A stretch of DNA of 64,000 nt, taken from the NCBI RefSeq assembly GCF_010550675.1, contig NZ_JAAGOA010000014.1, positions 1 through 64,000 of the forward strand, in the 5' to 3' direction. The stretch comes from Phytoactinopolyspora halotolerans (lineage in GTDB: Bacteria > Actinomycetota > Actinomycetes > Jiangellales > Jiangellaceae). A model generated the notes under the pieces. The model was not told where the DNA came from. It saw only the letters and a list, made by a program, of their open reading frames with translations, and made no database searches. Below are positions 1 to 64,000 of this stretch, piece by piece. A program made the position numbers and the translations under genes. The first letter of the stretch is position 1. Each line of letters starts with the position of its first letter.

Positions 1-1
1 C

Positions 2-577
2 ATCCAGATCGATACGACGAATGTGTTGTTCATTGTGGGTGGGGCGTTTGCTGGGTTGGATGAGATCATTCAGCAGCGGGTCGGTTCGCGTGGGTTGGGG
101 TTCGCGGCGGATATCGGTGGTAAGTCCGAGCGTGATGCGGCGGATGTGTTTTCTCAGGTGATGCCTGAGGATTTGTTGAAGTATGGGTTGATTCCGGAGT
201 TCATCGGTCGGTTGCCGGTGTTGACGACGGTGAGTCCGTTGGATCGGGATGCGTTGATCCGGATCATCTCCGAGCCTCGCAACGCCCTGGTCAAGCAGTT
301 CGAGGAGCTGTTCCGCATGGACGGTGTCGAGCTGGAGTTCACCGACGACGCGCTCGGCGCCATCGCTGATCAGGCGCTGCTCCGCCGTACCGGCGCGCGC
401 GCCACCCGCGCCCTGCTCGAAGAGGTCTTGCTCAACGTCATGTACGAGGTGCCGAGCCGGGAGGACATCGGCCGCGTCGTCATCGACAGGGATACCGTCC
501 TGGAGAACGTCAATCCGACCCTGGTGCCGCGAGGCCGGCGGATGCGGATGGGCGGCGCGCGCGAGGAGTCCGCGTAG
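2..577 (+). CDS. clpX: ATP-dependent Clp protease ATP-binding subunit ClpX (C-terminal part)
   Basis: This is the C-terminal 191 residues of the AAA+ unfoldase that feeds substrates into ClpP; the 5' part lies outside the window. Visible are the Walker B/sensor-1 side stretch [17 protein letters not shown], the arginine-finger segment [11 protein letters not shown], and the sensor-2 GAR motif in [20 protein letters not shown], followed by the usual short charged tail. ClpX is highly conserved, so the identification is firm. An oddity is codon choice: up to about base 265 leucine is TTG and aspartate mainly GAT, while downstream leucine is mainly CTG/CTC and aspartate GAC. A hairpin at 617-640 probably ends the transcript. 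Confidence 0.96.
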
Positions 578-616
578 GGACTTGACTCGGCTCCGGGGGT
601 TTCAACCGGCCGCCAC

Positions 617-640
617 TGGCTACCGATATCAGCGTAGCCA
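617..640 (+). terminator. Hairpin downstream of clpX
   Basis: TGGCTAC and GTAGCCA form a perfect 7-bp stem around a 10-nt loop, 40 nt after the clpX stop codon. There is no U tract, which is common in actinobacterial terminators. It lies just upstream of the ribosome site of the next small ORF, so a role in that leader is also possible. Confidence 0.45.
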
Positions 641-664
641 TTCGTCAGCCGGGAGGGAGCACCG

Positions 665-835
665 ATGAGCCTGCTTGTCGGTTCCAAGATAGACGAGGTC
701 GACACCGCGATCGCCGCGCTCGTCGAACAGCGACTCAACTGCACGGACCCCGTTGATGCCTTGCTGACCACGGAGAGCATCGATCGGCTTCTGGATGACC
801 GGCTCCAGCTCATGCAGGCCCAGGAGGACCATTGA
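665..835 (+). CDS. Small hypothetical protein (56 aa)
   Basis: ATG at 665 is preceded by a good ribosome site (GGGAGG, about 6 nt upstream). The product begins MSLLVGSKIDEVDTAI and is acidic, leucine-rich and probably helical, with a single cysteine and no membrane segment. No family was recognised. Its TGA overlaps the TTG start of the next ORF (TTGA), and an AGGAGG lies inside its 3' end, so the two are translationally coupled. The position after clpX gives no clear functional hint. Confidence 0.6.
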   Translation: MSLLVGSKIDEVDTAIAALVEQRLNCTDPVDALLTTESIDRLLDDRLQLMQAQEDH

Positions 836-1254
836 CCGAGCCGAGCGAGGACCGGCCGCGGGTGTCGGGCGAGGAGATGCCCGCAGCCGACGAGCGGCAC
901 CGTGACCCGGGCGCCGATCTCGAAGCGGAAGGGGTCCCGGACGTCGCGGACGATTCGACCACGGGCAAAGGTGAGGTACCGGAACCAGAGGAGCCGGTCG
1001 CGCCCGCCGAGATGCCGACCGTCCGCACCGCGCGGGAGATGAGCGCGCGGCCGGAGAACCCACCGCGTGGAGTCGAGGAGCACTGGGCCGCGGAACGGCC
1101 CGAGCCGGATTCCCGATCGGCCGAAGCCACACCCGAGGATTACCTGGACGTGGACCGTCCTGAGCCGGACACCCAAGTCGCCGGGGCGGAGGACGAAGGC
1201 AAGCCGGCCGAAGAGGCAGCTGTCCGGCTCGAGGAAGAGCCGGAGGAAGAGTGA
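832..1254 (+). CDS. Acidic, disordered hypothetical protein (140 aa)
   Basis: The TTG start at 832 overlaps the previous stop and has AGGAGG 5 nt upstream. The product is rich in Glu, Asp, Pro and Ala, and ends in an almost pure acidic tail (EEEPEEE). Spaced repeats of the pattern RPEPD (residues about 90 and 108) are present. It has no signal peptide, no membrane segment and no recognisable domain, so it is likely intrinsically disordered. Function is unknown; the coupling to the 56-aa ORF suggests that both are made together. Confidence 0.55.
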   Translation: MTEPSEDRPRVSGEEMPAADERHRDPGADLEAEGVPDVADDSTTGKGEVPEPEEPVAPAEMPTVRTAREMSARPENPPRGVEEHWAAERPEPDSRSAEATPEDYLDVDRPEPDTQVAGAEDEGKPAEEAAVRLEEEPEEE

Positions 1255-1287
1255 GCTGAGCGGCTCGGGCGGCGCCGACCGGCTGTT

Positions 1288-2193
1288 TTATCCGGCGCGC
1301 GACACCAGCGTCGCCCGCCCCTCGTGCATCGACCGTTCCACCGCGTCGATGAGGTGCTGGATGTCGAGTCCACGATGCACGTCGCATGTGTGGGGTCGAC
1401 CGTCGGCCGCCGCCGCAAGCGCGGATCTGATCGTCGCGTGGACCTGTGCGGGCTCGCCGCCGTCGACGTCGTACCGCTGGGCGCCGGCCGGCCCGAACAG
1501 CTCGATCTCGAAACGTCCGCGCTGCACGCCCACGGAACAGCTGATGCTGATATCGGATGCGGCTCCGCCATGGTGGTCGGCGTGGATGCCGAGCCAACCG
1601 CGCGAGGTACCCCGCGCGTGCACCCGCTCGATCGGGCCGACCGCCGCGGTGAGCAGGTCGAACACGTGTGGCCCCACGTCCAGCAGCGCGCCGCGCTCGC
1701 GCCGCCAGGCCGACTGTGCGAACGGTCCGTCCAGGAACGCCGGTGTGAGCATCGCGGCGCGAGCCCCGGCCACATCGATCGAGCCGGCCCGTTCCAGAAA
1801 GCTCTTCGTCTCGGCGGAGAACCGTGAGGTGAACATCACCAGAGAACCGATCCCGGCGGCATCGCAGGTGTCCGCCAGCGCCCGCGCGTCGCGCAGGGTA
1901 TCGGCGATCGGCTTCTCCAGGACCAGGTGCCGGCCGGCCTCGGCGGCGCGGATCGCCAGTCCGGACTGGACGTCCGGGGGCACGCAGAAGGCGACCGCGT
2001 CGGAGCTCTCCAGCAGCTCATCGAATGAGGTGACGGCACGGGCTCCGTGTGCTTCGGCGACGGCGCGCGCGGCCTCCGGACGGCGTGCCCATACTCCGGA
2101 CAGCGTGGTCTCCGGCCCGCCGGACCAGACCGGCGCATGGAACATCGACGCCCACGGGCCGGCGCCCACCAACCCGACTCGGAGCGCGGTCAA
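1288..2193 (-). CDS. Gfo/Idh/MocA family oxidoreductase
   Basis: This 301-aa protein starts with the Rossmann dinucleotide-binding motif GLVGAGPWA and carries the family's EKP motif (LEKPIADT), which includes the catalytic lysine region. Such enzymes oxidise or reduce sugars, inositols and related polyols with NAD(P). It is about 30-50 residues shorter than most relatives, with a reduced C-terminal sheet domain. The start is TTG at 2193, overlapping the TGA of the upstream solute-binding protein gene by 4 nt, so the two form an operon. The substrate cannot be named. Confidence 0.85.
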   Translation of the reverse strand: MTALRVGLVGAGPWASMFHAPVWSGGPETTLSGVWARRPEAARAVAEAHGARAVTSFDELLESSDAVAFCVPPDVQSGLAIRAAEAGRHLVLEKPIADTLRDARALADTCDAAGIGSLVMFTSRFSAETKSFLERAGSIDVAGARAAMLTPAFLDGPFAQSAWRRERGALLDVGPHVFDLLTAAVGPIERVHARGTSRGWLGIHADHHGGAASDISISCSVGVQRGRFEIELFGPAGAQRYDVDGGEPAQVHATIRSALAAAADGRPHTCDVHRGLDIQHLIDAVERSMHEGRATLVSRAG

Positions 2194-3191
2194 CGATCGA
2201 CCACGTTCACGGTGGGCCCGTCCGGTGCCACATCGGGCAGGCCGTAGCCGCCCATGATCTCCGCGTACGTTCCGTCGGCCGCCAGCGCGGCCAGGGCCTC
2301 GGCGAGCGGCTCGGCCAGTCCGTGCTGCTTTCCGGAGATGAATGCGGTCGCGCCCTGCCCGGTCACGTCACCGCCCAGGGTGAGGCCGGGTGTCTCGTCG
2401 ATGAGGATGGCTCCGACGATCTCACCGGCCGGCGCCGCGTCGATCTCGCCGGCCGCGACCGCGTCGGTGGGGAAGTCGTCGTCGGTCGACTCGAATGGAA
2501 CGATCTCCAGCGGGTCGCCGGCCGCGTCACATGCCGCGGAGACCTCGGCGAAGTAGGCGCCCAGAGCGGGTGACCCGTGCTCCGGCTGGTACTGCCCGAC
2601 CCGCAGTCCGCACAGATCGGTGGGGTCGTCACCGATCTCCAGCCCTTCGCGGAGCAGAAATCTCTCGTCATACTCGGCGAAGGTGACCACATCGGCGTCG
2701 TCCACGGGGAATCCCCACGGCGAGGCCGCGACCAGGAACACGGCCGGCTCGCCGTCGATGTAGGAGTCGTGCAGCTCGTCCCCGCTTTCGAACGGGCGCT
2801 CCTGCGTCGGCAACCCGAGCCGGTCGGCCGCCGCCCGCACGAGATCCGGCAGCGGTCCGGTGACGGCACCGTCCTCCTCGCGCAGATAGTGGTCGGTGCG
2901 CATCTCCTCGGGCGGGATCGCCAGAATCAGCGTCCCTCCGGCCACGTCCTCCGGGAGTAGATGGCTCAGCGTGCCGTAGGTGTCCGGTCGCTCTTCGGCC
3001 GCCGTGGAGGCGTCGGCCGAGGGTGTCTGCTGTGCCTCGGCCTCGACCGGCGGGCTCTCTTTCGGCTGCGCCGATCCGCTCGGGCGCGCGGTCGCATCCT
3101 GGTCGTCGGCGGTCTCGTCGCCGGACGAGCAGGCCGCCGTGGCCAGGACGACTGCGGCGATGCACAGGGAGCGCAACGTGATCGGGGTCAT
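2190..3191 (-). CDS. Amino-acid-type ABC transporter solute-binding lipoprotein
   Basis: The start at 3191 is chosen because GGAAGG precedes ATG and it yields a proper lipoprotein signal (MTPITLRSL..., lipobox LATAAC at about residue 20). A Glu/Ala/Pro/Ser-rich linker follows, then a type-II periplasmic-binding fold like the SBP_bac_3 family (DLCGLRVGQYQ, followed by GEIDAAPAGEIVG). This architecture fits capture of a small polar solute such as an amino acid. No permease or ATPase genes flank it; only the coupled oxidoreductase follows. It may work with a transporter encoded elsewhere or act as a sensor. Confidence 0.75.
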   Translation of the reverse strand: MTPITLRSLCIAAVVLATAACSSGDETADDQDATARPSGSAQPKESPPVEAEAQQTPSADASTAAEERPDTYGTLSHLLPEDVAGGTLILAIPPEEMRTDHYLREEDGAVTGPLPDLVRAAADRLGLPTQERPFESGDELHDSYIDGEPAVFLVAASPWGFPVDDADVVTFAEYDERFLLREGLEIGDDPTDLCGLRVGQYQPEHGSPALGAYFAEVSAACDAAGDPLEIVPFESTDDDFPTDAVAAGEIDAAPAGEIVGAILIDETPGLTLGGDVTGQGATAFISGKQHGLAEPLAEALAALAADGTYAEIMGGYGLPDVAPDGPTVNVVDR

Positions 3192-3285
3192 GGGCCTTCC
3201 AGTGAGTCGGTACCGGTGGCTGGATCGTCCGGACACTGGAGTGTAACCAGGCCCGTCCGTTCTCCGGACGCGGCCTCCGCGGTGT

Positions 3286-3291
3286 CATGAT
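3286..3291 (+). promoter_or_regulatory. -10 box, leaderless start
   Basis: CATGAT lies exactly 6 nt before the ATG at 3298 and no ribosome site is present, matching the leaderless arrangement seen repeatedly in this window. Confidence 0.4.
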
Positions 3292-3297
3292 GCGGGT

Positions 3298-4701
3298 ATG
3301 GCGGACGTGGAGGAGCGGGACGGGGACGACGACGGCGCGGGTGCCGTGAGCCGGTTGCGCGATGCCTTCGACGACGGGGTGACCCGGCCGTTGCCATGGC
3401 GCGCTGATCAGCTGCGGGCGGTGGCACGGATGCTGACCGAGGGATCCACACTGCTGGAGCGGGCCCTGTATGAAGACCTCGGCAAACCGGCCGCCGAAGC
3501 ACAGGTCACCGAGATCCGGGTGGCGGTGGCCGAAGCCACCCATGCCCTCCGGCACCTGCGCCGGTGGATGCGTCCGCGACGCCGGCGGCTGCCGCCGGTG
3601 CTGTGGCCGGCCCGGGGCTGGGTGGTGCGGGAGCCGCTCGGAGTCGTGCTGATCATCTCCCCGTGGAACTACCCGGTGCAGTTGTCACTCGTGCCGCTGG
3701 TAGGTGCGGTCGCGAGCGGCAACGCGGTCGTGCTCAAGCCCAGCGAACTGGCGCCGGCCACCAGTTCCGCGGTGGCCGGACTGGTGCGGCGGTTCATGGA
3801 TCCGCGTGCGGTGGCGGTCGTCGAGGGTGGCCCGGAGGCCGCGTCGCACCTGCTGGAGGAGCGCTTCGACCACATCTTCTTCACCGGGAGCACCCGGACC
3901 GCGCGGATCGTGGCGGAATCCGCGGCCAAGCGGCTGACGCCGGTCACGCTGGAACTGGGCGGCAAGTCGCCGGTCTGGGTGGATCGCACGGTCCGGCTGC
4001 AGCCCGCGGCGGATCGCATCGCGTGGGGCAAGTTCGTCAACGCAGGACAGACCTGCGTGGCCCCGGATTACGTCCTGGCCACGCCGGACGTGGCCGATGC
4101 GCTGATACCGGCGCTGGGGCGGTCGATCAGGCGGTTCTTCGGGGACGACGCCGCCATCAGCCCGGACTATGGACGGATCCTGAACCACGGCCACCACGAT
4201 CGGCTGGTCGGCCTGCTGGACGGAGCGTCGGTGGTGATCGGCGGCCGGCACGACCGTGCGTCCCGGTACCTGGAGCCGACCGTCGTCGATGACGTGACGA
4301 CGGCGGATGCGCTCATGAGCGAAGAGATCTTCGGGCCGATCCTGCCGATCGTGCGGGTCCCGGATGCCGGGGCGGCGATCGAAGTGGTCCGATCGGGGCC
4401 CAAGCCACTGACGCTCTACGTGTTCTCCGACGACCGGGACGTCTTACGGGCGTTCGCGCACCGGACGTCGTCCGGAGCGCTCGGCGTGAACGTGCCCCTG
4501 GCGCATCTCGCCGCACCGGAGCTTCCGTTCGGGGGCGTGGGAGCGAGCGGCACCGGCCGGTATCACGGCGAGGACTCGATCCGCACGTTCAGCCATGAGC
4601 GCGCGATATTGTCCAAGCCGCTGGTGCCGGACACGGTCCGGATGGTCTACCCGCCCTACGGACGGCTGGCCGACTTCGTCGCACGCAGACTGATGCGGTG
4701 A
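3298..4701 (+). CDS. Aldehyde dehydrogenase family protein (class 3 type)
   Basis: The 467-aa enzyme oxidises an aldehyde to the acid with NAD(P). It has the substrate/cofactor motif SPWNYPVQ (residues 121-128), the general-base motif LELGGKSP with Glu219, and the nucleophile motif GQTCVAP with Cys253. It also has the FGGVGASGTGRYHGE segment typical of the ALDH3/YwdH-like group. Length matches that group. It appears to be transcribed alone from a leaderless promoter, ending in a short repeat region shared with the convergent neighbour. The aldehyde substrate cannot be inferred. Confidence 0.93.
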   Translation: MADVEERDGDDDGAGAVSRLRDAFDDGVTRPLPWRADQLRAVARMLTEGSTLLERALYEDLGKPAAEAQVTEIRVAVAEATHALRHLRRWMRPRRRRLPPVLWPARGWVVREPLGVVLIISPWNYPVQLSLVPLVGAVASGNAVVLKPSELAPATSSAVAGLVRRFMDPRAVAVVEGGPEAASHLLEERFDHIFFTGSTRTARIVAESAAKRLTPVTLELGGKSPVWVDRTVRLQPAADRIAWGKFVNAGQTCVAPDYVLATPDVADALIPALGRSIRRFFGDDAAISPDYGRILNHGHHDRLVGLLDGASVVIGGRHDRASRYLEPTVVDDVTTADALMSEEIFGPILPIVRVPDAGAAIEVVRSGPKPLTLYVFSDDRDVLRAFAHRTSSGALGVNVPLAHLAAPELPFGGVGASGTGRYHGEDSIRTFSHERAILSKPLVPDTVRMVYPPYGRLADFVARRLMR

Positions 4702-4727
4702 GCAGGCCGGTCAGGGGTGGTGAGGAT

Positions 4728-4766
4728 GTCTGGTCAGGACGTCTGGCCAGGACGTCTGGTCACGAG
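4728..4766. repeat. Three tandem copies of a 13-nt repeat
   Basis: Three imperfect copies of gtctggtcaggac lie between the convergent aldehyde dehydrogenase and nucleotidyltransferase genes. The last copy runs into the stop region of the minus-strand gene. Confidence 0.7.
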
Positions 4767-5812
4767 GTCGGCATGAGCTGCTCGGCGCGGCGCCATAGCT
4801 CCGGCAGCGCCGCCTCGGTACGGTCGGCCCGGCGCCTACGCTCATGGAACGTCGCCGCGCCGAGGTCGGCCAGCAGCGCGCGGAGTCCGGGTTCGTAGGA
4901 GGACGTCGCGACCCCGGCGGCGCTCAGCTTCGACAGGCAGCGGCAGTACGAGGCCACGATCCAGAAGACGGCTTCGCGGTGCTGCCCGTCGGCGATGAGT
5001 TCTCTGCTGCCCTCGATGGTCGTCGGTCGAGCCGTCTCGGTGATGTCGCTGTCGAACGGGTACGACGGCGCCTGTACCTGTGTGGCGACGGCGAAGACGG
5101 CCTCCAGCCGCTCCAGCTGATGTTCGACCTGTGCGCGGGTCAACCTGGCGCAGCCGAGCAGGTCGAGCAGACGCTCGTGGTAGTCGAGCTGCCCGTGCTC
5201 GGCCAGCAGCTCGCGCACCGCGGCGTATCTGCGCCGCACGGTCGGATTGCGCAAACCCGCCACAAGCAGCACGTGAGTGGTGACGCCGGTGCCGAACAGC
5301 CATGCCGTGGCCTGCTCCGCCAGCGGATCGGACTCGCGCATGCGCGCCAACCAGGCGCGGACCCGGTTCATCGCCTGGTTGCCGCGCGCGCTGACCCAGC
5401 GTCGCTGCGCGAAGGCGGCAGCCACCTGATGCTGGAGGCGGGTCAGGTGACCGCTCGGGTCGGCGATCACGGTCGGTGACCGGAAACAGCCGGCCAGGTG
5501 GTAGTCGCGTAACACGGACTCCGCCGACGCGAGTGCGTCCATCGGCATGAACGAGACCTCGAGCAGCGTGCCGCCATAGCGGAACTTGCCGCCCTTGGCC
5601 GGAGCGGTTGGGCCGTGATGTACCACCATCACGTCCACATCCGAGGTCGGCGGCAACACGTCGTCGTCCTGTGCCCATGCCGTGGAGCCGGTATGGAACG
5701 CCCCCGCGAAGCCGGTCAGGTGGGAACCGGTCTCGCGTATCCACGTGGCCGCGGCCTCCTTGCCGTGCCTGACCAGCATCGAGCCTCCCATCGCGGTGGG
5801 ATGTTCGGCCAT
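4760..5812 (-). CDS. Nucleotidyltransferase-fold protein
   Basis: A 350-aa cytoplasmic protein with a pol-beta-type nucleotidyltransferase core: FHTGSTAWAQ near residue 40 followed by SDVDVMVV near residue 60 gives the GS...DxD metal site. A long helical C-terminal region (residues about 120-350) follows, without other recognised motifs. Members of this fold transfer NMP to drugs, proteins or RNA; which applies here is unknown. Start M1 at 5812 is assumed, with a TACGAT box 8 nt upstream; Met8 or Met12 are alternatives. It is convergent with the aldehyde dehydrogenase gene. Confidence 0.7.
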   Translation of the reverse strand: MAEHPTAMGGSMLVRHGKEAAATWIRETGSHLTGFAGAFHTGSTAWAQDDDVLPPTSDVDVMVVHHGPTAPAKGGKFRYGGTLLEVSFMPMDALASAESVLRDYHLAGCFRSPTVIADPSGHLTRLQHQVAAAFAQRRWVSARGNQAMNRVRAWLARMRESDPLAEQATAWLFGTGVTTHVLLVAGLRNPTVRRRYAAVRELLAEHGQLDYHERLLDLLGCARLTRAQVEHQLERLEAVFAVATQVQAPSYPFDSDITETARPTTIEGSRELIADGQHREAVFWIVASYCRCLSKLSAAGVATSSYEPGLRALLADLGAATFHERRRRADRTEAALPELWRRAEQLMPTS

Positions 5813-5886
5813 TGTGCCGCATCGTACGGCCCGGCGTGACCGGTTGGGAGGAAAACGAGCGTGTCGTTCGGCAGGCGGCGGCCGGG

Positions 5887-6177
5887 TCAGGGGCGGGCAC
5901 GATCCGAATGACCGAGGCTGCGGCCGGGCGCGATCCGGTCCCGTACCATCCGTTTGAGCTCGACCAGTTCGGGGTGGCCGCCCTGGTCCTTGCGGGACCA
6001 GATCGTCTCGTCGTCGAGCCGCACGTCGAACACGCCGCCGGTACCCGGCACCAGCGCCACCTCACCCAGCTCAGCCTGGAACGTCGTCAGCATCTCCTGC
6101 GCCGTCCAGGCCGCACGCAGAAGCCACCGGCACTGGGTGCAGTATTCGATCTCCAACCGCGGCTGTCGCATCGTCAC
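5887..6177 (-). CDS. SelT/SelW/SelH (Rdx) family protein
   Basis: A 96-aa thioredoxin-like protein. The Rdx signature is EYCTQCRWLLRAAWTAQELL-like, here YCTQCRWLLRAAW with a CxxC pair near residues 13-16; the selenocysteine of eukaryotic relatives is cysteine here. The C-terminal part, GGVFDVRLDDETIWSRK, is also typical. The role is presumed redox; the partner is unknown. The GTG at 6177 has CATACT 6 nt upstream; the ATG two codons later is an alternative. Confidence 0.85.
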   Translation of the reverse strand: MTMRQPRLEIEYCTQCRWLLRAAWTAQEMLTTFQAELGEVALVPGTGGVFDVRLDDETIWSRKDQGGHPELVELKRMVRDRIAPGRSLGHSDRARP

Positions 6178-6322
6178 CCACTCAGTATGCGGTGCCGATC
6201 CACAAGGTCCGGCCGCGTGGGTGCCCGAGCGTTCTCTTGCTGTTCAGCTCCATGTTTGGGGCGAGTACGCTACGTGGGCGATGATCGCCTCACCACCAAC
6301 CTGGTAGGAGAGGACCGCCGAC

Positions 6323-7453
6323 ATGTCCGCACCCTTGACCCGACGGGCCGTGCTCGCCGGAGCGTCCGCCGCCGGCCTGGCTCTGGCGGCACCGGGCCTG
6401 GCACTGGCACAGGAGCAGGCGTACGCGGCATTCCGGATCGTCCGGGCACGGCCCGATGAACCCGACCGGCCGGAGATCAGCGTGCCCGAGGGCTACGGCA
6501 TCGTGCCCGGCGACCGGTATTCGGTGGCCAGCCGGGCCGAGTACTACACGTTCGTCCAAGGGCCGAGAAGCGCGGCCGGAATCGAGGTGGACGTCCGCTG
6601 GCCCGGCGTCACCGTGGAAGCCGTCATCCACCAGGAGAACCGGCTGGAGATCCGTCGTGACCCGGCGGAGCGCGACCGGTTCCGATTCACGTTGCCGATG
6701 ACGCAGCCGACGATCGACGCGAACCAGCCGACCATCCAGGTCTGGAGCTATCCGGACATCTCGCCCGGCATGTACTGGCGTATCGAACACAATGACCCGG
6801 ACCGTGTCGCCGGCCCGTGGACCACCGTCGCCTGGCCGGCCGGTCAGGTGCGGTCGGTGATCCACCAACTGGTCGCGACCCATGCCATCCTGCGGGACGC
6901 GGGACTGGTCACGACCGCCGCCGGCAAGGGGCACCGGTTCGTGCTGATGGGCTTCGAGACGAACAACACGTTGCACCCGGACAACCCGCCGCACTGGCAC
7001 ATCTCCTACAACTCCGGGCCGGACTTCGGTTCGCCCACGCACAACCCGCACTTCTGGTTCGATGCCGAAGGCCGCAACTACTACAACGGCATGGACGTGA
7101 CCGGCCTGGGCAGGTTGAGACACTACGTCGGCGAGCCGGCCGGCATCTACGACTTCATCGGTGACGCGAACGGCGGCCGGGGCAACCTGGTCGTCACCAT
7201 CACGATCCGCGAGGACGGCGGGCTGGACATCGAACCGCCGGATGGACCGGGCTACGCCATCGCCGCCGGGCGGGACGGCACGCTCCTGGAGGAGGTCACG
7301 GTGCTGCGCGGCGGTGACCCATGGCTCAGGGTCAGGACAACGGACCGGGTCCGGTTGGGCGTGCTCACCATCGGTGTGGACGGGCTGCACGATCCCGCCG
7401 AAGCCCGGGCGGAGGTGCAGCGGTACGACCGGCTGACCGGCGTGCTGCGCTGA
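6323..7453 (+). CDS. Tat-exported protein of unknown function with His-rich PHWH region
   Basis: A 376-aa protein with a twin-arginine signal (TRRAVLAGASAAG, cleavage near ALAQ) and a strong ribosome site (AGGAGAGG). The mature part looks beta-rich. Near residues 218-245 it holds HPDNPPHWHISYNSGP followed by HNPHFWFD, a cluster of at least five histidines that could bind a metal. Tat export often carries cofactor-loaded or pre-folded proteins, which is compatible with that idea. No family was recognised. It is monocistronic and convergent with the epoxide hydrolase gene. Confidence 0.7.
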   Translation: MSAPLTRRAVLAGASAAGLALAAPGLALAQEQAYAAFRIVRARPDEPDRPEISVPEGYGIVPGDRYSVASRAEYYTFVQGPRSAAGIEVDVRWPGVTVEAVIHQENRLEIRRDPAERDRFRFTLPMTQPTIDANQPTIQVWSYPDISPGMYWRIEHNDPDRVAGPWTTVAWPAGQVRSVIHQLVATHAILRDAGLVTTAAGKGHRFVLMGFETNNTLHPDNPPHWHISYNSGPDFGSPTHNPHFWFDAEGRNYYNGMDVTGLGRLRHYVGEPAGIYDFIGDANGGRGNLVVTITIREDGGLDIEPPDGPGYAIAAGRDGTLLEEVTVLRGGDPWLRVRTTDRVRLGVLTIGVDGLHDPAEARAEVQRYDRLTGVLR

Positions 7454-7507
7454 GCGCGCGGCGCCGCCGCGACATGGGCGGCTCGAGGTGTTCGACCGGC
7501 CGCGCGC
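7454..7507. terminator. Inverted repeat between convergent genes
   Basis: GCGCGCGGC and GCCGCGCGC form a 9-bp perfect stem separated by 36 nt, directly after the stop of the Tat-exported gene and before the stop of the convergent epoxide hydrolase. It is a plausible bidirectional terminator, though the loop is long. Confidence 0.35.
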
Positions 7508-7535
7508 CCGACCTTCCGGTCCGCGATGTCCGGGC

Positions 7536-8678
7536 TCAGGGGACGAGCATGCCGAAGAATGCGCGGATGTCGGCAGCGTGGGCGTCGGGCACCTCCATCG
7601 CGACGAAATGATTGCCCGGATTCCCCTCCGGCCAGTGCACGACCCTGTTATCCCGCTCCGCCAACCGTCGCATCAACGCGGACCCACCGCCGTAGACGCC
7701 GGTGGGCACGAGATCCTGCCCGGTGGGCCAGGCGAAGCCGTCCTTCCCGAGCCCTTCGTACATCGGCCAGGACGACGAACCCACGGTGCCGGTGAACCAG
7801 TACAGGCAGACGTTGGTGAGGATGTGATCCCTGTCGATCACGTCTTCGGGCACGTCGGCCATCGGGGTGAACTCATTGAACTTCTGCAGCATCCAGCTCA
7901 GAAGCGCGACAGGGGAGTCCTGCCAAGCGTGGGCGAAGGTCTGCGGGGCGGCCCGGAGCAGCGTGTGGTGGTCGACGCCGCCGGTCATCCACTGCTGCAT
8001 CATTGCGTACTCGGCTCGCTCGTCGTCGGACATGCCAGGCACGTCCGCCTCGGTGGGAAAGCCGATCCCACCGTCGATATGCACGCCGACGACGTGCTCG
8101 GGCGCGGCCGTCGCCATGGCCGGAGCGATGTAGGCGCCTAGATCACCACCCTGCGCCCCGTAGCGGTCGTAGCCGAGCCGGCTCATCAACTCGGTCCACA
8201 TCCGCGCCACGCGCTCGACGCTCCAGCCGGTCTCGCGTGGCTTCGCAGAGAAGGTGAATCCCGGAACCGACGGCACGACGACGTGGAACGCCGGACCCGA
8301 GGTGACGCCGTATGCTCGCGGATCGGTCAGCGGGCCGATCGTCTTGGTGAACTCGACGAACGAGTTCGGCCATCCGTGTGTAAGCAGCAGCGGTAAGGCG
8401 TCCGGCTCCGGGGAGCGTACGTGCAAGAAGTGGACGTCGTGCCCGTCGATGGTGGTGACGTACTGCGGGAACCGGTTGAGTTCCGATTCGTGTGCACGCC
8501 AGTCGTAGCCGCTGCGCCAGTGTTGAACCCAGTCTCTGAGATAGCCGGTCGGAACACCACGACGCCAATCGTCGCCGGGAAGCTGTTCCACCCAGCGTGC
8601 CTGAGCGAGCCGCGAGTGGAGATCGTCCAGGTCGGTCTGCGGAATGTCGATACGGAACGGGCGGATGTCAGTGCTCAT
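7536..8678 (-). CDS. Epoxide hydrolase family alpha/beta hydrolase
   Basis: This 380-aa protein has the N-terminal EHN lid domain (FRIDIPQTDLDDLHSRLAQA) and an alpha/beta-hydrolase core. The oxyanion motif is HGWPNSFVEF, the nucleophile aspartate lies in AQGGDLGAY, and the catalytic histidine in GNPGNHFVAME. It would open epoxides to diols, or may serve a detoxification role. The open frame continues upstream to 9938, but ATG 8678 is the family-consistent start. It is divergent from the WYL regulator, which probably controls it. Confidence 0.92.
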   Translation of the reverse strand: MSTDIRPFRIDIPQTDLDDLHSRLAQARWVEQLPGDDWRRGVPTGYLRDWVQHWRSGYDWRAHESELNRFPQYVTTIDGHDVHFLHVRSPEPDALPLLLTHGWPNSFVEFTKTIGPLTDPRAYGVTSGPAFHVVVPSVPGFTFSAKPRETGWSVERVARMWTELMSRLGYDRYGAQGGDLGAYIAPAMATAAPEHVVGVHIDGGIGFPTEADVPGMSDDERAEYAMMQQWMTGGVDHHTLLRAAPQTFAHAWQDSPVALLSWMLQKFNEFTPMADVPEDVIDRDHILTNVCLYWFTGTVGSSSWPMYEGLGKDGFAWPTGQDLVPTGVYGGGSALMRRLAERDNRVVHWPEGNPGNHFVAMEVPDAHAADIRAFFGMLVP

Positions 8679-8759
8679 GATGCCTGCCTTCACGTGGGGC
8701 GGACGGACATGGTGCACGCTAGACGGCGAGTAGGTCAGGTCATGTCCTATATCACTGGC

Positions 8760-9752
8760 ATGCTGAGTTCTGTGACGAATACTCCCGCGCGCCTGCTCAG
8801 GCTGCTGTCGTTGCTCCAGTCGCCCCGCGAGTGGCCCGGCAGCGAGCTGGCGGCGCGGCTCGGAGTGAGCACACGGACGGTCCGGCGGGACATCGACCGG
8901 CTGCGCGAGCTGGGCTATCCGGTGGAGGCCGCCATGGGTGCCCTCGGCGGGTATCGGCTGGTGGCTGGGGCCGCGATGCCGCCGCTGCTGCTCGACGACG
9001 ACGAGGCTGTCGCCGTGGCGGTGGGCGTCCGTACCGCGGCGGGCCTCGCGGTGGACGGCCTGGGTGAGGCGTCGGTACGGGCCCTGGCCAAACTCGAGCA
9101 GGTGCTTCCCGCCCGACTGCGTTACCGGGTACGCATCATCAATGCGGCGACCGCGCCGCTGAGCGGGGACGGGCCGGAGGTGGACCCGGAGACGCTGACC
9201 GGGCTGGCGGCATCGGTGACGGCGGCTGAGCGGGTGCGGTTCAGCTACCAGGCCAACGACTCCACAGTGACGAAGCGGCTGGTGGAGCCGGCAGGACTCG
9301 TGGTGAGCGGCCGACGCTGGTACCTGGTGGGCCATGACCTCGGCCGTGCGGCGTGGCGTACCTTCCGGGTGGACCGGATCCGGGATGTTCACCGTACCGG
9401 CGTGCGGACCGCCCCGCCCGAGCTGCCGGCAGCCGATGCCGCCGCGTATGTGCAGGGCAGACGGTCCGACTGGGGAACGCCGACGGTCCACGTGCGGGTG
9501 ACGTTCGATGCCCCCGTTCACGACGTGGCCGGCCGCCTGGGCGATGTGCCAGGGCAGGTGGTGGCCGTGGACGACCGCTGCTGTCGGCTGGACGGCCGGC
9601 GGGACGACTCCATGGCATGGCTGGCCGCTCGCCTGATGACGTTGGGGTGCGACTTCGTCGTGGAAGAGCCGCCGGAGCTGATCGAACAGGTCCGGGCGCT
9701 GGGTGCCCGAGCCCTGCGAGCGGCCGGCTCGCCGGGCACTCGGCCCGTGTGA
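8760..9752 (+). CDS. WYL-domain transcriptional regulator (HTH_11 type)
   Basis: The protein (330 aa from ATG 8760) begins with an HTH_11 winged helix (PARLLRLLSLLQ..., recognition helix LGVSTRTVRRDIDRLRELG). A WYL domain follows (residues about 150-220, with RRWYLVGHDL and FRVDRIRD) and then a WCX-like C-terminal domain. WYL proteins sense small ligands or nucleic acids. The start was chosen because TATATC lies 6 nt upstream (leaderless); ATG 8742 and GTG 8772 are alternatives. It sits 81 nt from the divergent epoxide hydrolase gene, the likely target. Its stop codon lies in a tandem repeat. Confidence 0.88.
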   Translation: MLSSVTNTPARLLRLLSLLQSPREWPGSELAARLGVSTRTVRRDIDRLRELGYPVEAAMGALGGYRLVAGAAMPPLLLDDDEAVAVAVGVRTAAGLAVDGLGEASVRALAKLEQVLPARLRYRVRIINAATAPLSGDGPEVDPETLTGLAASVTAAERVRFSYQANDSTVTKRLVEPAGLVVSGRRWYLVGHDLGRAAWRTFRVDRIRDVHRTGVRTAPPELPAADAAAYVQGRRSDWGTPTVHVRVTFDAPVHDVAGRLGDVPGQVVAVDDRCCRLDGRRDDSMAWLAARLMTLGCDFVVEEPPELIEQVRALGARALRAAGSPGTRPV

Positions 9753-9821
9753 CCGGCGCGTGCGGCCCGGCCCAACGTGACCGGCGCGTGCGGCCCGGCC
9801 CAACGTGACCGGCGCGTGCGG
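9749..9821. repeat. 28-nt tandem repeat, 2.6 copies
   Basis: Two complete and one partial copy of a 28-nt unit starting GTGACCGGCGCGTGCGG begin at 9749, 9777 and 9805. The first copy contains the stop codon of the WYL regulator gene. The third copy diverges after 17 nt to GTGTCAC, so that GTGAC and GTCAC flank it as an inverted repeat. Confidence 0.9.
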
Positions 9822-9878
9822 TGTCACCGTACCGTCACGAGTTCGCAACGATGGGCCCCAGGTAGTGTGCTTTTGAGT

Positions 9879-9909
9879 CGTTTCAGATACGTTGCGGAGA
9901 GCGCTTTCC
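9879..9909 (+). promoter_or_regulatory. Operator-like palindromes upstream of sugar ABC operon
   Basis: CGTTTCAGATACG (9879-9891) is an 11-of-13 palindrome. GAGAGCGCTTTCC (9897-9909) resembles the AGCGCT-centred operators of LacI-family sugar repressors. Both lie about 50-80 nt before the binding-protein ATG. No LacI-family gene is adjacent, so a repressor encoded elsewhere would be needed. Confidence 0.4.
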
Positions 9910-9958
9910 GAGGCGCTTCTCTCGTCACCGAGCGACATTCCCTACTTGGAGGCCAACT

Positions 9959-11278
9959 ATGGTCCGAACGTTCACCAGGCGTTCTGCGATGGCGGGCGCC
10001 GGCGTCCTCGCCACAGCCGCGCTCGTCCTCTCTGCCTGTGGCAGTGACGACTCCAACGACGGCGACGCCGGCGGCGGCGACAGTGCCGCGCAGGGGTTCG
10101 ACCCGAATGAGGAGGTCACCCTCAACTTCACCTGGTGGGGCAATGACGATCGGGCCGAGCGCTACAACCAGCTGATCGAGGCGTTCAACGAGGAGTACCC
10201 GAACATCACGATCAACGGCACGTTCACCGACTTCCCCGCGTACTGGGAGAAGCGCCAGACCGAGGCGGCAGGCGGGGGCCTGCCGGACGTGTGGCAGTTC
10301 TCGGATTCTTACCTGCGGCAGTACGGCGAGAGCGATCTGCTGCTGGACCTCGGGCCGTACGACGAGCACATCGACTTCAGCGCCTTCGACGACGGGCTGC
10401 TGCAGACCGGGCAGTTGGAGGGGACCCAGTACTCGTTGCCGACCGGTTACAGCGCGTGGGCGGTGTTCCAGAACGACGATCTGCTGACCGAGCTCGGCGT
10501 CGAGCCGTATGAAGGCGGCACGGACCACGCCACGTACGTCGACTGGATGGCCGACGTGACCGACGCCGGCGACGGCAGTGTGTACGGTGGCAGCGACTAT
10601 ACGCAGCGTATCCAGGGTCTTGAGATCATCCTGCGCCAGCAGGGCAAGAACCTCTACACCGAGGACGGCCAGCTCGGATTCACCGAGGATGAGCTGCGAG
10701 ACTACTGGAACTCGACGGCCGACGTCCGCGACGGCGTCACGGTGCCGCAGAGCCAGCTGGAGGAGATCATGCCGATCTCCGGCTTCGGCGGCAACCTGAC
10801 CGCGAGCGAGATGAGCTGGAGCAACTTCATCGGCGGCTATCTCGCCGACTCGGGGGCGAGCAGCATCACGATCGCCGCACCGCCGACCGAGAACCCCGAC
10901 GCCAAGGACCTGTACCGGCAGGCGGGACTGCAGATGGCGATCTCGAAGTCGACCGAGCACCCGGAGGCGGCGGCGCTGTTCCTCGACTTCGTGGTCAACA
11001 GTGAACAGGCCGGCGAGATCTTCGGGACGACGCTCGGCTTCCCCGCCTCGTCCACCAAGCTCGCGGGCGCCACCCTGGAAGGGCCGGACGCCCAGGTCGC
11101 CGACTACCTCGATTCGGTCGCCGACCGCATCGGCGACGCTCCTCCGGTCCCGGTCGACGGCTACGGCTCGCTGGAGCAGACCTTCTGGGATCTCGGCAAG
11201 GCCATCGGCCTCGGTGCCATCTCGGTGGACGACGCGGTACGGGACTTCTTCGATGAGGCGTCCGTCGTTCTCGGCTGA
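9959..11278 (+). CDS. Sugar ABC transporter substrate-binding lipoprotein
   Basis: A 439-aa CUT1-type extracellular sugar-binding protein. It has a lipoprotein signal with lipobox LVLSAC (cysteine near residue 23), a Asp/Gly-rich linker, and the SBP_bac_1 fold (VTLNFTWWGNDDRAERYNQL; TGYSAWAVFQNDDLL; MPISGFGGN). It delivers an oligosaccharide to the two permeases encoded next. ATG 9959 is preceded by TTGGAGG. The ATPase is missing from the operon, as is usual for CUT1 systems that share an MsiK-type ATPase. Confidence 0.93.
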   Translation: MVRTFTRRSAMAGAGVLATAALVLSACGSDDSNDGDAGGGDSAAQGFDPNEEVTLNFTWWGNDDRAERYNQLIEAFNEEYPNITINGTFTDFPAYWEKRQTEAAGGGLPDVWQFSDSYLRQYGESDLLLDLGPYDEHIDFSAFDDGLLQTGQLEGTQYSLPTGYSAWAVFQNDDLLTELGVEPYEGGTDHATYVDWMADVTDAGDGSVYGGSDYTQRIQGLEIILRQQGKNLYTEDGQLGFTEDELRDYWNSTADVRDGVTVPQSQLEEIMPISGFGGNLTASEMSWSNFIGGYLADSGASSITIAAPPTENPDAKDLYRQAGLQMAISKSTEHPEAAALFLDFVVNSEQAGEIFGTTLGFPASSTKLAGATLEGPDAQVADYLDSVADRIGDAPPVPVDGYGSLEQTFWDLGKAIGLGAISVDDAVRDFFDEASVVLG

Positions 11279-11326
11279 GGTTGACGTGACGGATCAATCC
11301 GTGAGTACAGAGACGGGCGTGAACCT

Positions 11327-12295
11327 GTGAACACCACACGCTCCACTATCGACGCCCGGCCCGTGGACGCCGTCCGCGGGCCCGGCGGCGAGCCAGTTGC
11401 GCGGTCCCGGCGGCGGCGCTCCGAGACGATCGCCGGGTACGTGTTCCTCTCGCCGTGGATGCTCGGCTTCCTCGGCCTCACGCTGGGGCCGATGCTGATC
11501 TCGCTGTATCTGGCGTTCACCGACTACGACATCTTCACCAGCCCGCAGTGGATCGGCCTCGGCAACTTCGAGCGCATGATGGACGACCAGAAGTTCTGGG
11601 ACTCCGTCCGCATCACGCTCATCTACGTGGTGGTCGGTACGCCGGTCAAGCTGGCCGCGGCGCTGGCTGTGGCGATGCTGTTGAACTATCGCAGCAAGGG
11701 CACCGGGTTCTTCCGTTCGGCGTTCTATGCGCCGTCGTTGATCGGAGCCAGTGTCAGCATCGCGATCGTGTGGCGGGCCATGTTCTCCACCGACGGCCCG
11801 GTGGACGGGACGCTGAGTTCGATCGGCATCGACGCCGGCGGATGGGTGGGTGATCCGACGCTGGTGATGCCGATGATGATCCTGTTGGCCGTCTGGCAGT
11901 TCGGGGCGCCGATGGTGATCTTTCTGGCCGGCTTGAAACAGGTTCCGGGCGAGCTCTATGAGGCGGCGGCCGTGGACGGTGCCGGCCCGTGGCGGAAGTT
12001 CCGCAGCGTGACGTTGCCGATGCTCTCGCCGGTGGTCTTCTTCAATCTGCTGCTGGAGATGATCCACGCTTTCCAGATCTTCGCGTCCGCGTACATCATC
12101 GGCTCCGGCACCGGGGGTCCAGCGGGTGCCACGAACTTCTACACGGTGTATCTGTACACCCGGGCGTTCGCGAACAACCAGATGGGCTACGCGGCTGCGA
12201 TGGCGTGGGTGCTGCTGATGGCGGTCGGGGTGCTGGCCTTCATCATGTTCCGCACGTCCAAGGGCTGGGTGCACTACGGAGGTGACTCACGATGA
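11327..12295 (+). CDS. Sugar ABC transporter permease (MalF type)
   Basis: A 322-aa inner-membrane permease with six or more hydrophobic spans and the EAA loop ELYEAAAVDGAGPWRKFRSV near residue 210, which docks the ATPase. It forms a heterodimer with the next gene product. The start is GTG 11327 without a strong ribosome site, 48 nt after the binding-protein stop. Its stop overlaps the next ATG (ATGA). Confidence 0.93.
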   Translation: MNTTRSTIDARPVDAVRGPGGEPVARSRRRRSETIAGYVFLSPWMLGFLGLTLGPMLISLYLAFTDYDIFTSPQWIGLGNFERMMDDQKFWDSVRITLIYVVVGTPVKLAAALAVAMLLNYRSKGTGFFRSAFYAPSLIGASVSIAIVWRAMFSTDGPVDGTLSSIGIDAGGWVGDPTLVMPMMILLAVWQFGAPMVIFLAGLKQVPGELYEAAAVDGAGPWRKFRSVTLPMLSPVVFFNLLLEMIHAFQIFASAYIIGSGTGGPAGATNFYTVYLYTRAFANNQMGYAAAMAWVLLMAVGVLAFIMFRTSKGWVHYGGDSR

Positions 12296-13203
12296 GCGAT
12301 CTCGCGGCCACAGCCACTGACACCCGGCCCGCCGCCGACACGCCGCCCCGTGCGCCCCGGCGGCCGCGCCGCAAGCACGTCACGACGGCCGTCTGGATCG
12401 TATGCCTGGTCGTCTTCACGGCGGTGGTGCTCTACCCGTTGGTCTGGATGGGCTTCGCGTCATTCAAGCCCAATCACGAGTTCGGTTCCAACTCCGGGCT
12501 GCTGCCCGACGACGCGACCATCGACAACTACGTCAAGGTGCTGGAAGGCGTCGCCGGCATTCCGCTGTCGCGGTTCTTCCTGAACTCGTTGATCCTGGCC
12601 GTCGGGTCGGTGATCGGCATCGTCATCTCGGCGTCGATGGCGGCGTACGCGTTCGCGCGGATCGCGTTCCGTGGACGTGGGCTGTTCTTCACAGTGATGA
12701 TCGCCACGCTGCTGCTGCCGTTCCACGTGCTGATCATTCCGCAGTACATGATCTACCGGAACCTGGGCCTGGTCGACACGTTCGTGCCGCTGCTGGCCGG
12801 CAAGTTCCTGGCCACAGAGGCGTTCTTCGTCTTCCTGATGGTGCAGTTCATCCGGAACCTGCCCCGAGATCTCGACGAGGCGGCCCGTATCGACGGCTGC
12901 GGTCACCCGCGCATCTACGTCATGATCACGCTGCCGCTCATCAAGCCGGCCCTGATCACGTCGTCGATCTTCGCGTTCATCTGGAGCTGGAACGACTTCC
13001 TGGGGCCGCTGCTCTACCTGAACTCGCCTGAGAAGTACCCGCTGCCGCTGGCCCTGCGCATCTTCAACGATCAGACCAGCGTGTCGGACTACGGGGCCAC
13101 CATCGCGGTGTCGGTGCTGGCGCTGCTGCCGGTGCTGCTGTTCTTCATGATCTTCCAGCGGTTCCTGGTGGAAGGCGTGGCGACGCAAGGGCTGAAGGGT
13201 TGA
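12292..13203 (+). CDS. Sugar ABC transporter permease (MalG type)
   Basis: A 303-aa permease with an N-terminal cytoplasmic Arg/Pro-rich tail, six membrane spans and the EAA loop DLDEAARIDGCGHPRIYVMI near residue 195. The C-terminus (VEGVATQGLKG) is typical of MalG-type CUT1 permeases. It pairs with the preceding MalF-type protein. ATG 12292 overlaps the upstream stop and its own TGA overlaps the TTG of the next gene. Confidence 0.94.
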   Translation: MSDLAATATDTRPAADTPPRAPRRPRRKHVTTAVWIVCLVVFTAVVLYPLVWMGFASFKPNHEFGSNSGLLPDDATIDNYVKVLEGVAGIPLSRFFLNSLILAVGSVIGIVISASMAAYAFARIAFRGRGLFFTVMIATLLLPFHVLIIPQYMIYRNLGLVDTFVPLLAGKFLATEAFFVFLMVQFIRNLPRDLDEAARIDGCGHPRIYVMITLPLIKPALITSSIFAFIWSWNDFLGPLLYLNSPEKYPLPLALRIFNDQTSVSDYGATIAVSVLALLPVLLFFMIFQRFLVEGVATQGLKG

Positions 13204-13934
13204 CCGTGCTGTCTCGTTCATACGCTCGTCGGCCGACCGCCCGGGATCGCCGGGCGGCCACCGCCGACGGCTCGGCGCTGCGCTGGCCGGGCGCGGCCGA
13301 CACCTTCGCACTCCTGGCCGAAGCGCTCTGGGTGGGTGTGCTCGTCACGGCCGTGGGGTTGCCGATCGTGACCCTGCCGGCGGCGCTGGCCGCGGGCGGC
13401 CGTCACCTCGGCCGGTTCATCCGGGCGGAGGACGCATCGCTGCGGCTGTTCTTCGCCGACCTGCGCGCGGGGTTGCGCGGGGGTGTCTTGGTGGGCTGCT
13501 GCGCCGTCGTCGCGGTGGCGGTGTTCGGGCTGGATCTGGTGATCGGGGCGTCCGGGGCGCTGCCGGGTGGCCCGTTGGTGCTGGCGGTAGGGACGGCCGG
13601 GCTCGTCGCGACCGGCGTCGTCGTGGTGCAGGCGTCGGCGTTGTGGCGACCGGAGACCGGTTGGACCGCGGCGATACGAGCCGTTCCGTCATCGCTGCGG
13701 GCCGACGTGTCCGGTGCGGCATTGCTGGTCGCGGCTCTTGGCCTCACAGTGCTGGCCGCATGGCAGCTGCCGCCGCTGATCGTGCCTGCTCTGGGTTGCC
13801 TGGTCTTCGCCGCGCAGGTATTGGGCGAACGTCGTGCTCTGCGACGCGACGCCGGCCGCGTTCGACGGGCGTCCGTCCATCGGCGGACAACCCGTAGGGA
13901 CCCGGCATCCGACACGTCATCTGGGTGGGTGTGA
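13200..13934 (+). CDS. YesL-like (DUF624) membrane protein
   Basis: A 244-aa protein with about five hydrophobic segments and a basic C-terminal tail. The layout (a segment like LWVGVLVTAVGLPIVTLPAA, then the charged stretch RFIRAEDASLRLFFADLRAG) matches the DUF624/YesL family, which commonly sits after CUT1 permease genes in sugar-uptake operons; its function is not known. The start is TTG 13200 overlapping the permease stop, or GTG 13206. It closes the operon. Confidence 0.7.
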   Translation: MTVLSRSYARRPTARDRRAATADGSALRWPGAADTFALLAEALWVGVLVTAVGLPIVTLPAALAAGGRHLGRFIRAEDASLRLFFADLRAGLRGGVLVGCCAVVAVAVFGLDLVIGASGALPGGPLVLAVGTAGLVATGVVVVQASALWRPETGWTAAIRAVPSSLRADVSGAALLVAALGLTVLAAWQLPPLIVPALGCLVFAAQVLGERRALRRDAGRVRRASVHRRTTRRDPASDTSSGWV

Positions 13935-14116
13935 CCATCCTGACCAGCGTTCCCGAAACCAGATCGGCACATCGTCGAGCCCACCACACCCACCGGACAT
14001 ACCTACCGGTCGAGCCCGCCTGCCGCGCCGGGTGCGAGGAGACGCCGGAACCAGAAGCGTCGTGATCGAGTATCCACATTCCGAGCAACCCTATGAATCA
14101 TGCCAATTAAGTAGGT

Positions 14117-14122
14117 TATGGT
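14117..14122 (+). promoter_or_regulatory. -10 box, leaderless start of TauE gene
   Basis: TATGGT ends 6 nt before ATG 14129, and no ribosome site lies between. This predicts that transcription begins on the start codon. The remainder of the 194-nt gap before it shows nothing recognisable. Confidence 0.5.
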
Positions 14123-14128
14123 GTCGGG

Positions 14129-15118
14129 ATGGACTTCGACCTGCCCATGGCCGTCGGCGCGTTCCTGGTGGCGATCGTCGTCGGTATGACCGGTATGGGC
14201 GGCGGCGCCCTGATGACGCCGATGCTGGTCACCTTCTTCGGCGTGCCCCCGCTGACCGCGGTCTCCAGCGATCTGGTGGCAGCCGCCGTCATGAAACCCG
14301 TCGGTAGCGTGGTGCATCTGCGTCGCGGGACGGTGAACCTCAGTCTGGTCCGTTGGCTGTGTGTGGGGTCGATCCCCAGCGCGTTCTCCGGCGTGCTGAT
14401 TGCTCGAGCGCTGGGGCACGGCGAAGAAGTGGAGTCGGTCATCAAGACCGCGCTGGGCGTCGCACTGCTGATCGCCGCCGGAGGGCTCGCCGTCCGCGGA
14501 TACCTGGCACTCGTGGACCGGGCCCAGCACCGGGTGGCCGACCGGAGAACCGCGGCGCCGGGAGAGCCGGCAGCTGTGCGGGCACCGGACGTGCAGGCCC
14601 GTCCCGTCCCCACGGTCATCGTGGGCGTCATCGGCGGCCTGGTGGTGGGGATGTCATCCGTCGGCTCGGGCTCGTTGATGATCGTCGCGCTGCTGGCGCT
14701 CTACCCGATGCTGCGCGCGAACCACCTCGTCGGAACCGACTTGGTGCAGGCGGTCCCGTTGGTCATGGCGGCCGCGCTCGGGCACATTCTGTTCGGCGAC
14801 TTTCAGTTGGAGATCACCACGGCGCTGCTCGCCGGGTCGATCCCCGGGGTGTACCTGGGGTCTCTGGTCTCGTCCCGGGCGCCGGGCGGCCTGGTCCGGA
14901 GGGTATTGGCGTTCGTGCTGCTAGCGTCCGCGCTGAACATGTTCGGCCTGCCGAACGTCGCCGTGCTGTGGGCGATGCTCGGCTCCGTGGTGGGCGTGTC
15001 CGTGGTGTGGATGCTGCTACGCAAGTATCACGGACTGTCGCCCGTTCCCGAGCGCGGCGAGTCGCGGGACGACGAGCCGGAGGCCGCACGTCCCGCCCGG
15101 AACACGTACGTGAGGTAA
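14129..15118 (+). CDS. TauE/SafE family sulfite/anion exporter
   Basis: A 329-aa membrane protein with two repeats of the family's glycine-rich motif: GMTGMGGGALMTPMLV near residue 12 and GMSSVGSGSLMIVALLALYP near residue 170. Each repeat is followed by several spans. The family exports sulfite, sulfoacetate or other organic anions. The hydrophilic C-terminus (residues about 300-329) lies inside the 3' end of the convergent methyltransferase gene, a 91-nt overlap. The cargo cannot be named from context. Confidence 0.88.
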   Translation: MDFDLPMAVGAFLVAIVVGMTGMGGGALMTPMLVTFFGVPPLTAVSSDLVAAAVMKPVGSVVHLRRGTVNLSLVRWLCVGSIPSAFSGVLIARALGHGEEVESVIKTALGVALLIAAGGLAVRGYLALVDRAQHRVADRRTAAPGEPAAVRAPDVQARPVPTVIVGVIGGLVVGMSSVGSGSLMIVALLALYPMLRANHLVGTDLVQAVPLVMAAALGHILFGDFQLEITTALLAGSIPGVYLGSLVSSRAPGGLVRRVLAFVLLASALNMFGLPNVAVLWAMLGSVVGVSVVWMLLRKYHGLSPVPERGESRDDEPEAARPARNTYVR

Positions 15119-15819
15119 GGGAGCTCGAACTCCGGTTTCCCGGCGAGATCCGGATGCTCGGCGCAGAAACCGCGTACCGCGGCGTCAAGCCGGTCCTGCT
15201 CATCCGGCGGGGAGACGAGGTAATAGGAGCGGGAGCGGATCAGACCGACCAGACCCTCCGGAGTCATCCGCACCGAGTGGGAGAACGCGGCTTGCTCCGG
15301 CACGTCGAAGAGCGGACCGAACGAGTCCACCAGTTCCAGTACGTGGCTGGACCCATCATGGCTGAGGTCCGCGGCCGCGGTGAGGGCCGTGACCCATGGA
15401 ACACTCTCATCGCGGAGGTTCCACATCGGCGCGAAGACGCCACCGGGACGGAGCACCCGGGCGATCTCCGCGTGTGCCGCGTCGGTGCGGAACCAGTGGT
15501 AGGCCTGGCCCGCGACCACGGCGTCGACGGAACCGTCCGGCAACGGGATGCTCTCCGCCGAGCCGTTCACAGCCTCCACGCCGGGGGTGGCGGACACCAG
15601 GCGGGCGTGCATCTGCGCGTCCGGTTCGACCGCCACCACGTCATGGCCGAGCGCATCGACGATCCGGCTGAGAATCCCGGTTCCCGCGCCGAGGTCGAGC
15701 ACGCGTCGAGGCGACGGGCCGAGTGCCCAGGTGACGGCTTCCGGCGGATACGTGGGACGGATGCGGTCGTAATCGTCGGCGATCTGTCCGAAGGACTGGG
15801 CACGATTCGCGGCGGACAT
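15028..15819 (-). CDS. Class I SAM-dependent methyltransferase
   Basis: A 263-aa protein from ATG 15819. Motif I is VLDLGAGTGILSRI (near residue 40), the acidic loop VVAVEPDAQM follows, then QAYHWF and RVLRPGGVFAPMWNL, as in the Methyltransf_11 group. The substrate is unknown. ATG 15819 is preferred to the upstream GTG because TAGGCT lies 7 nt upstream (leaderless). The C-terminal 30 residues are Ser/Arg-rich and are encoded opposite the TauE gene. Confidence 0.9.
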   Translation of the reverse strand: MSAANRAQSFGQIADDYDRIRPTYPPEAVTWALGPSPRRVLDLGAGTGILSRIVDALGHDVVAVEPDAQMHARLVSATPGVEAVNGSAESIPLPDGSVDAVVAGQAYHWFRTDAAHAEIARVLRPGGVFAPMWNLRDESVPWVTALTAAADLSHDGSSHVLELVDSFGPLFDVPEQAAFSHSVRMTPEGLVGLIRSRSYYLVSPPDEQDRLDAAVRGFCAEHPDLAGKPEFELPYLTYVFRAGRAASGSSSRDSPRSGTGDSP

Positions 15820-15826
15820 GACCCAG

Positions 15827-15832
15827 AGCCTA
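15827..15832 (-). promoter_or_regulatory. -10 box, leaderless start of methyltransferase gene
   Basis: TAGGCT on the minus strand, 7 nt before the ATG at 15819, with no ribosome site. Confidence 0.45.
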
Positions 15833-15901
15833 GCGTTTCCGCCCACCACGGAATGATGGGAGCGTCAACGCGTCGTGAGTACACCAGCTAAGGAGCGTTC
15901 C

Positions 15902-16297
15902 GTGGCACAGCCTCCGGTCCCGGACCATCTGATCGAGATTCTGAAGAAGCCGAACCCCGCGGTCATGGGTACCGTCCGCCCGGACGGTACGCCCGTGACG
16001 GTGGCCACCTGGTACCTGTGGGATGACGGGCGGATCCTGCTCAACCTGGACGCCGGCCGCAAGCGGCTGGAACACATCAAAGCCAACCCGAAGGTCTCGC
16101 TCACTGTGCTGGACGGCGACTCGTGGTACCGGCACGTCAGCGTGCAGGGCACGGTGACGCTGCAGGACGATCCTGACCTGGTGGACATCGACCGGCTGGC
16201 GCAGCACTACGGCAATGACCGGTATCCGAACCGCGAACGGCCCCGGGTCAGCGCATGGCTGGAAATCGAGAGTTATCACTCCTGGAACGTGACCTGA
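15902..16297 (+). CDS. PPOX-class F420-dependent oxidoreductase
   Basis: A 131-aa split-barrel flavin/deazaflavin protein: NPAVMGTVRPDGTPVTVATWYLWDDG near the N-terminus, then GRKRLEHIKANPKVSL and the SVQGTV strand. The group reduces or oxidises small molecules with F420 or FMN; F420 dependence fits an actinobacterial host but is inferred. GTG 15902 is chosen because AAGGAG lies 7 nt upstream; GTG 15875 is possible and adds nine residues. It is divergent from the methyltransferase. Confidence 0.88.
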   Translation: MAQPPVPDHLIEILKKPNPAVMGTVRPDGTPVTVATWYLWDDGRILLNLDAGRKRLEHIKANPKVSLTVLDGDSWYRHVSVQGTVTLQDDPDLVDIDRLAQHYGNDRYPNRERPRVSAWLEIESYHSWNVT

Positions 16298-16349
16298 TAC
16301 GGCTACGCCGCTACTGTGGTGCTGATCTGCTTCGCTGAAGGGGAGAACG

Positions 16350-17402
16350 GTGCGACGTTCCGGGGCTCAGCTCCGTCGCGGGTGGCCGGCATGCGCGGTC
16401 GCTGCCGTCGTGACGCTCGTGGCGGCCGTGGCGCCGGAGCTGTCCACCATGCCGGTCGGGGCGGTGACGGACGCGTCGCTGACGGACGTCGGCGTGGCCG
16501 GCGGCACGTGGCAGGCCGAAGCGATGCGCTTCGATCTGTTGCCGGGTGACCCGCCCGGCGACGGGGTGGAGATCGCCACCATCGAGAGGGGCGGCGTGGA
16601 TGCCGATCACCCGTCCCTGGCCGGGGCGGTGCGGAACGGCCACCACGTCGACTATTGGAACCTGGCCGTGGACGAGCAGCCGACGGCCGTGTCCGCGCAG
16701 AACGGCGTCTCGGACCCGGCGGCGCATGCGACGGGCGTGGCATCGCTGATGGTCGGACAACCGTCCGGTGCGGTACCCGGGATCGCACCCGGGGCGACCG
16801 TCTACCCGATCAACATCGGCGATGGCCGCGAGGACGACATGATCCGCGGGATCATGTGGGCGGTCGACGCGGGCGTGGACGTCGTCAACGTCTCGCAGGT
16901 GCTGGGATGCAGCTCGATCCTGGTCTTCAGCAGCTGCCCGGGCGACGTCCGAGAGGCGACGGACTATGCCGAGCGGAACGGTGTGGTGGTGGTCGCCGCG
17001 GCCGGAAACAACGGCGGCGGCGACGGCTGTACCGGAAAGACCGATGCCGACCAGTGGCCGGCGGTTCTGGACACGGTGATCTCGGTCGGCGCCTATGAGC
17101 CCGGCGGGGAGGTGTGGCAGTGCACGCCGCGCCGCGCGGACGTCGACGTCTTGGCGCCGGGCGTGCGGCTGTTGCTGGCCGACGTCGGTGGCGAACACTC
17201 CATCGGAGAAGGGACGTCCTTTGCTGCGCCGCTGGTCAGCGGATTGATCGCGGTCATCCTCGCGGAACGCCCCGACCTGAACCCGGCGGAGATCCGGCGG
17301 TCGCTGCCGAACTGGCTCGGAGCCGACGGCCGCCTCGATGTGCCGGCCGCCTTGGCGGCGGCCGGCGTCCTCGAACCGGGCGAGCGCGAGCACGTGCGCT
17401 GA
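16350..17402 (+). CDS. Secreted S8 (subtilisin-like) protease homologue with Asp-to-Glu change
   Basis: A 350-aa protein with a hydrophobic N-terminal export signal (residues about 13-32) and a subtilase fold. The serine motif GTSFAAPLVSG (Ser290) and oxyanion Asn in AAAGNN (Asn220) are intact. The histidine motif is AHATGVASL (His126), altered from the usual HGTHVAG. The aspartate motif reads ATIERGGVD, with Glu79 where the catalytic Asp normally stands. It may be a pseudoprotease or have weakened activity. GTG 16350 has GGGGAG upstream. It has no C-terminal membrane anchor, unlike mycosins. Confidence 0.85.
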   Translation: MRRSGAQLRRGWPACAVAAVVTLVAAVAPELSTMPVGAVTDASLTDVGVAGGTWQAEAMRFDLLPGDPPGDGVEIATIERGGVDADHPSLAGAVRNGHHVDYWNLAVDEQPTAVSAQNGVSDPAAHATGVASLMVGQPSGAVPGIAPGATVYPINIGDGREDDMIRGIMWAVDAGVDVVNVSQVLGCSSILVFSSCPGDVREATDYAERNGVVVVAAAGNNGGGDGCTGKTDADQWPAVLDTVISVGAYEPGGEVWQCTPRRADVDVLAPGVRLLLADVGGEHSIGEGTSFAAPLVSGLIAVILAERPDLNPAEIRRSLPNWLGADGRLDVPAALAAAGVLEPGEREHVR

Positions 17403-17426
17403 CGGCCGATCGGGCGTGTGCACACG

Positions 17427-17432
17427 TACTGT
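17427..17432 (+). promoter_or_regulatory. -10 box, leaderless start of CREST gene
   Basis: TACTGT ends 6 nt before ATG 17439, which supports that start over the upstream GTG at 17418. Confidence 0.45.
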
Positions 17433-17438
17433 CGATGT

Positions 17439-18131
17439 ATGCCCTCCGTCGCCGCCACGCCGTGGAGTTCCGCCGCTGCCGACCGGCCCGCCGTGAACGA
17501 CTGCGAGGTGTTCGGCGACGGCTTCTGGGGCCAGCCGGTCAACGCATTGACCAGCCTCGCGTTCGTTCTGGTCGGGCTCGCGATCCTGATCGGGTATCGG
17601 AGAGGGGGCGCGACCCGGGTTGTCTACGGCGCACTGGTGGCCGCCACCGGTGTGGGATCCGTCGTCTTCCATGGTCCCGCACCGTCGTGGTCCGGGCTGC
17701 TCCACGACGTTCCGCTGGTGGCACTCGTCGCGTTCGTCGGGGTGGACGCCGCCTCGGACGTGGCCGGCCGCAGACTGTCCCCGCTGTGGTGGGTCCTGCC
17801 GACCATCGTGGCCGTGACGGTGAGCGAGATCGCGGACGCAGCGCGACCGGCGGCGCAGGGGGCGGTCGCCGCGCTGGCCATCGGTGCATGCGTGGTGCGC
17901 TGGTATCGACGCCCATTGCTGCGCCAGACCATGGCGACCGCGCTCGCGCTACTGACCGTCGGGGCTCTGATCGGCACGCTGTCCCGGAGCGGCGGGCCGC
18001 TGTGCGATCCAGACAGCGTGCTGCAAGGCCACGCCTTCTGGCACGTGCTGGCCGCCCTCGCGGTGTGGACGCTGACGCCGGTGATCTCCGAGCGCACCGG
18101 CTCGGTGCAGGTGGTACCTCAGGACCGCTGA
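17439..18131 (+). CDS. CREST-superfamily (ceramidase-like) membrane protein
   Basis: A 230-aa protein with seven likely membrane spans. It carries the superfamily's putative metal-site residues: GQPVNALTSLAF with Ser (first span), VVFHGPAPSW with His, LLHDVPL with His-Asp, and GHAFWHVLAALAV with two His in the last span. This matches alkaline-ceramidase-like hydrolases of the CREST superfamily. Its lipid substrate in bacteria is unknown. Its 3' end overlaps the convergent GlxA-type regulator gene by 13 nt. Confidence 0.8.
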   Translation: MPSVAATPWSSAAADRPAVNDCEVFGDGFWGQPVNALTSLAFVLVGLAILIGYRRGGATRVVYGALVAATGVGSVVFHGPAPSWSGLLHDVPLVALVAFVGVDAASDVAGRRLSPLWWVLPTIVAVTVSEIADAARPAAQGAVAALAIGACVVRWYRRPLLRQTMATALALLTVGALIGTLSRSGGPLCDPDSVLQGHAFWHVLAALAVWTLTPVISERTGSVQVVPQDR

Positions 18132-19102
18132 CGAGGCGGTGTGTACAACGCACGACGGTGCGCGGTGGGGGTGGTCGACAGGACGCGGCGGAAATGCTGT
18201 CGCAGGGCAACGGCCGATCCGAACCCGGAGCGCCGCGCGATCTCGTCGACGGTGAGGTCGGTCGTCTCCAGTAGTTCCTGTGCACGCTGGAGCCGACGCC
18301 GGATCAGCCATTGCATCGGCGTGGTACCGGTGCGAGCGCGGAACCAGCGGTTGAGCGTCCGCACGCTCGTCGAGGACTGGTCGGCGATGGTGGCGAGACT
18401 CAGGTCGCGGTCGAGGTGATCTTCCAGCCAGCGCAGCAGCGGCTCGAGGCGGTCGCCGCGCTCCGCGGGCGCGTGGTCCACGATCTGCGCCTGGTCGCCT
18501 GAGCGGTGGAACGGCAGCAGGGCGTGCTGGGCCGTCTGTGCGGCCACCGCGGAGCCATGATCGTGCTGGACCAGATGCAAGCACATGTCGATGCCCGCGG
18601 CTCCGCCCGCTGTGGTGACGATGTCACCATCGTCGATGTAGAGGACCGCGGCGTCGACCCGCACCGCCGGGTACCTGGCCGCGAACTGCGCGGTGTGGGT
18701 CCAGTGGATCGCGGCGCGGCGGCCGTCGAGCAGACCTGCCTCGGCGAGGACGGCGGCACCGTTGCAGAACGACATGATCCGGGCGCCGCGTTCGTGTGCG
18801 CGACGGAGCACGCTCACGATCTCTGCGGGAATCGAGGACGTGAGCGTGGTCGGGCTGAGGACGGCCACCGTGTCCGCGTCCGCCGCGTCGTGCCACGTGT
18901 GCGTCGTCCCGACCGTGAGTGCGGTGGTGCCTCCCAACCACAGCGAGGGACGCGTGTCCGAACCGCCGCAGAGCCGGATGTCGTAAAGCGGCGCACTGCC
19001 GTCAGGGATGCCGAGCGGGTATGCGGACCCGAACACTTCGGTGACCACCGACAGGTCGAAACCGCGGACCGGATCCCAGATCAAGACCGCCAGCGTGGAC
19101 AT
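18119..19102 (-). CDS. GlxA family transcriptional regulator (DJ-1/PfpI + AraC HTH)
   Basis: A 327-aa protein with an N-terminal DJ-1/PfpI-like amidotransferase-fold domain (residues 1-180, including MSFCNGAAVLAEAGLLDGR with the elbow cysteine and ATTHWxx-type IHWTHTAQF). Two AraC helix-turn-helix motifs follow (residues 220-315; RDLSLATIADQSSTSVRTLNRWF and VDEIARRSGFGSAVALRQHF). Such proteins sense small metabolites and activate transcription. The target is not evident. It starts leaderless, with TAGATT 6 nt upstream. Confidence 0.93.
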   Translation of the reverse strand: MSTLAVLIWDPVRGFDLSVVTEVFGSAYPLGIPDGSAPLYDIRLCGGSDTRPSLWLGGTTALTVGTTHTWHDAADADTVAVLSPTTLTSSIPAEIVSVLRRAHERGARIMSFCNGAAVLAEAGLLDGRRAAIHWTHTAQFAARYPAVRVDAAVLYIDDGDIVTTAGGAAGIDMCLHLVQHDHGSAVAAQTAQHALLPFHRSGDQAQIVDHAPAERGDRLEPLLRWLEDHLDRDLSLATIADQSSTSVRTLNRWFRARTGTTPMQWLIRRRLQRAQELLETTDLTVDEIARRSGFGSAVALRQHFRRVLSTTPTAHRRALYTPPRQRS

Positions 19103-19398
19103 GGCCAGAATCTATCGAAGAGCGGCATCGCCGGTGATCGCCGCCGTCGCACGTCTCGGCGAGCATCGACGATGTGTCCGCGATCCTCGCCGTACTGGTC
19201 CCAGCCGCCGGCCTGGCTCTGATGGTCGCCGCCGGCCGGCTCGTCGACCGCGGTGTCAGCCCGTATGCACATCGGTGGGCCCGGGGCCTTCTCGCGCGTG
19301 CGCACGAACGAGACGCGGAGACCAGGAACGGTCCAGGCCGGGCGTCCGGGCGAAAACCGCTCGCGTGGCGCCAGCGGCGTCCAGCACACTTAGGCCCC
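19103..19398. other. 296-nt intergenic region
   Basis: The leaderless -10 box TAGATT (19109-19114, minus strand) serves the GlxA-type gene. An open frame from 19171 runs in phase into the VOC gene and would encode one hydrophobic segment (ILAVLVPAAGLALMVAA). It has no family match and VOC proteins do not carry such an extension, so it is not annotated as coding. Nothing else was seen. Confidence 0.5.
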
Positions 19399-19821
19399 AT
19401 GACGGTTCGCATCCAATGCCTCTGCATCGACTCGCAGGATCCACGCCGCGTGGCCCAGTTCTGGCAGGACGCGCTCGGCTGGCGACGTACCTATGACTCC
19501 GACGACGAGGTGGCCCTCGAGCCGCCGGCCGGGAGCCGTGAGGACAGCGTGGTACCGGACCTGCTGTTCCTGCGAGTGCCCGAGTCCAAGACCGTGAAGA
19601 ACCGGCTCCACCTCGATCTGCGCCCGGACGACCAGAACGCAGAGGTGGAGCGGCTCATCGGGCTCGGCGCCACCCGGGTGGACGTCGGCCAGGCGGACGA
19701 CGTCTCGTGGGTGGTGCTGGCCGATCCGGAGGGCAACGAGTTCTGCGTGCTGGCGCCGCTGCGGCCCGAACACCAGGCCGAGTGGCGAGCGGCATACGAG
19801 TCGTACCAACCCGCTCCATGA
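19399..19821 (+). CDS. VOC family (glyoxalase-like) protein
   Basis: A 140-aa vicinal-oxygen-chelate fold protein of the Glyoxalase_6 type: it opens with a beta strand plus DSQDPRRVAQFWQDALGW, has NRLHLDLRPDD in the middle, and ends with VVLADPEGNEFCVLAP. Such proteins bind a metal and act as isomerases, dioxygenases or resistance proteins; many in this subgroup are uncharacterised. ATG 19399 matches homologues. The stop codon lies inside the long inverted repeat that follows. Confidence 0.85.
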   Translation: MTVRIQCLCIDSQDPRRVAQFWQDALGWRRTYDSDDEVALEPPAGSREDSVVPDLLFLRVPESKTVKNRLHLDLRPDDQNAEVERLIGLGATRVDVGQADDVSWVVLADPEGNEFCVLAPLRPEHQAEWRAAYESYQPAP

Positions 19822-19870
19822 TCATGAACAGTAACCGTTCACGTGGCACGGTAACTGTTCATGATCATGG
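19816..19870. terminator. Long inverted repeat between convergent genes
   Basis: Two 23-nt arms (19816-19838 and 19848-19870) pair at 22 of 23 positions around a 9-nt loop. The arms begin CCATGATCATGAACAG and end CTGTTCATGATCATGG. The repeat contains the stop codon of the VOC gene and ends 7 nt before the stop of the minus-strand permease. It is a very strong bidirectional terminator candidate. The arms are AT-richer than the surroundings. Confidence 0.75.
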
Positions 19871-19876
19871 GGACTG

Positions 19877-20827
19877 TCAGCCTTTGACGGCACCGGAGAC
19901 CAGGCCCGAGGTCATCCTGTTCTGAACGAACAGGAAGAACACGATCACCGGGATGGCGATCAGCGCGGATCCTGCCATGATGCCGGCCCAGTCGCTGGCG
20001 CGGTTGGCGTCGGTGAACGTCCGCAGCCACAACGGCAGCGTCATGTTCTCCGGGCGGGTCATGATGACCAGCGCGAGCGTGAACTCGTTCCACGCCTGCA
20101 GGAAGGCGTACACCCCGCTGGCGACGAGGCCCGGCGCCAGCAGCGGGAACGTGATCCGGAAGAAGGCCTGCGCCCGGCTGCACCCGTCGACCAGCGCGGC
20201 CTCCTCGAGATCCCGTGGCACGCCGGCGACGAACCCGCGCAGCATCCAGATGGTGAACGGCACGACCGCGGCTATGTACAGCAACGACAGCCCGACGACG
20301 CTGTTCAACAGCTGCCAGCCCTCCAGGAGCTTGAACTGGGAGATGAACAGCCCTTCGGCGGGGATCATCTGGATGACCAGCACGGCGAGGACGAAGGTCC
20401 GGCGCCCGCGGAACCTGAACCGGGACAGCGCCAGTGCGGCCAGGAACGCGAACAGCAACGCCGCCGCCACCGTGATGAGCGTGACCATCAGGCTGGTCCG
20501 GAGCGATGCGAGAAAGTCGCTGTCGAAGACTCGCTCGTACGCGGACAGCGTGCCGCCCAGCGGGATGAACGTCGGGTCTGGATTGCGGATCCGGTTGAAC
20601 GGCAGGAAGGAGCTGTTCACCATCCAGTAGACGGGAAACGCCCAGATGAGCGCGAGGACCACCGCGAGCGCGTTCCACATCCGGCGACGGCGGCCCGCGG
20701 CGGTCTTCCTCGCTCTCAGCGCGGGGCGCTGCGTTGTCCAGGTGGCATCGTCGGTATGGCGGGTCGCGGCGGCCGGCCGGGTGCCGCCGGTGTCGAGCAC
20801 GCTGCTGTCGGGGTGCCGTGTCGTCAT
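19877..20827 (-). CDS. Sugar ABC transporter permease (MalG type)
   Basis: A 316-aa permease with an N-terminal hydrophilic region (about 45 residues), six spans and the EAA loop DLEEAALVDGCSRAQAFFRI. It ends in VSGAVKG, as CUT1 MalG proteins do. ATG 20827 overlaps the TGA of the MalF-type gene by 4 nt (ATGA). The open frame continues far upstream, but the overlap start gives the normal length. Confidence 0.93.
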   Translation of the reverse strand: MTTRHPDSSVLDTGGTRPAAATRHTDDATWTTQRPALRARKTAAGRRRRMWNALAVVLALIWAFPVYWMVNSSFLPFNRIRNPDPTFIPLGGTLSAYERVFDSDFLASLRTSLMVTLITVAAALLFAFLAALALSRFRFRGRRTFVLAVLVIQMIPAEGLFISQFKLLEGWQLLNSVVGLSLLYIAAVVPFTIWMLRGFVAGVPRDLEEAALVDGCSRAQAFFRITFPLLAPGLVASGVYAFLQAWNEFTLALVIMTRPENMTLPLWLRTFTDANRASDWAGIMAGSALIAIPVIVFFLFVQNRMTSGLVSGAVKG

Positions 20828-21819
20828 CGCGTCAGCTCCTCGTCGTCGCGGATCAGCACCCGCACGTAGTACAGGCTCAGCCCGACCGTGATCAGCAGCA
20901 CGAACCAGGAGGCGGCCGCGGCCAGCCCGAACTGTCCCTCGCCGAGACCCAGCCGGTAGATGTAGGTGCCGATCAGGTTCGTCTCCCGGGTGACGCCGCC
21001 CGCGTCCTGCAGCACGAAGATCTGGGTGAAGACCTTGAGGTCCCAGATGATCTGGAGCAGGCCGACGATCAGCAGGACCGGCTTGACCAGGGGGACGGTG
21101 ATCAGCCGGAACCGTGCCCGCGCGGAAGCGCCGTCGATGGCCGCCGCCTCCTCCAGCTCGACCGGAACCTGCATCAGGCCGGCGTAGACGGCGAACGCCA
21201 CGAACGGCACACTCATCCAGACCACGACGACGCCGGCGACGATGAAGAATGACAACGGCTCGATCAGCCACGAGTGCCCGGCGAAACCGTCCAGGCCGAT
21301 GCTGGTCAGCAGCCAGTTGACGATGCCGTACTGGGCGTCGAACAGCCATTGCCACACGGTCAGCGACGCCAGGTGCGGCATCGCCCAGGCCAGCAGCAAG
21401 GAGATCTGCAGGGCCAGCCGGACACCTCGGCTCACCACGGTCATCAGGACCGCGAGGGCGGTCCCGATCACCATCGTGGTGGCCGCGACGAGCAGGCAGA
21501 ACGCGATCGACCTGGCGATGACCGTCCAGAGGTAGGAGTCGCTGAGCAGCCGGGTGTAATTGTCGACGCCCACCCACTCCGGCGGCTGGCCGAACTGCTG
21601 AGCCAGGCCGTACTCCTGGAATGACATCACCGCCTGCCGGAACAGCGGGTATCCGAGCGCTGCCAGGAGCACGGCCAGAGCCGGGACGAGCAGGACGTAG
21701 GGCATCGTTCGGCGGCCGCTGCGGCGGCCCTTCCGGCGGGATGCCGTGCGTCGGCGGGCGGCGGTGGAAGGCCCCGGGTCCTCCCGCCGCCCGCCGTGGA
21801 CGGTCACAGGCGGCGTCAC
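20824..21819 (-). CDS. Sugar ABC transporter permease (MalF type)
   Basis: A 331-aa permease with a basic N-terminal tail, six spans and the EAA loop ELEEAAAIDGASARARFRLI near residue 220. It begins with GTG at 21819 and lies 41 nt after the binding-protein gene. It forms the channel with the following MalG-type protein; no ATPase gene is present, so a shared MsiK-like ATPase is presumed. Confidence 0.92.
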   Translation of the reverse strand: MTPPVTVHGGRREDPGPSTAARRRTASRRKGRRSGRRTMPYVLLVPALAVLLAALGYPLFRQAVMSFQEYGLAQQFGQPPEWVGVDNYTRLLSDSYLWTVIARSIAFCLLVAATTMVIGTALAVLMTVVSRGVRLALQISLLLAWAMPHLASLTVWQWLFDAQYGIVNWLLTSIGLDGFAGHSWLIEPLSFFIVAGVVVVWMSVPFVAFAVYAGLMQVPVELEEAAAIDGASARARFRLITVPLVKPVLLIVGLLQIIWDLKVFTQIFVLQDAGGVTRETNLIGTYIYRLGLGEGQFGLAAAASWFVLLITVGLSLYYVRVLIRDDEELTR

Positions 21820-21860
21820 GCCGTACCTCCACTGGGTTGACGGATCAGCATCCGGCCGCG

Positions 21861-23195
21861 TCAGTCGAGTTGCTCGGTGATGGAGGCGTCCGCATCCGCG
21901 GCCAGCTGCTCGACGTCGCCGCCGTTGGCGATCGCGACGAAGAGGTCTTCCAGCACCCGCGAGCCCTCCACGACCGCCCAGTTCGCTGCGGCCGGCGTGA
22001 GCTTGGCGTTGGTCACGGCCTCGATCGATGCGGTCGCGAACTCGTCGTCGCCCAGTCCGTCGGCGAGTGACATCTTGGCCGGGGTGAGCCCGTTCTCCGC
22101 GTACTGCGCCTGGAAGTCGTCGCTGAGGATCAGCTCGACGAGGCTACGGGCCAGCTCCTGATTCTGCGAATTGGCCGAGATCGCGATGTTCGATCCGCCG
22201 AGCAGTACGGGAGCGGGTTCGCCGTCGCTTCCCGGCATGGCGAATACGCCGACGTTCTCCATCATCTCCGGGCAGCCGATCTCCTCGTTGTCGATGCTCC
22301 AGCGCACCCAGCCGGGAGCGGAGAGCATGCCGACCTCACCGGCGCAGAACGGAACCTGGGGGTCGGCCTCGTTGCCGTCCTTCGGGGCGCCCGACGCCTC
22401 GGTGAACAGCTGCTGGGCGCGCTCCAGACCTTCGATCGACTCCGGCGTGGACAGGGCTCCGTGCCACTCGTCGCCTTCTTGCACAGCGAGCTCGCCGCCG
22501 GAGTCCCAGAGGAAGGTCACGCCGTTGCGCCAGTCCTGGCCGGGGAACCAGAACCCGGAGAAGTTCTGCATGTCGTCGTTGTCCTGCTTCAGCGTGACCG
22601 CGGCGTCGACGAACTCCTCCATGGTGGCCGGCACCTCGAGGCCGGATTCGGCGAAGAGGTCCTTGCGGTAGAAGACGTACTTCGACCCGGCGTACAGCGG
22701 TACGGCGTAGGTCTGGCCGTCGACGCTGCCGGCGTCGACGAAGCCTTGGAGTAGGTCGTCGCCGCCGAGATCGCCCAGCATGTCGGTGAGGTCGGAGAAG
22801 GCGCCCACCGTGGTGAATGTCGGTGCCTGCGTGTTGCCGATCTCCACGACGTCCGGTGTCTCCGAGGCGCTGCCGAGGGACGTGGTGAGCCGGTCGACCA
22901 GCCCTTCCCACTGCTGCTCCTCGATCACCAGCGTGGAGCCGGGGTTCTGCTCCTCGAAGGCCTCGATCAGCCAGTCGCGCATGGTATCCGGTGTGTCACC
23001 GCCGTTGAGCCAGAGCCGGATCTCGGCGGGCTCCGGCGCCTGTGCATCCTCACCGTCGTCGCCCGACGTGTCGTCGCCCGCGGCGGCCTGGGCCTCGTCG
23101 GTGGAATCCGTGTCGCCGCCGTCGTCCCCGCCGCAGGCGGAGAGTGCGAGCGCGGCCGTGGCGAGTCCGGTCAGCAGGATTCGTGTGGTCCTCAT
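21861..23195 (-). CDS. Sugar ABC transporter substrate-binding lipoprotein
   Basis: A 444-aa extracellular sugar-binding protein. ATG 23195 is chosen because GGAAGGA precedes it and it gives a lipoprotein signal (MRTTRILLTG..., lipobox LALSAC, cysteine near residue 21). A Asp/Glu/Ala-rich linker and SBP_bac_1 fold follow (EIRLWLNGGDTPDTMRDW; YAVPLYAGSKYVFYRKDLF; LLGGSNIAISANS). The motif set resembles the N,N'-diacetylchitobiose/cellobiose-type group, but the ligand is not fixed. Its promoter carries an operator matching that of the nearby ROK gene. Confidence 0.92.
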   Translation of the reverse strand: MRTTRILLTGLATAALALSACGGDDGGDTDSTDEAQAAAGDDTSGDDGEDAQAPEPAEIRLWLNGGDTPDTMRDWLIEAFEEQNPGSTLVIEEQQWEGLVDRLTTSLGSASETPDVVEIGNTQAPTFTTVGAFSDLTDMLGDLGGDDLLQGFVDAGSVDGQTYAVPLYAGSKYVFYRKDLFAESGLEVPATMEEFVDAAVTLKQDNDDMQNFSGFWFPGQDWRNGVTFLWDSGGELAVQEGDEWHGALSTPESIEGLERAQQLFTEASGAPKDGNEADPQVPFCAGEVGMLSAPGWVRWSIDNEEIGCPEMMENVGVFAMPGSDGEPAPVLLGGSNIAISANSQNQELARSLVELILSDDFQAQYAENGLTPAKMSLADGLGDDEFATASIEAVTNAKLTPAAANWAVVEGSRVLEDLFVAIANGGDVEQLAADADASITEQLD

Positions 23196-23243
23196 GGTTG
23201 GTCCTTCCGGGAGGTGTCGGGCATGAACCGGCACGTCAAGCAC

Positions 23244-23298
23244 TACTGGAAAGATTCCTATCAGTAGTTGGACCTCTAAAGTAAGGTTTGTTTCCAGT
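23244..23298. promoter_or_regulatory. ROK-type operator and half-site upstream of ABC operon
   Basis: Positions 23244-23266 read TACTGGAAA, five spacer bases, then CTATCAGTA; the outer 7 bp (ACTACTG/CAGTAGT, 23243-23267 region) pair perfectly. A further half-site TTTCCAGT lies at 23291-23298. The same 23-nt layout is found before the ROK repressor gene. The element lies about 50-100 nt upstream of the binding-protein start, where it could block RNA polymerase. Confidence 0.6.
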
Positions 23299-23366
23299 TT
23301 TTCGCGTCACAGTTGAGTAACACCGGGTGTGCAGTGTGATCGGCCGACCTTGTCCGTGCCTGGGGT

Positions 23367-23372
23367 TAGCCT
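23367..23372 (+). promoter_or_regulatory. -10 box, leaderless start of hydrolase gene
   Basis: TAGCCT lies 7 nt before ATG 23380 with no ribosome site. Confidence 0.4.
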
Positions 23373-23379
23373 CGTGATC

Positions 23380-24081
23380 ATGGCGGATGCGCGCTCGGGC
23401 CGGGCAACGTATGACGGGTGCCTGGTCTGGTATCGAATATCCGGCAGCGGGCCACCGCTGGTGCTGATCCGGCAGAACCGGGTTCCGAAGAATGACCAGC
23501 AGCTCGCTCTGTTCGCTGGCCGGTTCACCGCCATTCAGGTGACGCCGGTCGGCTTCGGGGCCAGTGACCGCCCGGTTGGCTATCGCCCGCCGGGTGGAAT
23601 CGCACCGTCCATCCTTGCCGCACTTGACCAGGAAGGGATCGACCGGTTTGTGGTTCGGGGATATTCGCAGGGCGGAGCGATGGCGGCGGTGGTCGCTCAG
23701 GCGACACGGAGAGTGTGCGCGATGATCGCGGATGGCTCGCCCGTCATCGGGGTTCCCACGCCTGGAACACTTCGCCGGTTGGATAAGGAACCCCGGCTCC
23801 CGGTGGGGGCGCACGCGTTCTGGCACTACTACGCCGGCTTTGAATGGGATCGGGAGCTGACGACAATGGAGTGCACCAAGATCGTATATTTCGGATCGGA
23901 GGATCGATCCACGGCGAGCCAAGTCCGGCGGAGCCGGGAGCGATTGATCGCATGCGGCGTGGATGTCTTCGAGTTCTCCAGCCTTGACCATCGAACCTGT
24001 GGAAGCGGCACCGACGCGGAGCGCCGCGTCGTGCCGACGCTGCTCGACGCGCTTGATGCTGCTCTGCCTTCGGGCTGGTGA
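23380..24081 (+). CDS. Alpha/beta hydrolase
   Basis: A 233-aa alpha/beta-hydrolase-fold protein with the nucleophile elbow GYSQGGAMA (Ser near residue 100) and a C-terminal SSLDHRTCG that supplies the likely catalytic His. The oxyanion-side sequence (GPPLVLIRQNRVP) departs from the usual HG motif, so the reaction is uncertain. Length is a little short for the family. It sits alone between the ABC operon promoter and the ROK gene. Its codon usage is less GC-biased than that of the neighbouring transporter genes, which may mean later acquisition. Confidence 0.75.
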   Translation: MADARSGRATYDGCLVWYRISGSGPPLVLIRQNRVPKNDQQLALFAGRFTAIQVTPVGFGASDRPVGYRPPGGIAPSILAALDQEGIDRFVVRGYSQGGAMAAVVAQATRRVCAMIADGSPVIGVPTPGTLRRLDKEPRLPVGAHAFWHYYAGFEWDRELTTMECTKIVYFGSEDRSTASQVRRSRERLIACGVDVFEFSSLDHRTCGSGTDAERRVVPTLLDALDAALPSGW

Positions 24082-24113
24082 TGACCTCCCTTGGGACCGT
24101 GCCCGAGCTCGGG

Positions 24114-25286
24114 TCAGCGCTGGTCGGCGAAGATGGACATGCGCGCCTTCTCTACGGCGGTGAGCGTGGCTCCACGCAGGACAGGGGCATCGGTCACGAG
24201 CGCGGGGACGACCTTGGGATGAACGGGCGCGATGTTCTGCACCGCGGTGGCGACCATGTCGCACAGTGGTTCGCCGCCGGCTGCGCCGACGTCACCGGCG
24301 ACGACGACGAGCGCCGGATCGACCACCGCACACACCGCCGCGACGCCGAGCGCGAGCCGGTCGGCGAAGGCGTGTAGAAAGTCGTCGGCGGCCGTGTCTG
24401 ACGTCCGCACGAGCGCGGCTCGCACAGCCTGGGCGGCGCCATCGGCGACCATGCCGTGCTCGCGGGCGAGGTCGGAGATGGCCGCTGCGCCGGCGAGTGC
24501 CTGGAACCCTCCCTTGGCGGGCACGTCGATGCTGGCCGGCGACGGTACGCCGGGCACCGGAAGGTAACCGATCTCTCCGGCCGCTCCGGTGGCGCCGCGG
24601 TGGATGTGCCCGCTCAGCGCCACCGCAAGGCCGACGCCGCGGCCGACCCAGAGCAGGACCATGTCGTCGACGTTGTGGCCGGCGCCTTCGGAGCGTTCGG
24701 CGACAGCGGCGAGGTTCACGTCGTTCTCGAACGTCAGCTCACACCCCAGGTCGGTGGCGAGGGTCTGGCGGAGTCCGTGGTGCCAGCCCGGAAGATCGAA
24801 GGAGAGCTCCACATCGCCGGTCACCGGGTCCACCACACCGGGAATGCCGATCACCACGTCGTCCACCTGATCCACGGTGATGCCGGCGTCCTCCGCGACC
24901 CTGACGACCGTCGTGTGGATCAGTGCCTGTGGATCGTCGGTGTCGCTGACCGCTCCGTCGATCCGTCCGACCACGGTGCCGGTGACATCGGCGACGGTGG
25001 CGCGCAGTCGGCCGGGGTTGAGCTCGACGCCGATACCGTAGGCACAGTCATTGCGCACCGCGTACAACTCCGCGCTCGGTCCACGCCCCGCCGACTGGCT
25101 GCCCACCACCTGGACGAGATGGCGTTCCTGTAAGCGGGAGAGCAGTTGCGAGGCGGTGACCTTGGACAGACCGGTCCGGCGACCCAGGTCCACGCGGGTG
25201 AGCGGGCCCTCCCGGAGCAGCAACTCCAGAGCGCTCTGATCGTTCAACGAGCGCAGAAGACTCGGGGTGGCGGGGCGTCGGGGCAT
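24114..25286 (-). CDS. ROK family transcriptional repressor (NagC/XylR type)
   Basis: A 390-aa regulator with an N-terminal winged helix (residues about 10-75; LTRVDLGRRTGLSKVTASQLLSRL) and a ROK sugar-kinase-like domain. The domain has the phosphate loop region VVIGIPGVVDPVTGDV, but lacks the full CxxC zinc cluster (GAAGEIGYLPVP is present instead). Regulators of this type bind sugars and repress uptake genes. A near-perfect palindrome lies just upstream of its start, and a related one precedes the adjacent ABC operon, so autorepression and control of that operon are likely. Confidence 0.9.
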   Translation of the reverse strand: MPRRPATPSLLRSLNDQSALELLLREGPLTRVDLGRRTGLSKVTASQLLSRLQERHLVQVVGSQSAGRGPSAELYAVRNDCAYGIGVELNPGRLRATVADVTGTVVGRIDGAVSDTDDPQALIHTTVVRVAEDAGITVDQVDDVVIGIPGVVDPVTGDVELSFDLPGWHHGLRQTLATDLGCELTFENDVNLAAVAERSEGAGHNVDDMVLLWVGRGVGLAVALSGHIHRGATGAAGEIGYLPVPGVPSPASIDVPAKGGFQALAGAAAISDLAREHGMVADGAAQAVRAALVRTSDTAADDFLHAFADRLALGVAAVCAVVDPALVVVAGDVGAAGGEPLCDMVATAVQNIAPVHPKVVPALVTDAPVLRGATLTAVEKARMSIFADQR

Positions 25287-25296
25287 GATGACTCCG

Positions 25297-25319
25297 TATT
25301 GGAAACAATATTTCCAGTA
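25297..25319. promoter_or_regulatory. Palindromic operator of the ROK repressor
   Basis: A 23-nt palindrome runs from TATTGGAAA to TTTCCAGTA around a 5-nt AT-rich centre, ending about 11 nt before the ATG at 25286. A GGAG ribosome site lies between. The arms match the operator-like element before the ABC binding-protein gene at 23244. Confidence 0.65.
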
Positions 25320-25355
25320 AGCTTCTCGTGGACAGAGTACCGCCTGCGGAGGAGG

Positions 25356-28300
25356 TTACGCGGCTTCGGCCATCCGAAGGCGGCTGCCGCGCTCGAATTC
25401 GGCGACGAACTCGGCGTCGCCGACGGCCTGCCGGATGCGTGCCGAGATGCGGTCGACGTCGAGCCGCTCACCCGCGGGCAGGGGAGCACCGACGGACTCC
25501 CGCGCGGCGGACGCGGCGCCGAGCAAGCGCGCGGCGTGTCGATGATCGCCGGCCAGCGAGGCCGCGCCGGCCAATCCCTCCAGGCTGAATGCCTGTGCTC
25601 GGATGTCACGGGAGGAGCGCGCCGCGGCGAGGCCCTGCTCGTGCAGCGCGCGGGCAGCGTCGGCGTCGCCGCGCAGCTCCGCGACGAAGCCGAGCTGAAC
25701 CATGATCAATGTCATCCCGTAGTCCGCCTCGAAGCTGCGGTTCCAGTCGTGCCAGCGGCGCAGCAGCGCCTCCGACTCGTCCAGCCGCCGCTGGTGCCGG
25801 TAGCTGATCGCCAGGCCGATCTCGGCGAACTCCTGACCGGAGACGTTGGAGTGCTGGGCGGCGATCTCCCGGCCACGTTCGTGCAGCCGGTCCGCCTCCG
25901 GATAATCCCCCTCGAGCAGGGCGATCCGGCCCAGCCGGGACACCATCCAGGACAGCTCCGCCCACAGCTCGAAGTCCTCGGCGATCCGCACCCCTTCCCG
26001 CAGCACCTGCGTGGCGCGGGCGTACTCTCCGGTGATCTCGAGGTACGTGCCCAGCGACTCCAGTGCCTGTAAGCGTCCCCAGCGATCTCCCAGCGCGTCG
26101 AACAGTTCCAGGCTCTGCTCCGCGTGGCGTAGCACCGCGGGTAGATCGCTGCGGAAGATCGCTTGGTTGGCGTGGAGCGCGTGCGCCGCGGCGATTCCCC
26201 ACCGGTCACCGAGCGCCTGGAAGCCGGCCATCGCCGCGTGGGTCAGCTCGGTACTCGCCTGGAGGTTGCCGAAGCTGAACTCGGCCAAGCCGAGCACCCA
26301 CTGCGCCTGGGCGAGGCCGGCCGGATCGTCGGCGTCGTCGAAGAGCTTCAGCACCGCTTCGGTCGGCTCCACCCGCCGGAGGTCCTCCAGCAGTGTCATG
26401 CCGGCGTGCCAGCTCCGCGCTCGCGCCGTGACCAGAGCGGGCGACCGGCCGGGAACGGACAGCGCCCGCGCCAGCGACCGCCACGCCTCGCTGCGTCGGC
26501 CGCGCAGGAACCAGTACCAGGTGAGTGCGCCGGTGAGCCGCTGCGCTTGCTCGGCGTCGCCGATTTGGACCGCCGTGTCGAGGGCGCGTCGCATGTTGGC
26601 CGACTCCGTGTCCATCCGGTTCAGCCATTCCTGCTGCTCCGGGCCGCGCAGCCGGACCTCGGCATGCTCGGCGAGCTCGGTGTAGTACGACAGGTGCCGG
26701 CGGCGTGCATCTGCGGTCTCGCCGGCATCGTCGAGCCGGTCGAGCCCATAGGCCGCGACCGACTCGAGCAGCCCGTAGCGCATCTCGGCGGCCGGAACCG
26801 TCACCACCAGCGAGCGGTCGACCAGCCTGGCCAAGATATCCGCCACCTCGGTGCGCCGGACGCCGTCCCCGGCGCACACCGCCTCCGCGGCGGCCAGCGT
26901 GCAGCTGTCCGCGTGCACCGCGAGCCGGCGCAGCACCGCACGCTCCTGCTCGCTCAGCAGCTCCCAGCTCCAGTCGATCACCGCGCGCAGCGTGCGCTGG
27001 CGGGCCGGCACGCCCCGTTTGCCGGCGGAGAGCAGCTGGAACCTGTCGTCCAACCGGTGCGCCAGTGCACGCACGCCGAGACCGCGGACCCGGCTCGCCG
27101 CCAGCTCCAAGGCCAACGGGATTCCGTCCAAACGGCGGCAGACGTCCGCGACCGCGGACGCGTTGTCCGCCCCGAGCGCGAACCCGCCGGTGGCGGCCGC
27201 GGCGCGGGCGACGAACAGCCGCGCCGCGCTGGACTGGCGGACCGCCTCCGGGTCGTCGACGGCAGGCGGCAGGCTCAACGGGGGCACGGGCCATACGACC
27301 TCGCCGGACGCGCCGATCGGCTCCCGGCTGGTGGCCAGCACCCGTACCTGTGCCGCGGCGGAGAGCAGCTGCTCGACCGCGTCGGCCACCGGCTCGACGA
27401 TGTGCTCGCAGTTATCGAGAACCAGGAGCATCCGGCTGTCTCGAACCGCGGCGATCAGCTTGTCGAGCATGCTCCCCGCCTGGCATGCGGGCGCGCCGGT
27501 GTCGAGGGCCTCGTCGGCGCCGGACGGATCGCGCCGGGGGGCCCGGCGGCGACGCGGCGGCGTGTTGCGCAGGCCGAGGGCGGCGGCGACAAGGTGCGCG
27601 ACGTCGTCGATGACCGACGCCGCCGGCTGGTCCGTGTCGATCGACAGGCCGGAGAGCTCAACCAGCCAGACTCCGTCCGGCCACCTCGAGGTGTCGGTCC
27701 CGGCCGCGGCGGCGACGGCGAGACGGGTCTTGCCGACCCCGCCCGGTCCGGTGAGCGTCACCAGGCGATGTCTGCGCAGCAGCTCGTCGATCTCGGCCAG
27801 CGCGCCGTCGCGCCCGATCAGCTCGGTGGGCGGCGACGGCAGATTACTCCGCACCGCCGGCCGGGCCGGCTCGGCCGCAGGTGTCAGCGTCGCGGACTGC
27901 CGGAGGATGTCCTGGTGCAGCGAGACCAGCTCCGGGCTGGGGTCGACGCCCAGCTCATCGGCAAGGCGAGTGCGCAGCGCCTGGTAGCCGTCCAACGCCT
28001 CGCTCTGCCGTCCGGCCAGGTAGAGAGCGCGCATATGGGCGGCTCGCAGCCGCTCCCGGAGCGGGTACTGAGTGACGAGATCGCCTAGTTCCGCGATGAC
28101 GAGGGCATGCTCGCCCACCTCGATCCGGGCCTCCGCGCGCTCCTCGACCGCGGCCAGCCGCTCCTGTCCAGCGGCCGACGCCGGCCTGCGCGAACGGCTC
28201 GTCCTCGAAGTCGGCGAGCGCCGGGCCGCGCCAGAGGTCCAGCGCCTGGGTGAAGTGGCCGGCCCGTTCCCAGGCGCGGGTGGCTGAGCGAGCCTGCGCG

Positions 28301-28629
28301 AGCAGCGCGGTGAAGCGGTGGGCGTCGACGGCGCTGGGTTCGATCTGCAGCTGGTACCCGGCCGGGCCATAGGCGAGCACGGGCGGGCTTTCCGGCTCGG
28401 CCGTCCGGAGCACCCTGCGCAGCTGGGACACCTTGGTCTGCAGGGCGTTGGCGGCCTTGGACGGGGGAGCGGCACCCCAGAGGTCGTCGATCAGCCGGTC
28501 CGCCGACAGCGGCCGCCCGAGGTGAATCAGCAGATCGGCCAGGAGCGCCCGGACCTTGGCCTCGCGCACCGCGACGGGACGCCCGTCGTCGGTGTGCACG
28601 GCCAGCGGCCCGAGGATGCCGAATCGCAT
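25356..28629 (-). pseudogene. AfsR/SARP-like regulator (BTAD, NB-ARC, TPR) interrupted by a frameshift
   Basis: The gene starts at ATG 28629 (leaderless; TAACGT 6 nt upstream, overlapping the previous stop). Residues 1-95 form an OmpR-like winged helix (MRFGILGPLAVHTDDG) followed by the start of a BTAD domain up to DFEDEPFAQAG. Near 28165-28175 the frame shifts; the BTAD then continues in another frame at AAVEERAEARIEVGEHALV. An NB-ARC ATPase follows (Walker A GPGGVGKTRLA, Walker B RMLLVLDNCEH, then VLATSREP) and about 500 residues of TPR-like helices. The ends match well with two bases missing or one extra. It is either a broken gene or a sequencing error; both halves look under purifying codon bias. 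Intact relatives activate secondary-metabolite or stress genes. Confidence 0.8.
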
Positions 28630-28635
28630 GAGGTC

Positions 28636-28641
28636 ACGTTA
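28636..28641 (-). promoter_or_regulatory. -10 box of the AfsR-like gene
   Basis: TAACGT on the minus strand, 6 nt before ATG 28629; its first three bases are the stop codon TAA of the upstream MmyB-type gene. Confidence 0.5.
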
Positions 28642-29526
28642 GTCCACCGCACCGACAGCCCAAGCCGCCTCGGGTTCCGCCAACAACCGGCGCATCCGCT
28701 CGCCGGTGTCCGTACCGACCCGCGGCACATACACGATGACATGCACGTCCGGAAGGTCCGACGGTGCGAGCCGGTGATGTTCGAAGACGAGGTCGCCGAC
28801 GGCCGGATGCCGGAACGTCCGTTCGCGGGAGGCGAACCGCTCGACGCGATGCTCCGCCCACGCCCGCGCGAACTCCGGACTCCGCCCGAGCAGCCGGTCG
28901 ATCAGCGCGACATGGACCGGGTGGCCCAGCGATGGCCCGGCCTCCGCCCGGTACTCGGCGAGGAAATGCCGGCTGGTGACCTCCCAGTCTGGAAGCATCC
29001 GGCGGATGGTCGGATCCGTGTAGATCAGCCAGAGCAGATTCCGGTCCTCCGCCGGCACGGTGTCGACGTTCGGGTAGAGCATCTGGTAGGCACGATTCCA
29101 CCCGGCGATCGCCCAATCCGGCGGGATCGCGAACGCGGGCGACGCTCCCTGTGCGTCGAGCAGCCGCTGCAGGTGTGGCGGTACGGACGCGGCGTCGCCG
29201 GCGTCGTGGGCCTCACCGGTGTCGGGCGGACCGGTCGCGGCGTAACCGGCGAGGGAGAGGACGTACTCGTGCTCCGCCGCGGACAACCGCATGTTCCGCG
29301 CGATCGCATCGAGGACCTGCCGCGACGGGTTGGTCCGGCGTCCCTGTTCCAGCCACGTGTACCAGGTCACGCTGATCCCGGCCCGGTACGCGATCTCCTC
29401 GCGGCGCAGCCCTCGGGTCCGGCTGCGGCCGACGGGAGGCAGGTCGAAGTCGGCGCGGACGAGCTCCTCCCGTCGCTTGCGGAGGAACGCGCCGAGTTCC
29501 TGGCGGCGATCGGCGTCCTGAGCCAC
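28639..29526 (-). CDS. MmyB-like XRE family transcriptional regulator
   Basis: A 295-aa protein with an N-terminal XRE helix-turn-helix (residues 8-85, including GLRREEIAYRAGISVTWYTW and LEQGR) and a C-terminal MmyB-type PAS-like ligand domain (DWAIAGWNRAYQMLYP; NLLWLIYTDP; VFEHHRLAPSDLPDVHVIVY). This domain binds fatty acids in studied relatives. It starts with GTG 29526, leaderless, with TAGAAT 6 nt upstream. A palindrome at 29540-29562 probably serves autoregulation. It is divergent from ilvD and 9 nt upstream of the AfsR-like gene. Confidence 0.9.
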   Translation of the reverse strand: MAQDADRRQELGAFLRKRREELVRADFDLPPVGRSRTRGLRREEIAYRAGISVTWYTWLEQGRRTNPSRQVLDAIARNMRLSAAEHEYVLSLAGYAATGPPDTGEAHDAGDAASVPPHLQRLLDAQGASPAFAIPPDWAIAGWNRAYQMLYPNVDTVPAEDRNLLWLIYTDPTIRRMLPDWEVTSRHFLAEYRAEAGPSLGHPVHVALIDRLLGRSPEFARAWAEHRVERFASRERTFRHPAVGDLVFEHHRLAPSDLPDVHVIVYVPRVGTDTGERMRRLLAEPEAAWAVGAVD

Positions 29527-29532
29527 GGCTGA

Positions 29533-29562
29533 ATTCTATTACTGGCACTACTAGTAGCAGTA
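29533..29562. promoter_or_regulatory. -10 box and palindromic operator of the MmyB-type gene
   Basis: TAGAAT (29533-29538, minus strand) lies 6 nt before the GTG start. Immediately upstream, CTACTAGTAG (29548-29557) is a perfect palindrome flanked by TACTG and CAGTA. This placement overlaps the promoter spacer and suits autorepression, and it also faces the divergent ilvD gene. Confidence 0.5.
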
Positions 29563-29604
29563 CCGTCTTCCGCGCGGATACCGGGCGATGCGCCAATGGT
29601 GTGC

Positions 29605-31461
29605 ATGCCTGCACTCCGATCTCGGACCGTGACCCACGGCCGCAACATGGCCGGCGCTCGCGCGCTGCTCCGCGCCGCCGGCGTCGACAGCGCGGACTTC
29701 GGCAAGCCGATCGTCGCGGTGGCGAACAGCTTCGCCGAGTTCGTTCCCGGCCACACGCATCTGCAACCCGTCGGCCGGATCGTCTCCGCGGCCGTCCACG
29801 CCGCCGGCGGTATCCCGCGCGAGTTCAACACGATCGCGGTGGACGACGGGATCGCGATGGGACACGGCGGGATGCTCTACTCGCTGCCGTCCCGGGACCT
29901 CATCGCCGATTCGATCGAGTACATGGTCAACGCGCACTGCGCCGACGCGCTGGTGTGCATCTCCAACTGCGACAAGATCACCCCGGGCATGCTGATGGCC
30001 GCGATGCGGTTGAACATCCCCACGGTCTTCGTCTCCGGCGGGCCGATGGAGGGCGGGAAGGCGACGCTCGTCGACGGCACCGTCCGGACAGGGCTGAACC
30101 TGATCACCGTGGTGGCCGACGCGGCGGCTGCGACGGTCTCCGACGAGGACCTGGCGCGGATGGAGGAGAGCGCCTGCCCCACGTGCGGGTCGTGTTCCGG
30201 CATGTTCACCGCGAACTCGATGAACTGCCTCACCGAGGCGCTGGGGCTGGCGCTGCCCGGCAACGGCACCACGCTCGCCACGCATACGGCACGGCGCGAG
30301 CTGTACGAGCGCTCCGGCCGCCTCGTCGTCGATCTCGCCCGCCGGTACTACCACCACGACGACGACGGCGTGCTGCCGCGCGGGATCGCCACCCGGCGCG
30401 CGTTCGAGAATGCCATGTGCATGGACATCGCCATGGGCGGCTCCACGAATACCGTGCTGCATCTGCTCGCCGCCGCGCACGAGGCGGAGCTGGATTACAC
30501 CCTGGACGACATCGACGAGCTCTCCCGCCGCGTGCCGTGCATCTGCAAGGTGGCGCCGAACGGTGCGTACCTGATCGAGGACGTTCACCGCGCCGGTGGC
30601 ATCCCGGCGATCCTGGGGGAGCTGCACCGGGCGGGGCTGCTCAACACCGACGTGCACAGCGTCCACGCCGCCACCCTCGACGAGTGGCTGGCGGAATGGG
30701 ACGTCCGCGGCCGATCCCCGTCGGAGGCGGCGCTGGAATTGTTCCACGCCGCGCCCGGGTGTGAGCGTTCCGCGCAGGCGTTCTCCCAGTCCCGGCGGTG
30801 GGCGGAGCTGGACGTGGACGCCGAACACGGGTGCGTCCGCGACGTCGCACACGCGTACTCCGCGGACGGGGGGTTGGCCGTGCTGCGCGGCAACATCGCC
30901 GAGGACGGGTGCATCGTCAAGACCGCCGGGGTGGACGAGTCGATCCTGACGTTCACCGGACCCGCCGTCGTCGTCGAGTCGCAGGAGGAAGCGGTGGAGG
31001 CGATCCTGGGCGGGCGGGTCCGCGCCGGCGACGTGGTCGTCGTCCGCTACGAGGGACCGCGCGGCGGCCCCGGTATGCAGGAGATGCTGTATCCGACGGC
31101 GTTCCTCAAGGGACGCGGGCTCGGTGCGGCGTGTGCGCTGGTCACCGACGGCCGGTTCTCCGGCGGAACCTCCGGGCTGTCGGTGGGGCATGTGTCCCCG
31201 GAGGCGGCGGCCGGCGGCGCCATCGCCCTGGTCGAGGACGGCGACGAGATCACGGTCGACATCCCGGGCCGCGCGATCACGTTGCACGTGCCTGATGAGA
31301 CGCTGCGGGCCCGGCGGGACCGCCTGGAGTCTACCGGCGGCTACCGCCCCCGCGACCGGAAGCGCACCGTCTCGACCGCCCTGCGGGCGTACGCCGCCAT
31401 GGCGACGTCGGCCGACAAGGGAGCCGTCCGCTCCGTTGGCGTGTCGGCGCTCACAGCGTGA
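29605..31461 (+). CDS. ilvD: Dihydroxy-acid dehydratase
   Basis: This 618-aa enzyme dehydrates 2,3-dihydroxy-isovalerate/methylvalerate in branched-chain amino acid synthesis. Iron-sulfur ligands are visible in [12 protein letters not shown] (Cys near residue 122) and [13 protein letters not shown] (residues about 190-199). The magnesium-site region [11 protein letters not shown] and C-terminal [32 protein letters not shown] are intact. Length equals that of the classical long IlvD. ATG 29605 matches the usual MPALRSRT start; ATG 29596 is in frame. No other ilv genes are near, so this may be a second or relocated copy. Confidence 0.95.
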
Positions 31462-31553
31462 TGTCGACTCGGGGGACGGTGCCCTTGCAGGATCGTCTGA
31501 CGACCATGTGTCGGGCTCACCGGGACGGGTGGTTGAATGATGAGTCGCGAGTA

Positions 31554-31590
31554 CGTGCGTCAAGAACCCGAAGCGGGAGGTTGACGCACG
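31554..31590 (+). terminator. Hairpin between ilvD and the Fic gene
   Basis: CGTGCGTCAA and TTGACGCACG form a perfect 10-bp stem, and the 17-nt loop holds an inner CCCG/CGGG stem. It begins 93 nt after the ilvD stop. It lacks a U tract, but its strength suggests termination or insulation ahead of the accessory Fic gene. Confidence 0.5.
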
Positions 31591-31624
31591 ACAAGGCTAG
31601 GTGGGTTCAGGCGCTTAAGTGCGG

Positions 31625-31666
31625 TTTTCTTCACGATCGGGTATGCTAACTACGATTTTCTTCACG
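31625..31666 (+). repeat. Direct repeats upstream of the AbiEi-like/Fic gene
   Basis: TTTTCTTCACG occurs at 31625-31635 and 31656-31666, 31 bp apart (about three helical turns). Between them lies TATGCT, a possible -10 box. A related TTTTCGTGAA overlaps the start codon. Such spaced repeats would suit binding of the protein's own N-terminal winged-helix domain. Confidence 0.55.
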
Positions 31667-31682
31667 GCTTGGGAAGGTTTTC

Positions 31683-33152
31683 GTGAATAGCGTCGACCCG
31701 ATCGTCTTCAGCGCGGACCATCCGGCCTCGACCATCAGCAAGCGTGTCAGCAGGGGCGAACTCGTCCGGCTGGCTCGTGGCGTATATACAACGGCTGTTG
31801 AACGCGAACCGTCCGACGTCGTGCGAGAGAACCTCTTCGAGATCGTTGGACGGCTGATTCCGGGTGCTGTCATCACCGACCGTTCTGCTCGGACGGGTCT
31901 CCCGGTCGACGGTGTGCTCTATGTCGCGCACCCAGGTCGTCCGCGAACCCTTGATCTCCCGGGGCTTCGAGTGCGAGCGCGACGCGGCGCCGGTCCTCAA
32001 CCTGATGACGTAGCGTTCCCCGGCGGTCTGCATCTGGCAAGCAGGCCACGTGGCCTGGCTGAGAATTGTGTACCGTCGCGCTCGCGCGGCGGTGAGGTTC
32101 GGCGTGCACTCGACGAGGCCGAGCTGGGCGACTGGGTCGACTACATCTGCCAGAACGACGGTCCCGAACGCCTGGCTCAGTACAGAGAGAGGGCCGAGGA
32201 GTTGGCCGACGCGCTCGGCATCGATCCTGCACACCTTTCGACGTTGCAGGCGCTCGTCGGGATTGCGCTGGGCACTCAGCCGGAGGCGAAGACCCGTTCT
32301 CCGTCGCTGACCTCGCGTCGCGTGGGGCGGCCAGTCGATCAGATCCGGGTGCACCGGTTCGAGGACCTTGCGCGAGGGCTGAGGGCTGCGGCACCGCAGA
32401 GTCGACCGGTAGACCCGTCCCGGCCGGAGAGGTACACGTATCTGCCTTTCTTTGAGGCATACTTCTCGAACTTCATCGAGGGAACCGAATTCGACGTGGA
32501 CGAGGCCGCGCGGATCGTGTTCCAGGGAGAGATGCCCGAGGCACGTCCTGCCGACGCGCACGACATCATCGGAACTCATCGTTTGCTTGCTGACAGTGAA
32601 CGGTTGCGGAACACCGGCACGGACGCTGACGACTTCATCGATCTCCTGAAGACCCGGAACGCACAGATCATGGAGGGCCGACCGGAGCAGCGGCCGGGGC
32701 TCTTCAAGCAGCTGGCCAACCGAGCGGGCAGCACGTATTTCGTCGATCCCGCTTTGGTGGAGGGGACTCTGGCCGCAGGCTTTCGGCTACGCGATGATCT
32801 GGACACGGCCTGGGAACGTGCCGTGTACATCGCATTCGTCGTGGCGGAGGTTCACCCGTTCAACGACGGCAATGGCCGAACCGCTCGAGCGATGATGAGC
32901 GCCGAACTTGAAGCGGGTGGGCAGTGCCACATCGTCGTGCCGACGGTCTTCCGCCAGGACTACCTCGATGGGTTGCGTTTGCTGTCACGCCAAGACGACC
33001 CATCTGTGTTGATCAAGGCCATGCGCTATGCGCATGACTTCACGGCGATTATCGACTTCTCCGACTACGCGGAGGCCAAACGCCAACTGCACGAGGCTCA
33101 CGCATTCGAGGAGCCAGACAGCGCACGTCGGTTGCGCGTTCGGCCCCGCTGA
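31683..33152 (+). CDS. Fic family protein with N-terminal AbiEi-antitoxin-like domain
   Basis: A 489-aa protein. Residues 1-90 resemble the winged-helix of AbiEi-type antitoxins (STISKRVSRGELVRLARGVY). The C-terminal half is a Fic AMP-transferase domain with the complete active site HPFNDGNGRTAR (His near residue 390). The inhibitory helix motif S-x-x-x-E-G is present N-terminal to the core (FSNFIEG, near residue 262), so activity is probably self-restrained. A Fic enzyme modifies target proteins by AMPylation. GTG 31683 follows GGAAGG. Codon usage is less GC-biased than in neighbours, suggesting transfer. It could be a self-regulated toxin, defence factor or housekeeping modifier. Confidence 0.88.
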   Translation: MNSVDPIVFSADHPASTISKRVSRGELVRLARGVYTTAVEREPSDVVRENLFEIVGRLIPGAVITDRSARTGLPVDGVLYVAHPGRPRTLDLPGLRVRARRGAGPQPDDVAFPGGLHLASRPRGLAENCVPSRSRGGEVRRALDEAELGDWVDYICQNDGPERLAQYRERAEELADALGIDPAHLSTLQALVGIALGTQPEAKTRSPSLTSRRVGRPVDQIRVHRFEDLARGLRAAAPQSRPVDPSRPERYTYLPFFEAYFSNFIEGTEFDVDEAARIVFQGEMPEARPADAHDIIGTHRLLADSERLRNTGTDADDFIDLLKTRNAQIMEGRPEQRPGLFKQLANRAGSTYFVDPALVEGTLAAGFRLRDDLDTAWERAVYIAFVVAEVHPFNDGNGRTARAMMSAELEAGGQCHIVVPTVFRQDYLDGLRLLSRQDDPSVLIKAMRYAHDFTAIIDFSDYAEAKRQLHEAHAFEEPDSARRLRVRPR

Positions 33153-33176
33153 CGGCAGATGACGCGGGAAGCGGTG

Positions 33177-33809
33177 TCATCCGGCGAACATCGCGAACAC
33201 CGCCACCAGGATGCGCGGCAGCACCAGGAACGACAACGCATAGAGCATGAACAGGACGACGGGGATGGCCGAGCCGCTGTCTCGGCCGGCCCGCTTCGAC
33301 TTGCGCACGGCGATGTGTCCGGCCACGATCGCCAGCGGCCACAGCAGCGGACCGAGCAGAGCGAGAACGACGGTGGCCACGCCCCATCCACCGGTTCCCG
33401 ACGGGGTCGGCGGCGCGGCGGACGAGGCCGCACCGGTCGGAGCGGAGGTGGACGAGCCGCCACGTGGCCCGCCGGGGGACGTCGACGGACCCTTGGCCGA
33501 CGTCGAAGCCATGCCGGCCGGTGAGTCGGCCGATCTCCCCGGCGTCCGGACGCGCGTGTCCGTGGACGTGCGGGCGCCGACGGCTCCGACGGCGGCGTCG
33601 TACGCGCTGAGACGACGAGGGTCGAGCACGATGTCGCGGGCGCGGGTGAGGGCCCGAAATGTCGCGGCATCGCCCCCGTGGTCAGGATGGCCGCCGTTCA
33701 TCGCTCGTCTGCGGAATGCCTGCCGTACCTGAGACGGCGTCGCTCCCCGCTGGACCCCGAGCAGGGCGTGCGGATCCCGCCCACCGAGCTCGTACACGTC
33801 ACTGGCCAT
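33177..33809 (-). CDS. J-domain membrane protein
   Basis: A 210-aa protein with an N-terminal J domain (residues 12-70; DPHALLGVQRGATPSQVRQAF), in which the HPD triad is present within GGHPDHGG. A Ser/Thr/Pro/Gly-rich linker follows (about residues 80-140), then two membrane segments (WGVATVVLALLGPLLWPLAI and VVLFMLYALSFLVL). It likely recruits DnaK to the membrane. It is not linked to dnaK or grpE. ATG 33809 has a GGGGTGATG-like site just upstream. It is convergent with the Fic gene. Confidence 0.82.
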   Translation of the reverse strand: MASDVYELGGRDPHALLGVQRGATPSQVRQAFRRRAMNGGHPDHGGDAATFRALTRARDIVLDPRRLSAYDAAVGAVGARTSTDTRVRTPGRSADSPAGMASTSAKGPSTSPGGPRGGSSTSAPTGAASSAAPPTPSGTGGWGVATVVLALLGPLLWPLAIVAGHIAVRKSKRAGRDSGSAIPVVLFMLYALSFLVLPRILVAVFAMFAG

Positions 33810-33966
33810 CCATCATCACCCCATGACTAAGACGGCTCGCCCGCGCCGTATGTGACATCGACGAACCCGCCAGGCGGTTTGTCCGGTATTCATGTCGCGT
33901 ATCTCGTGTGGTCGATCGGGTCGGCTAGAAAGCTCCGAGCTGATCGCGTCCATAGGAGGTCGAAAA

Positions 33967-36252
33967 GTGCCGGTCTGGGTTCGGGGCACGATGCAGGGCA
34001 AGACGCGCGGGGCGCTGGCCGCGGTGGTGGTCGCACTCGTCGCCGCGTCGTCGGTGGCCGCGGCGAACGCCGGCCAGCCGAACGCCGGCCGGACGCCCGC
34101 CGACGCCGGGATATCGCGCGGCGACGGGTAGTTCCAGCGGGTCGCCACGATGCCGGTGTACCAGAACTCGTCCGTCGACGAGGAGACGGCGGCCGAGATC
34201 GCCGCGGCGACGCCGGACGGGCGGACTGTGGTGTACACGGACTCGCCGGGCGAGCGGATCGGTCTCGCCGCGGTCGGTGCGCGCGGGGCACTGAGCCCGC
34301 TGGGCGCCGTGCCGCTGGACGGTGAGCCCACGTCGGTGGGTGTGCTCGGCGGTTACGCGCTGGTCGCGGTCGACACGTCCGAGGCGTTCACCGATCCGTC
34401 CGGTGCGCTGGTGGTGATCGACCTGACGACGCGCGAGGTGGTCGCCGAGCACGACCTGGGCGGCCAACCGGATGCCATCGACATCTCCGACGACGGCCGG
34501 TACGCCGCCGTCGCGGTCGAGAACGAGCGGGACGAGGACCTCGGCGACGGCGGTCTGCCGCAGCTCCCGGCCGGGCACCTGTCCATCGTCGACCTGGACG
34601 GGCAACCCGGTGCATGGACGGTACGCAATGTCGACCTGACCGGCCTGGCCGACGTGGCGCCGGAGGACCCGGAGCCGGAGTACGTCGCCGTCAACGGGCG
34701 GAACGAGGTCGCGGTCACACTGCAGGAGAACAACCACATCGCCGTGGTCGACCTGGCCAGCGGTGCGGTGGTCAGCGACTTCTCGGCGGGCACCACGACC
34801 GTGGAGAACGTGGACACCGAGGACGACGGCCGGATCTCACCGGACGGCACGGTCAGCGGGCCGCGCGAGCCGGACGCGGTGGCGTGGCTGGACGACGACA
34901 CGCTCGCCACCGCGGACGAAGGCGACTGGCTCGGCGGCACCCGCACCTGGACGGCTTTCGACGCCGGCACCGGAGAGGTGGTCTTCTCCTCCGGCAACGA
35001 GCTGGAGAACCTGGCGATCCGGAGCGGTCAGTACCCGGACGACCGGGCGGACAACAAGGGTGTCGAGCCGGAAGGCATCGCCGTGGCGGACTTCGGGCGG
35101 CATCGCTATGCGTTCGTCGGCCTGGAGCGCGCGAACATGGTCGCGGTCTACAACGTCGACGATCCGCAGCACCCGCACCTGGTGCAGGGGTTGCCGACGG
35201 GTGTCGCGCCGGAGGGCCTGCTGCCGATCCCGAAGCGGAACCTGCTGCTCGTCTCGGCCGAGGAGGACGACGCCGACGACGGCATCCGCTCCTCGCTGGC
35301 CGGCTACCGGTTCACGCATGCGTCGCACACCGCACGGCTGGCGCGCAACGCGGCGGCGCCGACGATCGTCTCCGCCGACGCCGAGGACGGGTCGCCGATC
35401 GGATTCGGCGCGCTCTCCGGACTGTCCGCGGTCCCCGGTGACGCGGGACGCGTGGTCGCGGTCACCGACAACGCGTACCAGCCGAGCCGGATCCTGACCG
35501 TCGACGTGGCCGCGGTGCCCGCCGTCGTCGAGGCGGAGCAGGTGATCACCAGCGACGGCGAGGCGGTGTCGTATGACCTGGAGGGAATCGCCGCCGTCGA
35601 CGACGGATACTGGCTGGTCTCCGAAGGCAACCCGGGCGCGGGGGCCGAGCACCTGCTGCTCCGCACGGACACCGAAGGTGCCGTGCTGGAAGAGGTCCGC
35701 CTGCCCGGCGAGGTGTCGGCCGGCGCCTCCCGGTTCGGCTTCGAGGGTGTGGCCGTGCTCGGTGACCACGTGTGGGTCGCGGTGCAGCGCGAGTGGGCGG
35801 ACAACGAGCGTGGTCAGGTCAGCCTGGCGCGATACACACCGGCGACAGGGGAGTGGGCGTTCGTCGCGTATCCGCTGGATGACGCGCCCGTCGGCGGCTG
35901 GGTCGGTCTCTCCGAACTGACCGCGGCCGGAGAGAGCGAGCTCCTGGTGCTGGAACGGGACAACCAGCGCGGTGCGACGGCCGCGACGAAGATGGTCTAC
36001 CGGGTGGACGTGTCGACGGTGGATCCCGTCCCGGCGGGCGAACCGAAGCCGCTACTGGAGAAGGAACCCGTGACCGACCTGCTGCCCGCCCTTCGTGCCG
36101 GCGGGGGAGAAGTGGCGGACAAGGCCGAAGGACTGGCACTGATCGGCACCGCCGGCCGGTCCGGCAGGCAGGAGATGGTGGCCGTGGTCGACAATGACGG
36201 GCTCGATGACGCGCCGGGCGAGTCGATCTTCCTCCGTCTCGGGCGGCCGTAG
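33967..36252 (+). pseudogene. Secreted esterase-like/phytase-like beta-propeller protein with an in-frame amber codon
   Basis: GTG 33967 has a perfect AGGAGG 7 nt upstream and encodes an export signal (GALAAVVVALVAASSVAAANA). At 34129-34131 a TAG interrupts the frame. Reading simply continues downstream in the same frame as FQRVAT, then PVYQNSSVDEETAAEIAA. The long downstream part (about 700 aa) has a choice-of-anchor-I-like propeller (DIDISDDGRYAAVAVENE) and an esterase-like phytase-family domain (EGIAAVDDGYWLVSEGNP; FGFEGVAVLGDHVWV). A single change in a tyrosine codon (TAC) could explain it. Without the signal the product would not be exported, so the gene is probably inactive unless the stop is read through. 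ATG 34150 is a possible internal start without a good ribosome site. Confidence 0.82.
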
Positions 36253-36283
36253 CGATGCGCATGGTGGAGGCATCTGCGGGTGA

Positions 36284-36796
36284 TCAGCTGATGGTTTCGG
36301 CGGTGAGCTCGTCGAAGTAGGGCTTCATGGCCGGGTAGTACTCGGTGAACTCCGGCTGCGGTATGCCGTCCCGCGCGGCGACGAGCTTGTCGAGGTAGTA
36401 CTCCCAGCCCGGACCGATCTCGCCGAGCCCTTCGGCGGAGGTGAGATGCTGGATGAGTCGTAGCTCGGTCGTGTCGTCGGCCTCGGTCTCGGTGATGAGC
36501 AGCTCCATGTGCCAGGTGCCGGCCTCGTCGTTCATGGACACCGCCAACCGCGTCGGTGGTTCGCATGCATCGATGTACAGATCGGACCAGGACGCATCCT
36601 CCTCGAAGGACATCTGCACCTGGACGGTTCGGCCGGGGCCGGCGTCGCCCTTCCACGGTCCGAACCAACGTGCGGTGCGCTCGGGCTCGGTGACACTCGC
36701 CCAGACGTCGTCAGCGGACGCTCGGAAGGTGCGGGTGAGGGTCAGGTCGACCCCGTCGGCGGTGCGGAACAGGCGTCCGGATGGGGTGCGGTTCAT
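36284..36796 (-). CDS. SRPBCC (AHSA1-like) domain protein
   Basis: A 170-aa protein of the START/Bet v1 superfamily: DLTLTRTFRASADDVWASVTEPERTARWFGPW is the signature AHSA1-type opening, and LTSAEGLGEIGPGWEYYLDKL the C-terminal helix. These proteins bind hydrophobic ligands in a cavity. ATG 36796 overlaps the stop of the ArsR gene by 4 nt. This ArsR-SRPBCC pairing is common and implies co-expression under ArsR control. Confidence 0.9.
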   Translation of the reverse strand: MNRTPSGRLFRTADGVDLTLTRTFRASADDVWASVTEPERTARWFGPWKGDAGPGRTVQVQMSFEEDASWSDLYIDACEPPTRLAVSMNDEAGTWHMELLITETEADDTTELRLIQHLTSAEGLGEIGPGWEYYLDKLVAARDGIPQPEFTEYYPAMKPYFDELTAETIS

Positions 36797-37161
36797 GCGG
36801 TGTTCTCCTTGACGTCGTCGGAGCTGGACGGATGGCGCGTGCGGCGGTCGCGGCGCGTGCGGTATACCTCGGTCTCGAGCGCGTCCAGGTGGCGCTCCCA
36901 GCCGGCGGGCTCGCCGAACCGCGCGAGCCACTCGATGAGCTGGGTGAGCTTCTCCGGGTGCAGCATGTAGAACCGCTGTCGACCGACGAGCTCGTCGCTG
37001 ACCAGGCCACTGCTTCGGAGGACTCGTAGGTGCCGGCTGACTGCGGGCCGGCTGATATCGAACTGTTCAGCGATCTCTCCCACCGAGCGTCGTTGTTGAT
37101 GCAAGAGCTCGAGAATCTGTCGCCGAACTGGATCGGCGATCGCACCGGCGATCTCATCCAC
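36793..37161 (-). CDS. ArsR family transcriptional regulator
   Basis: A 122-aa winged-helix protein: IADPVRRQILELLHQQRRSV, recognition region FDISRPAVSRHLRVLRSSGL, then GRQRFYMLHPEKL. It lacks obvious metal-binding cysteines, so it probably belongs to the non-metal SRPBCC-linked subgroup. GTG 37161 is chosen because TACCCT lies 6 nt upstream (leaderless); TTG 37167 would add two residues. The -10 box overlaps a perfect palindrome, so it should repress its own operon. Confidence 0.9.
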   Translation of the reverse strand: MDEIAGAIADPVRRQILELLHQQRRSVGEIAEQFDISRPAVSRHLRVLRSSGLVSDELVGRQRFYMLHPEKLTQLIEWLARFGEPAGWERHLDALETEVYRTRRDRRTRHPSSSDDVKENTA

Positions 37162-37167
37162 GGACAA

Positions 37168-37186
37168 AGGGTAACCAATTGGTTAC
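37168..37186. promoter_or_regulatory. ArsR operator and -10 box
   Basis: GTAACCAATTGGTTAC (37171-37186) is a perfect 16-bp palindrome. The minus-strand -10 box TACCCT (37168-37173) shares its last three bases, so ArsR binding would block the leaderless promoter. Confidence 0.7.
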
Positions 37187-37309
37187 GCATTGTCGAGTCC
37201 GCGCTCGCGCTTCTCCACGATTTGAGCAGGTCGTCTTTCGACAGGCCGCGATATGGTGACTGTGCACGCGGCATCGGGCAGTGCTGCGCGGCCGGAGGGG
37301 GAGGTTGGG

Positions 37310-37912
37310 ATGTGGGGGAGGAAGACGTTCAAGGATCCCGTGCGGGGAACGGCGCGCGTCGTGTCGTCGTCGCAGGGGCCCAATAATTCCGCGTACGTTC
37401 CGCTGCGCGCGATGCTCGTCGTCGAGGCGCCGGGCATCCGGCCGACGTCGGTCGAGTATCGGAAGCGGATTGCCCGTCGGAGCAAGCTGCCGTTTCCTGG
37501 GCAGGTCATCCCGATCGAGGTCGACCGGGCAGATCCGACCCGAGTCCGGATCCTGTGGGATGAGATGCCGAAACAGCACGAGACCCTACGGAATCAGGGG
37601 CAGGCGCTCGCCGCGGCCTTGCGGGGTGAAGCCGACCCGCCGACCGGGCCGTCGGCCGCCCGGCCTGACCGGCCGAGCCAGGGTGATGAGGATCTTCCCG
37701 GACACGTATCGGGTGTCGTGGAACAGATTCGGCAGGCGTTCCCCGGCGCCACGGTGAACATCAAGGCCGGCGAGACTGTTTCCGGCGGCGTGGCGCCTGC
37801 CGGAGACGATCGGGTCAGCCAGCTGGAACGGCTGGTGAGGCTCCGCGACAGCGGCGTGCTCACGCCCGAGGAGTTCGCCCAGGAGAAGGCGCGCATCCTC
37901 GAACGTGAGTGA
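37310..37912 (+). CDS. SHOCT-domain protein
   Basis: A 200-aa cytoplasmic protein. The N-terminal half (residues 1-100) is beta-rich, and begins MWGRKTFKDPVRGTARV; it resembles a small beta-barrel and was not matched to a named family. The C-terminus is a SHOCT helix hairpin (RVSQLERLVRLRDSGVLTPE, then EFAQEKARIL). ATG 37310 follows GGAGGGGGAGG. It is divergent from the ArsR operon. SHOCT domains are thought to mediate oligomerisation. Confidence 0.8.
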   Translation: MWGRKTFKDPVRGTARVVSSSQGPNNSAYVPLRAMLVVEAPGIRPTSVEYRKRIARRSKLPFPGQVIPIEVDRADPTRVRILWDEMPKQHETLRNQGQALAAALRGEADPPTGPSAARPDRPSQGDEDLPGHVSGVVEQIRQAFPGATVNIKAGETVSGGVAPAGDDRVSQLERLVRLRDSGVLTPEEFAQEKARILERE

Positions 37913-38168
37913 CGCGGCGAGCCTGCTCGTTGTCTGGGTTCGGTCGAGTCGAAACTGGTCTCCCGTTTCGAAGCTCAATCTCTGGAGCCCGCTCCGAGCC
38001 CGCGGGAGGACGGCCGGGTGGAGATGGGGATCCACCGTGCCGACGCACTGCCGGCTTCAGAGCATGGATGCTAAGTCGACGAAAGGCGCCTCTTGCCTCG
38101 ATGGTTTGGAGAGATTAGCGCATACCGAGGCTTGTTAGCCGCTGTTAGCCTCTTATGAATGTCAATTG

Positions 38169-38174
38169 TATCGT
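38169..38174 (+). promoter_or_regulatory. -10 box of the decayed Rpn gene
   Basis: TATCGT ends 6 nt before ATG 38181. The 268-nt gap upstream (37913-38180) also holds two TTAGCC copies (near 38135 and 38146) and is AT-richer toward the gene; nothing else was recognised there. Confidence 0.4.
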
Positions 38175-38180
38175 ACTGGC

Positions 38181-38986
38181 ATGCCTAGCCGGTCGAGTCC
38201 GCATGATGCGGTGTTCCGCCGGGTTCTTGGTGAGCCCGTCAACGCCGCATCACAGCTGCGCGGGATCCTGCCGGCCGCTCTGGTCGAGCGGCTCGACCTG
38301 GACCGGCTGACCCCCGCCGGCGGCAGCTTCATCGACCCCACCCTGCAGTGGCGGCACACCGACTTGCTCTTCACCGTGCCGTTGGACGGACATGAGGCGT
38401 TCGTCTACGTGCTCATCGAACATCAGAGCAGCACGGATGCGTTGATGCCGTTGCGGATGAGGTCGACCCGGCCACCGCCGAGGCCGCGGGGGAGTATCTG
38501 CCCCGGTTCCAGTTCCTACTCGACGATCTCGCCCGCCTCGACGAGGACACCTTGCGCAGCCGGCCGCTGACCCCACAGGCCCGCATCACCCTGTTACTAC
38601 TCAAGATCGCCGCCGGCAATGCCCAGCTCGCCGACGACCTGAATACATGGGCCGACGATCTGCGCGCCATCCTGGACCGTGGCGACGGTATCGACGACTT
38701 CGTCGCGCTGGTGACGTACATTGAGAACGTCGGCGAGACACCCACCGACGAGCTCCACCGGCTGTTCGCAAAACTCGGGCCCGAAGCAGAGGAGGCATAC
38801 ATGACCACTGCAGACATGCTCCGCGCCGAAGGACGCGTAGCGACCGTGCTGCAGCAACTGAGCCTCAAGTTCGGGCCTCTCCCACAGACCACAGTCGACG
38901 CGGTGCAGAACGCTTCTGCCGAACAGCTCGAAGCCTGGACCGCCCGCGTCCTCACCGCTGACACACTCGACGAGGTCCTGCGCTGA
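38181..38986 (+). pseudogene. Rpn family PD-(D/E)XK nuclease/transposase, internal deletion
   Basis: The first part (38181-38457) encodes MPSRSSPHDAVFRRVLGEPV and the nuclease core TDLLFTVPL...YVLIEHQSS, typical of Rpn (YhgA-like) proteins. At about 38458-38462 the frame changes, and the downstream frame resumes with DPATAEAAGEYLPRFQFLLD and the usual helical C-terminus to 38986. The middle segment that normally follows LIEHQSSxxxLMPLRM (roughly 40-50 residues) is missing, so a deletion removed it and shifted the frame. Rpn proteins are recombination-promoting nucleases or phage-defence factors. This copy should be dead. Confidence 0.78.
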
Positions 38987-39013
38987 TCCACGCGCCATCC
39001 GCGACAGGGAGGA

Positions 39014-41015
39014 CTACCAAGGTTCTGCCGTGGGGCGGATCCTGATCTGGTCGACGTGCGCCTCGCCGGACGCGCTCGGGTCTTGGTTGGCGATGTAGAT
39101 CCGGACGTCGTCGCCCGTGTTGCTTGGTGCGGTGAACGTCACCGAGTGTGATGTCCAGCCGGTACTGCTGAACGGCTCGCTGGCGAGCACCTGCCCGGTG
39201 TCCAGGTTCTCCACATAGACCACGCCGGCTGCCGAACCGCCGTCCGTCTTACCGACGAACTCCACGGTGTACGACGTCGACGGGCTCCAGTCCTCCCACG
39301 GCTGGGATACCGATTGTGCGGTACCGCCAGTGGAGACGATGGTCAACCCGTAGTCGCCGGCGTAGGCGTTGGTGCTGTCGCGGTACGCCGTCGTCGAGGA
39401 CGAGCCCACCCGGTACCACTGCGCCGCGTAGGTCGGGTCGAAGCTGGTCTCCAGCTCGAAACCCTGGTTGAGCAGCTTGGCGACGTCCCACGTCATGATG
39501 CGGGCCAGCGCCAGCATGTCGTAGCCGCTCTGCGCCGACGAGTTCCGGTACTGCTCAGCCACCACCCAGTACAGGCTCCGCTTCCACTGTGCGTACTGGG
39601 TCCACTCGACCAGATACTTGCTGAAGCTCGTGTCCCCGGATCCGTCGACGTACTTGGTCACCGCGGGCGACGTGGTCGAGCCGTTCCACATCCGGGTGGC
39701 GATCGTGTTGGTGAAGCGCTGCATGTCGGTGGCGTTGAAGACCACGCCGCGCTGATACATCTCCCGTGCCGCGCCCACGTCGAGATTCGCGTGCGACGTG
39801 TCCTCCGGCGTGCTCGTGTAGTACGCGTAATTCCAGATGTAGTCGTCGCCGCTGAGGGTCAGCGCGTTCTTGAAGTATTGCCCGTTTCGCTGCGCCCGGT
39901 CGAGGTACGTCGCGTCGCCGTTCACGCCGTGCAGCACCAGCAGCATTCGGGCGAACGCCAGCGACTGGTTGTACGGCAGATACGTCCAGCTCGCACTGTG
40001 CGAGAAGGCGTCGAACTGTGTGGACTGCTTGTAGGTGCCGGTACCGGACGACAGCGACGCCCACGTGTTCCCGATGTACGAGCTGGACTCCCACCGTGGG
40101 ACGAGTTCGTTCTCCAGAAAGTTCAGGTAAGCATCCGCCTTGGTGGCATACGCGGCCTGTAGCGACGGCGTCTGCTCCACCAGCTCGATGAAATGCGCGA
40201 TCGAGGTGCCGACCATCCCGTCGTGCACGATGTACGGGAACTTGCCGCTGATCTTCACGTCGTCGAAATACGCGCGCCCGCCCGAGACGGTGTAGTCCAT
40301 ATGGCCGAGCCACACCTCGAGGTCGTGCCCGGTGGCCGTGGGCGTCCGGCATTCGGTGCTGTAGTACTGCCAGGACGTGTCGTCCACCGTGATCGAGCAC
40401 AGGATCTCGCCGGTCGTCCGGTCGTGCAGTTACGCGCGGCCTTGGGCGGCCGAGCCGTTGGTCTTCGCGTTGACCCGTAGCACGTAGACCGTGTCCGGCT
40501 CATAGGTGTTCATGTCCTGGTAGAGCTTGCGCCAGGCCTGACCGTCGGAGTCGATCCGCACCGCGTAGCCGCCGGTGCTGGCGTCGGTGGTGCGGAACGC
40601 GTTGGAGCCGGTGGTCTGGAAACGCGACCAATATCGCGGCAGCGTGGAGTCGCCGGGGTCGCCCGTCTCCATGCCGCCGTTGTCCACCTCGACCGGCGAG
40701 TATCGAGCCGTGCTCCAGCCCAGGTAGCCGTCGCCGTCGGCATCGTCCGCGTCGGCGATCATCCGGTCGACGTGGGTGACGAGCTTGTCCAGCCATGCGG
40801 TGTCCCGGCTGACCCGATAGACGTCGACGTAGCTGTCCAGCACGTAACTCTCGCTCCAGGCGAAGGTCGCGCTGTCGGCGGCGGTGTAGAAGTCGTCGCC
40901 GACGGCGGCCTCCATCGCGACGTACCTGTCGTACCAGGGGTTGCCCGGCGCCCCGGGGGGCCCCCACGGCCGTGAACGTCATGCCGACTCTTCCGTGTTT
41001 CAGGTGCGCCGACAT
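39014..41015 (-). pseudogene. Toroid-like carbohydrate-locus protein with C-terminal CBM-like domain, two lesions
   Basis: ATG 41015 has AGGAG upstream. The frame shifts at the run C4G6C5 (40951-40965), after which it continues as GNPWYDRYVAMEAAVGDDFY. A TAA at 40430-40432 then interrupts in frame (AAQGRA, stop, LHDRTTGEI). The rest reads through to 39014. The protein has an all-helical toroid-like core with an inserted beta domain, related to the product of 41024-42556 (shared EDTSHANLDVG/EDGSHGAISV and FNATDMQRF/FDETDMRRF). A C-terminal beta-sandwich (residues about 540-660) resembles a carbohydrate-binding module. No export signal is visible. With two lesions the gene is probably inactive. 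Confidence 0.72.
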
Positions 41016-41023
41016 GCCCGCTC

Positions 41024-42556
41024 CTACTGTCCGTTGTGCGCGGCGAGGAAGGCGGTGCTGAGCAGATATGACCCGAAAATCGGCTCAGGTTGTTCGCGGT
41101 TGAAGATCTCCCGGGCATGGTCGAAGATCCGCTCGTCCCAGCGGGCGAGGTTCACCCAACGGGGCGCTTGGAGGTCTTGCAGGCCGAGGTTGGCGGTCCC
41201 GTCGACGCGGTACCAGACGTGCGCCTGGCCATCGTCGCCGTAAGCCAGCATGTTGTCCGCGTACGTGGCGGCGAACCGGCGCATGTCGGTCTCGTCGAAC
41301 ACCATCCCCAGTCGGTAACCGGCGAGGGCCGCCTCGACGCTGATCGCGCCGTGTGATCCGTCCTCGATCTGACGAGCGCCGTTGTACGCGGGCGTCCACT
41401 CCGACACGTCGTCGTCCTGGGAGTAGCCGTTGTAGACGTGGCCCTTGGTCCACCAGTAGTTCCAGATGTAGCTGTTCCGCAGTGTCCGCAGGTCGTTACG
41501 GAAGGTGGTCAGCATCCGGACGGCGCGATCCCGGTACGGTCCGTCGTCGACCAGCGCGCCGAGGTGCGCCTGGGCGGTGGCCAGCGCCACGAACTGGTTG
41601 TGTGGCATCTCGCACCCGTCGAACGCCAGCGGCGTTCCCTTCTCCCAGATGTACCAGCCCTCGCCCTGGTCGTTCTGCCGCCACTCGTGGTCGTGGCAGG
41701 CGACGGCGTCACGGACCGCGCGCAGGTACGTGGCGGCCTTGGCGCCGTAGCGCGGCATCAAGGATGGGGTCTTGCGCACGATGCGGCAGAACTCGGCGAT
41801 CGGCGCTGTGATCATCCCGGTGTGCACCGAGAAGGTCACGTAGTGCGAGGACATGGTGTAGGTGCCGGCTTGCGGGAGGGCCGGTGAGTTGTCCCCCCGC
41901 AGATCCACCGCGGTGGCGCGGGTCACGGTCGGGCTCGCGTCGCGGATCCGCGTCACCGCGAAGTCCGGGCTGGTGGCGTCCATGGTGAGATTCGCGAACG
42001 TGTCGCTGCGGTTGATCCGGGTGTCCGTGATGGTCACCGCGAATCGGTCCGCCGACTCGTGTGCCACGTCGGCGGTGACGCCGTCGGCGTACGCCTGCGC
42101 CGTGCGCAGCCGCAGCGACGGCGCGCCGTTCGGGCCCGGGACGTCGACCTCGCCCCCGGTGTACGGGTATCCGCCTCTCCAGACCGGCAGCGACTCTCCA
42201 CGCCAGTCGGTCACCCCGCGTTCGCTATCCCTGATGGAGAGGATGGCGTCGATGTTGCGGCACAGCAGGTCGAGGTACCGCGTGTCGCCGAACGCCTCAT
42301 ACATGGTGATGTACGAGCGCAGTATGTAGGACTGGCCCCAGGCCAGGGATCCACGGTTCTCGTTCGGGACGTCGGGCTGGGCGTCGCCGTGCTCGGTGAA
42401 GTACGCCTCCGCCCAGTCGTACGTCGCCCGGAGCGCGTAGTCCCGTGTTTCCGCCCGGGCGGGTGCGGTGGTCAGAAGTCCGGTCGCGGTGCCGATGCCG
42501 AGTACGGCTCCGGCCTGCAGCAGTCGACGACGGCCGAACGAGCGGTGGCTGGACAT
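41024..42556 (-). CDS. Tat-exported alpha/alpha-toroid-like protein of a sugar-utilisation locus
   Basis: A 510-aa protein with a twin-arginine signal (GRRRLLQAGAVLGIG, cleaved near PARA). The mature protein alternates helical segments (GSLAWGQSYILRSYITMYE; YIWNYWWTKGHVY; GSHGAISVEAALAGYRLGMV) around a beta-rich insert (residues about 160-250), as in toroid-type polysaccharide lyases and glucuronyl epimerases. No named family was recognised. ATG 42556 has AGGAGG upstream. It follows two permease genes on the same strand, so it likely cleaves or trims the polymer outside the cell before import. Confidence 0.7.
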   Translation of the reverse strand: MSSHRSFGRRRLLQAGAVLGIGTATGLLTTAPARAETRDYALRATYDWAEAYFTEHGDAQPDVPNENRGSLAWGQSYILRSYITMYEAFGDTRYLDLLCRNIDAILSIRDSERGVTDWRGESLPVWRGGYPYTGGEVDVPGPNGAPSLRLRTAQAYADGVTADVAHESADRFAVTITDTRINRSDTFANLTMDATSPDFAVTRIRDASPTVTRATAVDLRGDNSPALPQAGTYTMSSHYVTFSVHTGMITAPIAEFCRIVRKTPSLMPRYGAKAATYLRAVRDAVACHDHEWRQNDQGEGWYIWEKGTPLAFDGCEMPHNQFVALATAQAHLGALVDDGPYRDRAVRMLTTFRNDLRTLRNSYIWNYWWTKGHVYNGYSQDDDVSEWTPAYNGARQIEDGSHGAISVEAALAGYRLGMVFDETDMRRFAATYADNMLAYGDDGQAHVWYRVDGTANLGLQDLQAPRWVNLARWDERIFDHAREIFNREQPEPIFGSYLLSTAFLAAHNGQ

Positions 42557-42637
42557 GCGGTTCCTCCTGTTGATCGAGCGGGACGTGACGTGCGTACGCG
42601 GATCGGGACACGGAACAGGTGGGAGCGCGGCGGGATC

Positions 42638-43477
42638 TCAGCCCTTGACCGCGCCCTTCATGCCTTCGAGGATGTGGCGCTGCATGACGAGGAAGAAGAC
42701 GAGGACCGGGATCAGCGAGATCACCGTGCCGGCCGCCAACGAGCGCACGTCGGTGCCGGTCACTCCGGTGAGGTAGGCGATACCGAGCGCGATCGGGTAC
42801 TTGCTGGTGTCCTTGAGCACCACCAGCGGCCAGATGAAGCTGTTCCACACCGAGATGAACCCGAAGATGGCGAGGACGGCGAACGCCGGCTTCGCCGCCG
42901 GCAGCATGACGTGCCAGAAGACGCCCCACTCCTTACATCCGTCGATGCGGGCGGCGTCGTCGAGTTCCTGCGGCACCCCGGCGAAGGTCTGCCGGAGCAG
43001 GAAGATGCCGATCGCGGAGAGGATGCCCGGCAGCATCACACCTGCGTAGCTGTCCGCGAGCCCCAGCTCGGAGACCACCAGGAACCGCGGGATCAACATC
43101 AGCTCGCCCGGCAGGAACATGGTGGAGAGGAAGAGGAAGAACACGACTGTGCGTAGCCGGAACCGCATCCGGGCCAGCGGATACGCGGTCAGCGCGGAGA
43201 CCGCCAGGTAGGCCGGCACCATCACGCCCACGTAGATCACCGAGTTGAGCAGGTACCGGGGAAAGTCGATCACGGTCCATGCGCGGATGAACCAGTCCAC
43301 CACCGGCGGACGCGGAATGAAGTCCGGCGGGAAGGAGAAGACGTCCTGGGTGGCGGGTTTCAGCGATGACGACACCAGCACGACGAACGGTCCGATGAAG
43401 ATGATCGCCAGGATGATCAGCAGGACGTAGTTGCCGGCGAGGGTCGACGTCCGGCGTCGGCGGGTGCGGGCCGTCAT
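42638..43477 (-). CDS. Carbohydrate ABC transporter permease (MalG type)
   Basis: A 279-aa permease with six spans, EAA loop ELDDAARIDGCKEWGVFWHV and a C-terminal ILEGMKGAVKG. ATG 43477 overlaps the stop of the MalF-type gene (ATGA). It lies upstream of the toroid-like genes and pairs with the binding protein encoded divergently at 44760. Confidence 0.94.
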   Translation of the reverse strand: MTARTRRRRTSTLAGNYVLLIILAIIFIGPFVVLVSSSLKPATQDVFSFPPDFIPRPPVVDWFIRAWTVIDFPRYLLNSVIYVGVMVPAYLAVSALTAYPLARMRFRLRTVVFFLFLSTMFLPGELMLIPRFLVVSELGLADSYAGVMLPGILSAIGIFLLRQTFAGVPQELDDAARIDGCKEWGVFWHVMLPAAKPAFAVLAIFGFISVWNSFIWPLVVLKDTSKYPIALGIAYLTGVTGTDVRSLAAGTVISLIPVLVFFLVMQRHILEGMKGAVKG

Positions 43478-44460
43478 CGGCGCTCCTTCGTGAGCTGGTA
43501 ATTGATCACAGCCAGGACGATCATGATGGCCCAGAGCACGAGGGCTATCGCGCTGGCGTAACCGAACTCGTAATCCTCGAACGCCTTGGACCACACGTAG
43601 TAGCCCAGGGTCATGGTGCTGTCCTGCGGGCCGCCGCGCGTCATCACGTAGACGGAGGTGAACACCTGCATCGCATCGAGCATCGCCATGGTGGACGTCA
43701 CGGCGACGTACGGCACCATCAACGGTACGGTGATCTTGGTGAGCCGGTGCCAGACGCCGGCGCCGTCGATCTCGGCCGCCTCGTAGAGGTCAGAAGGGAT
43801 GGCCTGCAGGCCGGCAAGGTAGATCATCATGTAGATCCCCATGCTCTTCCAGCCCTCGATGACGATCAGGCAGGGCAGCGCCCAGTCGGTGCTGAGCAGC
43901 CAGGCGGTGGGTTCGTCGGCGATGCCGAGGCTGGTGACGATCCAGCTGAGCACGCCCTCGGCGTCGAGCACGTATTTCCAGGTCACGGCGACGGCGACCA
44001 TCGAGACGACGACCGGCATCACGATGGCGAGCCGGAACCCCTGGATGCCGGGGATCCGCTGATTGACCAGCACGGCCAGCAGCAGCGGCACGGCCACCGC
44101 GAGCGGGATCATGCCGAGCAGGAACAGGAACGAGTTGACCAGCGCCTCGTGGAACCGTGGATCGTCGAGCATCCGCTCGAAATTCGCCGTGCCGACCGCG
44201 ATCGGCGCCGAGATCCCGTCGTATCGATAGAACGCCAGCTGTAGCGCCTGCACGGCCGGCCAGACGAAGAAGACCGCGAAGAGCGCGAGGCCCGGCAGCA
44301 TGAACAGCCACGGGGACCAGAATGCGGGGCGATTCGCGCGGGCTCGCCAGGCCGGGCCGCGCGGTACCGAATCCGGCGCGCCCCGTCGAGGCGGATGCGG
44401 CGTCGTCCGTTCGGCCACGGGCGTCAGCTCGGGCACATCGCTTCCGGACTGCTGTGGCAT
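43474..44460 (-). CDS. Carbohydrate ABC transporter permease (MalF type)
   Basis: A 328-aa permease with a Pro/Arg-rich N-terminal tail of about 45 residues, six spans and the EAA loop DLYEAAEIDGAGVWHRLTKI. ATG 44460 has GGAGGTGAG upstream. A minus-strand TATGCG (44497-44502) may be its -10 box. It is the first gene of a minus-strand operon that includes the second permease and the toroid-like genes. Confidence 0.93.
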   Translation of the reverse strand: MPQQSGSDVPELTPVAERTTPHPPRRGAPDSVPRGPAWRARANRPAFWSPWLFMLPGLALFAVFFVWPAVQALQLAFYRYDGISAPIAVGTANFERMLDDPRFHEALVNSFLFLLGMIPLAVAVPLLLAVLVNQRIPGIQGFRLAIVMPVVVSMVAVAVTWKYVLDAEGVLSWIVTSLGIADEPTAWLLSTDWALPCLIVIEGWKSMGIYMMIYLAGLQAIPSDLYEAAEIDGAGVWHRLTKITVPLMVPYVAVTSTMAMLDAMQVFTSVYVMTRGGPQDSTMTLGYYVWSKAFEDYEFGYASAIALVLWAIMIVLAVINYQLTKERR

Positions 44461-44759
44461 CTCACCTCCGGGCGATCATCGGGAGTCAGATTGGGTCGCA
44501 TAAAAATGGAACAGTTCGTGTCCTAAACGTGGCAGTGACTATAAGCCCAGTTATCTGGCGACGTCTACCCCCGAATTGTTGAGAAATGTGTCGCCGCTGT
44601 GACATGGATATTTTCGGAACAGCGCAGGAGTGGCGGGCATGTTGTGGGCATGTGGAAGGCCGCCTATTGACTTGGGTGGAGTTGTGTCCGAAACTGGTCG
44701 CCAACATTCAGCGGCGCCGAGTCCATGGCTTCGACACCTTCTTCCACTCAGGAGAGACC
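44461..44759. promoter_or_regulatory. Divergent promoter region of the sugar-utilisation locus
   Basis: This 299-nt gap is AT-richer than its flanks. It holds GTGTCCTAAAC (44518-44528) and GTGTCCGAAAC (44684-44694); the first matches one arm of the palindrome before the AraC-type gene at 54163. Candidate -10 boxes are TATGCG (44497-44502, minus strand, for the permeases) and TATAAG (44540-44545, plus strand). GGAACAG also occurs twice (near 44507 and 44615). The long leader before ATG 44760 has no good ORF. Confidence 0.55.
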
Positions 44760-46088
44760 ATGCGATCCGATCCCACCATCCACCGTCCAACGCGGCGCTG
44801 GCCGATGCTCACCGCGGCAGCGGTCGGGCTGGCCATGATCACGTCGGGCTGCATCAGCGGCGCCGACGCCGAGGAGGAGTCGGACGAGCAAGCTGAGCCC
44901 GAGTCCACCGAACTCGGCGGTGAAGTCGAGTGGTGGACCATCAACCTGCAGGCCAATTACTCCGACTACATCCAAGGGCTGATCGACACCTACGAGGCGG
45001 ACAACCCCGGCACCACGATCAAGTGGGTCGACGTGCCGGGTGCCGACCTGGCCACCAAACTGCTCGCCGCGCTCGCCGCCGGAGAGGCGCCGGACCTGGT
45101 CAACATCGGATCCCCGGATCTGGGCCGGTTCCAGAACTCATTGACCGACCTCAACGACTACTTCTCGGCGGAGGAACTCGCCGAGTACCAGGAGTCGCTG
45201 GTCGAGCCGCTGACATTCGACGGCGCCGTGACCGCCCTGCCCTGGTACAACGGCGGCTCGCCGGTGGCGATGTACCGGCAGGAGGCGATGGAGGGCACCA
45301 GCTTCGATCCGGAGAACCCGCCGGTCACCTACGACGAGATCTTCGACGTCGCCGCCGAGGTCACGGACGCGCACGGGATCGCCGGGTTCAGCGCGATACC
45401 CGGACATCTCGTGTTGCCGTACTACGGCGTGCAGATGTTGAACGAGGACAAGACCGAGGCGACCTTCAACACCCCCGAGGCGGTGGCGGTCCTGGAGAAG
45501 TGGAAGGAGGCCTACGACGCGGGTGTGCTCGCGCCGGGCTCCGTCTCCAAGGATGAGCGGAACCTCCCGGAGAACCTGGAGAACCGCAAGGTCGGGTTCA
45601 GCATCAACGTGCCCGCCGCCCGGCTGGTCAACACGGAGGAGAACGCGCCCGAGGTGTACGAGGACGTGGTGGTGACACCGGGCGTGCGTACCCCTGAGGG
45701 GAAGTTGCTGCTGCAGGGTCAGCAGACGTTCGGGATCCCGGCCGACTCGGACAACAAGGCCACGGCCGCGGACTGGTTGAAGTTCGTCACCAACGCGGAG
45801 AACCAGTTGGAGTTCTGCAAGATCGTGGCGATCTTCCCGTCGACCAAGGCGACGTTGGAGGACCCGTTCTTCGACAGCCAGGGCGAGGAGCCCACCGACG
45901 TCGCACGCAACATCATCGTCGAGACACTGCCGGATCTCGAAGACGGCGCCCTGGGCACGTCGAAGGACTTCCAACTCGGCGAGCTCCTGGCCGAGCAGGT
46001 GCGCGCCTTCTTGCAGGGCGATGTCGACGCGCAGACCGCCCTGGACAACGCAGCCGAGCAGTGGAACACGGAGCTTCAGCAGCAATGA
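44760..46088 (+). CDS. Carbohydrate ABC transporter substrate-binding lipoprotein
   Basis: A 442-aa CUT1 binding protein. ATG 44760 is preceded by AGGAGAG and gives a lipoprotein signal (lipobox AMITSGC, cysteine near residue 31). A strongly acidic linker (EEESDEQAEPEST) and the SBP_bac_1 fold follow (VEWWTINLQANYSDY; ALPWYNGGSPVAMYRQE; LLQGQQTFGIP). It supplies the divergently encoded permeases. Its stop overlaps the ATG of the dehydrogenase gene, so uptake and the first catabolic steps are co-transcribed. Confidence 0.93.
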   Translation: MRSDPTIHRPTRRWPMLTAAAVGLAMITSGCISGADAEEESDEQAEPESTELGGEVEWWTINLQANYSDYIQGLIDTYEADNPGTTIKWVDVPGADLATKLLAALAAGEAPDLVNIGSPDLGRFQNSLTDLNDYFSAEELAEYQESLVEPLTFDGAVTALPWYNGGSPVAMYRQEAMEGTSFDPENPPVTYDEIFDVAAEVTDAHGIAGFSAIPGHLVLPYYGVQMLNEDKTEATFNTPEAVAVLEKWKEAYDAGVLAPGSVSKDERNLPENLENRKVGFSINVPAARLVNTEENAPEVYEDVVVTPGVRTPEGKLLLQGQQTFGIPADSDNKATAADWLKFVTNAENQLEFCKIVAIFPSTKATLEDPFFDSQGEEPTDVARNIIVETLPDLEDGALGTSKDFQLGELLAEQVRAFLQGDVDAQTALDNAAEQWNTELQQQ

Positions 46089-47143
46089 CACGTACACAGA
46101 ACGACGGCGAGACCCTTCGTATCGGCGTGGTCGGCGCGGGGATCATGGGCACCAGCAACGCCCGGGCCGTCAACGCGCTCGCCGGAGCCGAGCTGACCGC
46201 GATCACCAGTGGGACCCGTGAAAGCGCCGAGAAGCTGGCCGGTGAGTTCGGTGGGCGGCCGCAGGTCTTCGACGATTACGAACAGTTGATCGATTCGGGT
46301 CCGGTGGACGCGGTCGTGGTGGCGACGCCCGACCATCTGCACGCCGACGTCGTGGTGAAGGCCGCCGCAGCCGGAAAACACATTCTGGTGGAGAAGCCGT
46401 TCACGACGTCGGTGCAGGACGCCGACCGATGCGTCCGCGCCGTCCGGGAGGCCGGCGTGATCGCGATGTGCATCTTCAACCACCGCTGGGTGCCCGCCTA
46501 CGCGCAAGCCAAGGACCTGATCGCCGGGCTGGGCAGCCCGGCGGTCGGGTACGCACGCAAAGACGACACCATCTACGTCCCGACCGAGATGCTCAACTGG
46601 GCGCAGAACACCACCTGCGCCTGGTTCCTCTCCAGTCATGACATCGACCTGGTCACCTGGTTCTTCGACGACGAGGTGGAGCAGGTGTACGCCACCGCTC
46701 GGTACGGCAAGCTGCGCTCGCTCGGCATCGACACGCCGGACGCCATCCAGATCCAGGCGCGGTACCGGCGCGGTGCCGTGGCGACGTTCGAGTCGGCGTG
46801 GATCTATCCGAACACCTTCCCCACCATGGTGGACAGCTACATCACCGCCATCTGCGACGACGGGGTCATCCAGCTGGACCGTCAGCAGGAGAACGTCGTG
46901 ATGGCCACGCCGGACGGCGTGAAGTTCCCGCGGAACATGCTCAAACGCACAGTGCACGGCGTGCTGGCGGGCGCCTACCCGGACGCGGTCGCGCACTTCG
47001 TCGACTGCGCCACGCGCGGCGTCGAACCGCTGATCACGGTGGAGAGCTCACGGCACGTGACGGCGGTGCTGGAGGCGGCGCACGCGTCCATCGCCTCCGG
47101 GCAACCGGTGGCGGTGCCGGAGCCGGGGCGGACCGTCGGATGA
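46085..47143 (+). CDS. Gfo/Idh/MocA family sugar dehydrogenase
   Basis: A 352-aa NAD(P)-dependent oxidoreductase: Rossmann motif GVVGAGIMGTSNA, catalytic-lysine motif VEKPFTTS, and a full-length C-terminal domain with HDIDLVTWFF, which places a conserved Asp/His in the active site. It probably oxidises a sugar or uronate released from the imported glycan. ATG 46085 overlaps the upstream TGA, and its own TGA overlaps the ATG of the lyase gene. Confidence 0.92.
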   Translation: MTRTQNDGETLRIGVVGAGIMGTSNARAVNALAGAELTAITSGTRESAEKLAGEFGGRPQVFDDYEQLIDSGPVDAVVVATPDHLHADVVVKAAAAGKHILVEKPFTTSVQDADRCVRAVREAGVIAMCIFNHRWVPAYAQAKDLIAGLGSPAVGYARKDDTIYVPTEMLNWAQNTTCAWFLSSHDIDLVTWFFDDEVEQVYATARYGKLRSLGIDTPDAIQIQARYRRGAVATFESAWIYPNTFPTMVDSYITAICDDGVIQLDRQQENVVMATPDGVKFPRNMLKRTVHGVLAGAYPDAVAHFVDCATRGVEPLITVESSRHVTAVLEAAHASIASGQPVAVPEPGRTVG

Positions 47144-49842
47144 CGCGCTGGGTGGAGAGCCCTCCGCATGTCGACCACGCCCGGATGCGGCACATCACCG
47201 ACGAGCATCTGGTGGACTCGCTCGACCTGACCGCCCCGGGGATTGAAGGCTTGGCCAGGGCCGCCGGCGACACGGACGCGGCGTTGCGGGAGTGGCGGGC
47301 GTACCGAGCGAGCGGCCGGGCCCCGCTGCCGGTGGGCGACATCGGCCGCTGGGCGCGGCGGCGCGAGGACCGGCCGTCGGCGCCGCGGGCCGGCCTGGTG
47401 CTGAGCGGCTCCGAGGGCGTGCGGCGCTTCTTCGGCGCCGCCGGCGTGCCCGACGGCTTCCTCGGCGCCGCGGATCTCCTGCTCGAGACGGAGGTCGATT
47501 TCCTCGATTCCAGCCGCGGACGCTCGGGTTTCTACGGGTTCCACTACCTGTACTGGATGCGGCCGTTGCTGGAGGCGTACGCGCTCACCGGCAAGGCGGA
47601 TTACGCGGCCCGGTATGGCGAGCTGTTCTCACAGTGGTACGACGTGCGCGACGACGTGGCCGGCGACTGGCCCGGGTTGGACGTGATCTGGTATTCGCTG
47701 GGCGTCTGGAGCCGCAGCGGACTGTTCAACCAGGCGATCTCGCTGCTCTCGGCAGAGCCTGCGTTCACCGACGAACAGTGGCGGCGGACGATGAAATGCC
47801 TGCTCGGCGGCGCCCGATGGGCGGCCGAGGAACACAGCGCATTCCGCAACGGGAACTGGCAGCTGGCCTCGGTCTGCGAGCTGGCGCACGTCGCGTCGGT
47901 GTACCCGGAGTTCGGTGAGCGGGACGAGTGGCTGGGTGTCGCGCGGCAGCGCGTCGAGGATCACCTGGAGCTCGATTTCTATGCCGACGGGGGCCATTAC
48001 GAGCGCTCCCCGTCGTACCACGCGATGTGCCTGCGCGCCCTGCACGTCGCCGCGCTGTCCGCCGATGGGGCGCAGTGGCCGCTGCTGGACCATCCCCGGC
48101 TGCGCGCGGCACACGACTGGCTGGCCGAGATGGCGCATCCGGCCGGGTGGGTGCCGCACCTGCAGGACTCACACATCGTCCGGCCGGCCGAGATGCTGCT
48201 GGTCGGCCATCACCTCTACGGTGTGCCAGAGTGGAAAACGCTGGTGGAGCGCTGGATGGGGGAGGAGCGCATCGTCGATCGGCTGGACTGGCTGGGTCCG
48301 CGCCCGGACGGCACGGACCCGGTCGAGTTCTTCTTCGCCGCACCGTCGGCGGAGCCCGACGGGAGCAGCACGCTGCTGCGATCGAGCGGCTACGCGATAC
48401 TCCGGCAGGGGTGGACAGCGGCCGACCTGACGACGACCGTCAACCTGGGGCCGTATGTGGGGCATGAGCTGGAGCCGCACTCGCACCACGCCGCCCTGGA
48501 CTTCGTCGCCTCCGGCTGGGGCGAGCCGTTGGCCTGGGAAGCCGGCGGACCGCCCAGCTACGACGACCCCGGCTACTACAGCTGGTATCAGGCGGGGCGT
48601 GGGCACAACAGTGTCACCCTCGAGGGTGAGCCCGATTCGGCCCAGCGGAACACCGTGGTCGAGTCGTTCTGGACGCTGGGCGTCGATGAGATGCGGGTTC
48701 AGGGCGCTATGACCCACCAAACCCGCATCCCATCTGAGCGCACTGGCGCATCCGACGGCGCCTCCGCAGCCGTGGGAGTCGACGTCGTGGTGGGCCGGCA
48801 TGATGCGTACCGGCAGCGGCATCGTCGGCGGATCGTCTTCATCCGATCCGAACCGGCCTACTGGCTGATCACCGACGAGCTCGCCGACGACGAGCCGGTA
48901 CGCTCCACCTGGACCGTCCACGGACGCTCGGCCTGGAAGGACGAGGGGGAGCACTGCTACGTGTCGTCCGAGGCGCCCGGCCTGGTCGTGGTGCCGCTCG
49001 AGCCGCCGTCGGAGGTCGAGCATGCTACGGGCCCGGCGCGGCTGCCGCACAGCCAGGTCGCAATCGACGCTGACGTCGCCGCCGCCGCTGATGCCGCCGC
49101 CGACGACGCGGACGCCCCCGTGAGCAGCGCGGATTTCGATGCCGGTGACACATCCGAGGCTCTGCGCGAGCGCCGCAGTCGGCCCGACCAGTACGGCACC
49201 ATCCACGGACTGCACCTGGTCCACCAGCAGGCGAGGCTGCACACTGTGCTGGTTCCGTTCCGGCACCAGGCGCCCGCGGTGGATGTCGAGCGTGTCGAGG
49301 GTACGAAGTCCGCCGATGCGAAGTCCGCCGACGCGGAGGCGGCCGACGTGAAGTCGGTCGGCGCGGAGTCGGTGGTCGTGCGCATGCCGGGCGTCGTCGA
49401 CACCATCGGCCCGTCCGGCTGGACCCGCACCCGTGCCGACGGCACGGTGGAGCGCGCACGCTGGGACCTGGACCCGGAGCGTCCGGACCGATCCCCGGAC
49501 ACGCCAGATGATGCCCGGCCGGACGCGCGCTCGGCTGACGGGCCTGCGCTCACCGGCCGTGGCGTACTCGCGTGGTGGTGCCGGACCGGCTCCGACGGCC
49601 TGACGGCGCAGCTGGTCACCGACCGTCGGGCGACCGTGACTGTGCACGGTCCGCTGGTCCGCGGTGAAAACGCGCGAGGCGCGCCCGCCGGCGACCGGGG
49701 AACTGGCAGCCCCGGCGGGCCTCGGGTCACCGTCAACGGGGTGCAGGTCGCCGTGGCGACGGGCGACGGCCCGGACACGATCACGCTGCCGTCCGAGGGC
49801 ACGTGGACCGTCCGGATCGCGGAACGAGGGGTCGATGACTGA
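47140..49842 (+). CDS. Heparinase II/III-like protein (cytoplasmic)
   Basis: A 900-aa protein without signal peptide. The N-terminal half is an alpha/alpha toroid (GFYGFHYLYWMRPLLEAYAL; FRNGNWQLASVCELAHVASV; GGHYERSPSYHAMCLRAL), followed by a heparinase II/III-type beta domain (HSHHAALDFVASGWGEPLA; GRGHNSVTLEGE). Conserved Asn, Tyr and His in these motifs are those used for beta-elimination of uronic-acid glycans. It therefore likely depolymerises an imported acidic oligosaccharide. Two low-complexity inserts occur near residues 640-670 and 720-750. It is larger than typical relatives (about 600-700 aa). Confidence 0.82.
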   Translation: MTRWVESPPHVDHARMRHITDEHLVDSLDLTAPGIEGLARAAGDTDAALREWRAYRASGRAPLPVGDIGRWARRREDRPSAPRAGLVLSGSEGVRRFFGAAGVPDGFLGAADLLLETEVDFLDSSRGRSGFYGFHYLYWMRPLLEAYALTGKADYAARYGELFSQWYDVRDDVAGDWPGLDVIWYSLGVWSRSGLFNQAISLLSAEPAFTDEQWRRTMKCLLGGARWAAEEHSAFRNGNWQLASVCELAHVASVYPEFGERDEWLGVARQRVEDHLELDFYADGGHYERSPSYHAMCLRALHVAALSADGAQWPLLDHPRLRAAHDWLAEMAHPAGWVPHLQDSHIVRPAEMLLVGHHLYGVPEWKTLVERWMGEERIVDRLDWLGPRPDGTDPVEFFFAAPSAEPDGSSTLLRSSGYAILRQGWTAADLTTTVNLGPYVGHELEPHSHHAALDFVASGWGEPLAWEAGGPPSYDDPGYYSWYQAGRGHNSVTLEGEPDSAQRNTVVESFWTLGVDEMRVQGAMTHQTRIPSERTGASDGASAAVGVDVVVGRHDAYRQRHRRRIVFIRSEPAYWLITDELADDEPVRSTWTVHGRSAWKDEGEHCYVSSEAPGLVVVPLEPPSEVEHATGPARLPHSQVAIDADVAAAADAAADDADAPVSSADFDAGDTSEALRERRSRPDQYGTIHGLHLVHQQARLHTVLVPFRHQAPAVDVERVEGTKSADAKSADAEAADVKSVGAESVVVRMPGVVDTIGPSGWTRTRADGTVERARWDLDPERPDRSPDTPDDARPDARSADGPALTGRGVLAWWCRTGSDGLTAQLVTDRRATVTVHGPLVRGENARGAPAGDRGTGSPGGPRVTVNGVQVAVATGDGPDTITLPSEGTWTVRIAERGVDD

Positions 49843-50623
49843 ACACCAGCGCGGCATGTCCGAGCAACTGCGGCTGCTGGACGTCGCCGCATCGCTCGGC
49901 CGGCACCCGGCACACGAGGTCGGCAGCGGCAGTCCGGCCGCGATGATCTCCACGCTGGATCGGTACGGCATCGCGGAAGCCGTCGTCGCACACACCGTGG
50001 CCACGCACCACGAGCCGGCGGCGGGCAACGCCCGCGTGCTGGCGGAGGTGGCGGACGAACCGCGGCTGCGACCGTGCTGGACGGTGCTTCCGCCGACCTG
50101 TGGTGAGCTGCCCGGCGCGGCGGAGCTGGTGACGCAGGCGCGGGCCGGGGGCGTCGGGCTGTTCACGGTGCGGCCCGGGTCGCACGGTTTCGACCTGGCC
50201 GGACCGGACACGGCGCCGCTGCTGGAGGCCGCCGCCGAACACGGCATGCCGATCCTGGTGGACGCACCCGAGACGGACTGGGCCGCGGTGGAAGACGCGG
50301 CGGCGGCACACCCAGAGCTGTGGCTGATCGTCTCCGAGGTGGGGTACCGGGAGCTGCGCCGGCTGTGCGGGCTGCTGGAACGCCGGCCGCGCATCCTGCT
50401 GTGCACGGCCAACCTCTCCGGCCACCTGGCGCTGGAGTTCCTGGTGCACCGGTTCGGCTCGCACCGGCTGGTGTTCGGCACCGGCCAGCCGGTGCGCGAC
50501 CCGGGTGAGGCGGTACTCCGCCTGCTCTGGTCCGAGCTGGACGACGCCGACGTGCGCGCGATCGGTGGAGACACCATGCGCGGCCTGCTGGCGACGTCCC
50601 GAACCACCGTGGAGGTAGCATGA
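49835..50623 (+). CDS. Amidohydrolase-like protein lacking metal ligands
   Basis: A 262-aa TIM-barrel protein related to the next gene. At the N-terminus the metal motif HxH is absent (LLDVAASLGRHPAHEV), and at the C-terminal strand FGTGQPV replaces the GSDFP motif of active relatives. Strand-end regions such as LLCTANLSGHLALEF retain the fold. It is probably a catalytically inactive partner or regulatory subunit. ATG 49835 overlaps the lyase gene by 8 nt; Met8 at 49856 is an alternative start. Confidence 0.72.
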   Translation: MTEHQRGMSEQLRLLDVAASLGRHPAHEVGSGSPAAMISTLDRYGIAEAVVAHTVATHHEPAAGNARVLAEVADEPRLRPCWTVLPPTCGELPGAAELVTQARAGGVGLFTVRPGSHGFDLAGPDTAPLLEAAAEHGMPILVDAPETDWAAVEDAAAAHPELWLIVSEVGYRELRRLCGLLERRPRILLCTANLSGHLALEFLVHRFGSHRLVFGTGQPVRDPGEAVLRLLWSELDDADVRAIGGDTMRGLLATSRTTVEVA

Positions 50624-51471
50624 ACAGCCGCGCACCGGCCGGAGCCGTGCTCAGCCGGGAGCCCTGGCAGGGCACCCCGATCCTGGACGCGCATGCGCAC
50701 CTGGGGCCGTACAACCGGTTCTTCATCGCCGACCCGAGCGGCGCGGCGATGCTCCGGGTGATGGACCGGTGCGGCGTCTCCGGCGCGATCCTGTCCAGCA
50801 TGCTCGGGGTCGAGCTGGACGCGGACGCCGGAAACGAGGAGACCGCGGCGCTCTGCCTGGCACACCCGTCCCGGTTCGCCGGGTACGTGGTCGTCAACCC
50901 GTGGCAGGACCCGGCGGGGCAGCTGGAGCGGTGGCGCGACCACCCGGCCTTCGTCGGCGTCAAGCTCCACCCCGACCTGCACGAATATCCGCTGGACGGG
51001 CGTCGCTACCGGCCGGTGTGGGAATACGCGGAGGTCACCGGGCGTCCGGTGCTGACGCACACGTGGGCGGGCTCGCAGTTCGACGATCTGGACCACCTCG
51101 ACCGGGTCGCGACCGACCATCCGCGGGCGCGGATCCTGGCCGGGCACGCCGGGGTGGCGCCGAGTTCGTTCGGGCGGGCGATCGACGTGGCCCGGCGGCA
51201 CCCGCGGGTGGTGCTGGAACTGTGCGGGTCGCACAACCACGGCCGCGCGATCGCCGAGATGGTCGGCGCCGTCGGGCCCGGTCAGGTGGCGTTCGGCTCC
51301 GACTTCCCGTTCATCGATCTGCGGATGTCGCTGGGGCGGATGCTCTTCGCCGAGCTGGCCGACGAGGAGCGGGCCGCCGTGCTCGGAGGCACCATGGCGA
51401 GTGTGCTGTCGGCCGGACACGCAGGGGGTACCGCCCTGCTCGACCGTTTCCGGCGGGGTCCGGCACACTGA
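50620..51471 (+). CDS. Amidohydrolase family protein
   Basis: A 283-aa metal-dependent TIM-barrel hydrolase (Amidohydro_2 type). Ligands are visible in order: DAHAHLG (HxH), VGVKLHPDLHE (Lys and His), LTHTWAG (His), LAGHAG (His) and AFGSDFPF (Asp). Such enzymes hydrolyse lactones, amides or decarboxylate ring acids; a sugar lactonase would fit after the dehydrogenase. ATG 50620 overlaps the previous TGA (ATGA), so it is made together with the inactive-looking paralogue. Confidence 0.88.
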   Translation: MNSRAPAGAVLSREPWQGTPILDAHAHLGPYNRFFIADPSGAAMLRVMDRCGVSGAILSSMLGVELDADAGNEETAALCLAHPSRFAGYVVVNPWQDPAGQLERWRDHPAFVGVKLHPDLHEYPLDGRRYRPVWEYAEVTGRPVLTHTWAGSQFDDLDHLDRVATDHPRARILAGHAGVAPSSFGRAIDVARRHPRVVLELCGSHNHGRAIAEMVGAVGPGQVAFGSDFPFIDLRMSLGRMLFAELADEERAAVLGGTMASVLSAGHAGGTALLDRFRRGPAH

Positions 51472-51476
51472 CACCT

Positions 51477-52853
51477 GTGAACGACGACGCCTCCCAGCCG
51501 GCCGGGCCGTCCGCGCGCGCCGCCTCGCCCCGCGAGCATCTGTCTCAGGTTCGGGCGCCGGTGGCGGTCGGCGTCGTCGGCCCGCCGGATGTGGTGCAGA
51601 GCATCCTGAGCCTGGACGCGGCGGTGGGCGGCAACGTCCGGCTCATCGGCGCCGCGCACCACGTCGACTCGGAGCTGCTGACGCGGGCGCAGGCGGTGAG
51701 CGAAGACGCGGACATCATCCTGTTCACCGGGCCGTTGCAGTATGACCTGGCCGCGGACAAGCTGCCCATCCCGTCCACGTTCGTGCCGATCAGCGGGACG
51801 TCGCTGTTCTCGGCGCTGATCCGGGCGGCGGAGAACCCGGCGATCGAGATGGACCGGATCAGCATCGATTCGATCTCGCGCTCCGAGGTCGAGGAGGCCT
51901 ACGCCGACATCGGCCGGAGCACCAGCGGGCTGCACGTCGCCCCGTATGACGGTCCGGAGTCGGTGGACGGCTTCAGCCGGTTCCACACCGAGCTGTACCG
52001 GGCGGGGGAGACGACGGCCGCGTTCACCACGGTGAAGTCGGTGGCGAACCGGCTGCAGGCGGACGGGATTCCGGCCGTGCGGATGGCGCCCACCACGGCC
52101 AATCTGCGCAGCGCGGTGATGACCAGCGCGCTGCTCGGTACCGGGTCGCTGCTGGAGGAGGCACAGCTGGTCCTGATGACCGTGCACGTCACGTCGCCGG
52201 AGGGCTCCGGTCACTGGGGATGGAGCAACTACCGGCTGCAGGGCGCCCGGCTCACCGTGCACCAGCTCTTGCTGGAGGAGGTCGAGGCCGCGGGCGCGGC
52301 GCTGCTGGCGTATGAAGGCATGACGTTCGGCATCACCGCCACCGCGGGCGCGTTGCGTCAGCTCACCGATAACCTGCACACCGCGCCCTTCGTGGACCGG
52401 CTGCAGGCGGCACTAGGCCTGCAGGCGTTCGTCGGCATCGGCAGCGGCCGCACCGTGCAGGAGGCGGATGCCCACGCGCAACAGGCGCTCGGACTGGCGC
52501 AGAGCCACGCCGGGCACCCCGCACAGGTGGTGGGGGCGGACGGCACCGTGGTCGGGCTGCCGCCGCGGTCGCGGCGGCGGGAACGTGTGGTGGCTGATGA
52601 CAGATACGCGCACGAGCGGGAGATGCTGCGCCGGATCATCATGGCGCTGCCGGACACCGAGCCCGAGCCGCTGATCGTGGACGCCGCACGCGTGGCCGAG
52701 GCACTGTCGGTGACCCTGCGCAGCGCTCGGCGCATCCTGAACAGTCTGGTGGCGGCCGGCCTGGCGTGGACCATGCCGCCGGCGCCGTCACCCGGCGGCG
52801 GCCGGCCGCGGCAGCGTTTCCGGCTGCTGATCCAGCGCCTGGAACCGCGCTGA
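51477..52853 (+). CDS. Putative transcriptional regulator with C-terminal winged helix
   Basis: A 458-aa protein from GTG 51477, 5 nt after the amidohydrolase. Residues about 25-170 form an alpha/beta sensor-like domain (VAVGVVGPPDVVQSILSL; ADIILFTGPLQYDL). Residues 300-370 hold a GGDEF-like segment (AFVGIGSGRTVQEADAHAQQ) as found in CdaR/PucR-type regulators. The C-terminus has a winged helix (ARVAEALSVTLRSARRILNS, GGGRPRQRF). It likely senses a pathway intermediate. No exact family was recognised. Confidence 0.65.
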   Translation: MNDDASQPAGPSARAASPREHLSQVRAPVAVGVVGPPDVVQSILSLDAAVGGNVRLIGAAHHVDSELLTRAQAVSEDADIILFTGPLQYDLAADKLPIPSTFVPISGTSLFSALIRAAENPAIEMDRISIDSISRSEVEEAYADIGRSTSGLHVAPYDGPESVDGFSRFHTELYRAGETTAAFTTVKSVANRLQADGIPAVRMAPTTANLRSAVMTSALLGTGSLLEEAQLVLMTVHVTSPEGSGHWGWSNYRLQGARLTVHQLLLEEVEAAGAALLAYEGMTFGITATAGALRQLTDNLHTAPFVDRLQAALGLQAFVGIGSGRTVQEADAHAQQALGLAQSHAGHPAQVVGADGTVVGLPPRSRRRERVVADDRYAHEREMLRRIIMALPDTEPEPLIVDAARVAEALSVTLRSARRILNSLVAAGLAWTMPPAPSPGGGRPRQRFRLLIQRLEPR

Positions 52854-52930
52854 CGCTGGCACGGGTGGCGCCTCTTCCTGTGTCTTTCCATCACGTCCTG
52901 GCCCACCACCACGTCGGTTGACCTCGACCG

Positions 52931-54163
52931 TCACGGCTGCGAGTGGGCGGACCGGCGGGTCTCGGACGGGGTGGCGCCGGTCTCCCGGACCAACACCCGG
53001 CGCAGCTGCACCGGTGTGCCGAAGCCGCTGGCCCGGGCGACCTGCGCCATGCCCAGCCGGGTCTCTTCCAGCAGCCGCTGGGCCCGGCGGACTCGCCGTT
53101 GGGTGACGTAGTCGCGGAAGGTGGTGCCCAGCTCGGAGCGGAACAGGTGCGAGACGTGGAACGGGCTGACGCCGACCGTGGCCGCCACACGTTTCAGCCG
53201 CAGGTCGGGGTCGGTGAAGTGTTCGTCCACGTGCCGGCGGATCAACTCCAGGGTTGGCGACCGGGTCAAGCCGCGCCGGTGCCGGAGCGCAAGGGCGTCG
53301 ACCACGCGCTCCACCCAGGCCACCACGGCGCCCGGCTCGTGCAGGTCGGCCAGCTCGGTCAGGGCCGCGTAGGGCACCGCCTCGCAGACGGCCATCCAAT
53401 CCGCCGCGGTGCCAACGCCGAGCCGCCCGTCCAGCGTGGCCGTGGTCGCCAGCACCTGACCGAGGAGCCAGCGGCGCACGAGCTCGTCGTCGCCGGAGGC
53501 CTGGGCGGTCGCGGCGGCGAACCAGTCGCAGAGCAGACGCCGGGCCCGGTCGGACTCACCTCTGCCGATGGCACGGGCCACCTCCCGGTGGGCATCGTGC
53601 GGCGCACGCGCATCAGGTGGACTCTGGCCGCTCCGGCTGGGGTGGCCGGCGGTGACATCGCCAGGGGAAGGCGCCGACGCCGGTATGACCCGGTCCGGTC
53701 CGAGGGCGAGCTTGGCCCGGTGCGCCTGGCGTGCCGAAGACGTCGCCACGGCGACGGCGTCCGCATCGGCGCCGGTGACGGCGACCGGAGCGCCGATGGC
53801 GACCGTGACCGTGACGTCGGCGGTGTGACGCGCCGCTCGGTGGATGCCGGCGGCGACCTCCCGAGCGCGGCGCTCCAGGTCGTCGGCGGCGGGGGAGGAG
53901 AGGGTCAACAGCCACTCATCCGGCGGAAGGTGTTCGACCCGGGCGTCGCCCAGGCCGCGCGCGTGTCCGGCGATCATGCGGTCGAGCGAACGGCGGGTGC
54001 GCTCCGCCCAGCCGTCCGGCGCGTCCGCCGCGCGCGACAGGAAGGCGTCGACGTCCACCAGCAGGCAGCACACGGCCGGCGGCGTCCGCGGCGGCCCGAC
54101 GTCGGCGGAGGCGTCGAGGTTCGTGTCCCGTCGCACGTCCGGTCGATACGCGCCTGCCAGCAT
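52931..54163 (-). CDS. AraC family transcriptional regulator
   Basis: A 410-aa regulator. Residues 20-150 form a degenerate GGDEF/cyclase-like domain (CCLLVDVDAFLSRAADAP; EHLPPDEWLLTLSS), followed by a helical linker. The C-terminal 100 residues are two AraC helix-turn-helix motifs (LRLKRVAATVGVSPFHVSHL; GMAQVARASGFGTPVQLRRV). ATG 54163 is selected because TATGCT ends 6 nt upstream (leaderless); GTG 54169 is possible. An 18-bp palindrome sits just upstream of the promoter, and one arm recurs at the transporter promoter. Confidence 0.88.
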   Translation of the reverse strand: MLAGAYRPDVRRDTNLDASADVGPPRTPPAVCCLLVDVDAFLSRAADAPDGWAERTRRSLDRMIAGHARGLGDARVEHLPPDEWLLTLSSPAADDLERRAREVAAGIHRAARHTADVTVTVAIGAPVAVTGADADAVAVATSSARQAHRAKLALGPDRVIPASAPSPGDVTAGHPSRSGQSPPDARAPHDAHREVARAIGRGESDRARRLLCDWFAAATAQASGDDELVRRWLLGQVLATTATLDGRLGVGTAADWMAVCEAVPYAALTELADLHEPGAVVAWVERVVDALALRHRRGLTRSPTLELIRRHVDEHFTDPDLRLKRVAATVGVSPFHVSHLFRSELGTTFRDYVTQRRVRRAQRLLEETRLGMAQVARASGFGTPVQLRRVLVRETGATPSETRRSAHSQP

Positions 54164-54169
54164 GACCAC

Positions 54170-54175
54170 AGCATA
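54170..54175 (-). promoter_or_regulatory. -10 box of the AraC-type gene
   Basis: TATGCT on the minus strand, 6 nt before ATG 54163; no ribosome site is present. Confidence 0.5.
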
Positions 54176-54190
54176 GCGGATGAGTGGCCC

Positions 54191-54251
54191 GTTTGGGACG
54201 TCCTAAACATGCCAACCGACGGTGCATAAATAGGGTGACATCGCTGATGTC
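54191..54251. promoter_or_regulatory. Palindromic operators upstream of the AraC-type gene
   Basis: GTTTGGGACGTCCTAAAC (54191-54208) is an 18-bp palindrome with a single mismatched pair, 15 bp upstream of the -10 box and so at the -35 region. A second inverted repeat, GACATC/GATGTC with 3-nt spacer, lies at 54237-54251. The arm GTCCTAAAC also occurs at 44520-44528. Confidence 0.6.
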
Positions 54252-54260
54252 CGATTGCCG

Positions 54261-55127
54261 TTAACCCAACAGCACGCGGTTGCGGAGGGTGCCGAGGCCG
54301 GTGATGGTGGCATGCATCTCATCGCCGTCGGACACCGGGGCGATCCCGGCCGTGGTGCCGGTGGCGATGACGTCACCGGGCTCCAGCGTCATACCGTCGG
54401 TCAGGTCTTCGATGAGCCGCGGTATGCCGAAGACCATCTGCGCGGTCCGCGCGTGCTGGCGCACCTCGCCGTCGATGGTCAGGGTCATCTCCAGTCCGCT
54501 GGGGTCGGGCACCGCGTCGGCGGTCACCAGGTACGGGCCGAGCGGCGCGAAGCCGTCGAACGCCTTCGCCTGGTCCCACGGCACGTTCCGGCCGTGGTTG
54601 ATCAGTTGCAGATCGCGTGCGGTGAGGTCGTTGACGATGGTGTACCCGGCCACGACGCGGCGCCACTCGTCGGCCGGAACGTCCCGGCAGCGGGTACCGA
54701 TGACGACGGCCAGCTCCACCTCGTGCTCGACGTGCTTCGTCCGCGCCGGTGGGCGGATCTCGCTGCGGTGACCGGTCAGCGCGGACGGGGGCTTGAAGAA
54801 CAGCACCGGGTCCGGCGGCACCTCCAGCCCGCTCTCCTCGGCGTGGGCCCGGTAGTTCAATGCCATGCAGCACACCTTGCTGCACCGGGCGACCGGCGGC
54901 TCGAAGGCGACCGACGCCTCGTCGAGAAGGTCATCGGCGTGCGCGTCGGCGTACGCGGCGCGCACCAGCTCGCCGGCGCCGTCCGTGCCGTGCCGGGCGA
55001 GCAGGTCGAGCGGGTCGGCGTCGACGTCCGGAGCCAGCCGCCGCAACGAGACAAGGCCGTGTTCGGGGTGCCAGGCGGCGAGCTCCACCGGCCCGCCTGG
55101 CGTCCGCCGGATGCGTCCGAGGTGCAT
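54261..55127 (-). CDS. Fumarylacetoacetate hydrolase family protein
   Basis: A 288-aa FAH-fold enzyme. The metal-binding carboxylates are in HVEHEVELAVVIG (Glu residues) and the fold motif NDLTARDLQ is present, followed by GDVIATGTTAGIAPV. Relatives act on 2-keto-3-deoxy sugar acids, acylpyruvates and oxaloacetate. A 2-keto-3-deoxy acid formed from a uronate would fit this locus. ATG 55127 has AAGGGA upstream; the open frame extends further but lacks a better start. Confidence 0.9.
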   Translation of the reverse strand: MHLGRIRRTPGGPVELAAWHPEHGLVSLRRLAPDVDADPLDLLARHGTDGAGELVRAAYADAHADDLLDEASVAFEPPVARCSKVCCMALNYRAHAEESGLEVPPDPVLFFKPPSALTGHRSEIRPPARTKHVEHEVELAVVIGTRCRDVPADEWRRVVAGYTIVNDLTARDLQLINHGRNVPWDQAKAFDGFAPLGPYLVTADAVPDPSGLEMTLTIDGEVRQHARTAQMVFGIPRLIEDLTDGMTLEPGDVIATGTTAGIAPVSDGDEMHATITGLGTLRNRVLLG

Positions 55128-55275
55128 GCGAGGTCCCTTCTCCAGATTCGGGGTGTACTCAGCGCAGCACGGCCCGGCGGGACCGGCAAGGACCCGCCGA
55201 TGCGATCGGTGCACGGTTGTTGCGGACTTGGTTGACGTGGGCCGACGCCGCGGCCCTATGTTCGTCAGGACGGCA

Positions 55276-55351
55276 CCGGATGTCCGCATCCGGCGACCCG
55301 GCCGAAAGCCGGGTACACAGCGGCGGCGAGTCCGTCCCGACAGTTCCGCCG
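55276..55351 (+). ncRNA. Candidate structured leader RNA (three successive hairpins)
   Basis: Between the FAH gene and the aminotransferase start, three stems follow one another. They are CCGGATG/CATCCGG with loop UCCG (55276-55293), ACCCGGC/GCCGGGT with loop CGAAA (55296-55314), and CGGCGG/CCGCCG (55321-55351). The last ends shortly before the ribosome site (GGAGG) and GTG 55372. The compact arrangement suggests a cis-acting leader such as a riboswitch or translation attenuator. No known riboswitch class was recognised. Confidence 0.4.
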
Positions 55352-55371
55352 GACGAGGTTGGAGGCCAGGA

Positions 55372-56676
55372 GTGGCTCGGAAGCTGGAACACAGCGAGGC
55401 GCTGTACGCGCGTGCTCGTCAGGTCATCGCCGGCGGCGTGTCCAGCGACGCGCGCCGTCTTCCCGGCACACCTCTCTACGTCGACCGGGCTCAGGGCAGC
55501 CGGCTGTGGGACGCGGACGGCAACGCCTACATCGACTACGTTCTGGGGCAGGGACCGGCGATCCTGGGACACAGCCCGGATGTGCTGGCCGATGCGGTCG
55601 CGGCACAGATGCGTCGTGGGGTGACCTATTCCGCGCAGCACCTGACGGAGATCGAGGTGGCGGAGCGGATCCGGTCCATGGTCCCGTGCGCGGAGCTGAT
55701 CCGGTTCAACTCGGTGGGCTCGGAGGCCGCACATGCCGCGCTCCGGCTGGCGCGCGGGCACACCGGCCGGGACAAGGTCATCAAGTTCGAGGGCCACTAC
55801 CACGGCTGGTTCGACCCGGTGTTGTTCAGCGTGCACCCGCCGCTGGACGCGGCCGGTCCCGCCGACCGGCCGGTCGCGGTGCCCGGCTCCGGCGGCCAGC
55901 TGCCCGGCCAGGCGGCCGATCTGGTGCTGACCCGCTGGAACGACCTGGACGCGTTGACCGACACCGTCGCCCGCCATCGCGGCGAGATCGCCGCCGTCGT
56001 CATGGAGCCTGTCCTGTGCAACTCCGGGGCGATCACCCCCGACGACGCCTACCTCAGCGCGGTCCGGCGGATCTGCGACGACGAGGGCATCCTGCTCATC
56101 TTCGACGAGGTGATCACCGGCTTCCGGGTGGCGCCGGGCGGTGCCCAGGAGCGGCTCGGGATCACCCCGGACATCGGCGTCTTCGGCAAGGCCATGGCCG
56201 GCGGGATGCAGGTCTCGGCGCTGGCCGGCAAGGCGGCGGTGATGGAGACGATCGCCTCGGGCAAGGTCTCGCACGCGGGGACCTTCAACTCGCATCCGGT
56301 CGCGATGGCCGGTGCACGCGCCGTCCTGGAGGTGCTCGACGAGAAGCGGGACGACATCTATCCGGAGATGGAGCGGCGGGGCCGGCGGCTGATGGACGGG
56401 TTCGCCGCGATCGCCTCGCGTCTAGGAGTGCCGATGCTGGTCCAGGGGACCGGGCACCTGTTCCAGACGTATCTGACCGGACGGCCAGACGTCAGGGATT
56501 ATCGTGAGTTCGCGGCCACGGACCGGGCCACCATGGCGCGGCTGCACGGCCTGCTGCTCGAGGAGGGGATCAACATGGTCCCGCGCGGCCTCTGGTTCCT
56601 GTCCGCCGCACACACCGACGACGACATCGACGCGACCCTGGCGGCCTTCGAGAACGCGCTCGCCAAGCTCTCATGA
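55372..56676 (+). CDS. Class III aminotransferase (glutamate-1-semialdehyde aminomutase-like)
   Basis: A 434-aa PLP enzyme of the HemL-like group. Motifs in order: GVSSDARRLPGTPLYVDRA, the SVGSEAAHAALRLAR phosphate-site, HYHGW, DEVITGFRVAPGGAQ (Asp for PLP nitrogen), and the Schiff-base lysine in GVFGKAMAGGM (Lys near residue 272). True HemL uses glutamate semialdehyde, but its position next to a sugar aminotransferase suggests a keto-sugar or amino-sugar substrate. GTG 55372 has GGAGG about 8 nt upstream. Confidence 0.88.
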   Translation: MARKLEHSEALYARARQVIAGGVSSDARRLPGTPLYVDRAQGSRLWDADGNAYIDYVLGQGPAILGHSPDVLADAVAAQMRRGVTYSAQHLTEIEVAERIRSMVPCAELIRFNSVGSEAAHAALRLARGHTGRDKVIKFEGHYHGWFDPVLFSVHPPLDAAGPADRPVAVPGSGGQLPGQAADLVLTRWNDLDALTDTVARHRGEIAAVVMEPVLCNSGAITPDDAYLSAVRRICDDEGILLIFDEVITGFRVAPGGAQERLGITPDIGVFGKAMAGGMQVSALAGKAAVMETIASGKVSHAGTFNSHPVAMAGARAVLEVLDEKRDDIYPEMERRGRRLMDGFAAIASRLGVPMLVQGTGHLFQTYLTGRPDVRDYREFAATDRATMARLHGLLLEEGINMVPRGLWFLSAAHTDDDIDATLAAFENALAKLS

Positions 56677-56698
56677 TCACCAGCGGTCGACCGTCATC

Positions 56699-56738
56699 GC
56701 CGTGGATCACTGGTGTGTCCACCCCGGCGATCCACGGC
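56699..56738 (+). terminator. Hairpin between two aminotransferase genes
   Basis: GCCGTGGATC and GATCCACGGC are perfect 10-bp arms around a 20-nt loop that holds an inner GGTG/CACC stem. The structure is 22 nt after the first gene and 36 nt before the ATG of the second. It may terminate, attenuate or protect the transcript and so set the ratio of the two enzymes. Confidence 0.5.
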
Positions 56739-56773
56739 AATAGTGGCCGATCACTGATCCGGAGGAGACACCC

Positions 56774-58003
56774 ATGGACGTGACCACCGATACGCTCGCG
56801 CTGCACGGCGGAACACCCGCGCTCGGCCCCGGCGACACCATCCCCGGCTGGCCGGAGCACGACGACGCGGAGGAGCAGGCCGTGCTGGGCGTGCTGCGGT
56901 CTGGGCGCTGGGGCAGCACGCACGGCGACGTCGTGGCCACGTTCGAGCGCGAGTTCGCCGACTACCAACAGGCGGCGCACGGGATCTGCCTGGTCAACGG
57001 GACCATGGCGATCGTGGTGGCGTTGCGCGCGTGCGGCGTGGGCATCGGCGACGAGGTCATCGTGCCGCCGTACACGTTCATCGCCACCGCGTCCGCGGCC
57101 CTCTTCATCGGGGCGGTGCCGGTGTTCGCCGACGTCCAGCCCGCCACCCACCTGCTGGATCCGGCCGCGGTGGAGGCGGCGATCACGCCGCGGACCAAGG
57201 CGATCGTGGCGGTGCATCTGGCCGGCCGTCCGGCGGACATGGACGCGCTCGCTGCGGTGGCCGCCAGGCATAGTGTCGCCGTGGTGGAGGATGCGGCGCA
57301 GGCGCACGGTGCGGAGTACCGTGGACGCCGCGTCGGCGCGATCGGCGACGTCGGCACGTTCAGTTTCCAGAGCAGTAAGAACATGACCGCCGGCGAGGGC
57401 GGCGCGGTTCTCACCGACGACGAGCGGGCGGCGAACGCGCTGTATTCGCTGGTGAACGTCGGCCGCGTGCGCGGCGGCGGCTGGTACGAGCACACGTCCG
57501 TCGGTTACAACCTGCGTCTGACCGAGTTCCAGGCGGCGATCCTCCGCGCCCAGCTGGCCCGGCACCCGGCTCAGCAACAGGTGCGCGAGCGCAACGCGAC
57601 CCTGCTCACGCAGCTGCTCGGTGACGTGGACGGCATCGAGCTGGCGCAGCCGGACCCGGCGGTCACGGCGCACGGCCGGCACCTGTTCGTCTTCCGGGTG
57701 CCCGCACTGGGGGCCGCCGGCACGCGCGACGCGGCGGTGCGCGCGCTGGCCGCGGAAGGGCTTCCGGGGGCGTCGTCGGGATACGTTCCGCTGCACCGCA
57801 ACGAGGCGTTGATGCGCGAGACCCGAGCGGTTGTGGACCGGCTCGGTCAGCCATACCCGGAGCCGGACTGTCCGGTGGCCGATCAGGTGTCCACGGACAC
57901 GATCTGGCTGCCACAGCCGTATCTGCTCGGCGACGACGAGTTCACCCACCGCGTCGCGGGCGCCATCGCCAAGGTCGTCCGCGCGGCAGCAGCGCTGAAG
58001 TGA
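56774..58003 (+). CDS. DegT/DnrJ/EryC1/StrS family aminotransferase
   Basis: A 409-aa PLP-dependent sugar aminotransferase. Visible are VNGTMAIVVALRACGVG (PLP phosphate pocket), DEVIVPPYTFIATASA, VVEDAAQAHGAEY (Asp) and the catalytic lysine in FSFQSSKNMTAGEGGAV (Lys near residue 201). Relatives aminate keto-sugars such as scyllo-inosose or nucleotide-linked hexuloses. ATG 56774 follows CCGGAGGAG. Its presence beside catabolic genes may indicate reversible deamination of an amino sugar or inosamine. Confidence 0.92.
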   Translation: MDVTTDTLALHGGTPALGPGDTIPGWPEHDDAEEQAVLGVLRSGRWGSTHGDVVATFEREFADYQQAAHGICLVNGTMAIVVALRACGVGIGDEVIVPPYTFIATASAALFIGAVPVFADVQPATHLLDPAAVEAAITPRTKAIVAVHLAGRPADMDALAAVAARHSVAVVEDAAQAHGAEYRGRRVGAIGDVGTFSFQSSKNMTAGEGGAVLTDDERAANALYSLVNVGRVRGGGWYEHTSVGYNLRLTEFQAAILRAQLARHPAQQQVRERNATLLTQLLGDVDGIELAQPDPAVTAHGRHLFVFRVPALGAAGTRDAAVRALAAEGLPGASSGYVPLHRNEALMRETRAVVDRLGQPYPEPDCPVADQVSTDTIWLPQPYLLGDDEFTHRVAGAIAKVVRAAAALK

Positions 58004-58109
58004 GCCGCGAGCCGCGCCTGGAGTGACCCGTGACCACTCCGCGGTGGGACACCGGCCGACCGGATATTCGGTTGCCTGACCGCCGGCCGGCACGACACCC
58101 TCGTGGATC

Positions 58110-59024
58110 GTGGATGATCGATACAGCGATGGGCGCGCCGGAATCGACGCGGTCCTGGTCAAGCGGCTGCTGAAGGCGCAGTTCCCGCGGTGGGCGGATC
58201 TTCCGGTTACTCCGGTCGAGTACGACGGCTGGGACAACCGCACCTACCGGCTCGGCGACGAGATGACGGTGCGGCTGCCGACGCACGAGTCGTACGCCGC
58301 GGCCGTCGAGAAGGAGCATCGCTGGCTGCCGGTACTCGAACCGCGGCTGCCGGTACCGATCCCGACGCCGCTCGCGCTGGGCGCGCCCGGCGAGGGGTAC
58401 CCGCATCCGTGGGCGGTCCGGAACTGGCTGCCGGGGGAGACGGCACACCCGGAGCGCATCGCCGACATGACGGCGTTCGCCGTCGATGTGGCCGGGTTCA
58501 TCCGCGCGCTGCAGTGCATCGACGCGACCGCCGGCCCGGTCGCCGGCGCGCACAGCTTTTACCGGGGAACCCCGCCGTCGTCCTACGACGACGAGACGCG
58601 TAGCTCTCTGGCCGCGCTGGGCGACCGCGTCGACGCGCGCCGGGCGATGCCGGTGTGGGAAGCCGCCACGGAGAGTACGTGGCCCGGGGACCCGGTGTGG
58701 TTCCACGGAGATATCGCCCAGGGCAACCTGCTGGTGCGGGACGGCGAACTCGCCGCGGTGATCGACTTCGGGACCTCGGGCGTCGGCGATCCCGCCTGCG
58801 ACCTGGTGATCGCCTGGACGTTGTTCAGCGGTGCCAGCCGGGAGGCGTTTCGGGACGCGGTGGGGCAGGACGCGGCGACCTGGGCACGGGCGCGCGGCTG
58901 GGCGCTGTGGAAGGCGTTACTGGTGCTGGCGTTGAATCTCGACGCGGAGCCCGGCAGCGAGATCGTGCGGACGAACCGCAGGGTGATCGACGAGGTACTG
59001 GCCGATCACGAGCGGGCCGGCTGA
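58110..59024 (+). CDS. Aminoglycoside phosphotransferase family protein
   Basis: A 304-aa kinase-fold enzyme. The nucleotide-lobe opening is followed by the catalytic loop VWFHGDIAQGNLLV (Asp and Asn) and the magnesium motif AVIDFGTSGVGDPACDL. Length and motifs match the APH family used for antibiotic or small-alcohol phosphorylation; the substrate is unknown. GTG 58110 is the assumed start and lacks a clear ribosome site. A terminator-like hairpin follows 25 nt after the stop. Confidence 0.9.
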   Translation: MDDRYSDGRAGIDAVLVKRLLKAQFPRWADLPVTPVEYDGWDNRTYRLGDEMTVRLPTHESYAAAVEKEHRWLPVLEPRLPVPIPTPLALGAPGEGYPHPWAVRNWLPGETAHPERIADMTAFAVDVAGFIRALQCIDATAGPVAGAHSFYRGTPPSSYDDETRSSLAALGDRVDARRAMPVWEAATESTWPGDPVWFHGDIAQGNLLVRDGELAAVIDFGTSGVGDPACDLVIAWTLFSGASREAFRDAVGQDAATWARARGWALWKALLVLALNLDAEPGSEIVRTNRRVIDEVLADHERAG

Positions 59025-59048
59025 GCCCGGACCTGCCGCCGGACGCGT

Positions 59049-59065
59049 CGCCGACGGCGTCGGCG
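59049..59065 (+). terminator. Hairpin after the phosphotransferase gene
   Basis: CGCCGAC and GTCGGCG form a perfect 7-bp stem with a 3-nt GGC loop, 25 nt past the stop codon. The rest of the 171-nt gap to the next gene shows nothing else notable. Confidence 0.55.
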
Positions 59066-59195
59066 GACGTAGGCCGAAAGATGTAGGCGGCACCTCGCCC
59101 ACCCCGGAAGGTTCATCCCATCGGCCGATGCATCCCCGCCTGGCCACCACGGATAGTGGCATCGCACCTGTCGAGGGGACCACGGAGGAGAACAC

Positions 59196-59417
59196 ATGCG
59201 CGCGCTCGCGGACATCATCGGGATACTCCTGCTCATCCAGGGGATCGGCGGCTTGCTCGGCCCGCATGTCCCGGTCCTCGGAGATGAGTTCGGCCTGCTG
59301 CCGCACGTGGTCGACGGTGGAACCCTGACGGTGCTGCAGGCGGCGTGCATCGTCGTGGGCGTGGCTCTGGTCGGCCTGGCACGAATCGGGAACACGTCGG
59401 CCGGCTCGGCGTCGTAG
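59196..59417 (+). CDS. Small membrane protein (73 aa)
   Basis: ATG 59196 follows a strong GGAGGAG ribosome site. The product has two predicted membrane helices (DIIGILLLIQGIGGLLG and LTVLQAACIVVGVALVGLA) joined by a short loop with two histidines. No family was recognised. It is monocistronic and convergent with the ChaB-like gene. Confidence 0.75.
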   Translation: MRALADIIGILLLIQGIGGLLGPHVPVLGDEFGLLPHVVDGGTLTVLQAACIVVGVALVGLARIGNTSAGSAS

Positions 59418-59472
59418 CGACGCCTCCGCCGGCGCACATGAGTGCGCTGCCCAGGGTGCCGCGCGGTCAGGG

Positions 59473-59871
59473 TCAGCTGCGGCTCTTCTGAGTCCGTCGC
59501 CGGTTCTCCTTCTGGATCGCCTTGACCAACTCGTCCTTGGACATGTTCGAGCGGCCGGAGATGTCCAGCTTCTGGGCGGTCTCGTACAGGTCCTGCTTCG
59601 ACGCGTTGGCGTCGACACCACCGGCGGTCTTGCGGTCTCGTTGTCGCGCGCCGCCCTTGGCCTGCTGATCGGAAGGCCCCTTGCCGTCCTTGGGCTCCCA
59701 GTGGTCGCCGACCTTCTTGAACTCGTGCTTCAACGCCGAGAAGGCGGTGCGGTGCGCCCGCTCGCCTTCGCCGTAGCTGTCCACGGCGGAGTCATGCGCC
59801 TTGGACCAGATCTCCTGCGCACGCTTGTTGGAGCGTTGAATGGTCGAGGGCATCTCTTCACGGGCTGGCAT
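59473..59871 (-). CDS. ChaB-like/Rho N-terminal domain protein
   Basis: A 132-aa basic protein. Residues about 5-55 match the ChaB family (PSTIQRSNKRAQEIWSKAHD, AFSALKHEFKKVG), and the C-terminus is a Rho-N/SAP-like nucleic-acid-binding helix pair (KQDLYETAQKLDISGRSNMS, KDELVKAIQKENRRR). A Gly/Gln/Lys-rich linker joins them. It probably binds DNA or RNA, possibly under stress; the ChaB name derives from a cation-transport locus and should not be read as function. ATG 59871 is chosen; Met7 at 59853 is possible. Confidence 0.88.
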   Translation of the reverse strand: MPAREEMPSTIQRSNKRAQEIWSKAHDSAVDSYGEGERAHRTAFSALKHEFKKVGDHWEPKDGKGPSDQQAKGGARQRDRKTAGGVDANASKQDLYETAQKLDISGRSNMSKDELVKAIQKENRRRTQKSRS

Positions 59872-60010
59872 GGTTCTCACCCACCTCCCTGCGGTGGCTA
59901 CTTCTTGCCCTGCCGTATACCCAGCGCCTTGCGTGGCTAACTTGTCCGTGAGCTGGGCGGTTCGAAAGCGCGAGCCATGGTCGCGCCGGAACGGGGTAGC
60001 CGATGTGGCC

Positions 60011-60853
60011 ATGACTGACATCGCTGATAGCCGTGTGACCACCGTGATCATCACGCTCGACGGCGGCGACACGCTGACCCGGACGGTGCGGTGGCACCAG
60101 ACGCCGGTGATCCTGATCGACAACGGGTCCGCCGACGGGGCGGCCGAGACCGCGGCTCGGGAGAACCCGCACGTGGAGCTGATCCGGCTCGCCTCCAATG
60201 TCGGCGCGCCCGCACGCAATCTCGGAGTCCGGCTCGCCCGCACGCCGTACGTCGCGTTCGCCGACGACGACTCGTGGTGGGCACCGGGCGCGCTCGACCG
60301 CGCGGTCGCCATCCTCGACGAGCATCCCGACATCGCGGTGGTCGCGGCGCGGGTCCTGGTCGGCGACGACGGCCGGACCGACCCGCTGTGTGCCGAGATG
60401 GCCGAATCGCCATTACCCGAGCGGCCGGACGTTCCCGGCCGCGCGATCGTCGGCTTCACCTGCTTCTCCGTCGTCGTCCGCCGGGACGCCTTTCTGGATG
60501 CCGGTGGATTCGACGACGTGATCTTCTTCAACGGCGAGGAGGAGCGGCTGGCCCTGGACCTGTTGGCGGCCGGCTGGGACCTGGTGTACGCGCCGGACGT
60601 GGTCGCGCGGCACGACCCGCCGCAGGACCGTGACCGCGCCGATCGGTGGCGGCTCGGCCTGCGTAACCAGGTGCTGACCGCCACGATGCGTCGCTCCTGG
60701 CCGATGGTCGCCCGAAACGTCTGGCAGGCGGCGCGCGAACCCCAGGGCCGGCGGGCGCTGCTGACCGTCGTGCCCCGCCTTCCCGCGGCGCTGCGCGGCC
60801 GTCGCCCCGTCCCGCCGCGTGTGGAGCGGCGTATGGCGGCGGTGGGCAAGTAG
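60011..60853 (+). CDS. Glycosyltransferase family 2 protein
   Basis: A 280-aa GT-A enzyme: VTTVIITLDGGDTLTRTV, NGSADGAAE (nucleotide site), GAPARNLGVRLARTPYVAF, the DDD metal motif (ADDDSWW), and GGFDDVIFFNGEEERLALDL near the catalytic base. It transfers a sugar from a nucleotide donor at the membrane face. It is the first gene of the glycan cluster, 170 nt before the GT9 gene. Confidence 0.9.
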   Translation: MTDIADSRVTTVIITLDGGDTLTRTVRWHQTPVILIDNGSADGAAETAARENPHVELIRLASNVGAPARNLGVRLARTPYVAFADDDSWWAPGALDRAVAILDEHPDIAVVAARVLVGDDGRTDPLCAEMAESPLPERPDVPGRAIVGFTCFSVVVRRDAFLDAGGFDDVIFFNGEEERLALDLLAAGWDLVYAPDVVARHDPPQDRDRADRWRLGLRNQVLTATMRRSWPMVARNVWQAAREPQGRRALLTVVPRLPAALRGRRPVPPRVERRMAAVGK

Positions 60854-61022
60854 TCACGGCTCGCCGTGTCGTCCCTGGTCACGGTGGTGACGTCGGCCCG
60901 CCGGAGCGTTGCTGGCAGAAGCGCTTGCAGAAAGGAAGCGTTTCTCACCTGTCGAAGTGGGCACTTGTTGCAACCAAGCGGACTTTCCGAAACGACACTT
61001 CGCAGAACGGGGGATCGGTGGG

Positions 61023-62051
61023 TTGACACAGCATGTGCTCTGCGTACGGCTCGACAACGCCGGCGACGTCCTGCTGGCCGGTCCGGCGATCCGGGCCGTC
61101 GCGGACTCGGCGGCCGCGGTCACCGTTCTCGCCGGTCCCGCCGGTGCGGACGCGGCTCGCCTGTTGCCCGGCGTCAACGACGTGATCGAGTGGCGCTGCC
61201 CGTGGATCGACCTGGACCAGCCGAAGGTGGACCCGGGCGACCTGGCACTGCTGAAGGTGCAGTTGCTGATGCGCGGCATCGACGCCGCGCTGATCTTCAC
61301 GTCGTTCCACCAGTCGGCGCTGCCCACGGCGCTGGTGCTGCGCACAGCCGATGTCGGCTGGGTCGGCGCGATCAGCCAGGACTATCCCGGCGCGCTGCTC
61401 GATCTGCGGCACCGGGTGGACGAGGACCAACCGGAGGCGGAACGCGCGTTGTCGCTGGCCGAGGCGGCCGGATACCGGCTCCCGGACGGCGACGACGGCG
61501 CTCTGCGGGTGCGCGGCCCGCTGCCGGACGTCGGCCGTCTCACCGGTGATACGCCATACGTGGTGCTGCATCCGGGCACATCGGCACCGGCGCGGGCATG
61601 GCCGGCCGAGCGTTACGCCGAGGCCGCCAAGCTGCTGCAGGCGGCCGGTTACCGGGTGGTGGTCACCGGTACCGCGAACGAGACAGCGCTGACCTGCACG
61701 GTGAGCGTCGGCGACGCGGTCGACCTCGGTGGGCGGACGACGTTCTCTGAGCTGGCCGCCGTGCTCGCCGGAGCGGACGCGGTCGTAGTGGGCAACACCG
61801 GCCCCGCGCACCTGGCGGCCGCCGTCCGCACCCCCGTCGTGTCGTTGTTCGCGCCGACGGTCCCGGCGGTGCGGTGGGCACCGTATGGCGTGCCGGCCGT
61901 GCTCCTCGGCGACCAGAACGCCCCGTGCCGGGACACCCGCGCGGTCAGCTGCCCGGTGCCGGGGCACCCGTGCCTGTCGTCGGTGACCGCCGACGAGGTG
62001 GTCGACGCGGTGGAGAACCTCAACGAGAACCCGGAGAGGGTGCAGATATGA
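61023..62051 (+). CDS. Glycosyltransferase family 9 (heptosyltransferase-like) protein
   Basis: A 342-aa GT-B enzyme from TTG 61023, with GGGGG about 10 nt upstream. It has the opening VLCVRLDNAGDVLLAGPAIRA, the donor-site VVLHPGTSAPARAWP and GNTGPAHLAAA, all typical of ADP-heptose:LPS heptosyltransferases. Actinobacteria lack LPS, so the acceptor must be another glycan or glycolipid. The open frame extends upstream to 60909 without a family-like sequence. A long 7-bp inverted repeat (CGAAGTG/CACTTCG, about 60953-61003) lies in the leader. Its stop overlaps the next ATG. Confidence 0.88.
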   Translation: MTQHVLCVRLDNAGDVLLAGPAIRAVADSAAAVTVLAGPAGADAARLLPGVNDVIEWRCPWIDLDQPKVDPGDLALLKVQLLMRGIDAALIFTSFHQSALPTALVLRTADVGWVGAISQDYPGALLDLRHRVDEDQPEAERALSLAEAAGYRLPDGDDGALRVRGPLPDVGRLTGDTPYVVLHPGTSAPARAWPAERYAEAAKLLQAAGYRVVVTGTANETALTCTVSVGDAVDLGGRTTFSELAAVLAGADAVVVGNTGPAHLAAAVRTPVVSLFAPTVPAVRWAPYGVPAVLLGDQNAPCRDTRAVSCPVPGHPCLSSVTADEVVDAVENLNENPERVQI

Positions 62052-63295
62052 AGATCGCCATGGTCTCCGAACACGCCAACCCGCTCGCCGTCATCGGCGG
62101 GGTCGACGCCGGCGGGCAGAACATCCACGTTGCGGCGCTCTCCGCCGCACTCGCCCGACGGGGCCACGACGTCACGGTGTTCACCCGTCGCGACGATCCG
62201 GCCGTTCCGACCCAGGTGCGCACCGCGGACGGGTACACGGTGGAGCACGTGCCCGCCGGTCCGCCGACGGACGTCCCCAAGGATGACCTGCTGCCGCACA
62301 TGTCCGCGTTCGGCGACTATCTGGCCGAGCGGTGGGTGTCCGAGCCGTTCGACATCGCACACGCGCACTTCTGGATGAGCGGCCTGGCCGCCACCCGGGC
62401 GGCTCGCACGGCGGCGATCCCGGTGGTGCAGACGTTTCACGCGCTCGGCACCGTGAAGCGTCGCCATCAGGGCGCGAACGACACCAGCCCGCCGGAGCGG
62501 ATCCACTGTGAGTCCGAGCTGTGCGCCGGCGTCGACCACATCATCGCCACCTGCACCGACGAGGTGAAGGAGCTGTCGGCGATGGGTGTGGACGACGGGT
62601 TGGTCAGTGTGGTGCCGTGTGGGGTCAACCTCGACCTGTTCCGCCCCAAGGCACAGCTCGACGCCGAGTTCGACGCCGAACTCGGGCAGAGCTGCCGGGT
62701 GCGGCTGCTCTCCGTCGGCCGGCTGGTCGAGCGCAAGGGTCTCGCGGACATCGTGGACGCGCTGCCCGACGTGCCTGAGGCTGAACTCGTGGTGGCCGGC
62801 GGGCCGTCGGCGGACGCGCTCTGGCTCGACCCGGAGGTGCAGCGGTTGACGGCGCGGGCGCAGGCCAACGGGACGGCGGACCGGCTGCGGTTCCTCGGGC
62901 GGGTGCGGCGAGAGCAGATGCCCGGCCTCTTCACAGCCGGCGACCTGGTGGTCACCGTCCCGTGGTACGAGCCGTTCGGCATCGTGCCGGTGGAGGCGAT
63001 GGCGTGCGGCCGTCCCGTCGTCGGCTCGGCCGTCGGTGGACTGCTCGACACGGTGGTGCCGGGCGTGACCGGCGAGGTGGTGCCGCCGCACGATCCGGGC
63101 CGGCTGGCGGAGGTACTCCGGGAGCTGATCGACGACCCGGACCGCCGTCGCGCGTATGGGCACGCCGGTGTGGAGCGGGCCCGCAGCCGGTACAGCTGGC
63201 ACACGGTCGCTCGCCGGACCGAAGACGCGTACGCGTGGGTGCGGTCGCGCACGTCCGCGGCCTCCCCAGCTCAGCACATGGAGGTGTGGCGATGA
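62048..63295 (+). CDS. Glycosyltransferase family 4 protein
   Basis: A 415-aa GT-B enzyme with the N-terminal GGVDAGGQNIHVAALSAALARRGHDV (sucrose-phosphate-synthase-like glycine loop), HAHFWMSGLAA, and the E-x7-E donor motif in YEPFGIVPVEAMACGRPVVG. It transfers an activated sugar, retaining its configuration. ATG 62048 overlaps the stop of the GT9 gene (ATGA), and its TGA overlaps the ATG of the isomerase gene. Confidence 0.94.
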   Translation: MKIAMVSEHANPLAVIGGVDAGGQNIHVAALSAALARRGHDVTVFTRRDDPAVPTQVRTADGYTVEHVPAGPPTDVPKDDLLPHMSAFGDYLAERWVSEPFDIAHAHFWMSGLAATRAARTAAIPVVQTFHALGTVKRRHQGANDTSPPERIHCESELCAGVDHIIATCTDEVKELSAMGVDDGLVSVVPCGVNLDLFRPKAQLDAEFDAELGQSCRVRLLSVGRLVERKGLADIVDALPDVPEAELVVAGGPSADALWLDPEVQRLTARAQANGTADRLRFLGRVRREQMPGLFTAGDLVVTVPWYEPFGIVPVEAMACGRPVVGSAVGGLLDTVVPGVTGEVVPPHDPGRLAEVLRELIDDPDRRRAYGHAGVERARSRYSWHTVARRTEDAYAWVRSRTSAASPAQHMEVWR

Positions 63296-63972
63296 GTACA
63301 GCCGGGACGGAGCCGTCTCCGCCGGCGCCGCAGTCTCCGCCGGCGCCGCCGTGCGGCCACGACCACCTCGGCATGCTGGCCGACGCGCTGGCCGGCTCCC
63401 GGGAATGGGTGGACACCGCGCACCGGTGGGGCGGCGAGCTGGCGGGCGTGCTGGCCGGCGGTGGGCGGTTGCTGACGGCCGGCAACGGCGGCAGCGCGGC
63501 CGAAGCCCAACACCTCACCGCCGAACTGGTGGGGCGGTACCGGGATGAGCGGCCGCCGTTCTCCGCGATCTGCCTGAGCGCGGAGACATCGAGCTTGACC
63601 GCGATCGGTAACGACTACCCGGCGGCGGAGCTGTTCGCCCGGCAAGTCCAGGCGCACGGCCGCCGTGGCGACGTGCTGGTCCTGATGTCGACCAGTGGAC
63701 GCAGCCCGAACATCCTGTCCGCCGCCGAACGCGGACGCGCCGCCGGGCTGCGGGTGTGGGCCTTCACCGGTTCTCGGCCGAACCCGCTGGAGGCGGTGGT
63801 GGACGAGGCGCTGTGCATCGACGCACCGGCGACCGCCACCGTGCAGGAGCTGCACCTGGTGGCCCTGCACATCCTGTGTGCCGGGTTCGACGCCGCGTTG
63901 CGGCGGTCGGACCAGAACGCTGCCGGCCGCGCTCCTCGGCGCGCCGGCAGGGAGATGGAGGTGACGCGATGA
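63292..63972 (+). CDS. gmhA: SIS-domain protein, phosphoheptose isomerase-like
   Basis: A 226-aa protein matching GmhA, which converts sedoheptulose 7-phosphate to D-glycero-D-manno-heptose 7-phosphate. Key motifs are LLTAGNGGSAAEAQHLTAEL, ETSSLTAIGNDY, MSTSGRSPNIL and VQELHLVALHILC (metal-site Gln/Glu/His). An N-terminal Pro-rich extension of about 25 residues precedes the SIS domain. It overlaps both neighbours by 4 nt and feeds the heptose pathway inferred for this operon. The symbol rests on motif similarity. Confidence 0.85.
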   Translation: MSTAGTEPSPPAPQSPPAPPCGHDHLGMLADALAGSREWVDTAHRWGGELAGVLAGGGRLLTAGNGGSAAEAQHLTAELVGRYRDERPPFSAICLSAETSSLTAIGNDYPAAELFARQVQAHGRRGDVLVLMSTSGRSPNILSAAERGRAAGLRVWAFTGSRPNPLEAVVDEALCIDAPATATVQELHLVALHILCAGFDAALRRSDQNAAGRAPRRAGREMEVTR

Positions 63973-64000
63973 GCACCCGTGTGGTGGTGATCGGGGATGC
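63969..64000 (+). CDS. Start of a carbohydrate kinase-like gene (partial)
   Basis: ATG 63969 overlaps the previous TGA. The visible residues MSTRVVVIGDA match the beginning of PfkB-type kinases, including the HldE/RfaE heptose kinase that follows gmhA in similar clusters. Only 11 residues are in the window, so the call rests chiefly on context. Confidence 0.5.
   Translation, partial: MSTRVVVIGD

Follow-up and report, generated by a model that had tools for sequence, protein, structure and literature searches.

Which compound a gene block at positions 39014–58003 of the window serves to take up and degrade is the question raised here, the window being the whole 64,000-nucleotide stretch of DNA, from the soil actinobacterium Phytoactinopolyspora halotolerans, that was analysed. 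The initial annotation described a sugar-utilisation locus with an unusual set of enzymes, and every gene it named was recovered at or near its assigned coordinates (Table 1). Likewise, the overlapping stops and starts that it reported between 46085 and 51471 are present in the coordinates of gfo, hep, ahyD and ahyL. Our comparisons establish that the locus is a real, operon-like unit and not a chance grouping. As to its role, we tentatively favour, with somewhat less than even confidence, a co-regulated locus for breaking down an acidic oligosaccharide that probably contains an amino sugar, through import, cytoplasmic β-elimination, C3 oxidation, FAH-type cleavage and a PLP-dependent step.

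Table 1 Features of the locus, in order of position in the window
Feature	Position	Strand	Description
torB	39014–40915	-	Broken second toroid gene; open pieces 39014–40387 and 40430–40915
torA	41024–42556	-	(α/α) toroid protein with β-rich insert; Tat RR motif
permG	42638–43477	-	CUT1-type ABC permease; kept in 10/10 lyase loci
permF	43474–44460	-	CUT1-type ABC permease; PF00528; kept in 10/10 lyase loci
Half-site GTCCTAAAC	44520–44528	+	About 10 bases downstream of a -10-like hexamer, minus-strand permease promoter
Half-site GTCCGAAAC	44686–44694	+	Downstream of conserved TATTGACT, plus-strand operon promoter
sbp	44760–46088	+	Sugar-binding lipoprotein of ABC importer; PF13416, PF01547
gfo	46085–47143	+	Gfo/Idh/MocA dehydrogenase; EKP lysine and FLSSHDIDL histidine kept
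hep	47140–49842	+	Heparinase II/III-like lyase; PF16889, PF07940; putative triplet Asn239/Tyr293/His447
ahyD	49835–50623	+	Amidohydrolase-fold pseudoenzyme; PF04909; metal ligands lost
ahyL	50620–51471	+	Amidohydrolase; PF04909; HxH/H/H/D metal site intact
reg1	51477–52853	+	Regulator; weak C-terminal HTH; likely GTG start
araC	52931–54169	-	AraC-type regulator; PF12833; degenerate GGDEF-like N-terminus (by eye)
Operator candidate GTTTGGGACGTCCTAAAC	54191–54208	+	Upstream of araC; pattern GTTTNGGACGTCCNAAAC
fah	54261 to ~55127	-	Fumarylacetoacetate-hydrolase family; PF01557; start from orthologues
hemL	55372–56676	+	GSAM-like class III PLP enzyme
strS	56774–58003	+	DegT/DnrJ/EryC1/StrS aminotransferase; PF01041; partner outside the twelve-gene core

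A twelve-gene unit is conserved across actinobacterial families

The core of the locus spans 41024–56676 and consists of torA, the two CUT1 permease genes, sbp, gfo, hep, ahyD, ahyL, reg1, araC, fah and hemL. Among ten lyase-bearing loci compared, the window's included, four carry all twelve genes in one order: those of the window, two other Phytoactinopolyspora and Amycolatopsis taiwanensis, with a few genes inserted in the Phytoactinopolyspora copies (around araC in L011 and L013). The window's family and that of A. taiwanensis also have looser versions. Loci L031, L032 and L036 hold eleven genes each, without torA and with reg1 relocated past hemL; L035 holds nine genes of the set, L034 five, and L047 the first seven before its contig ends. 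Nine loci extend far enough to be evaluated (that of G812 stops after ahyD), and the importer, hep and reg1 occur together in all nine. Co-occurrence across actinobacteria, proposed as a check on the locus, therefore shows an order kept across families, and the genes were not found scattered in relatives. The boundaries originally drawn stand in part: the twelve-gene core is supported, whereas no torB counterpart lies at this position in L011–L013, and strS is only partly conserved, following hemL in just P. endophytica (L038) among three close relatives.

The lyase gene is rare. It is absent from two of five searched genomes of the window's genus and, with the own genome counted each time, present in 5 of 22 genomes of the window's family. 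At an E-value of 1e-25 with one query sequence, it was found in at least 1 of 396 genomes of the phylum; the corresponding figures are at least 6 of 393 for the class and at least 3 of 297 for the family of A. taiwanensis, these three being lower bounds because two to three candidates were scored per genome. The genome samples behind the counts overlap. A plasmid search with hep returned no match, no tRNA was found at 30000–64000 of the window, and no Rfam model matched at 37000–60000. The locus is probably horizontally mobile, judging from the sequence of the window's permG, which is 85% identical to that of A. taiwanensis and 56–58% identical to those of the same-family genomes G010 and G014; alternatively, this pattern may stem from an old duplication followed by loss.

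Parts of the unit also occur separately. Five members of the window's family (L033, L078–L081) have the same Gfo/AhyD/AhyL/FAH/HemL set without hep and next to a different large protein, which makes it a module of its own. A second A. taiwanensis cluster, L034, contains hep, strS and reg1, with no gfo, amidohydrolase or fah gene detected, which argues that hep has no strict need of these partners.

Hep retains the catalytic triplet of uronate lyases

Hep passes the Pfam cut-offs for Hepar_II_III_N (66.6 versus 22 bits) and Hepar_II_III_C (50.3 versus 24 bits), and scores far below the HepC equivalog NF045573 (37.4 of 700 bits). It carries the Asn/Tyr/His triplet of PL12 and PL39 lyases, invariant in all nine members aligned. 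In alignments to 4mmh, 4mmi and 6jpn, Asn239 and Tyr293 of Hep correspond to Asn240 and Tyr294 of 4MMH (chain position plus 24), and Tyr293 and His447 to Tyr239 and His405 of 6JP4 (via 6jpn, minus 1); the histidine is matched to 6jpn only, the 4mmi alignment being two residues off at that point. The reference catalytic residues of 4MMH and 6JP4 are those given in the residue table of PMC12088678. By eye, no signal peptide is visible in Hep. The intact triplet points to β-elimination at a uronide, and β-elimination inside the cell, as first proposed, is well supported as the predicted chemistry of Hep.

The aligned triplet is common to Hep, heparinase III (PL12) and the oligo-alginate lyases of PL15, PL17 and PL39. 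PL15 and PL17 enzymes act after import, which is also the order proposed for Hep. Compared with these families, the profile match covers positions 98–523 of 717. A histidine beside the catalytic asparagine, conserved in alginate lyases according to PMC12088678, is missing from Hep, which has G-N-W instead. Unlike PL12, PL15, PL17 and PL39 uptake loci, the unit shows no SusCD, sulfatase, UGL, KduI, KduD or KdgK; by gene content, KduD and KdgK are absent from the locus as a whole.

Gfo, the amidohydrolase pair and FAH suggest an acylpyruvate-type route

Among the matches of Gfo are inositol dehydrogenases and a sugar 3-ketoreductase, the best matches being unnamed dehydrogenases, and it falls below the inositol dehydrogenase IolG equivalog TIGR04380 (135.6 of 355 bits). 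In all ten aligned rows a phenylalanine stands four residues before the histidine, where most of the family has an aspartate, so the predicted site of oxidation is a guess. The live/dead amidohydrolase pair is confirmed by alignment, with the metal site intact in 11/11 AhyL members and its ligands lost in 10/10 AhyD members.

FAH passes PF01557 (228.1 versus 23.9 bits) and falls below the rhamnonate equivalog (171 of 500 bits). The motif NYxxHAxE, the H/E lid of which we take to be catalytic in FAH, is kept in the window's protein and in ten aligned orthologues, and for this reason an acylpyruvate-type cleavage appears a better fit than the retro-aldol step suggested initially. The latter was set aside, as no aldolase is seen in the core; DapA-like genes do occur in relatives without hep (L033 by Pfam; L083, L082 and L091 by eye). 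Since no dehydratase, aldolase or kinase is seen in the core unit, the carbon route it encodes is incomplete. In the non-phosphorylating L-rhamnose/L-fucose pathway, a dehydrogenase, an amidohydrolase lactonase and an FAH-type 2,4-diketo-3-deoxy acid hydrolase lead to pyruvate. The locus resembles that pathway in its dehydrogenase, its amidohydrolase-fold hydrolase and its FAH end step, but its core is without an acid-sugar dehydratase, its FAH has the low rhamnonate score given above, and its amidohydrolase has a conserved dead partner.

A PLP enzyme recurs in every evaluable locus

The HemL-like enzyme shares its fold family, PLP lysine and carboxylate arginine with GSAM (HemL) and with PctV-like 3-aminobenzoate synthase. 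Its Arg28 corresponds to GSAM Arg32, which we take to bind the carboxylate. Unlike GSAM, it has lost the Glu406 segment, deleted in the window's protein and in 9/9 aligned rows, and its sequence after YHGW differs; it also scores below the TIGR00713 hemL equivalog (375.7 of 527.3 bits), while passing the wider PRK00062 subfamily model (403.3 versus 398). Its solved matches include 3fqa (297.8 bits) and 4zm3, presumably PctV (257.4 bits). StrS passes PF01041 (350.4 versus 19.8 bits), has its PLP lysine in the motif SSKNMTAGEGG, and best matches AHBA synthase among solved structures (290 bits), followed by 2-deoxy-scyllo-inosose aminotransferases.

HemL is present in seven of the nine evaluable lyase loci, and in two other lyase loci strS takes the place of hemL, so that one or the other PLP enzyme is found in 9/9; within the stretches read, StrS was not found adjoining five of the nine. 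It is this recurrence that suggests a role in nitrogen handling. The amino-sugar or inosamine step proposed earlier is thus upheld as far as a PLP enzyme is concerned, but inosamine is one reading only, AHBA synthase being the better match. Also on the side of nitrogen handling, an N-acylglucosamine 2-epimerase (AGE) gene follows sbp in G010 and G014, and a GH20-like protein is encoded beyond permG in L034 (Pfam) and L035 (N-terminal sequence, by eye). The HemL- and StrS-like enzymes may also serve steps unrelated to the pathway.

TorA is a probable extracellular glycan-active enzyme

TorA has no Pfam or NCBIfam family above cut-off, but carries a conserved ED-x-SH motif. A first structural model, from five sequences, was weak (pLDDT 61.6), and one rebuilt from 12 rows reached a pLDDT of 84.7. 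Its best fold match is 3k11 (Z 24.0, 3.3 Å over 299 positions, 10% identity), and further matches are to GH105 (Z 23.3), GH76 (22.7), GH48 (21.7), an epimerase (21.2) and the unsaturated glucuronyl hydrolase 1vd5 (21.1). These matches spread over GH105, GH88, GH76, GH48 and epimerases without singling out one class; on this model, TorA is likely to be an extracellular glycan-active enzyme. At five of six other sites read, TorA paralogues lie at most one gene from StrS or StrS2, the exception being L102. The two pieces of torB share one frame, separated by a single in-frame stop, and match the torA profile piecewise, the longest open piece sharing its invariant residues. Together with the RR motif of TorA, this stop and the missing signal end of torB agree with the initial annotation of a Tat-exported toroid protein and a broken relative.

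Conserved sites suggest coordinated regulation

The likely start of sbp is 44760 and not 44586: read from there, the protein opens with what by eye resembles a lipoprotein signal, and upstream of this codon is a conserved stretch resembling a promoter. Half-site GTCCGAAAC is identical in L011, L012 and L013, and the counterpart of GTCCTAAAC in the same three loci is GTCCYAAAC. The operator candidate is a perfect 18-bp palindrome, always beside the locus AraC gene (4/4 genomes). At up to one mismatch, its pattern GTTTNGGACGTCCNAAAC matches a single site per genome in the window's genome and the three others, and a reversed control gave no matches. The regulator gene reg1 begins at about 51477, 5 bases past a stop; its product has no Pfam or NCBIfam family above cut-off, is present in 9/9 evaluable lyase loci and has relatives in clusters without the lyase as well. 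Through the GTTTNGGACGTCCNAAAC candidate and the half-sites, one locus regulator could act on the divergent transporter and catabolic promoters and on araC.

A proposed pathway and its alternatives

In the pathway that we favour, secreted TorA would trim the glycan outside the cell, and the CUT1 importer, on family-level evidence, would bring in a fragment. Hep, to judge from its triplet, would split a uronyl bond by β-elimination, yielding a 4,5-unsaturated uronate, that is, an open-chain 4-deoxy-5-keto acid. Gfo might then oxidise the C3 hydroxyl, giving a 3,5-diketo acid, chemically an acylpyruvate, and FAH, as its motif suggests, could hydrolyse this to pyruvate and a three-carbon acid. 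Depending on the organism, the HemL-like or the StrS-like enzyme would remove or move an amino group carried either by the amino sugar or by the three-carbon product. AhyL with its dead partner may perform one hydrolysis or decarboxylation, most likely a lactone or ring opening, AhyD probably being a structural or allosteric subunit. We regard as unlikely, though worth stating, a KDG-independent uronate route in which Gfo oxidises C3, FAH releases pyruvate and tartronate semialdehyde, HemL and StrS are interchangeable, and the metal-free partner of AhyL is obligate. In agreement with the initial annotation, no described pathway with these parts was found in one open-access library, where word matching may miss slashed names.

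The substrate might instead be a common polymer of uronates, similar to pectin, glucuronan or GAG, with the unsaturated uronate passing to isomerase, reductase and KDG enzymes encoded elsewhere, and Gfo, FAH and the amidohydrolases acting on a side sugar. We consider this somewhat unlikely. The standard lyase triplet of Hep is compatible with it, as is a true KduI (NF002091, 356 bits) in the window's genome, where the PF04962 hits lie on contigs C15 and C1 and not on the locus contig C6. Yet in seven of the eight other lyase-bearing genomes PF04962 scores 210–299 bits, which resembles the 284 bits of IolB in the window's genome but not the 95 bits of KduI there, a split made by scores only, and G565 has no PF04962 hit. 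Because this family covers IolB too, KduI is a weak test of the downstream route. The existence of the five-gene module without hep also speaks against this reading.

A 3-keto or 3-amino sugar or an aminocyclitol glycoside, with StrS and Gfo interconverting 3-amino and 3-keto forms and Hep eliminating beside the 3-keto group, is a substrate we think rather unlikely. The solved matches of StrS and the matches of Gfo point this way. According to PMC8788734, the pairs RifK/RifL and NtdA/NtdC each consist of a StrS-type aminotransferase and an oxidoreductase acting at sugar C3, and make a 3-amino from a 3-keto glucose. Those systems, however, are biosynthetic and without a link to an importer or a lyase, and HemL is present in most of the evaluable lyase loci. 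The kept uronate-lyase triplet, the carboxylate-binding arginine (by its assumed role in GSAM) and the loci that StrS was not found to adjoin all weigh against such a substrate. A locus not directed at glycans at all, importing an amino-acid-like or peptidoglycan-related compound with the PLP enzyme, amidohydrolase and FAH degrading an amino acid, seems very unlikely: AhyD/AhyL and FAH relatives do adjoin D-amino-acid-type genes in L083 (by eye), and a HemL paralogue (46% identity) adjoins M81 and D-aminoacylase-like genes in L103 (the latter by eye), but these relatives are remote (AhyD 30%, FAH 31%), and the CUT1 importer, the heparinase-like lyase and the toroid or AGE proteins point to carbohydrate.

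With an operator candidate unique in each of four genomes, induction of the locus is easy to test. If the favoured pathway is correct, these bacteria would consume an acidic or amino-sugar glycan without KDG enzymes. It would also account for a set of genes now annotated separately as 'heparinase', 'amidohydrolase' and 'HemL', and make a conserved live/dead amidohydrolase pair available for study.

The lyase gene lies in a conserved twelve-gene unit

All the genes named in the initial annotation were found in the window (bases 1-64000 of contig C6 in a 7.3 Mb genome), with some coordinates adjusted, and the proposed overlap of stops and starts was borne out from sbp, encoding the sugar-binding lipoprotein, through ahyL, the live amidohydrolase gene. 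We placed the probable sbp start as in the table on account of a half-site and a conserved promoter-like stretch just ahead of it. We searched the window's genes by tblastn against ten lyase-bearing loci from nine genomes, the window included. The CUT1 permease genes permG and permF and sbp matched in all ten loci, gfo (Gfo/Idh/MocA dehydrogenase) and ahyD (dead partner of ahyL) in 9/10 each, and torA (Tat-exported toroid protein) in 5/10. With G812, whose contig ends after ahyD, left out of the remaining counts (n = 9), reg1 matched in nine loci, ahyL and fah in eight each, and araC and hemL (GSAM-like PLP enzyme) in seven each; either HemL or the aminotransferase StrS was found in 9/9.

The four closest loci, those of P. 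alkaliphila (L011), A. taiwanensis (L012), P. endophytica (L013) and the window itself, have twelve genes in common, alike in order and strand. Additional genes are inserted between reg1, araC and fah in L011 and L013; A. taiwanensis has no inserts there, and its flanking genes are unrelated. Three further loci (L031, L032, L036) hold 11 of the 12 genes, with torA missing and reg1 placed past hemL. The conserved order therefore delimits the unit as torA to hemL; torB, the broken torA relative, is outside it.

Features of the locus and of related records
Feature	Record	Coordinates
Broken YhgA-like gene	Window	38166-38986
torA, first gene of the unit	Window	41024
Conserved promoter-like stretch and half-site	Window	between 44586 and 44760
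sbp start (probable)	Window	44760
hemL, last gene of the unit	Window	56676
APH-family kinase gene	Window	58110-59024
gfo and hep, each matched in two pieces	P. endophytica L013	8932-12758
Second Phytoactinopolyspora locus L099	G000:C26	34001-54000

A cytoplasmic lyase and its putative route

The lyase, Hep, scored above the cut-offs of both heparinase II/III Pfam models, and a profile of nine members matched the solved structures of heparinase III (PL12) and of alginate lyases of PL39 and PL15 (PL numbers as in PMC12088678). Asn239 and Tyr293 of Hep align with chain positions 216 and 270 of 4mmh/4mmi, counted along the alignment; adding 24 gives Asn240 and Tyr294, described as catalytic in PMC12088678. 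Through 6jpn, with an offset of 1, Tyr293 and His447 align with Tyr239 and His405 of 6JP4; in the 4mmi alignment, His447 misses His424 by two residues. Asn239, Tyr293 and His447 are invariant in 9/9 Hep members. Gly and Trp flank Asn239; for alginate lyases, PMC12088678 reports a conserved His beside that Asn, mutated in one enzyme. Inspected by eye, Hep has no signal peptide, and is therefore predicted to act after import. In the P. endophytica record, the two-piece matches of gfo and hep may reflect either a break or masking, masked runs being present elsewhere in the record.

Among the other enzymes, AhyL retains the HxH motif, two more His and the Asp in 11/11 aligned members. These ligands are gone from AhyD in 10/10, and its 42 columns invariant despite this loss argue that AhyD is maintained. 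Gfo retains the Lys of EKP and the His; four residues N-terminal of this His, where most family members carry Asp, it has Phe in 10/10 rows. FAH retains its metal-ligand region and NYxxHAxE, which we take to be an acylpyruvase lid. The alignment of the HemL-like protein to GSAM spans both in full, with Arg32 and the PLP Lys present and Glu406 absent. TorA has an (alpha/alpha) toroid fold plus a beta insert, matching 3k11 (Z 24.0) and then GH105, GH76, GH48, epimerases and GH88 (Z 20-23); its residues invariant in 12/12 rows include His245, Glu398, Asp399, Ser401 and His402.

On chemical grounds, Hep would yield a 4,5-unsaturated uronate, which Gfo would oxidise at C3; the opened product would be a 2,4-dioxo acid, which FAH would split in the manner of an acylpyruvase to pyruvate. 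Such a route would link three of the conserved enzymes; for the amidohydrolase and PLP enzymes, a step in it is proposed from their recurrence only. The initial reading as an operon for an acidic oligosaccharide is supported in part: the unit and the cytoplasmic lyase are well supported, an acidic substrate is likely and the later route is tentative.

The versions in G010 and G014, from the window's family, carry an N-acylglucosamine 2-epimerase gene (PF07221) after sbp, and a GH20-like protein lies close by in L034, another cluster from A. taiwanensis. Taken with the PLP enzymes, both suggest an amino sugar as a substrate component. The window's genome encodes IolB and a true KduI once each, with KduI on a different contig from the window. 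PF04962 matches score IolB-like in 7/8 other lyase-bearing genomes, and G565 has no PF04962 match; judged by these scores only, the usual isomerase would not be a general partner of this lyase.

StrS as a partner of the unit

The strS gene comes after hemL both in the window and in P. endophytica (L038, 79% identity), but a search of 12.8 kb in P. alkaliphila (L037) and of 3.5 kb in A. taiwanensis gave no strS. We kept it as a partner because StrS takes the place of HemL in L034 and in the G565 locus, which has two copies, and because StrS or StrS2 lies at most one gene from a TorA paralogue at 5/6 other sites read (L099, L100, L101, L108, L109; the exception is L102). Its nearest solved relative is AHBA synthase, which, with RifL, transaminates UDP-3-keto-glucose according to PMC8788734. 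An APH-family kinase gene follows strS and may travel with it, since the pair is also present in P. endophytica L038 (75%).

At L099 and L108, second Phytoactinopolyspora loci, a TorA paralogue stands beside StrS2. L099 further encodes an AGE-type epimerase and a heparinase-like protein of 1222 residues, whose N-terminus resembles a Tat signal (by eye); L108 has CUT1 permeases and a Reg1 relative. L100, L101 and L109 share a row of TorA paralogue, 322-residue protein and StrS; in L100 the 322-residue protein has no Pfam match, and in the other two loci tblastn gives it a weak GH20-like match. Genes resembling a peptide-type ABC importer follow the row in L100 and L101 (by eye).

Candidate control sites

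The window contains exactly two copies of the 9-mer GTCCTAAAC, one between permF and sbp and the other upstream of araC; two copies arose in 0/100 shuffles. The araC site is a perfect match to GTTTNGGACGTCCNAAAC. With one mismatch allowed, whole-genome searches with GTTTNGGACGTCCNAAAC gave a single site in each of four genomes, in every case at this locus, and the reversed control gave no match in the same search; from composition, roughly 0.0005 perfect sites would be expected per genome. The four genomes each have a half-site some 10 bases downstream of a -10-like hexamer at the permease promoter, and another that follows a conserved TATTGACT upstream of sbp. The perfect site is absent from the looser relatives L031, L032, L034-L036 and L047. 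These are candidate regulator sites, which Reg1, AraC or another protein might bind.

Distribution and lyase-free relatives

The lyase is rare. It was found in 5/22 genomes of the window's family, 3/5 of its genus, at least 6/393 in a class sample and at least 3/297 in a sample of the A. taiwanensis family; a phylum sample, queried with one sequence, gave the window's own genome only (1/396), likewise a lower bound, because few candidates were scored per genome in these three samples. PermG of the window is 85% identical to that of A. taiwanensis, versus 56-58% to those of G010 and G014, pointing either to horizontal transfer or to ancient duplication and loss. Immediately outside the block's left end, adjoining torB, lies a broken YhgA-like transposase-family gene (PF04754, then DUF4351) in two frames.

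Gfo, AhyD, AhyL, FAH and HemL occur without hep in one genus of the window's family, probably Jiangella (five genomes; L033, L078-L081), where a protein of about 720 residues occupies the hep position. G005 and G016 gave AhyD matches equally strong (matches only). A further set of clusters from several genomes (L085-L092, plus L082 from another family) combines AhyD and AhyL with a Reg1 relative and two genes of StrS type, without a lyase match; CUT1 permeases and mostly one more amidohydrolase are also present. At L083, AhyD/AhyL and FAH adjoin genes resembling those for D-amino-acid and N-acyl-amino-acid enzymes (by eye). Apart from L083, these hep-less relatives argue that the post-lyase set handles a common product, with a PLP enzyme as a regular part.
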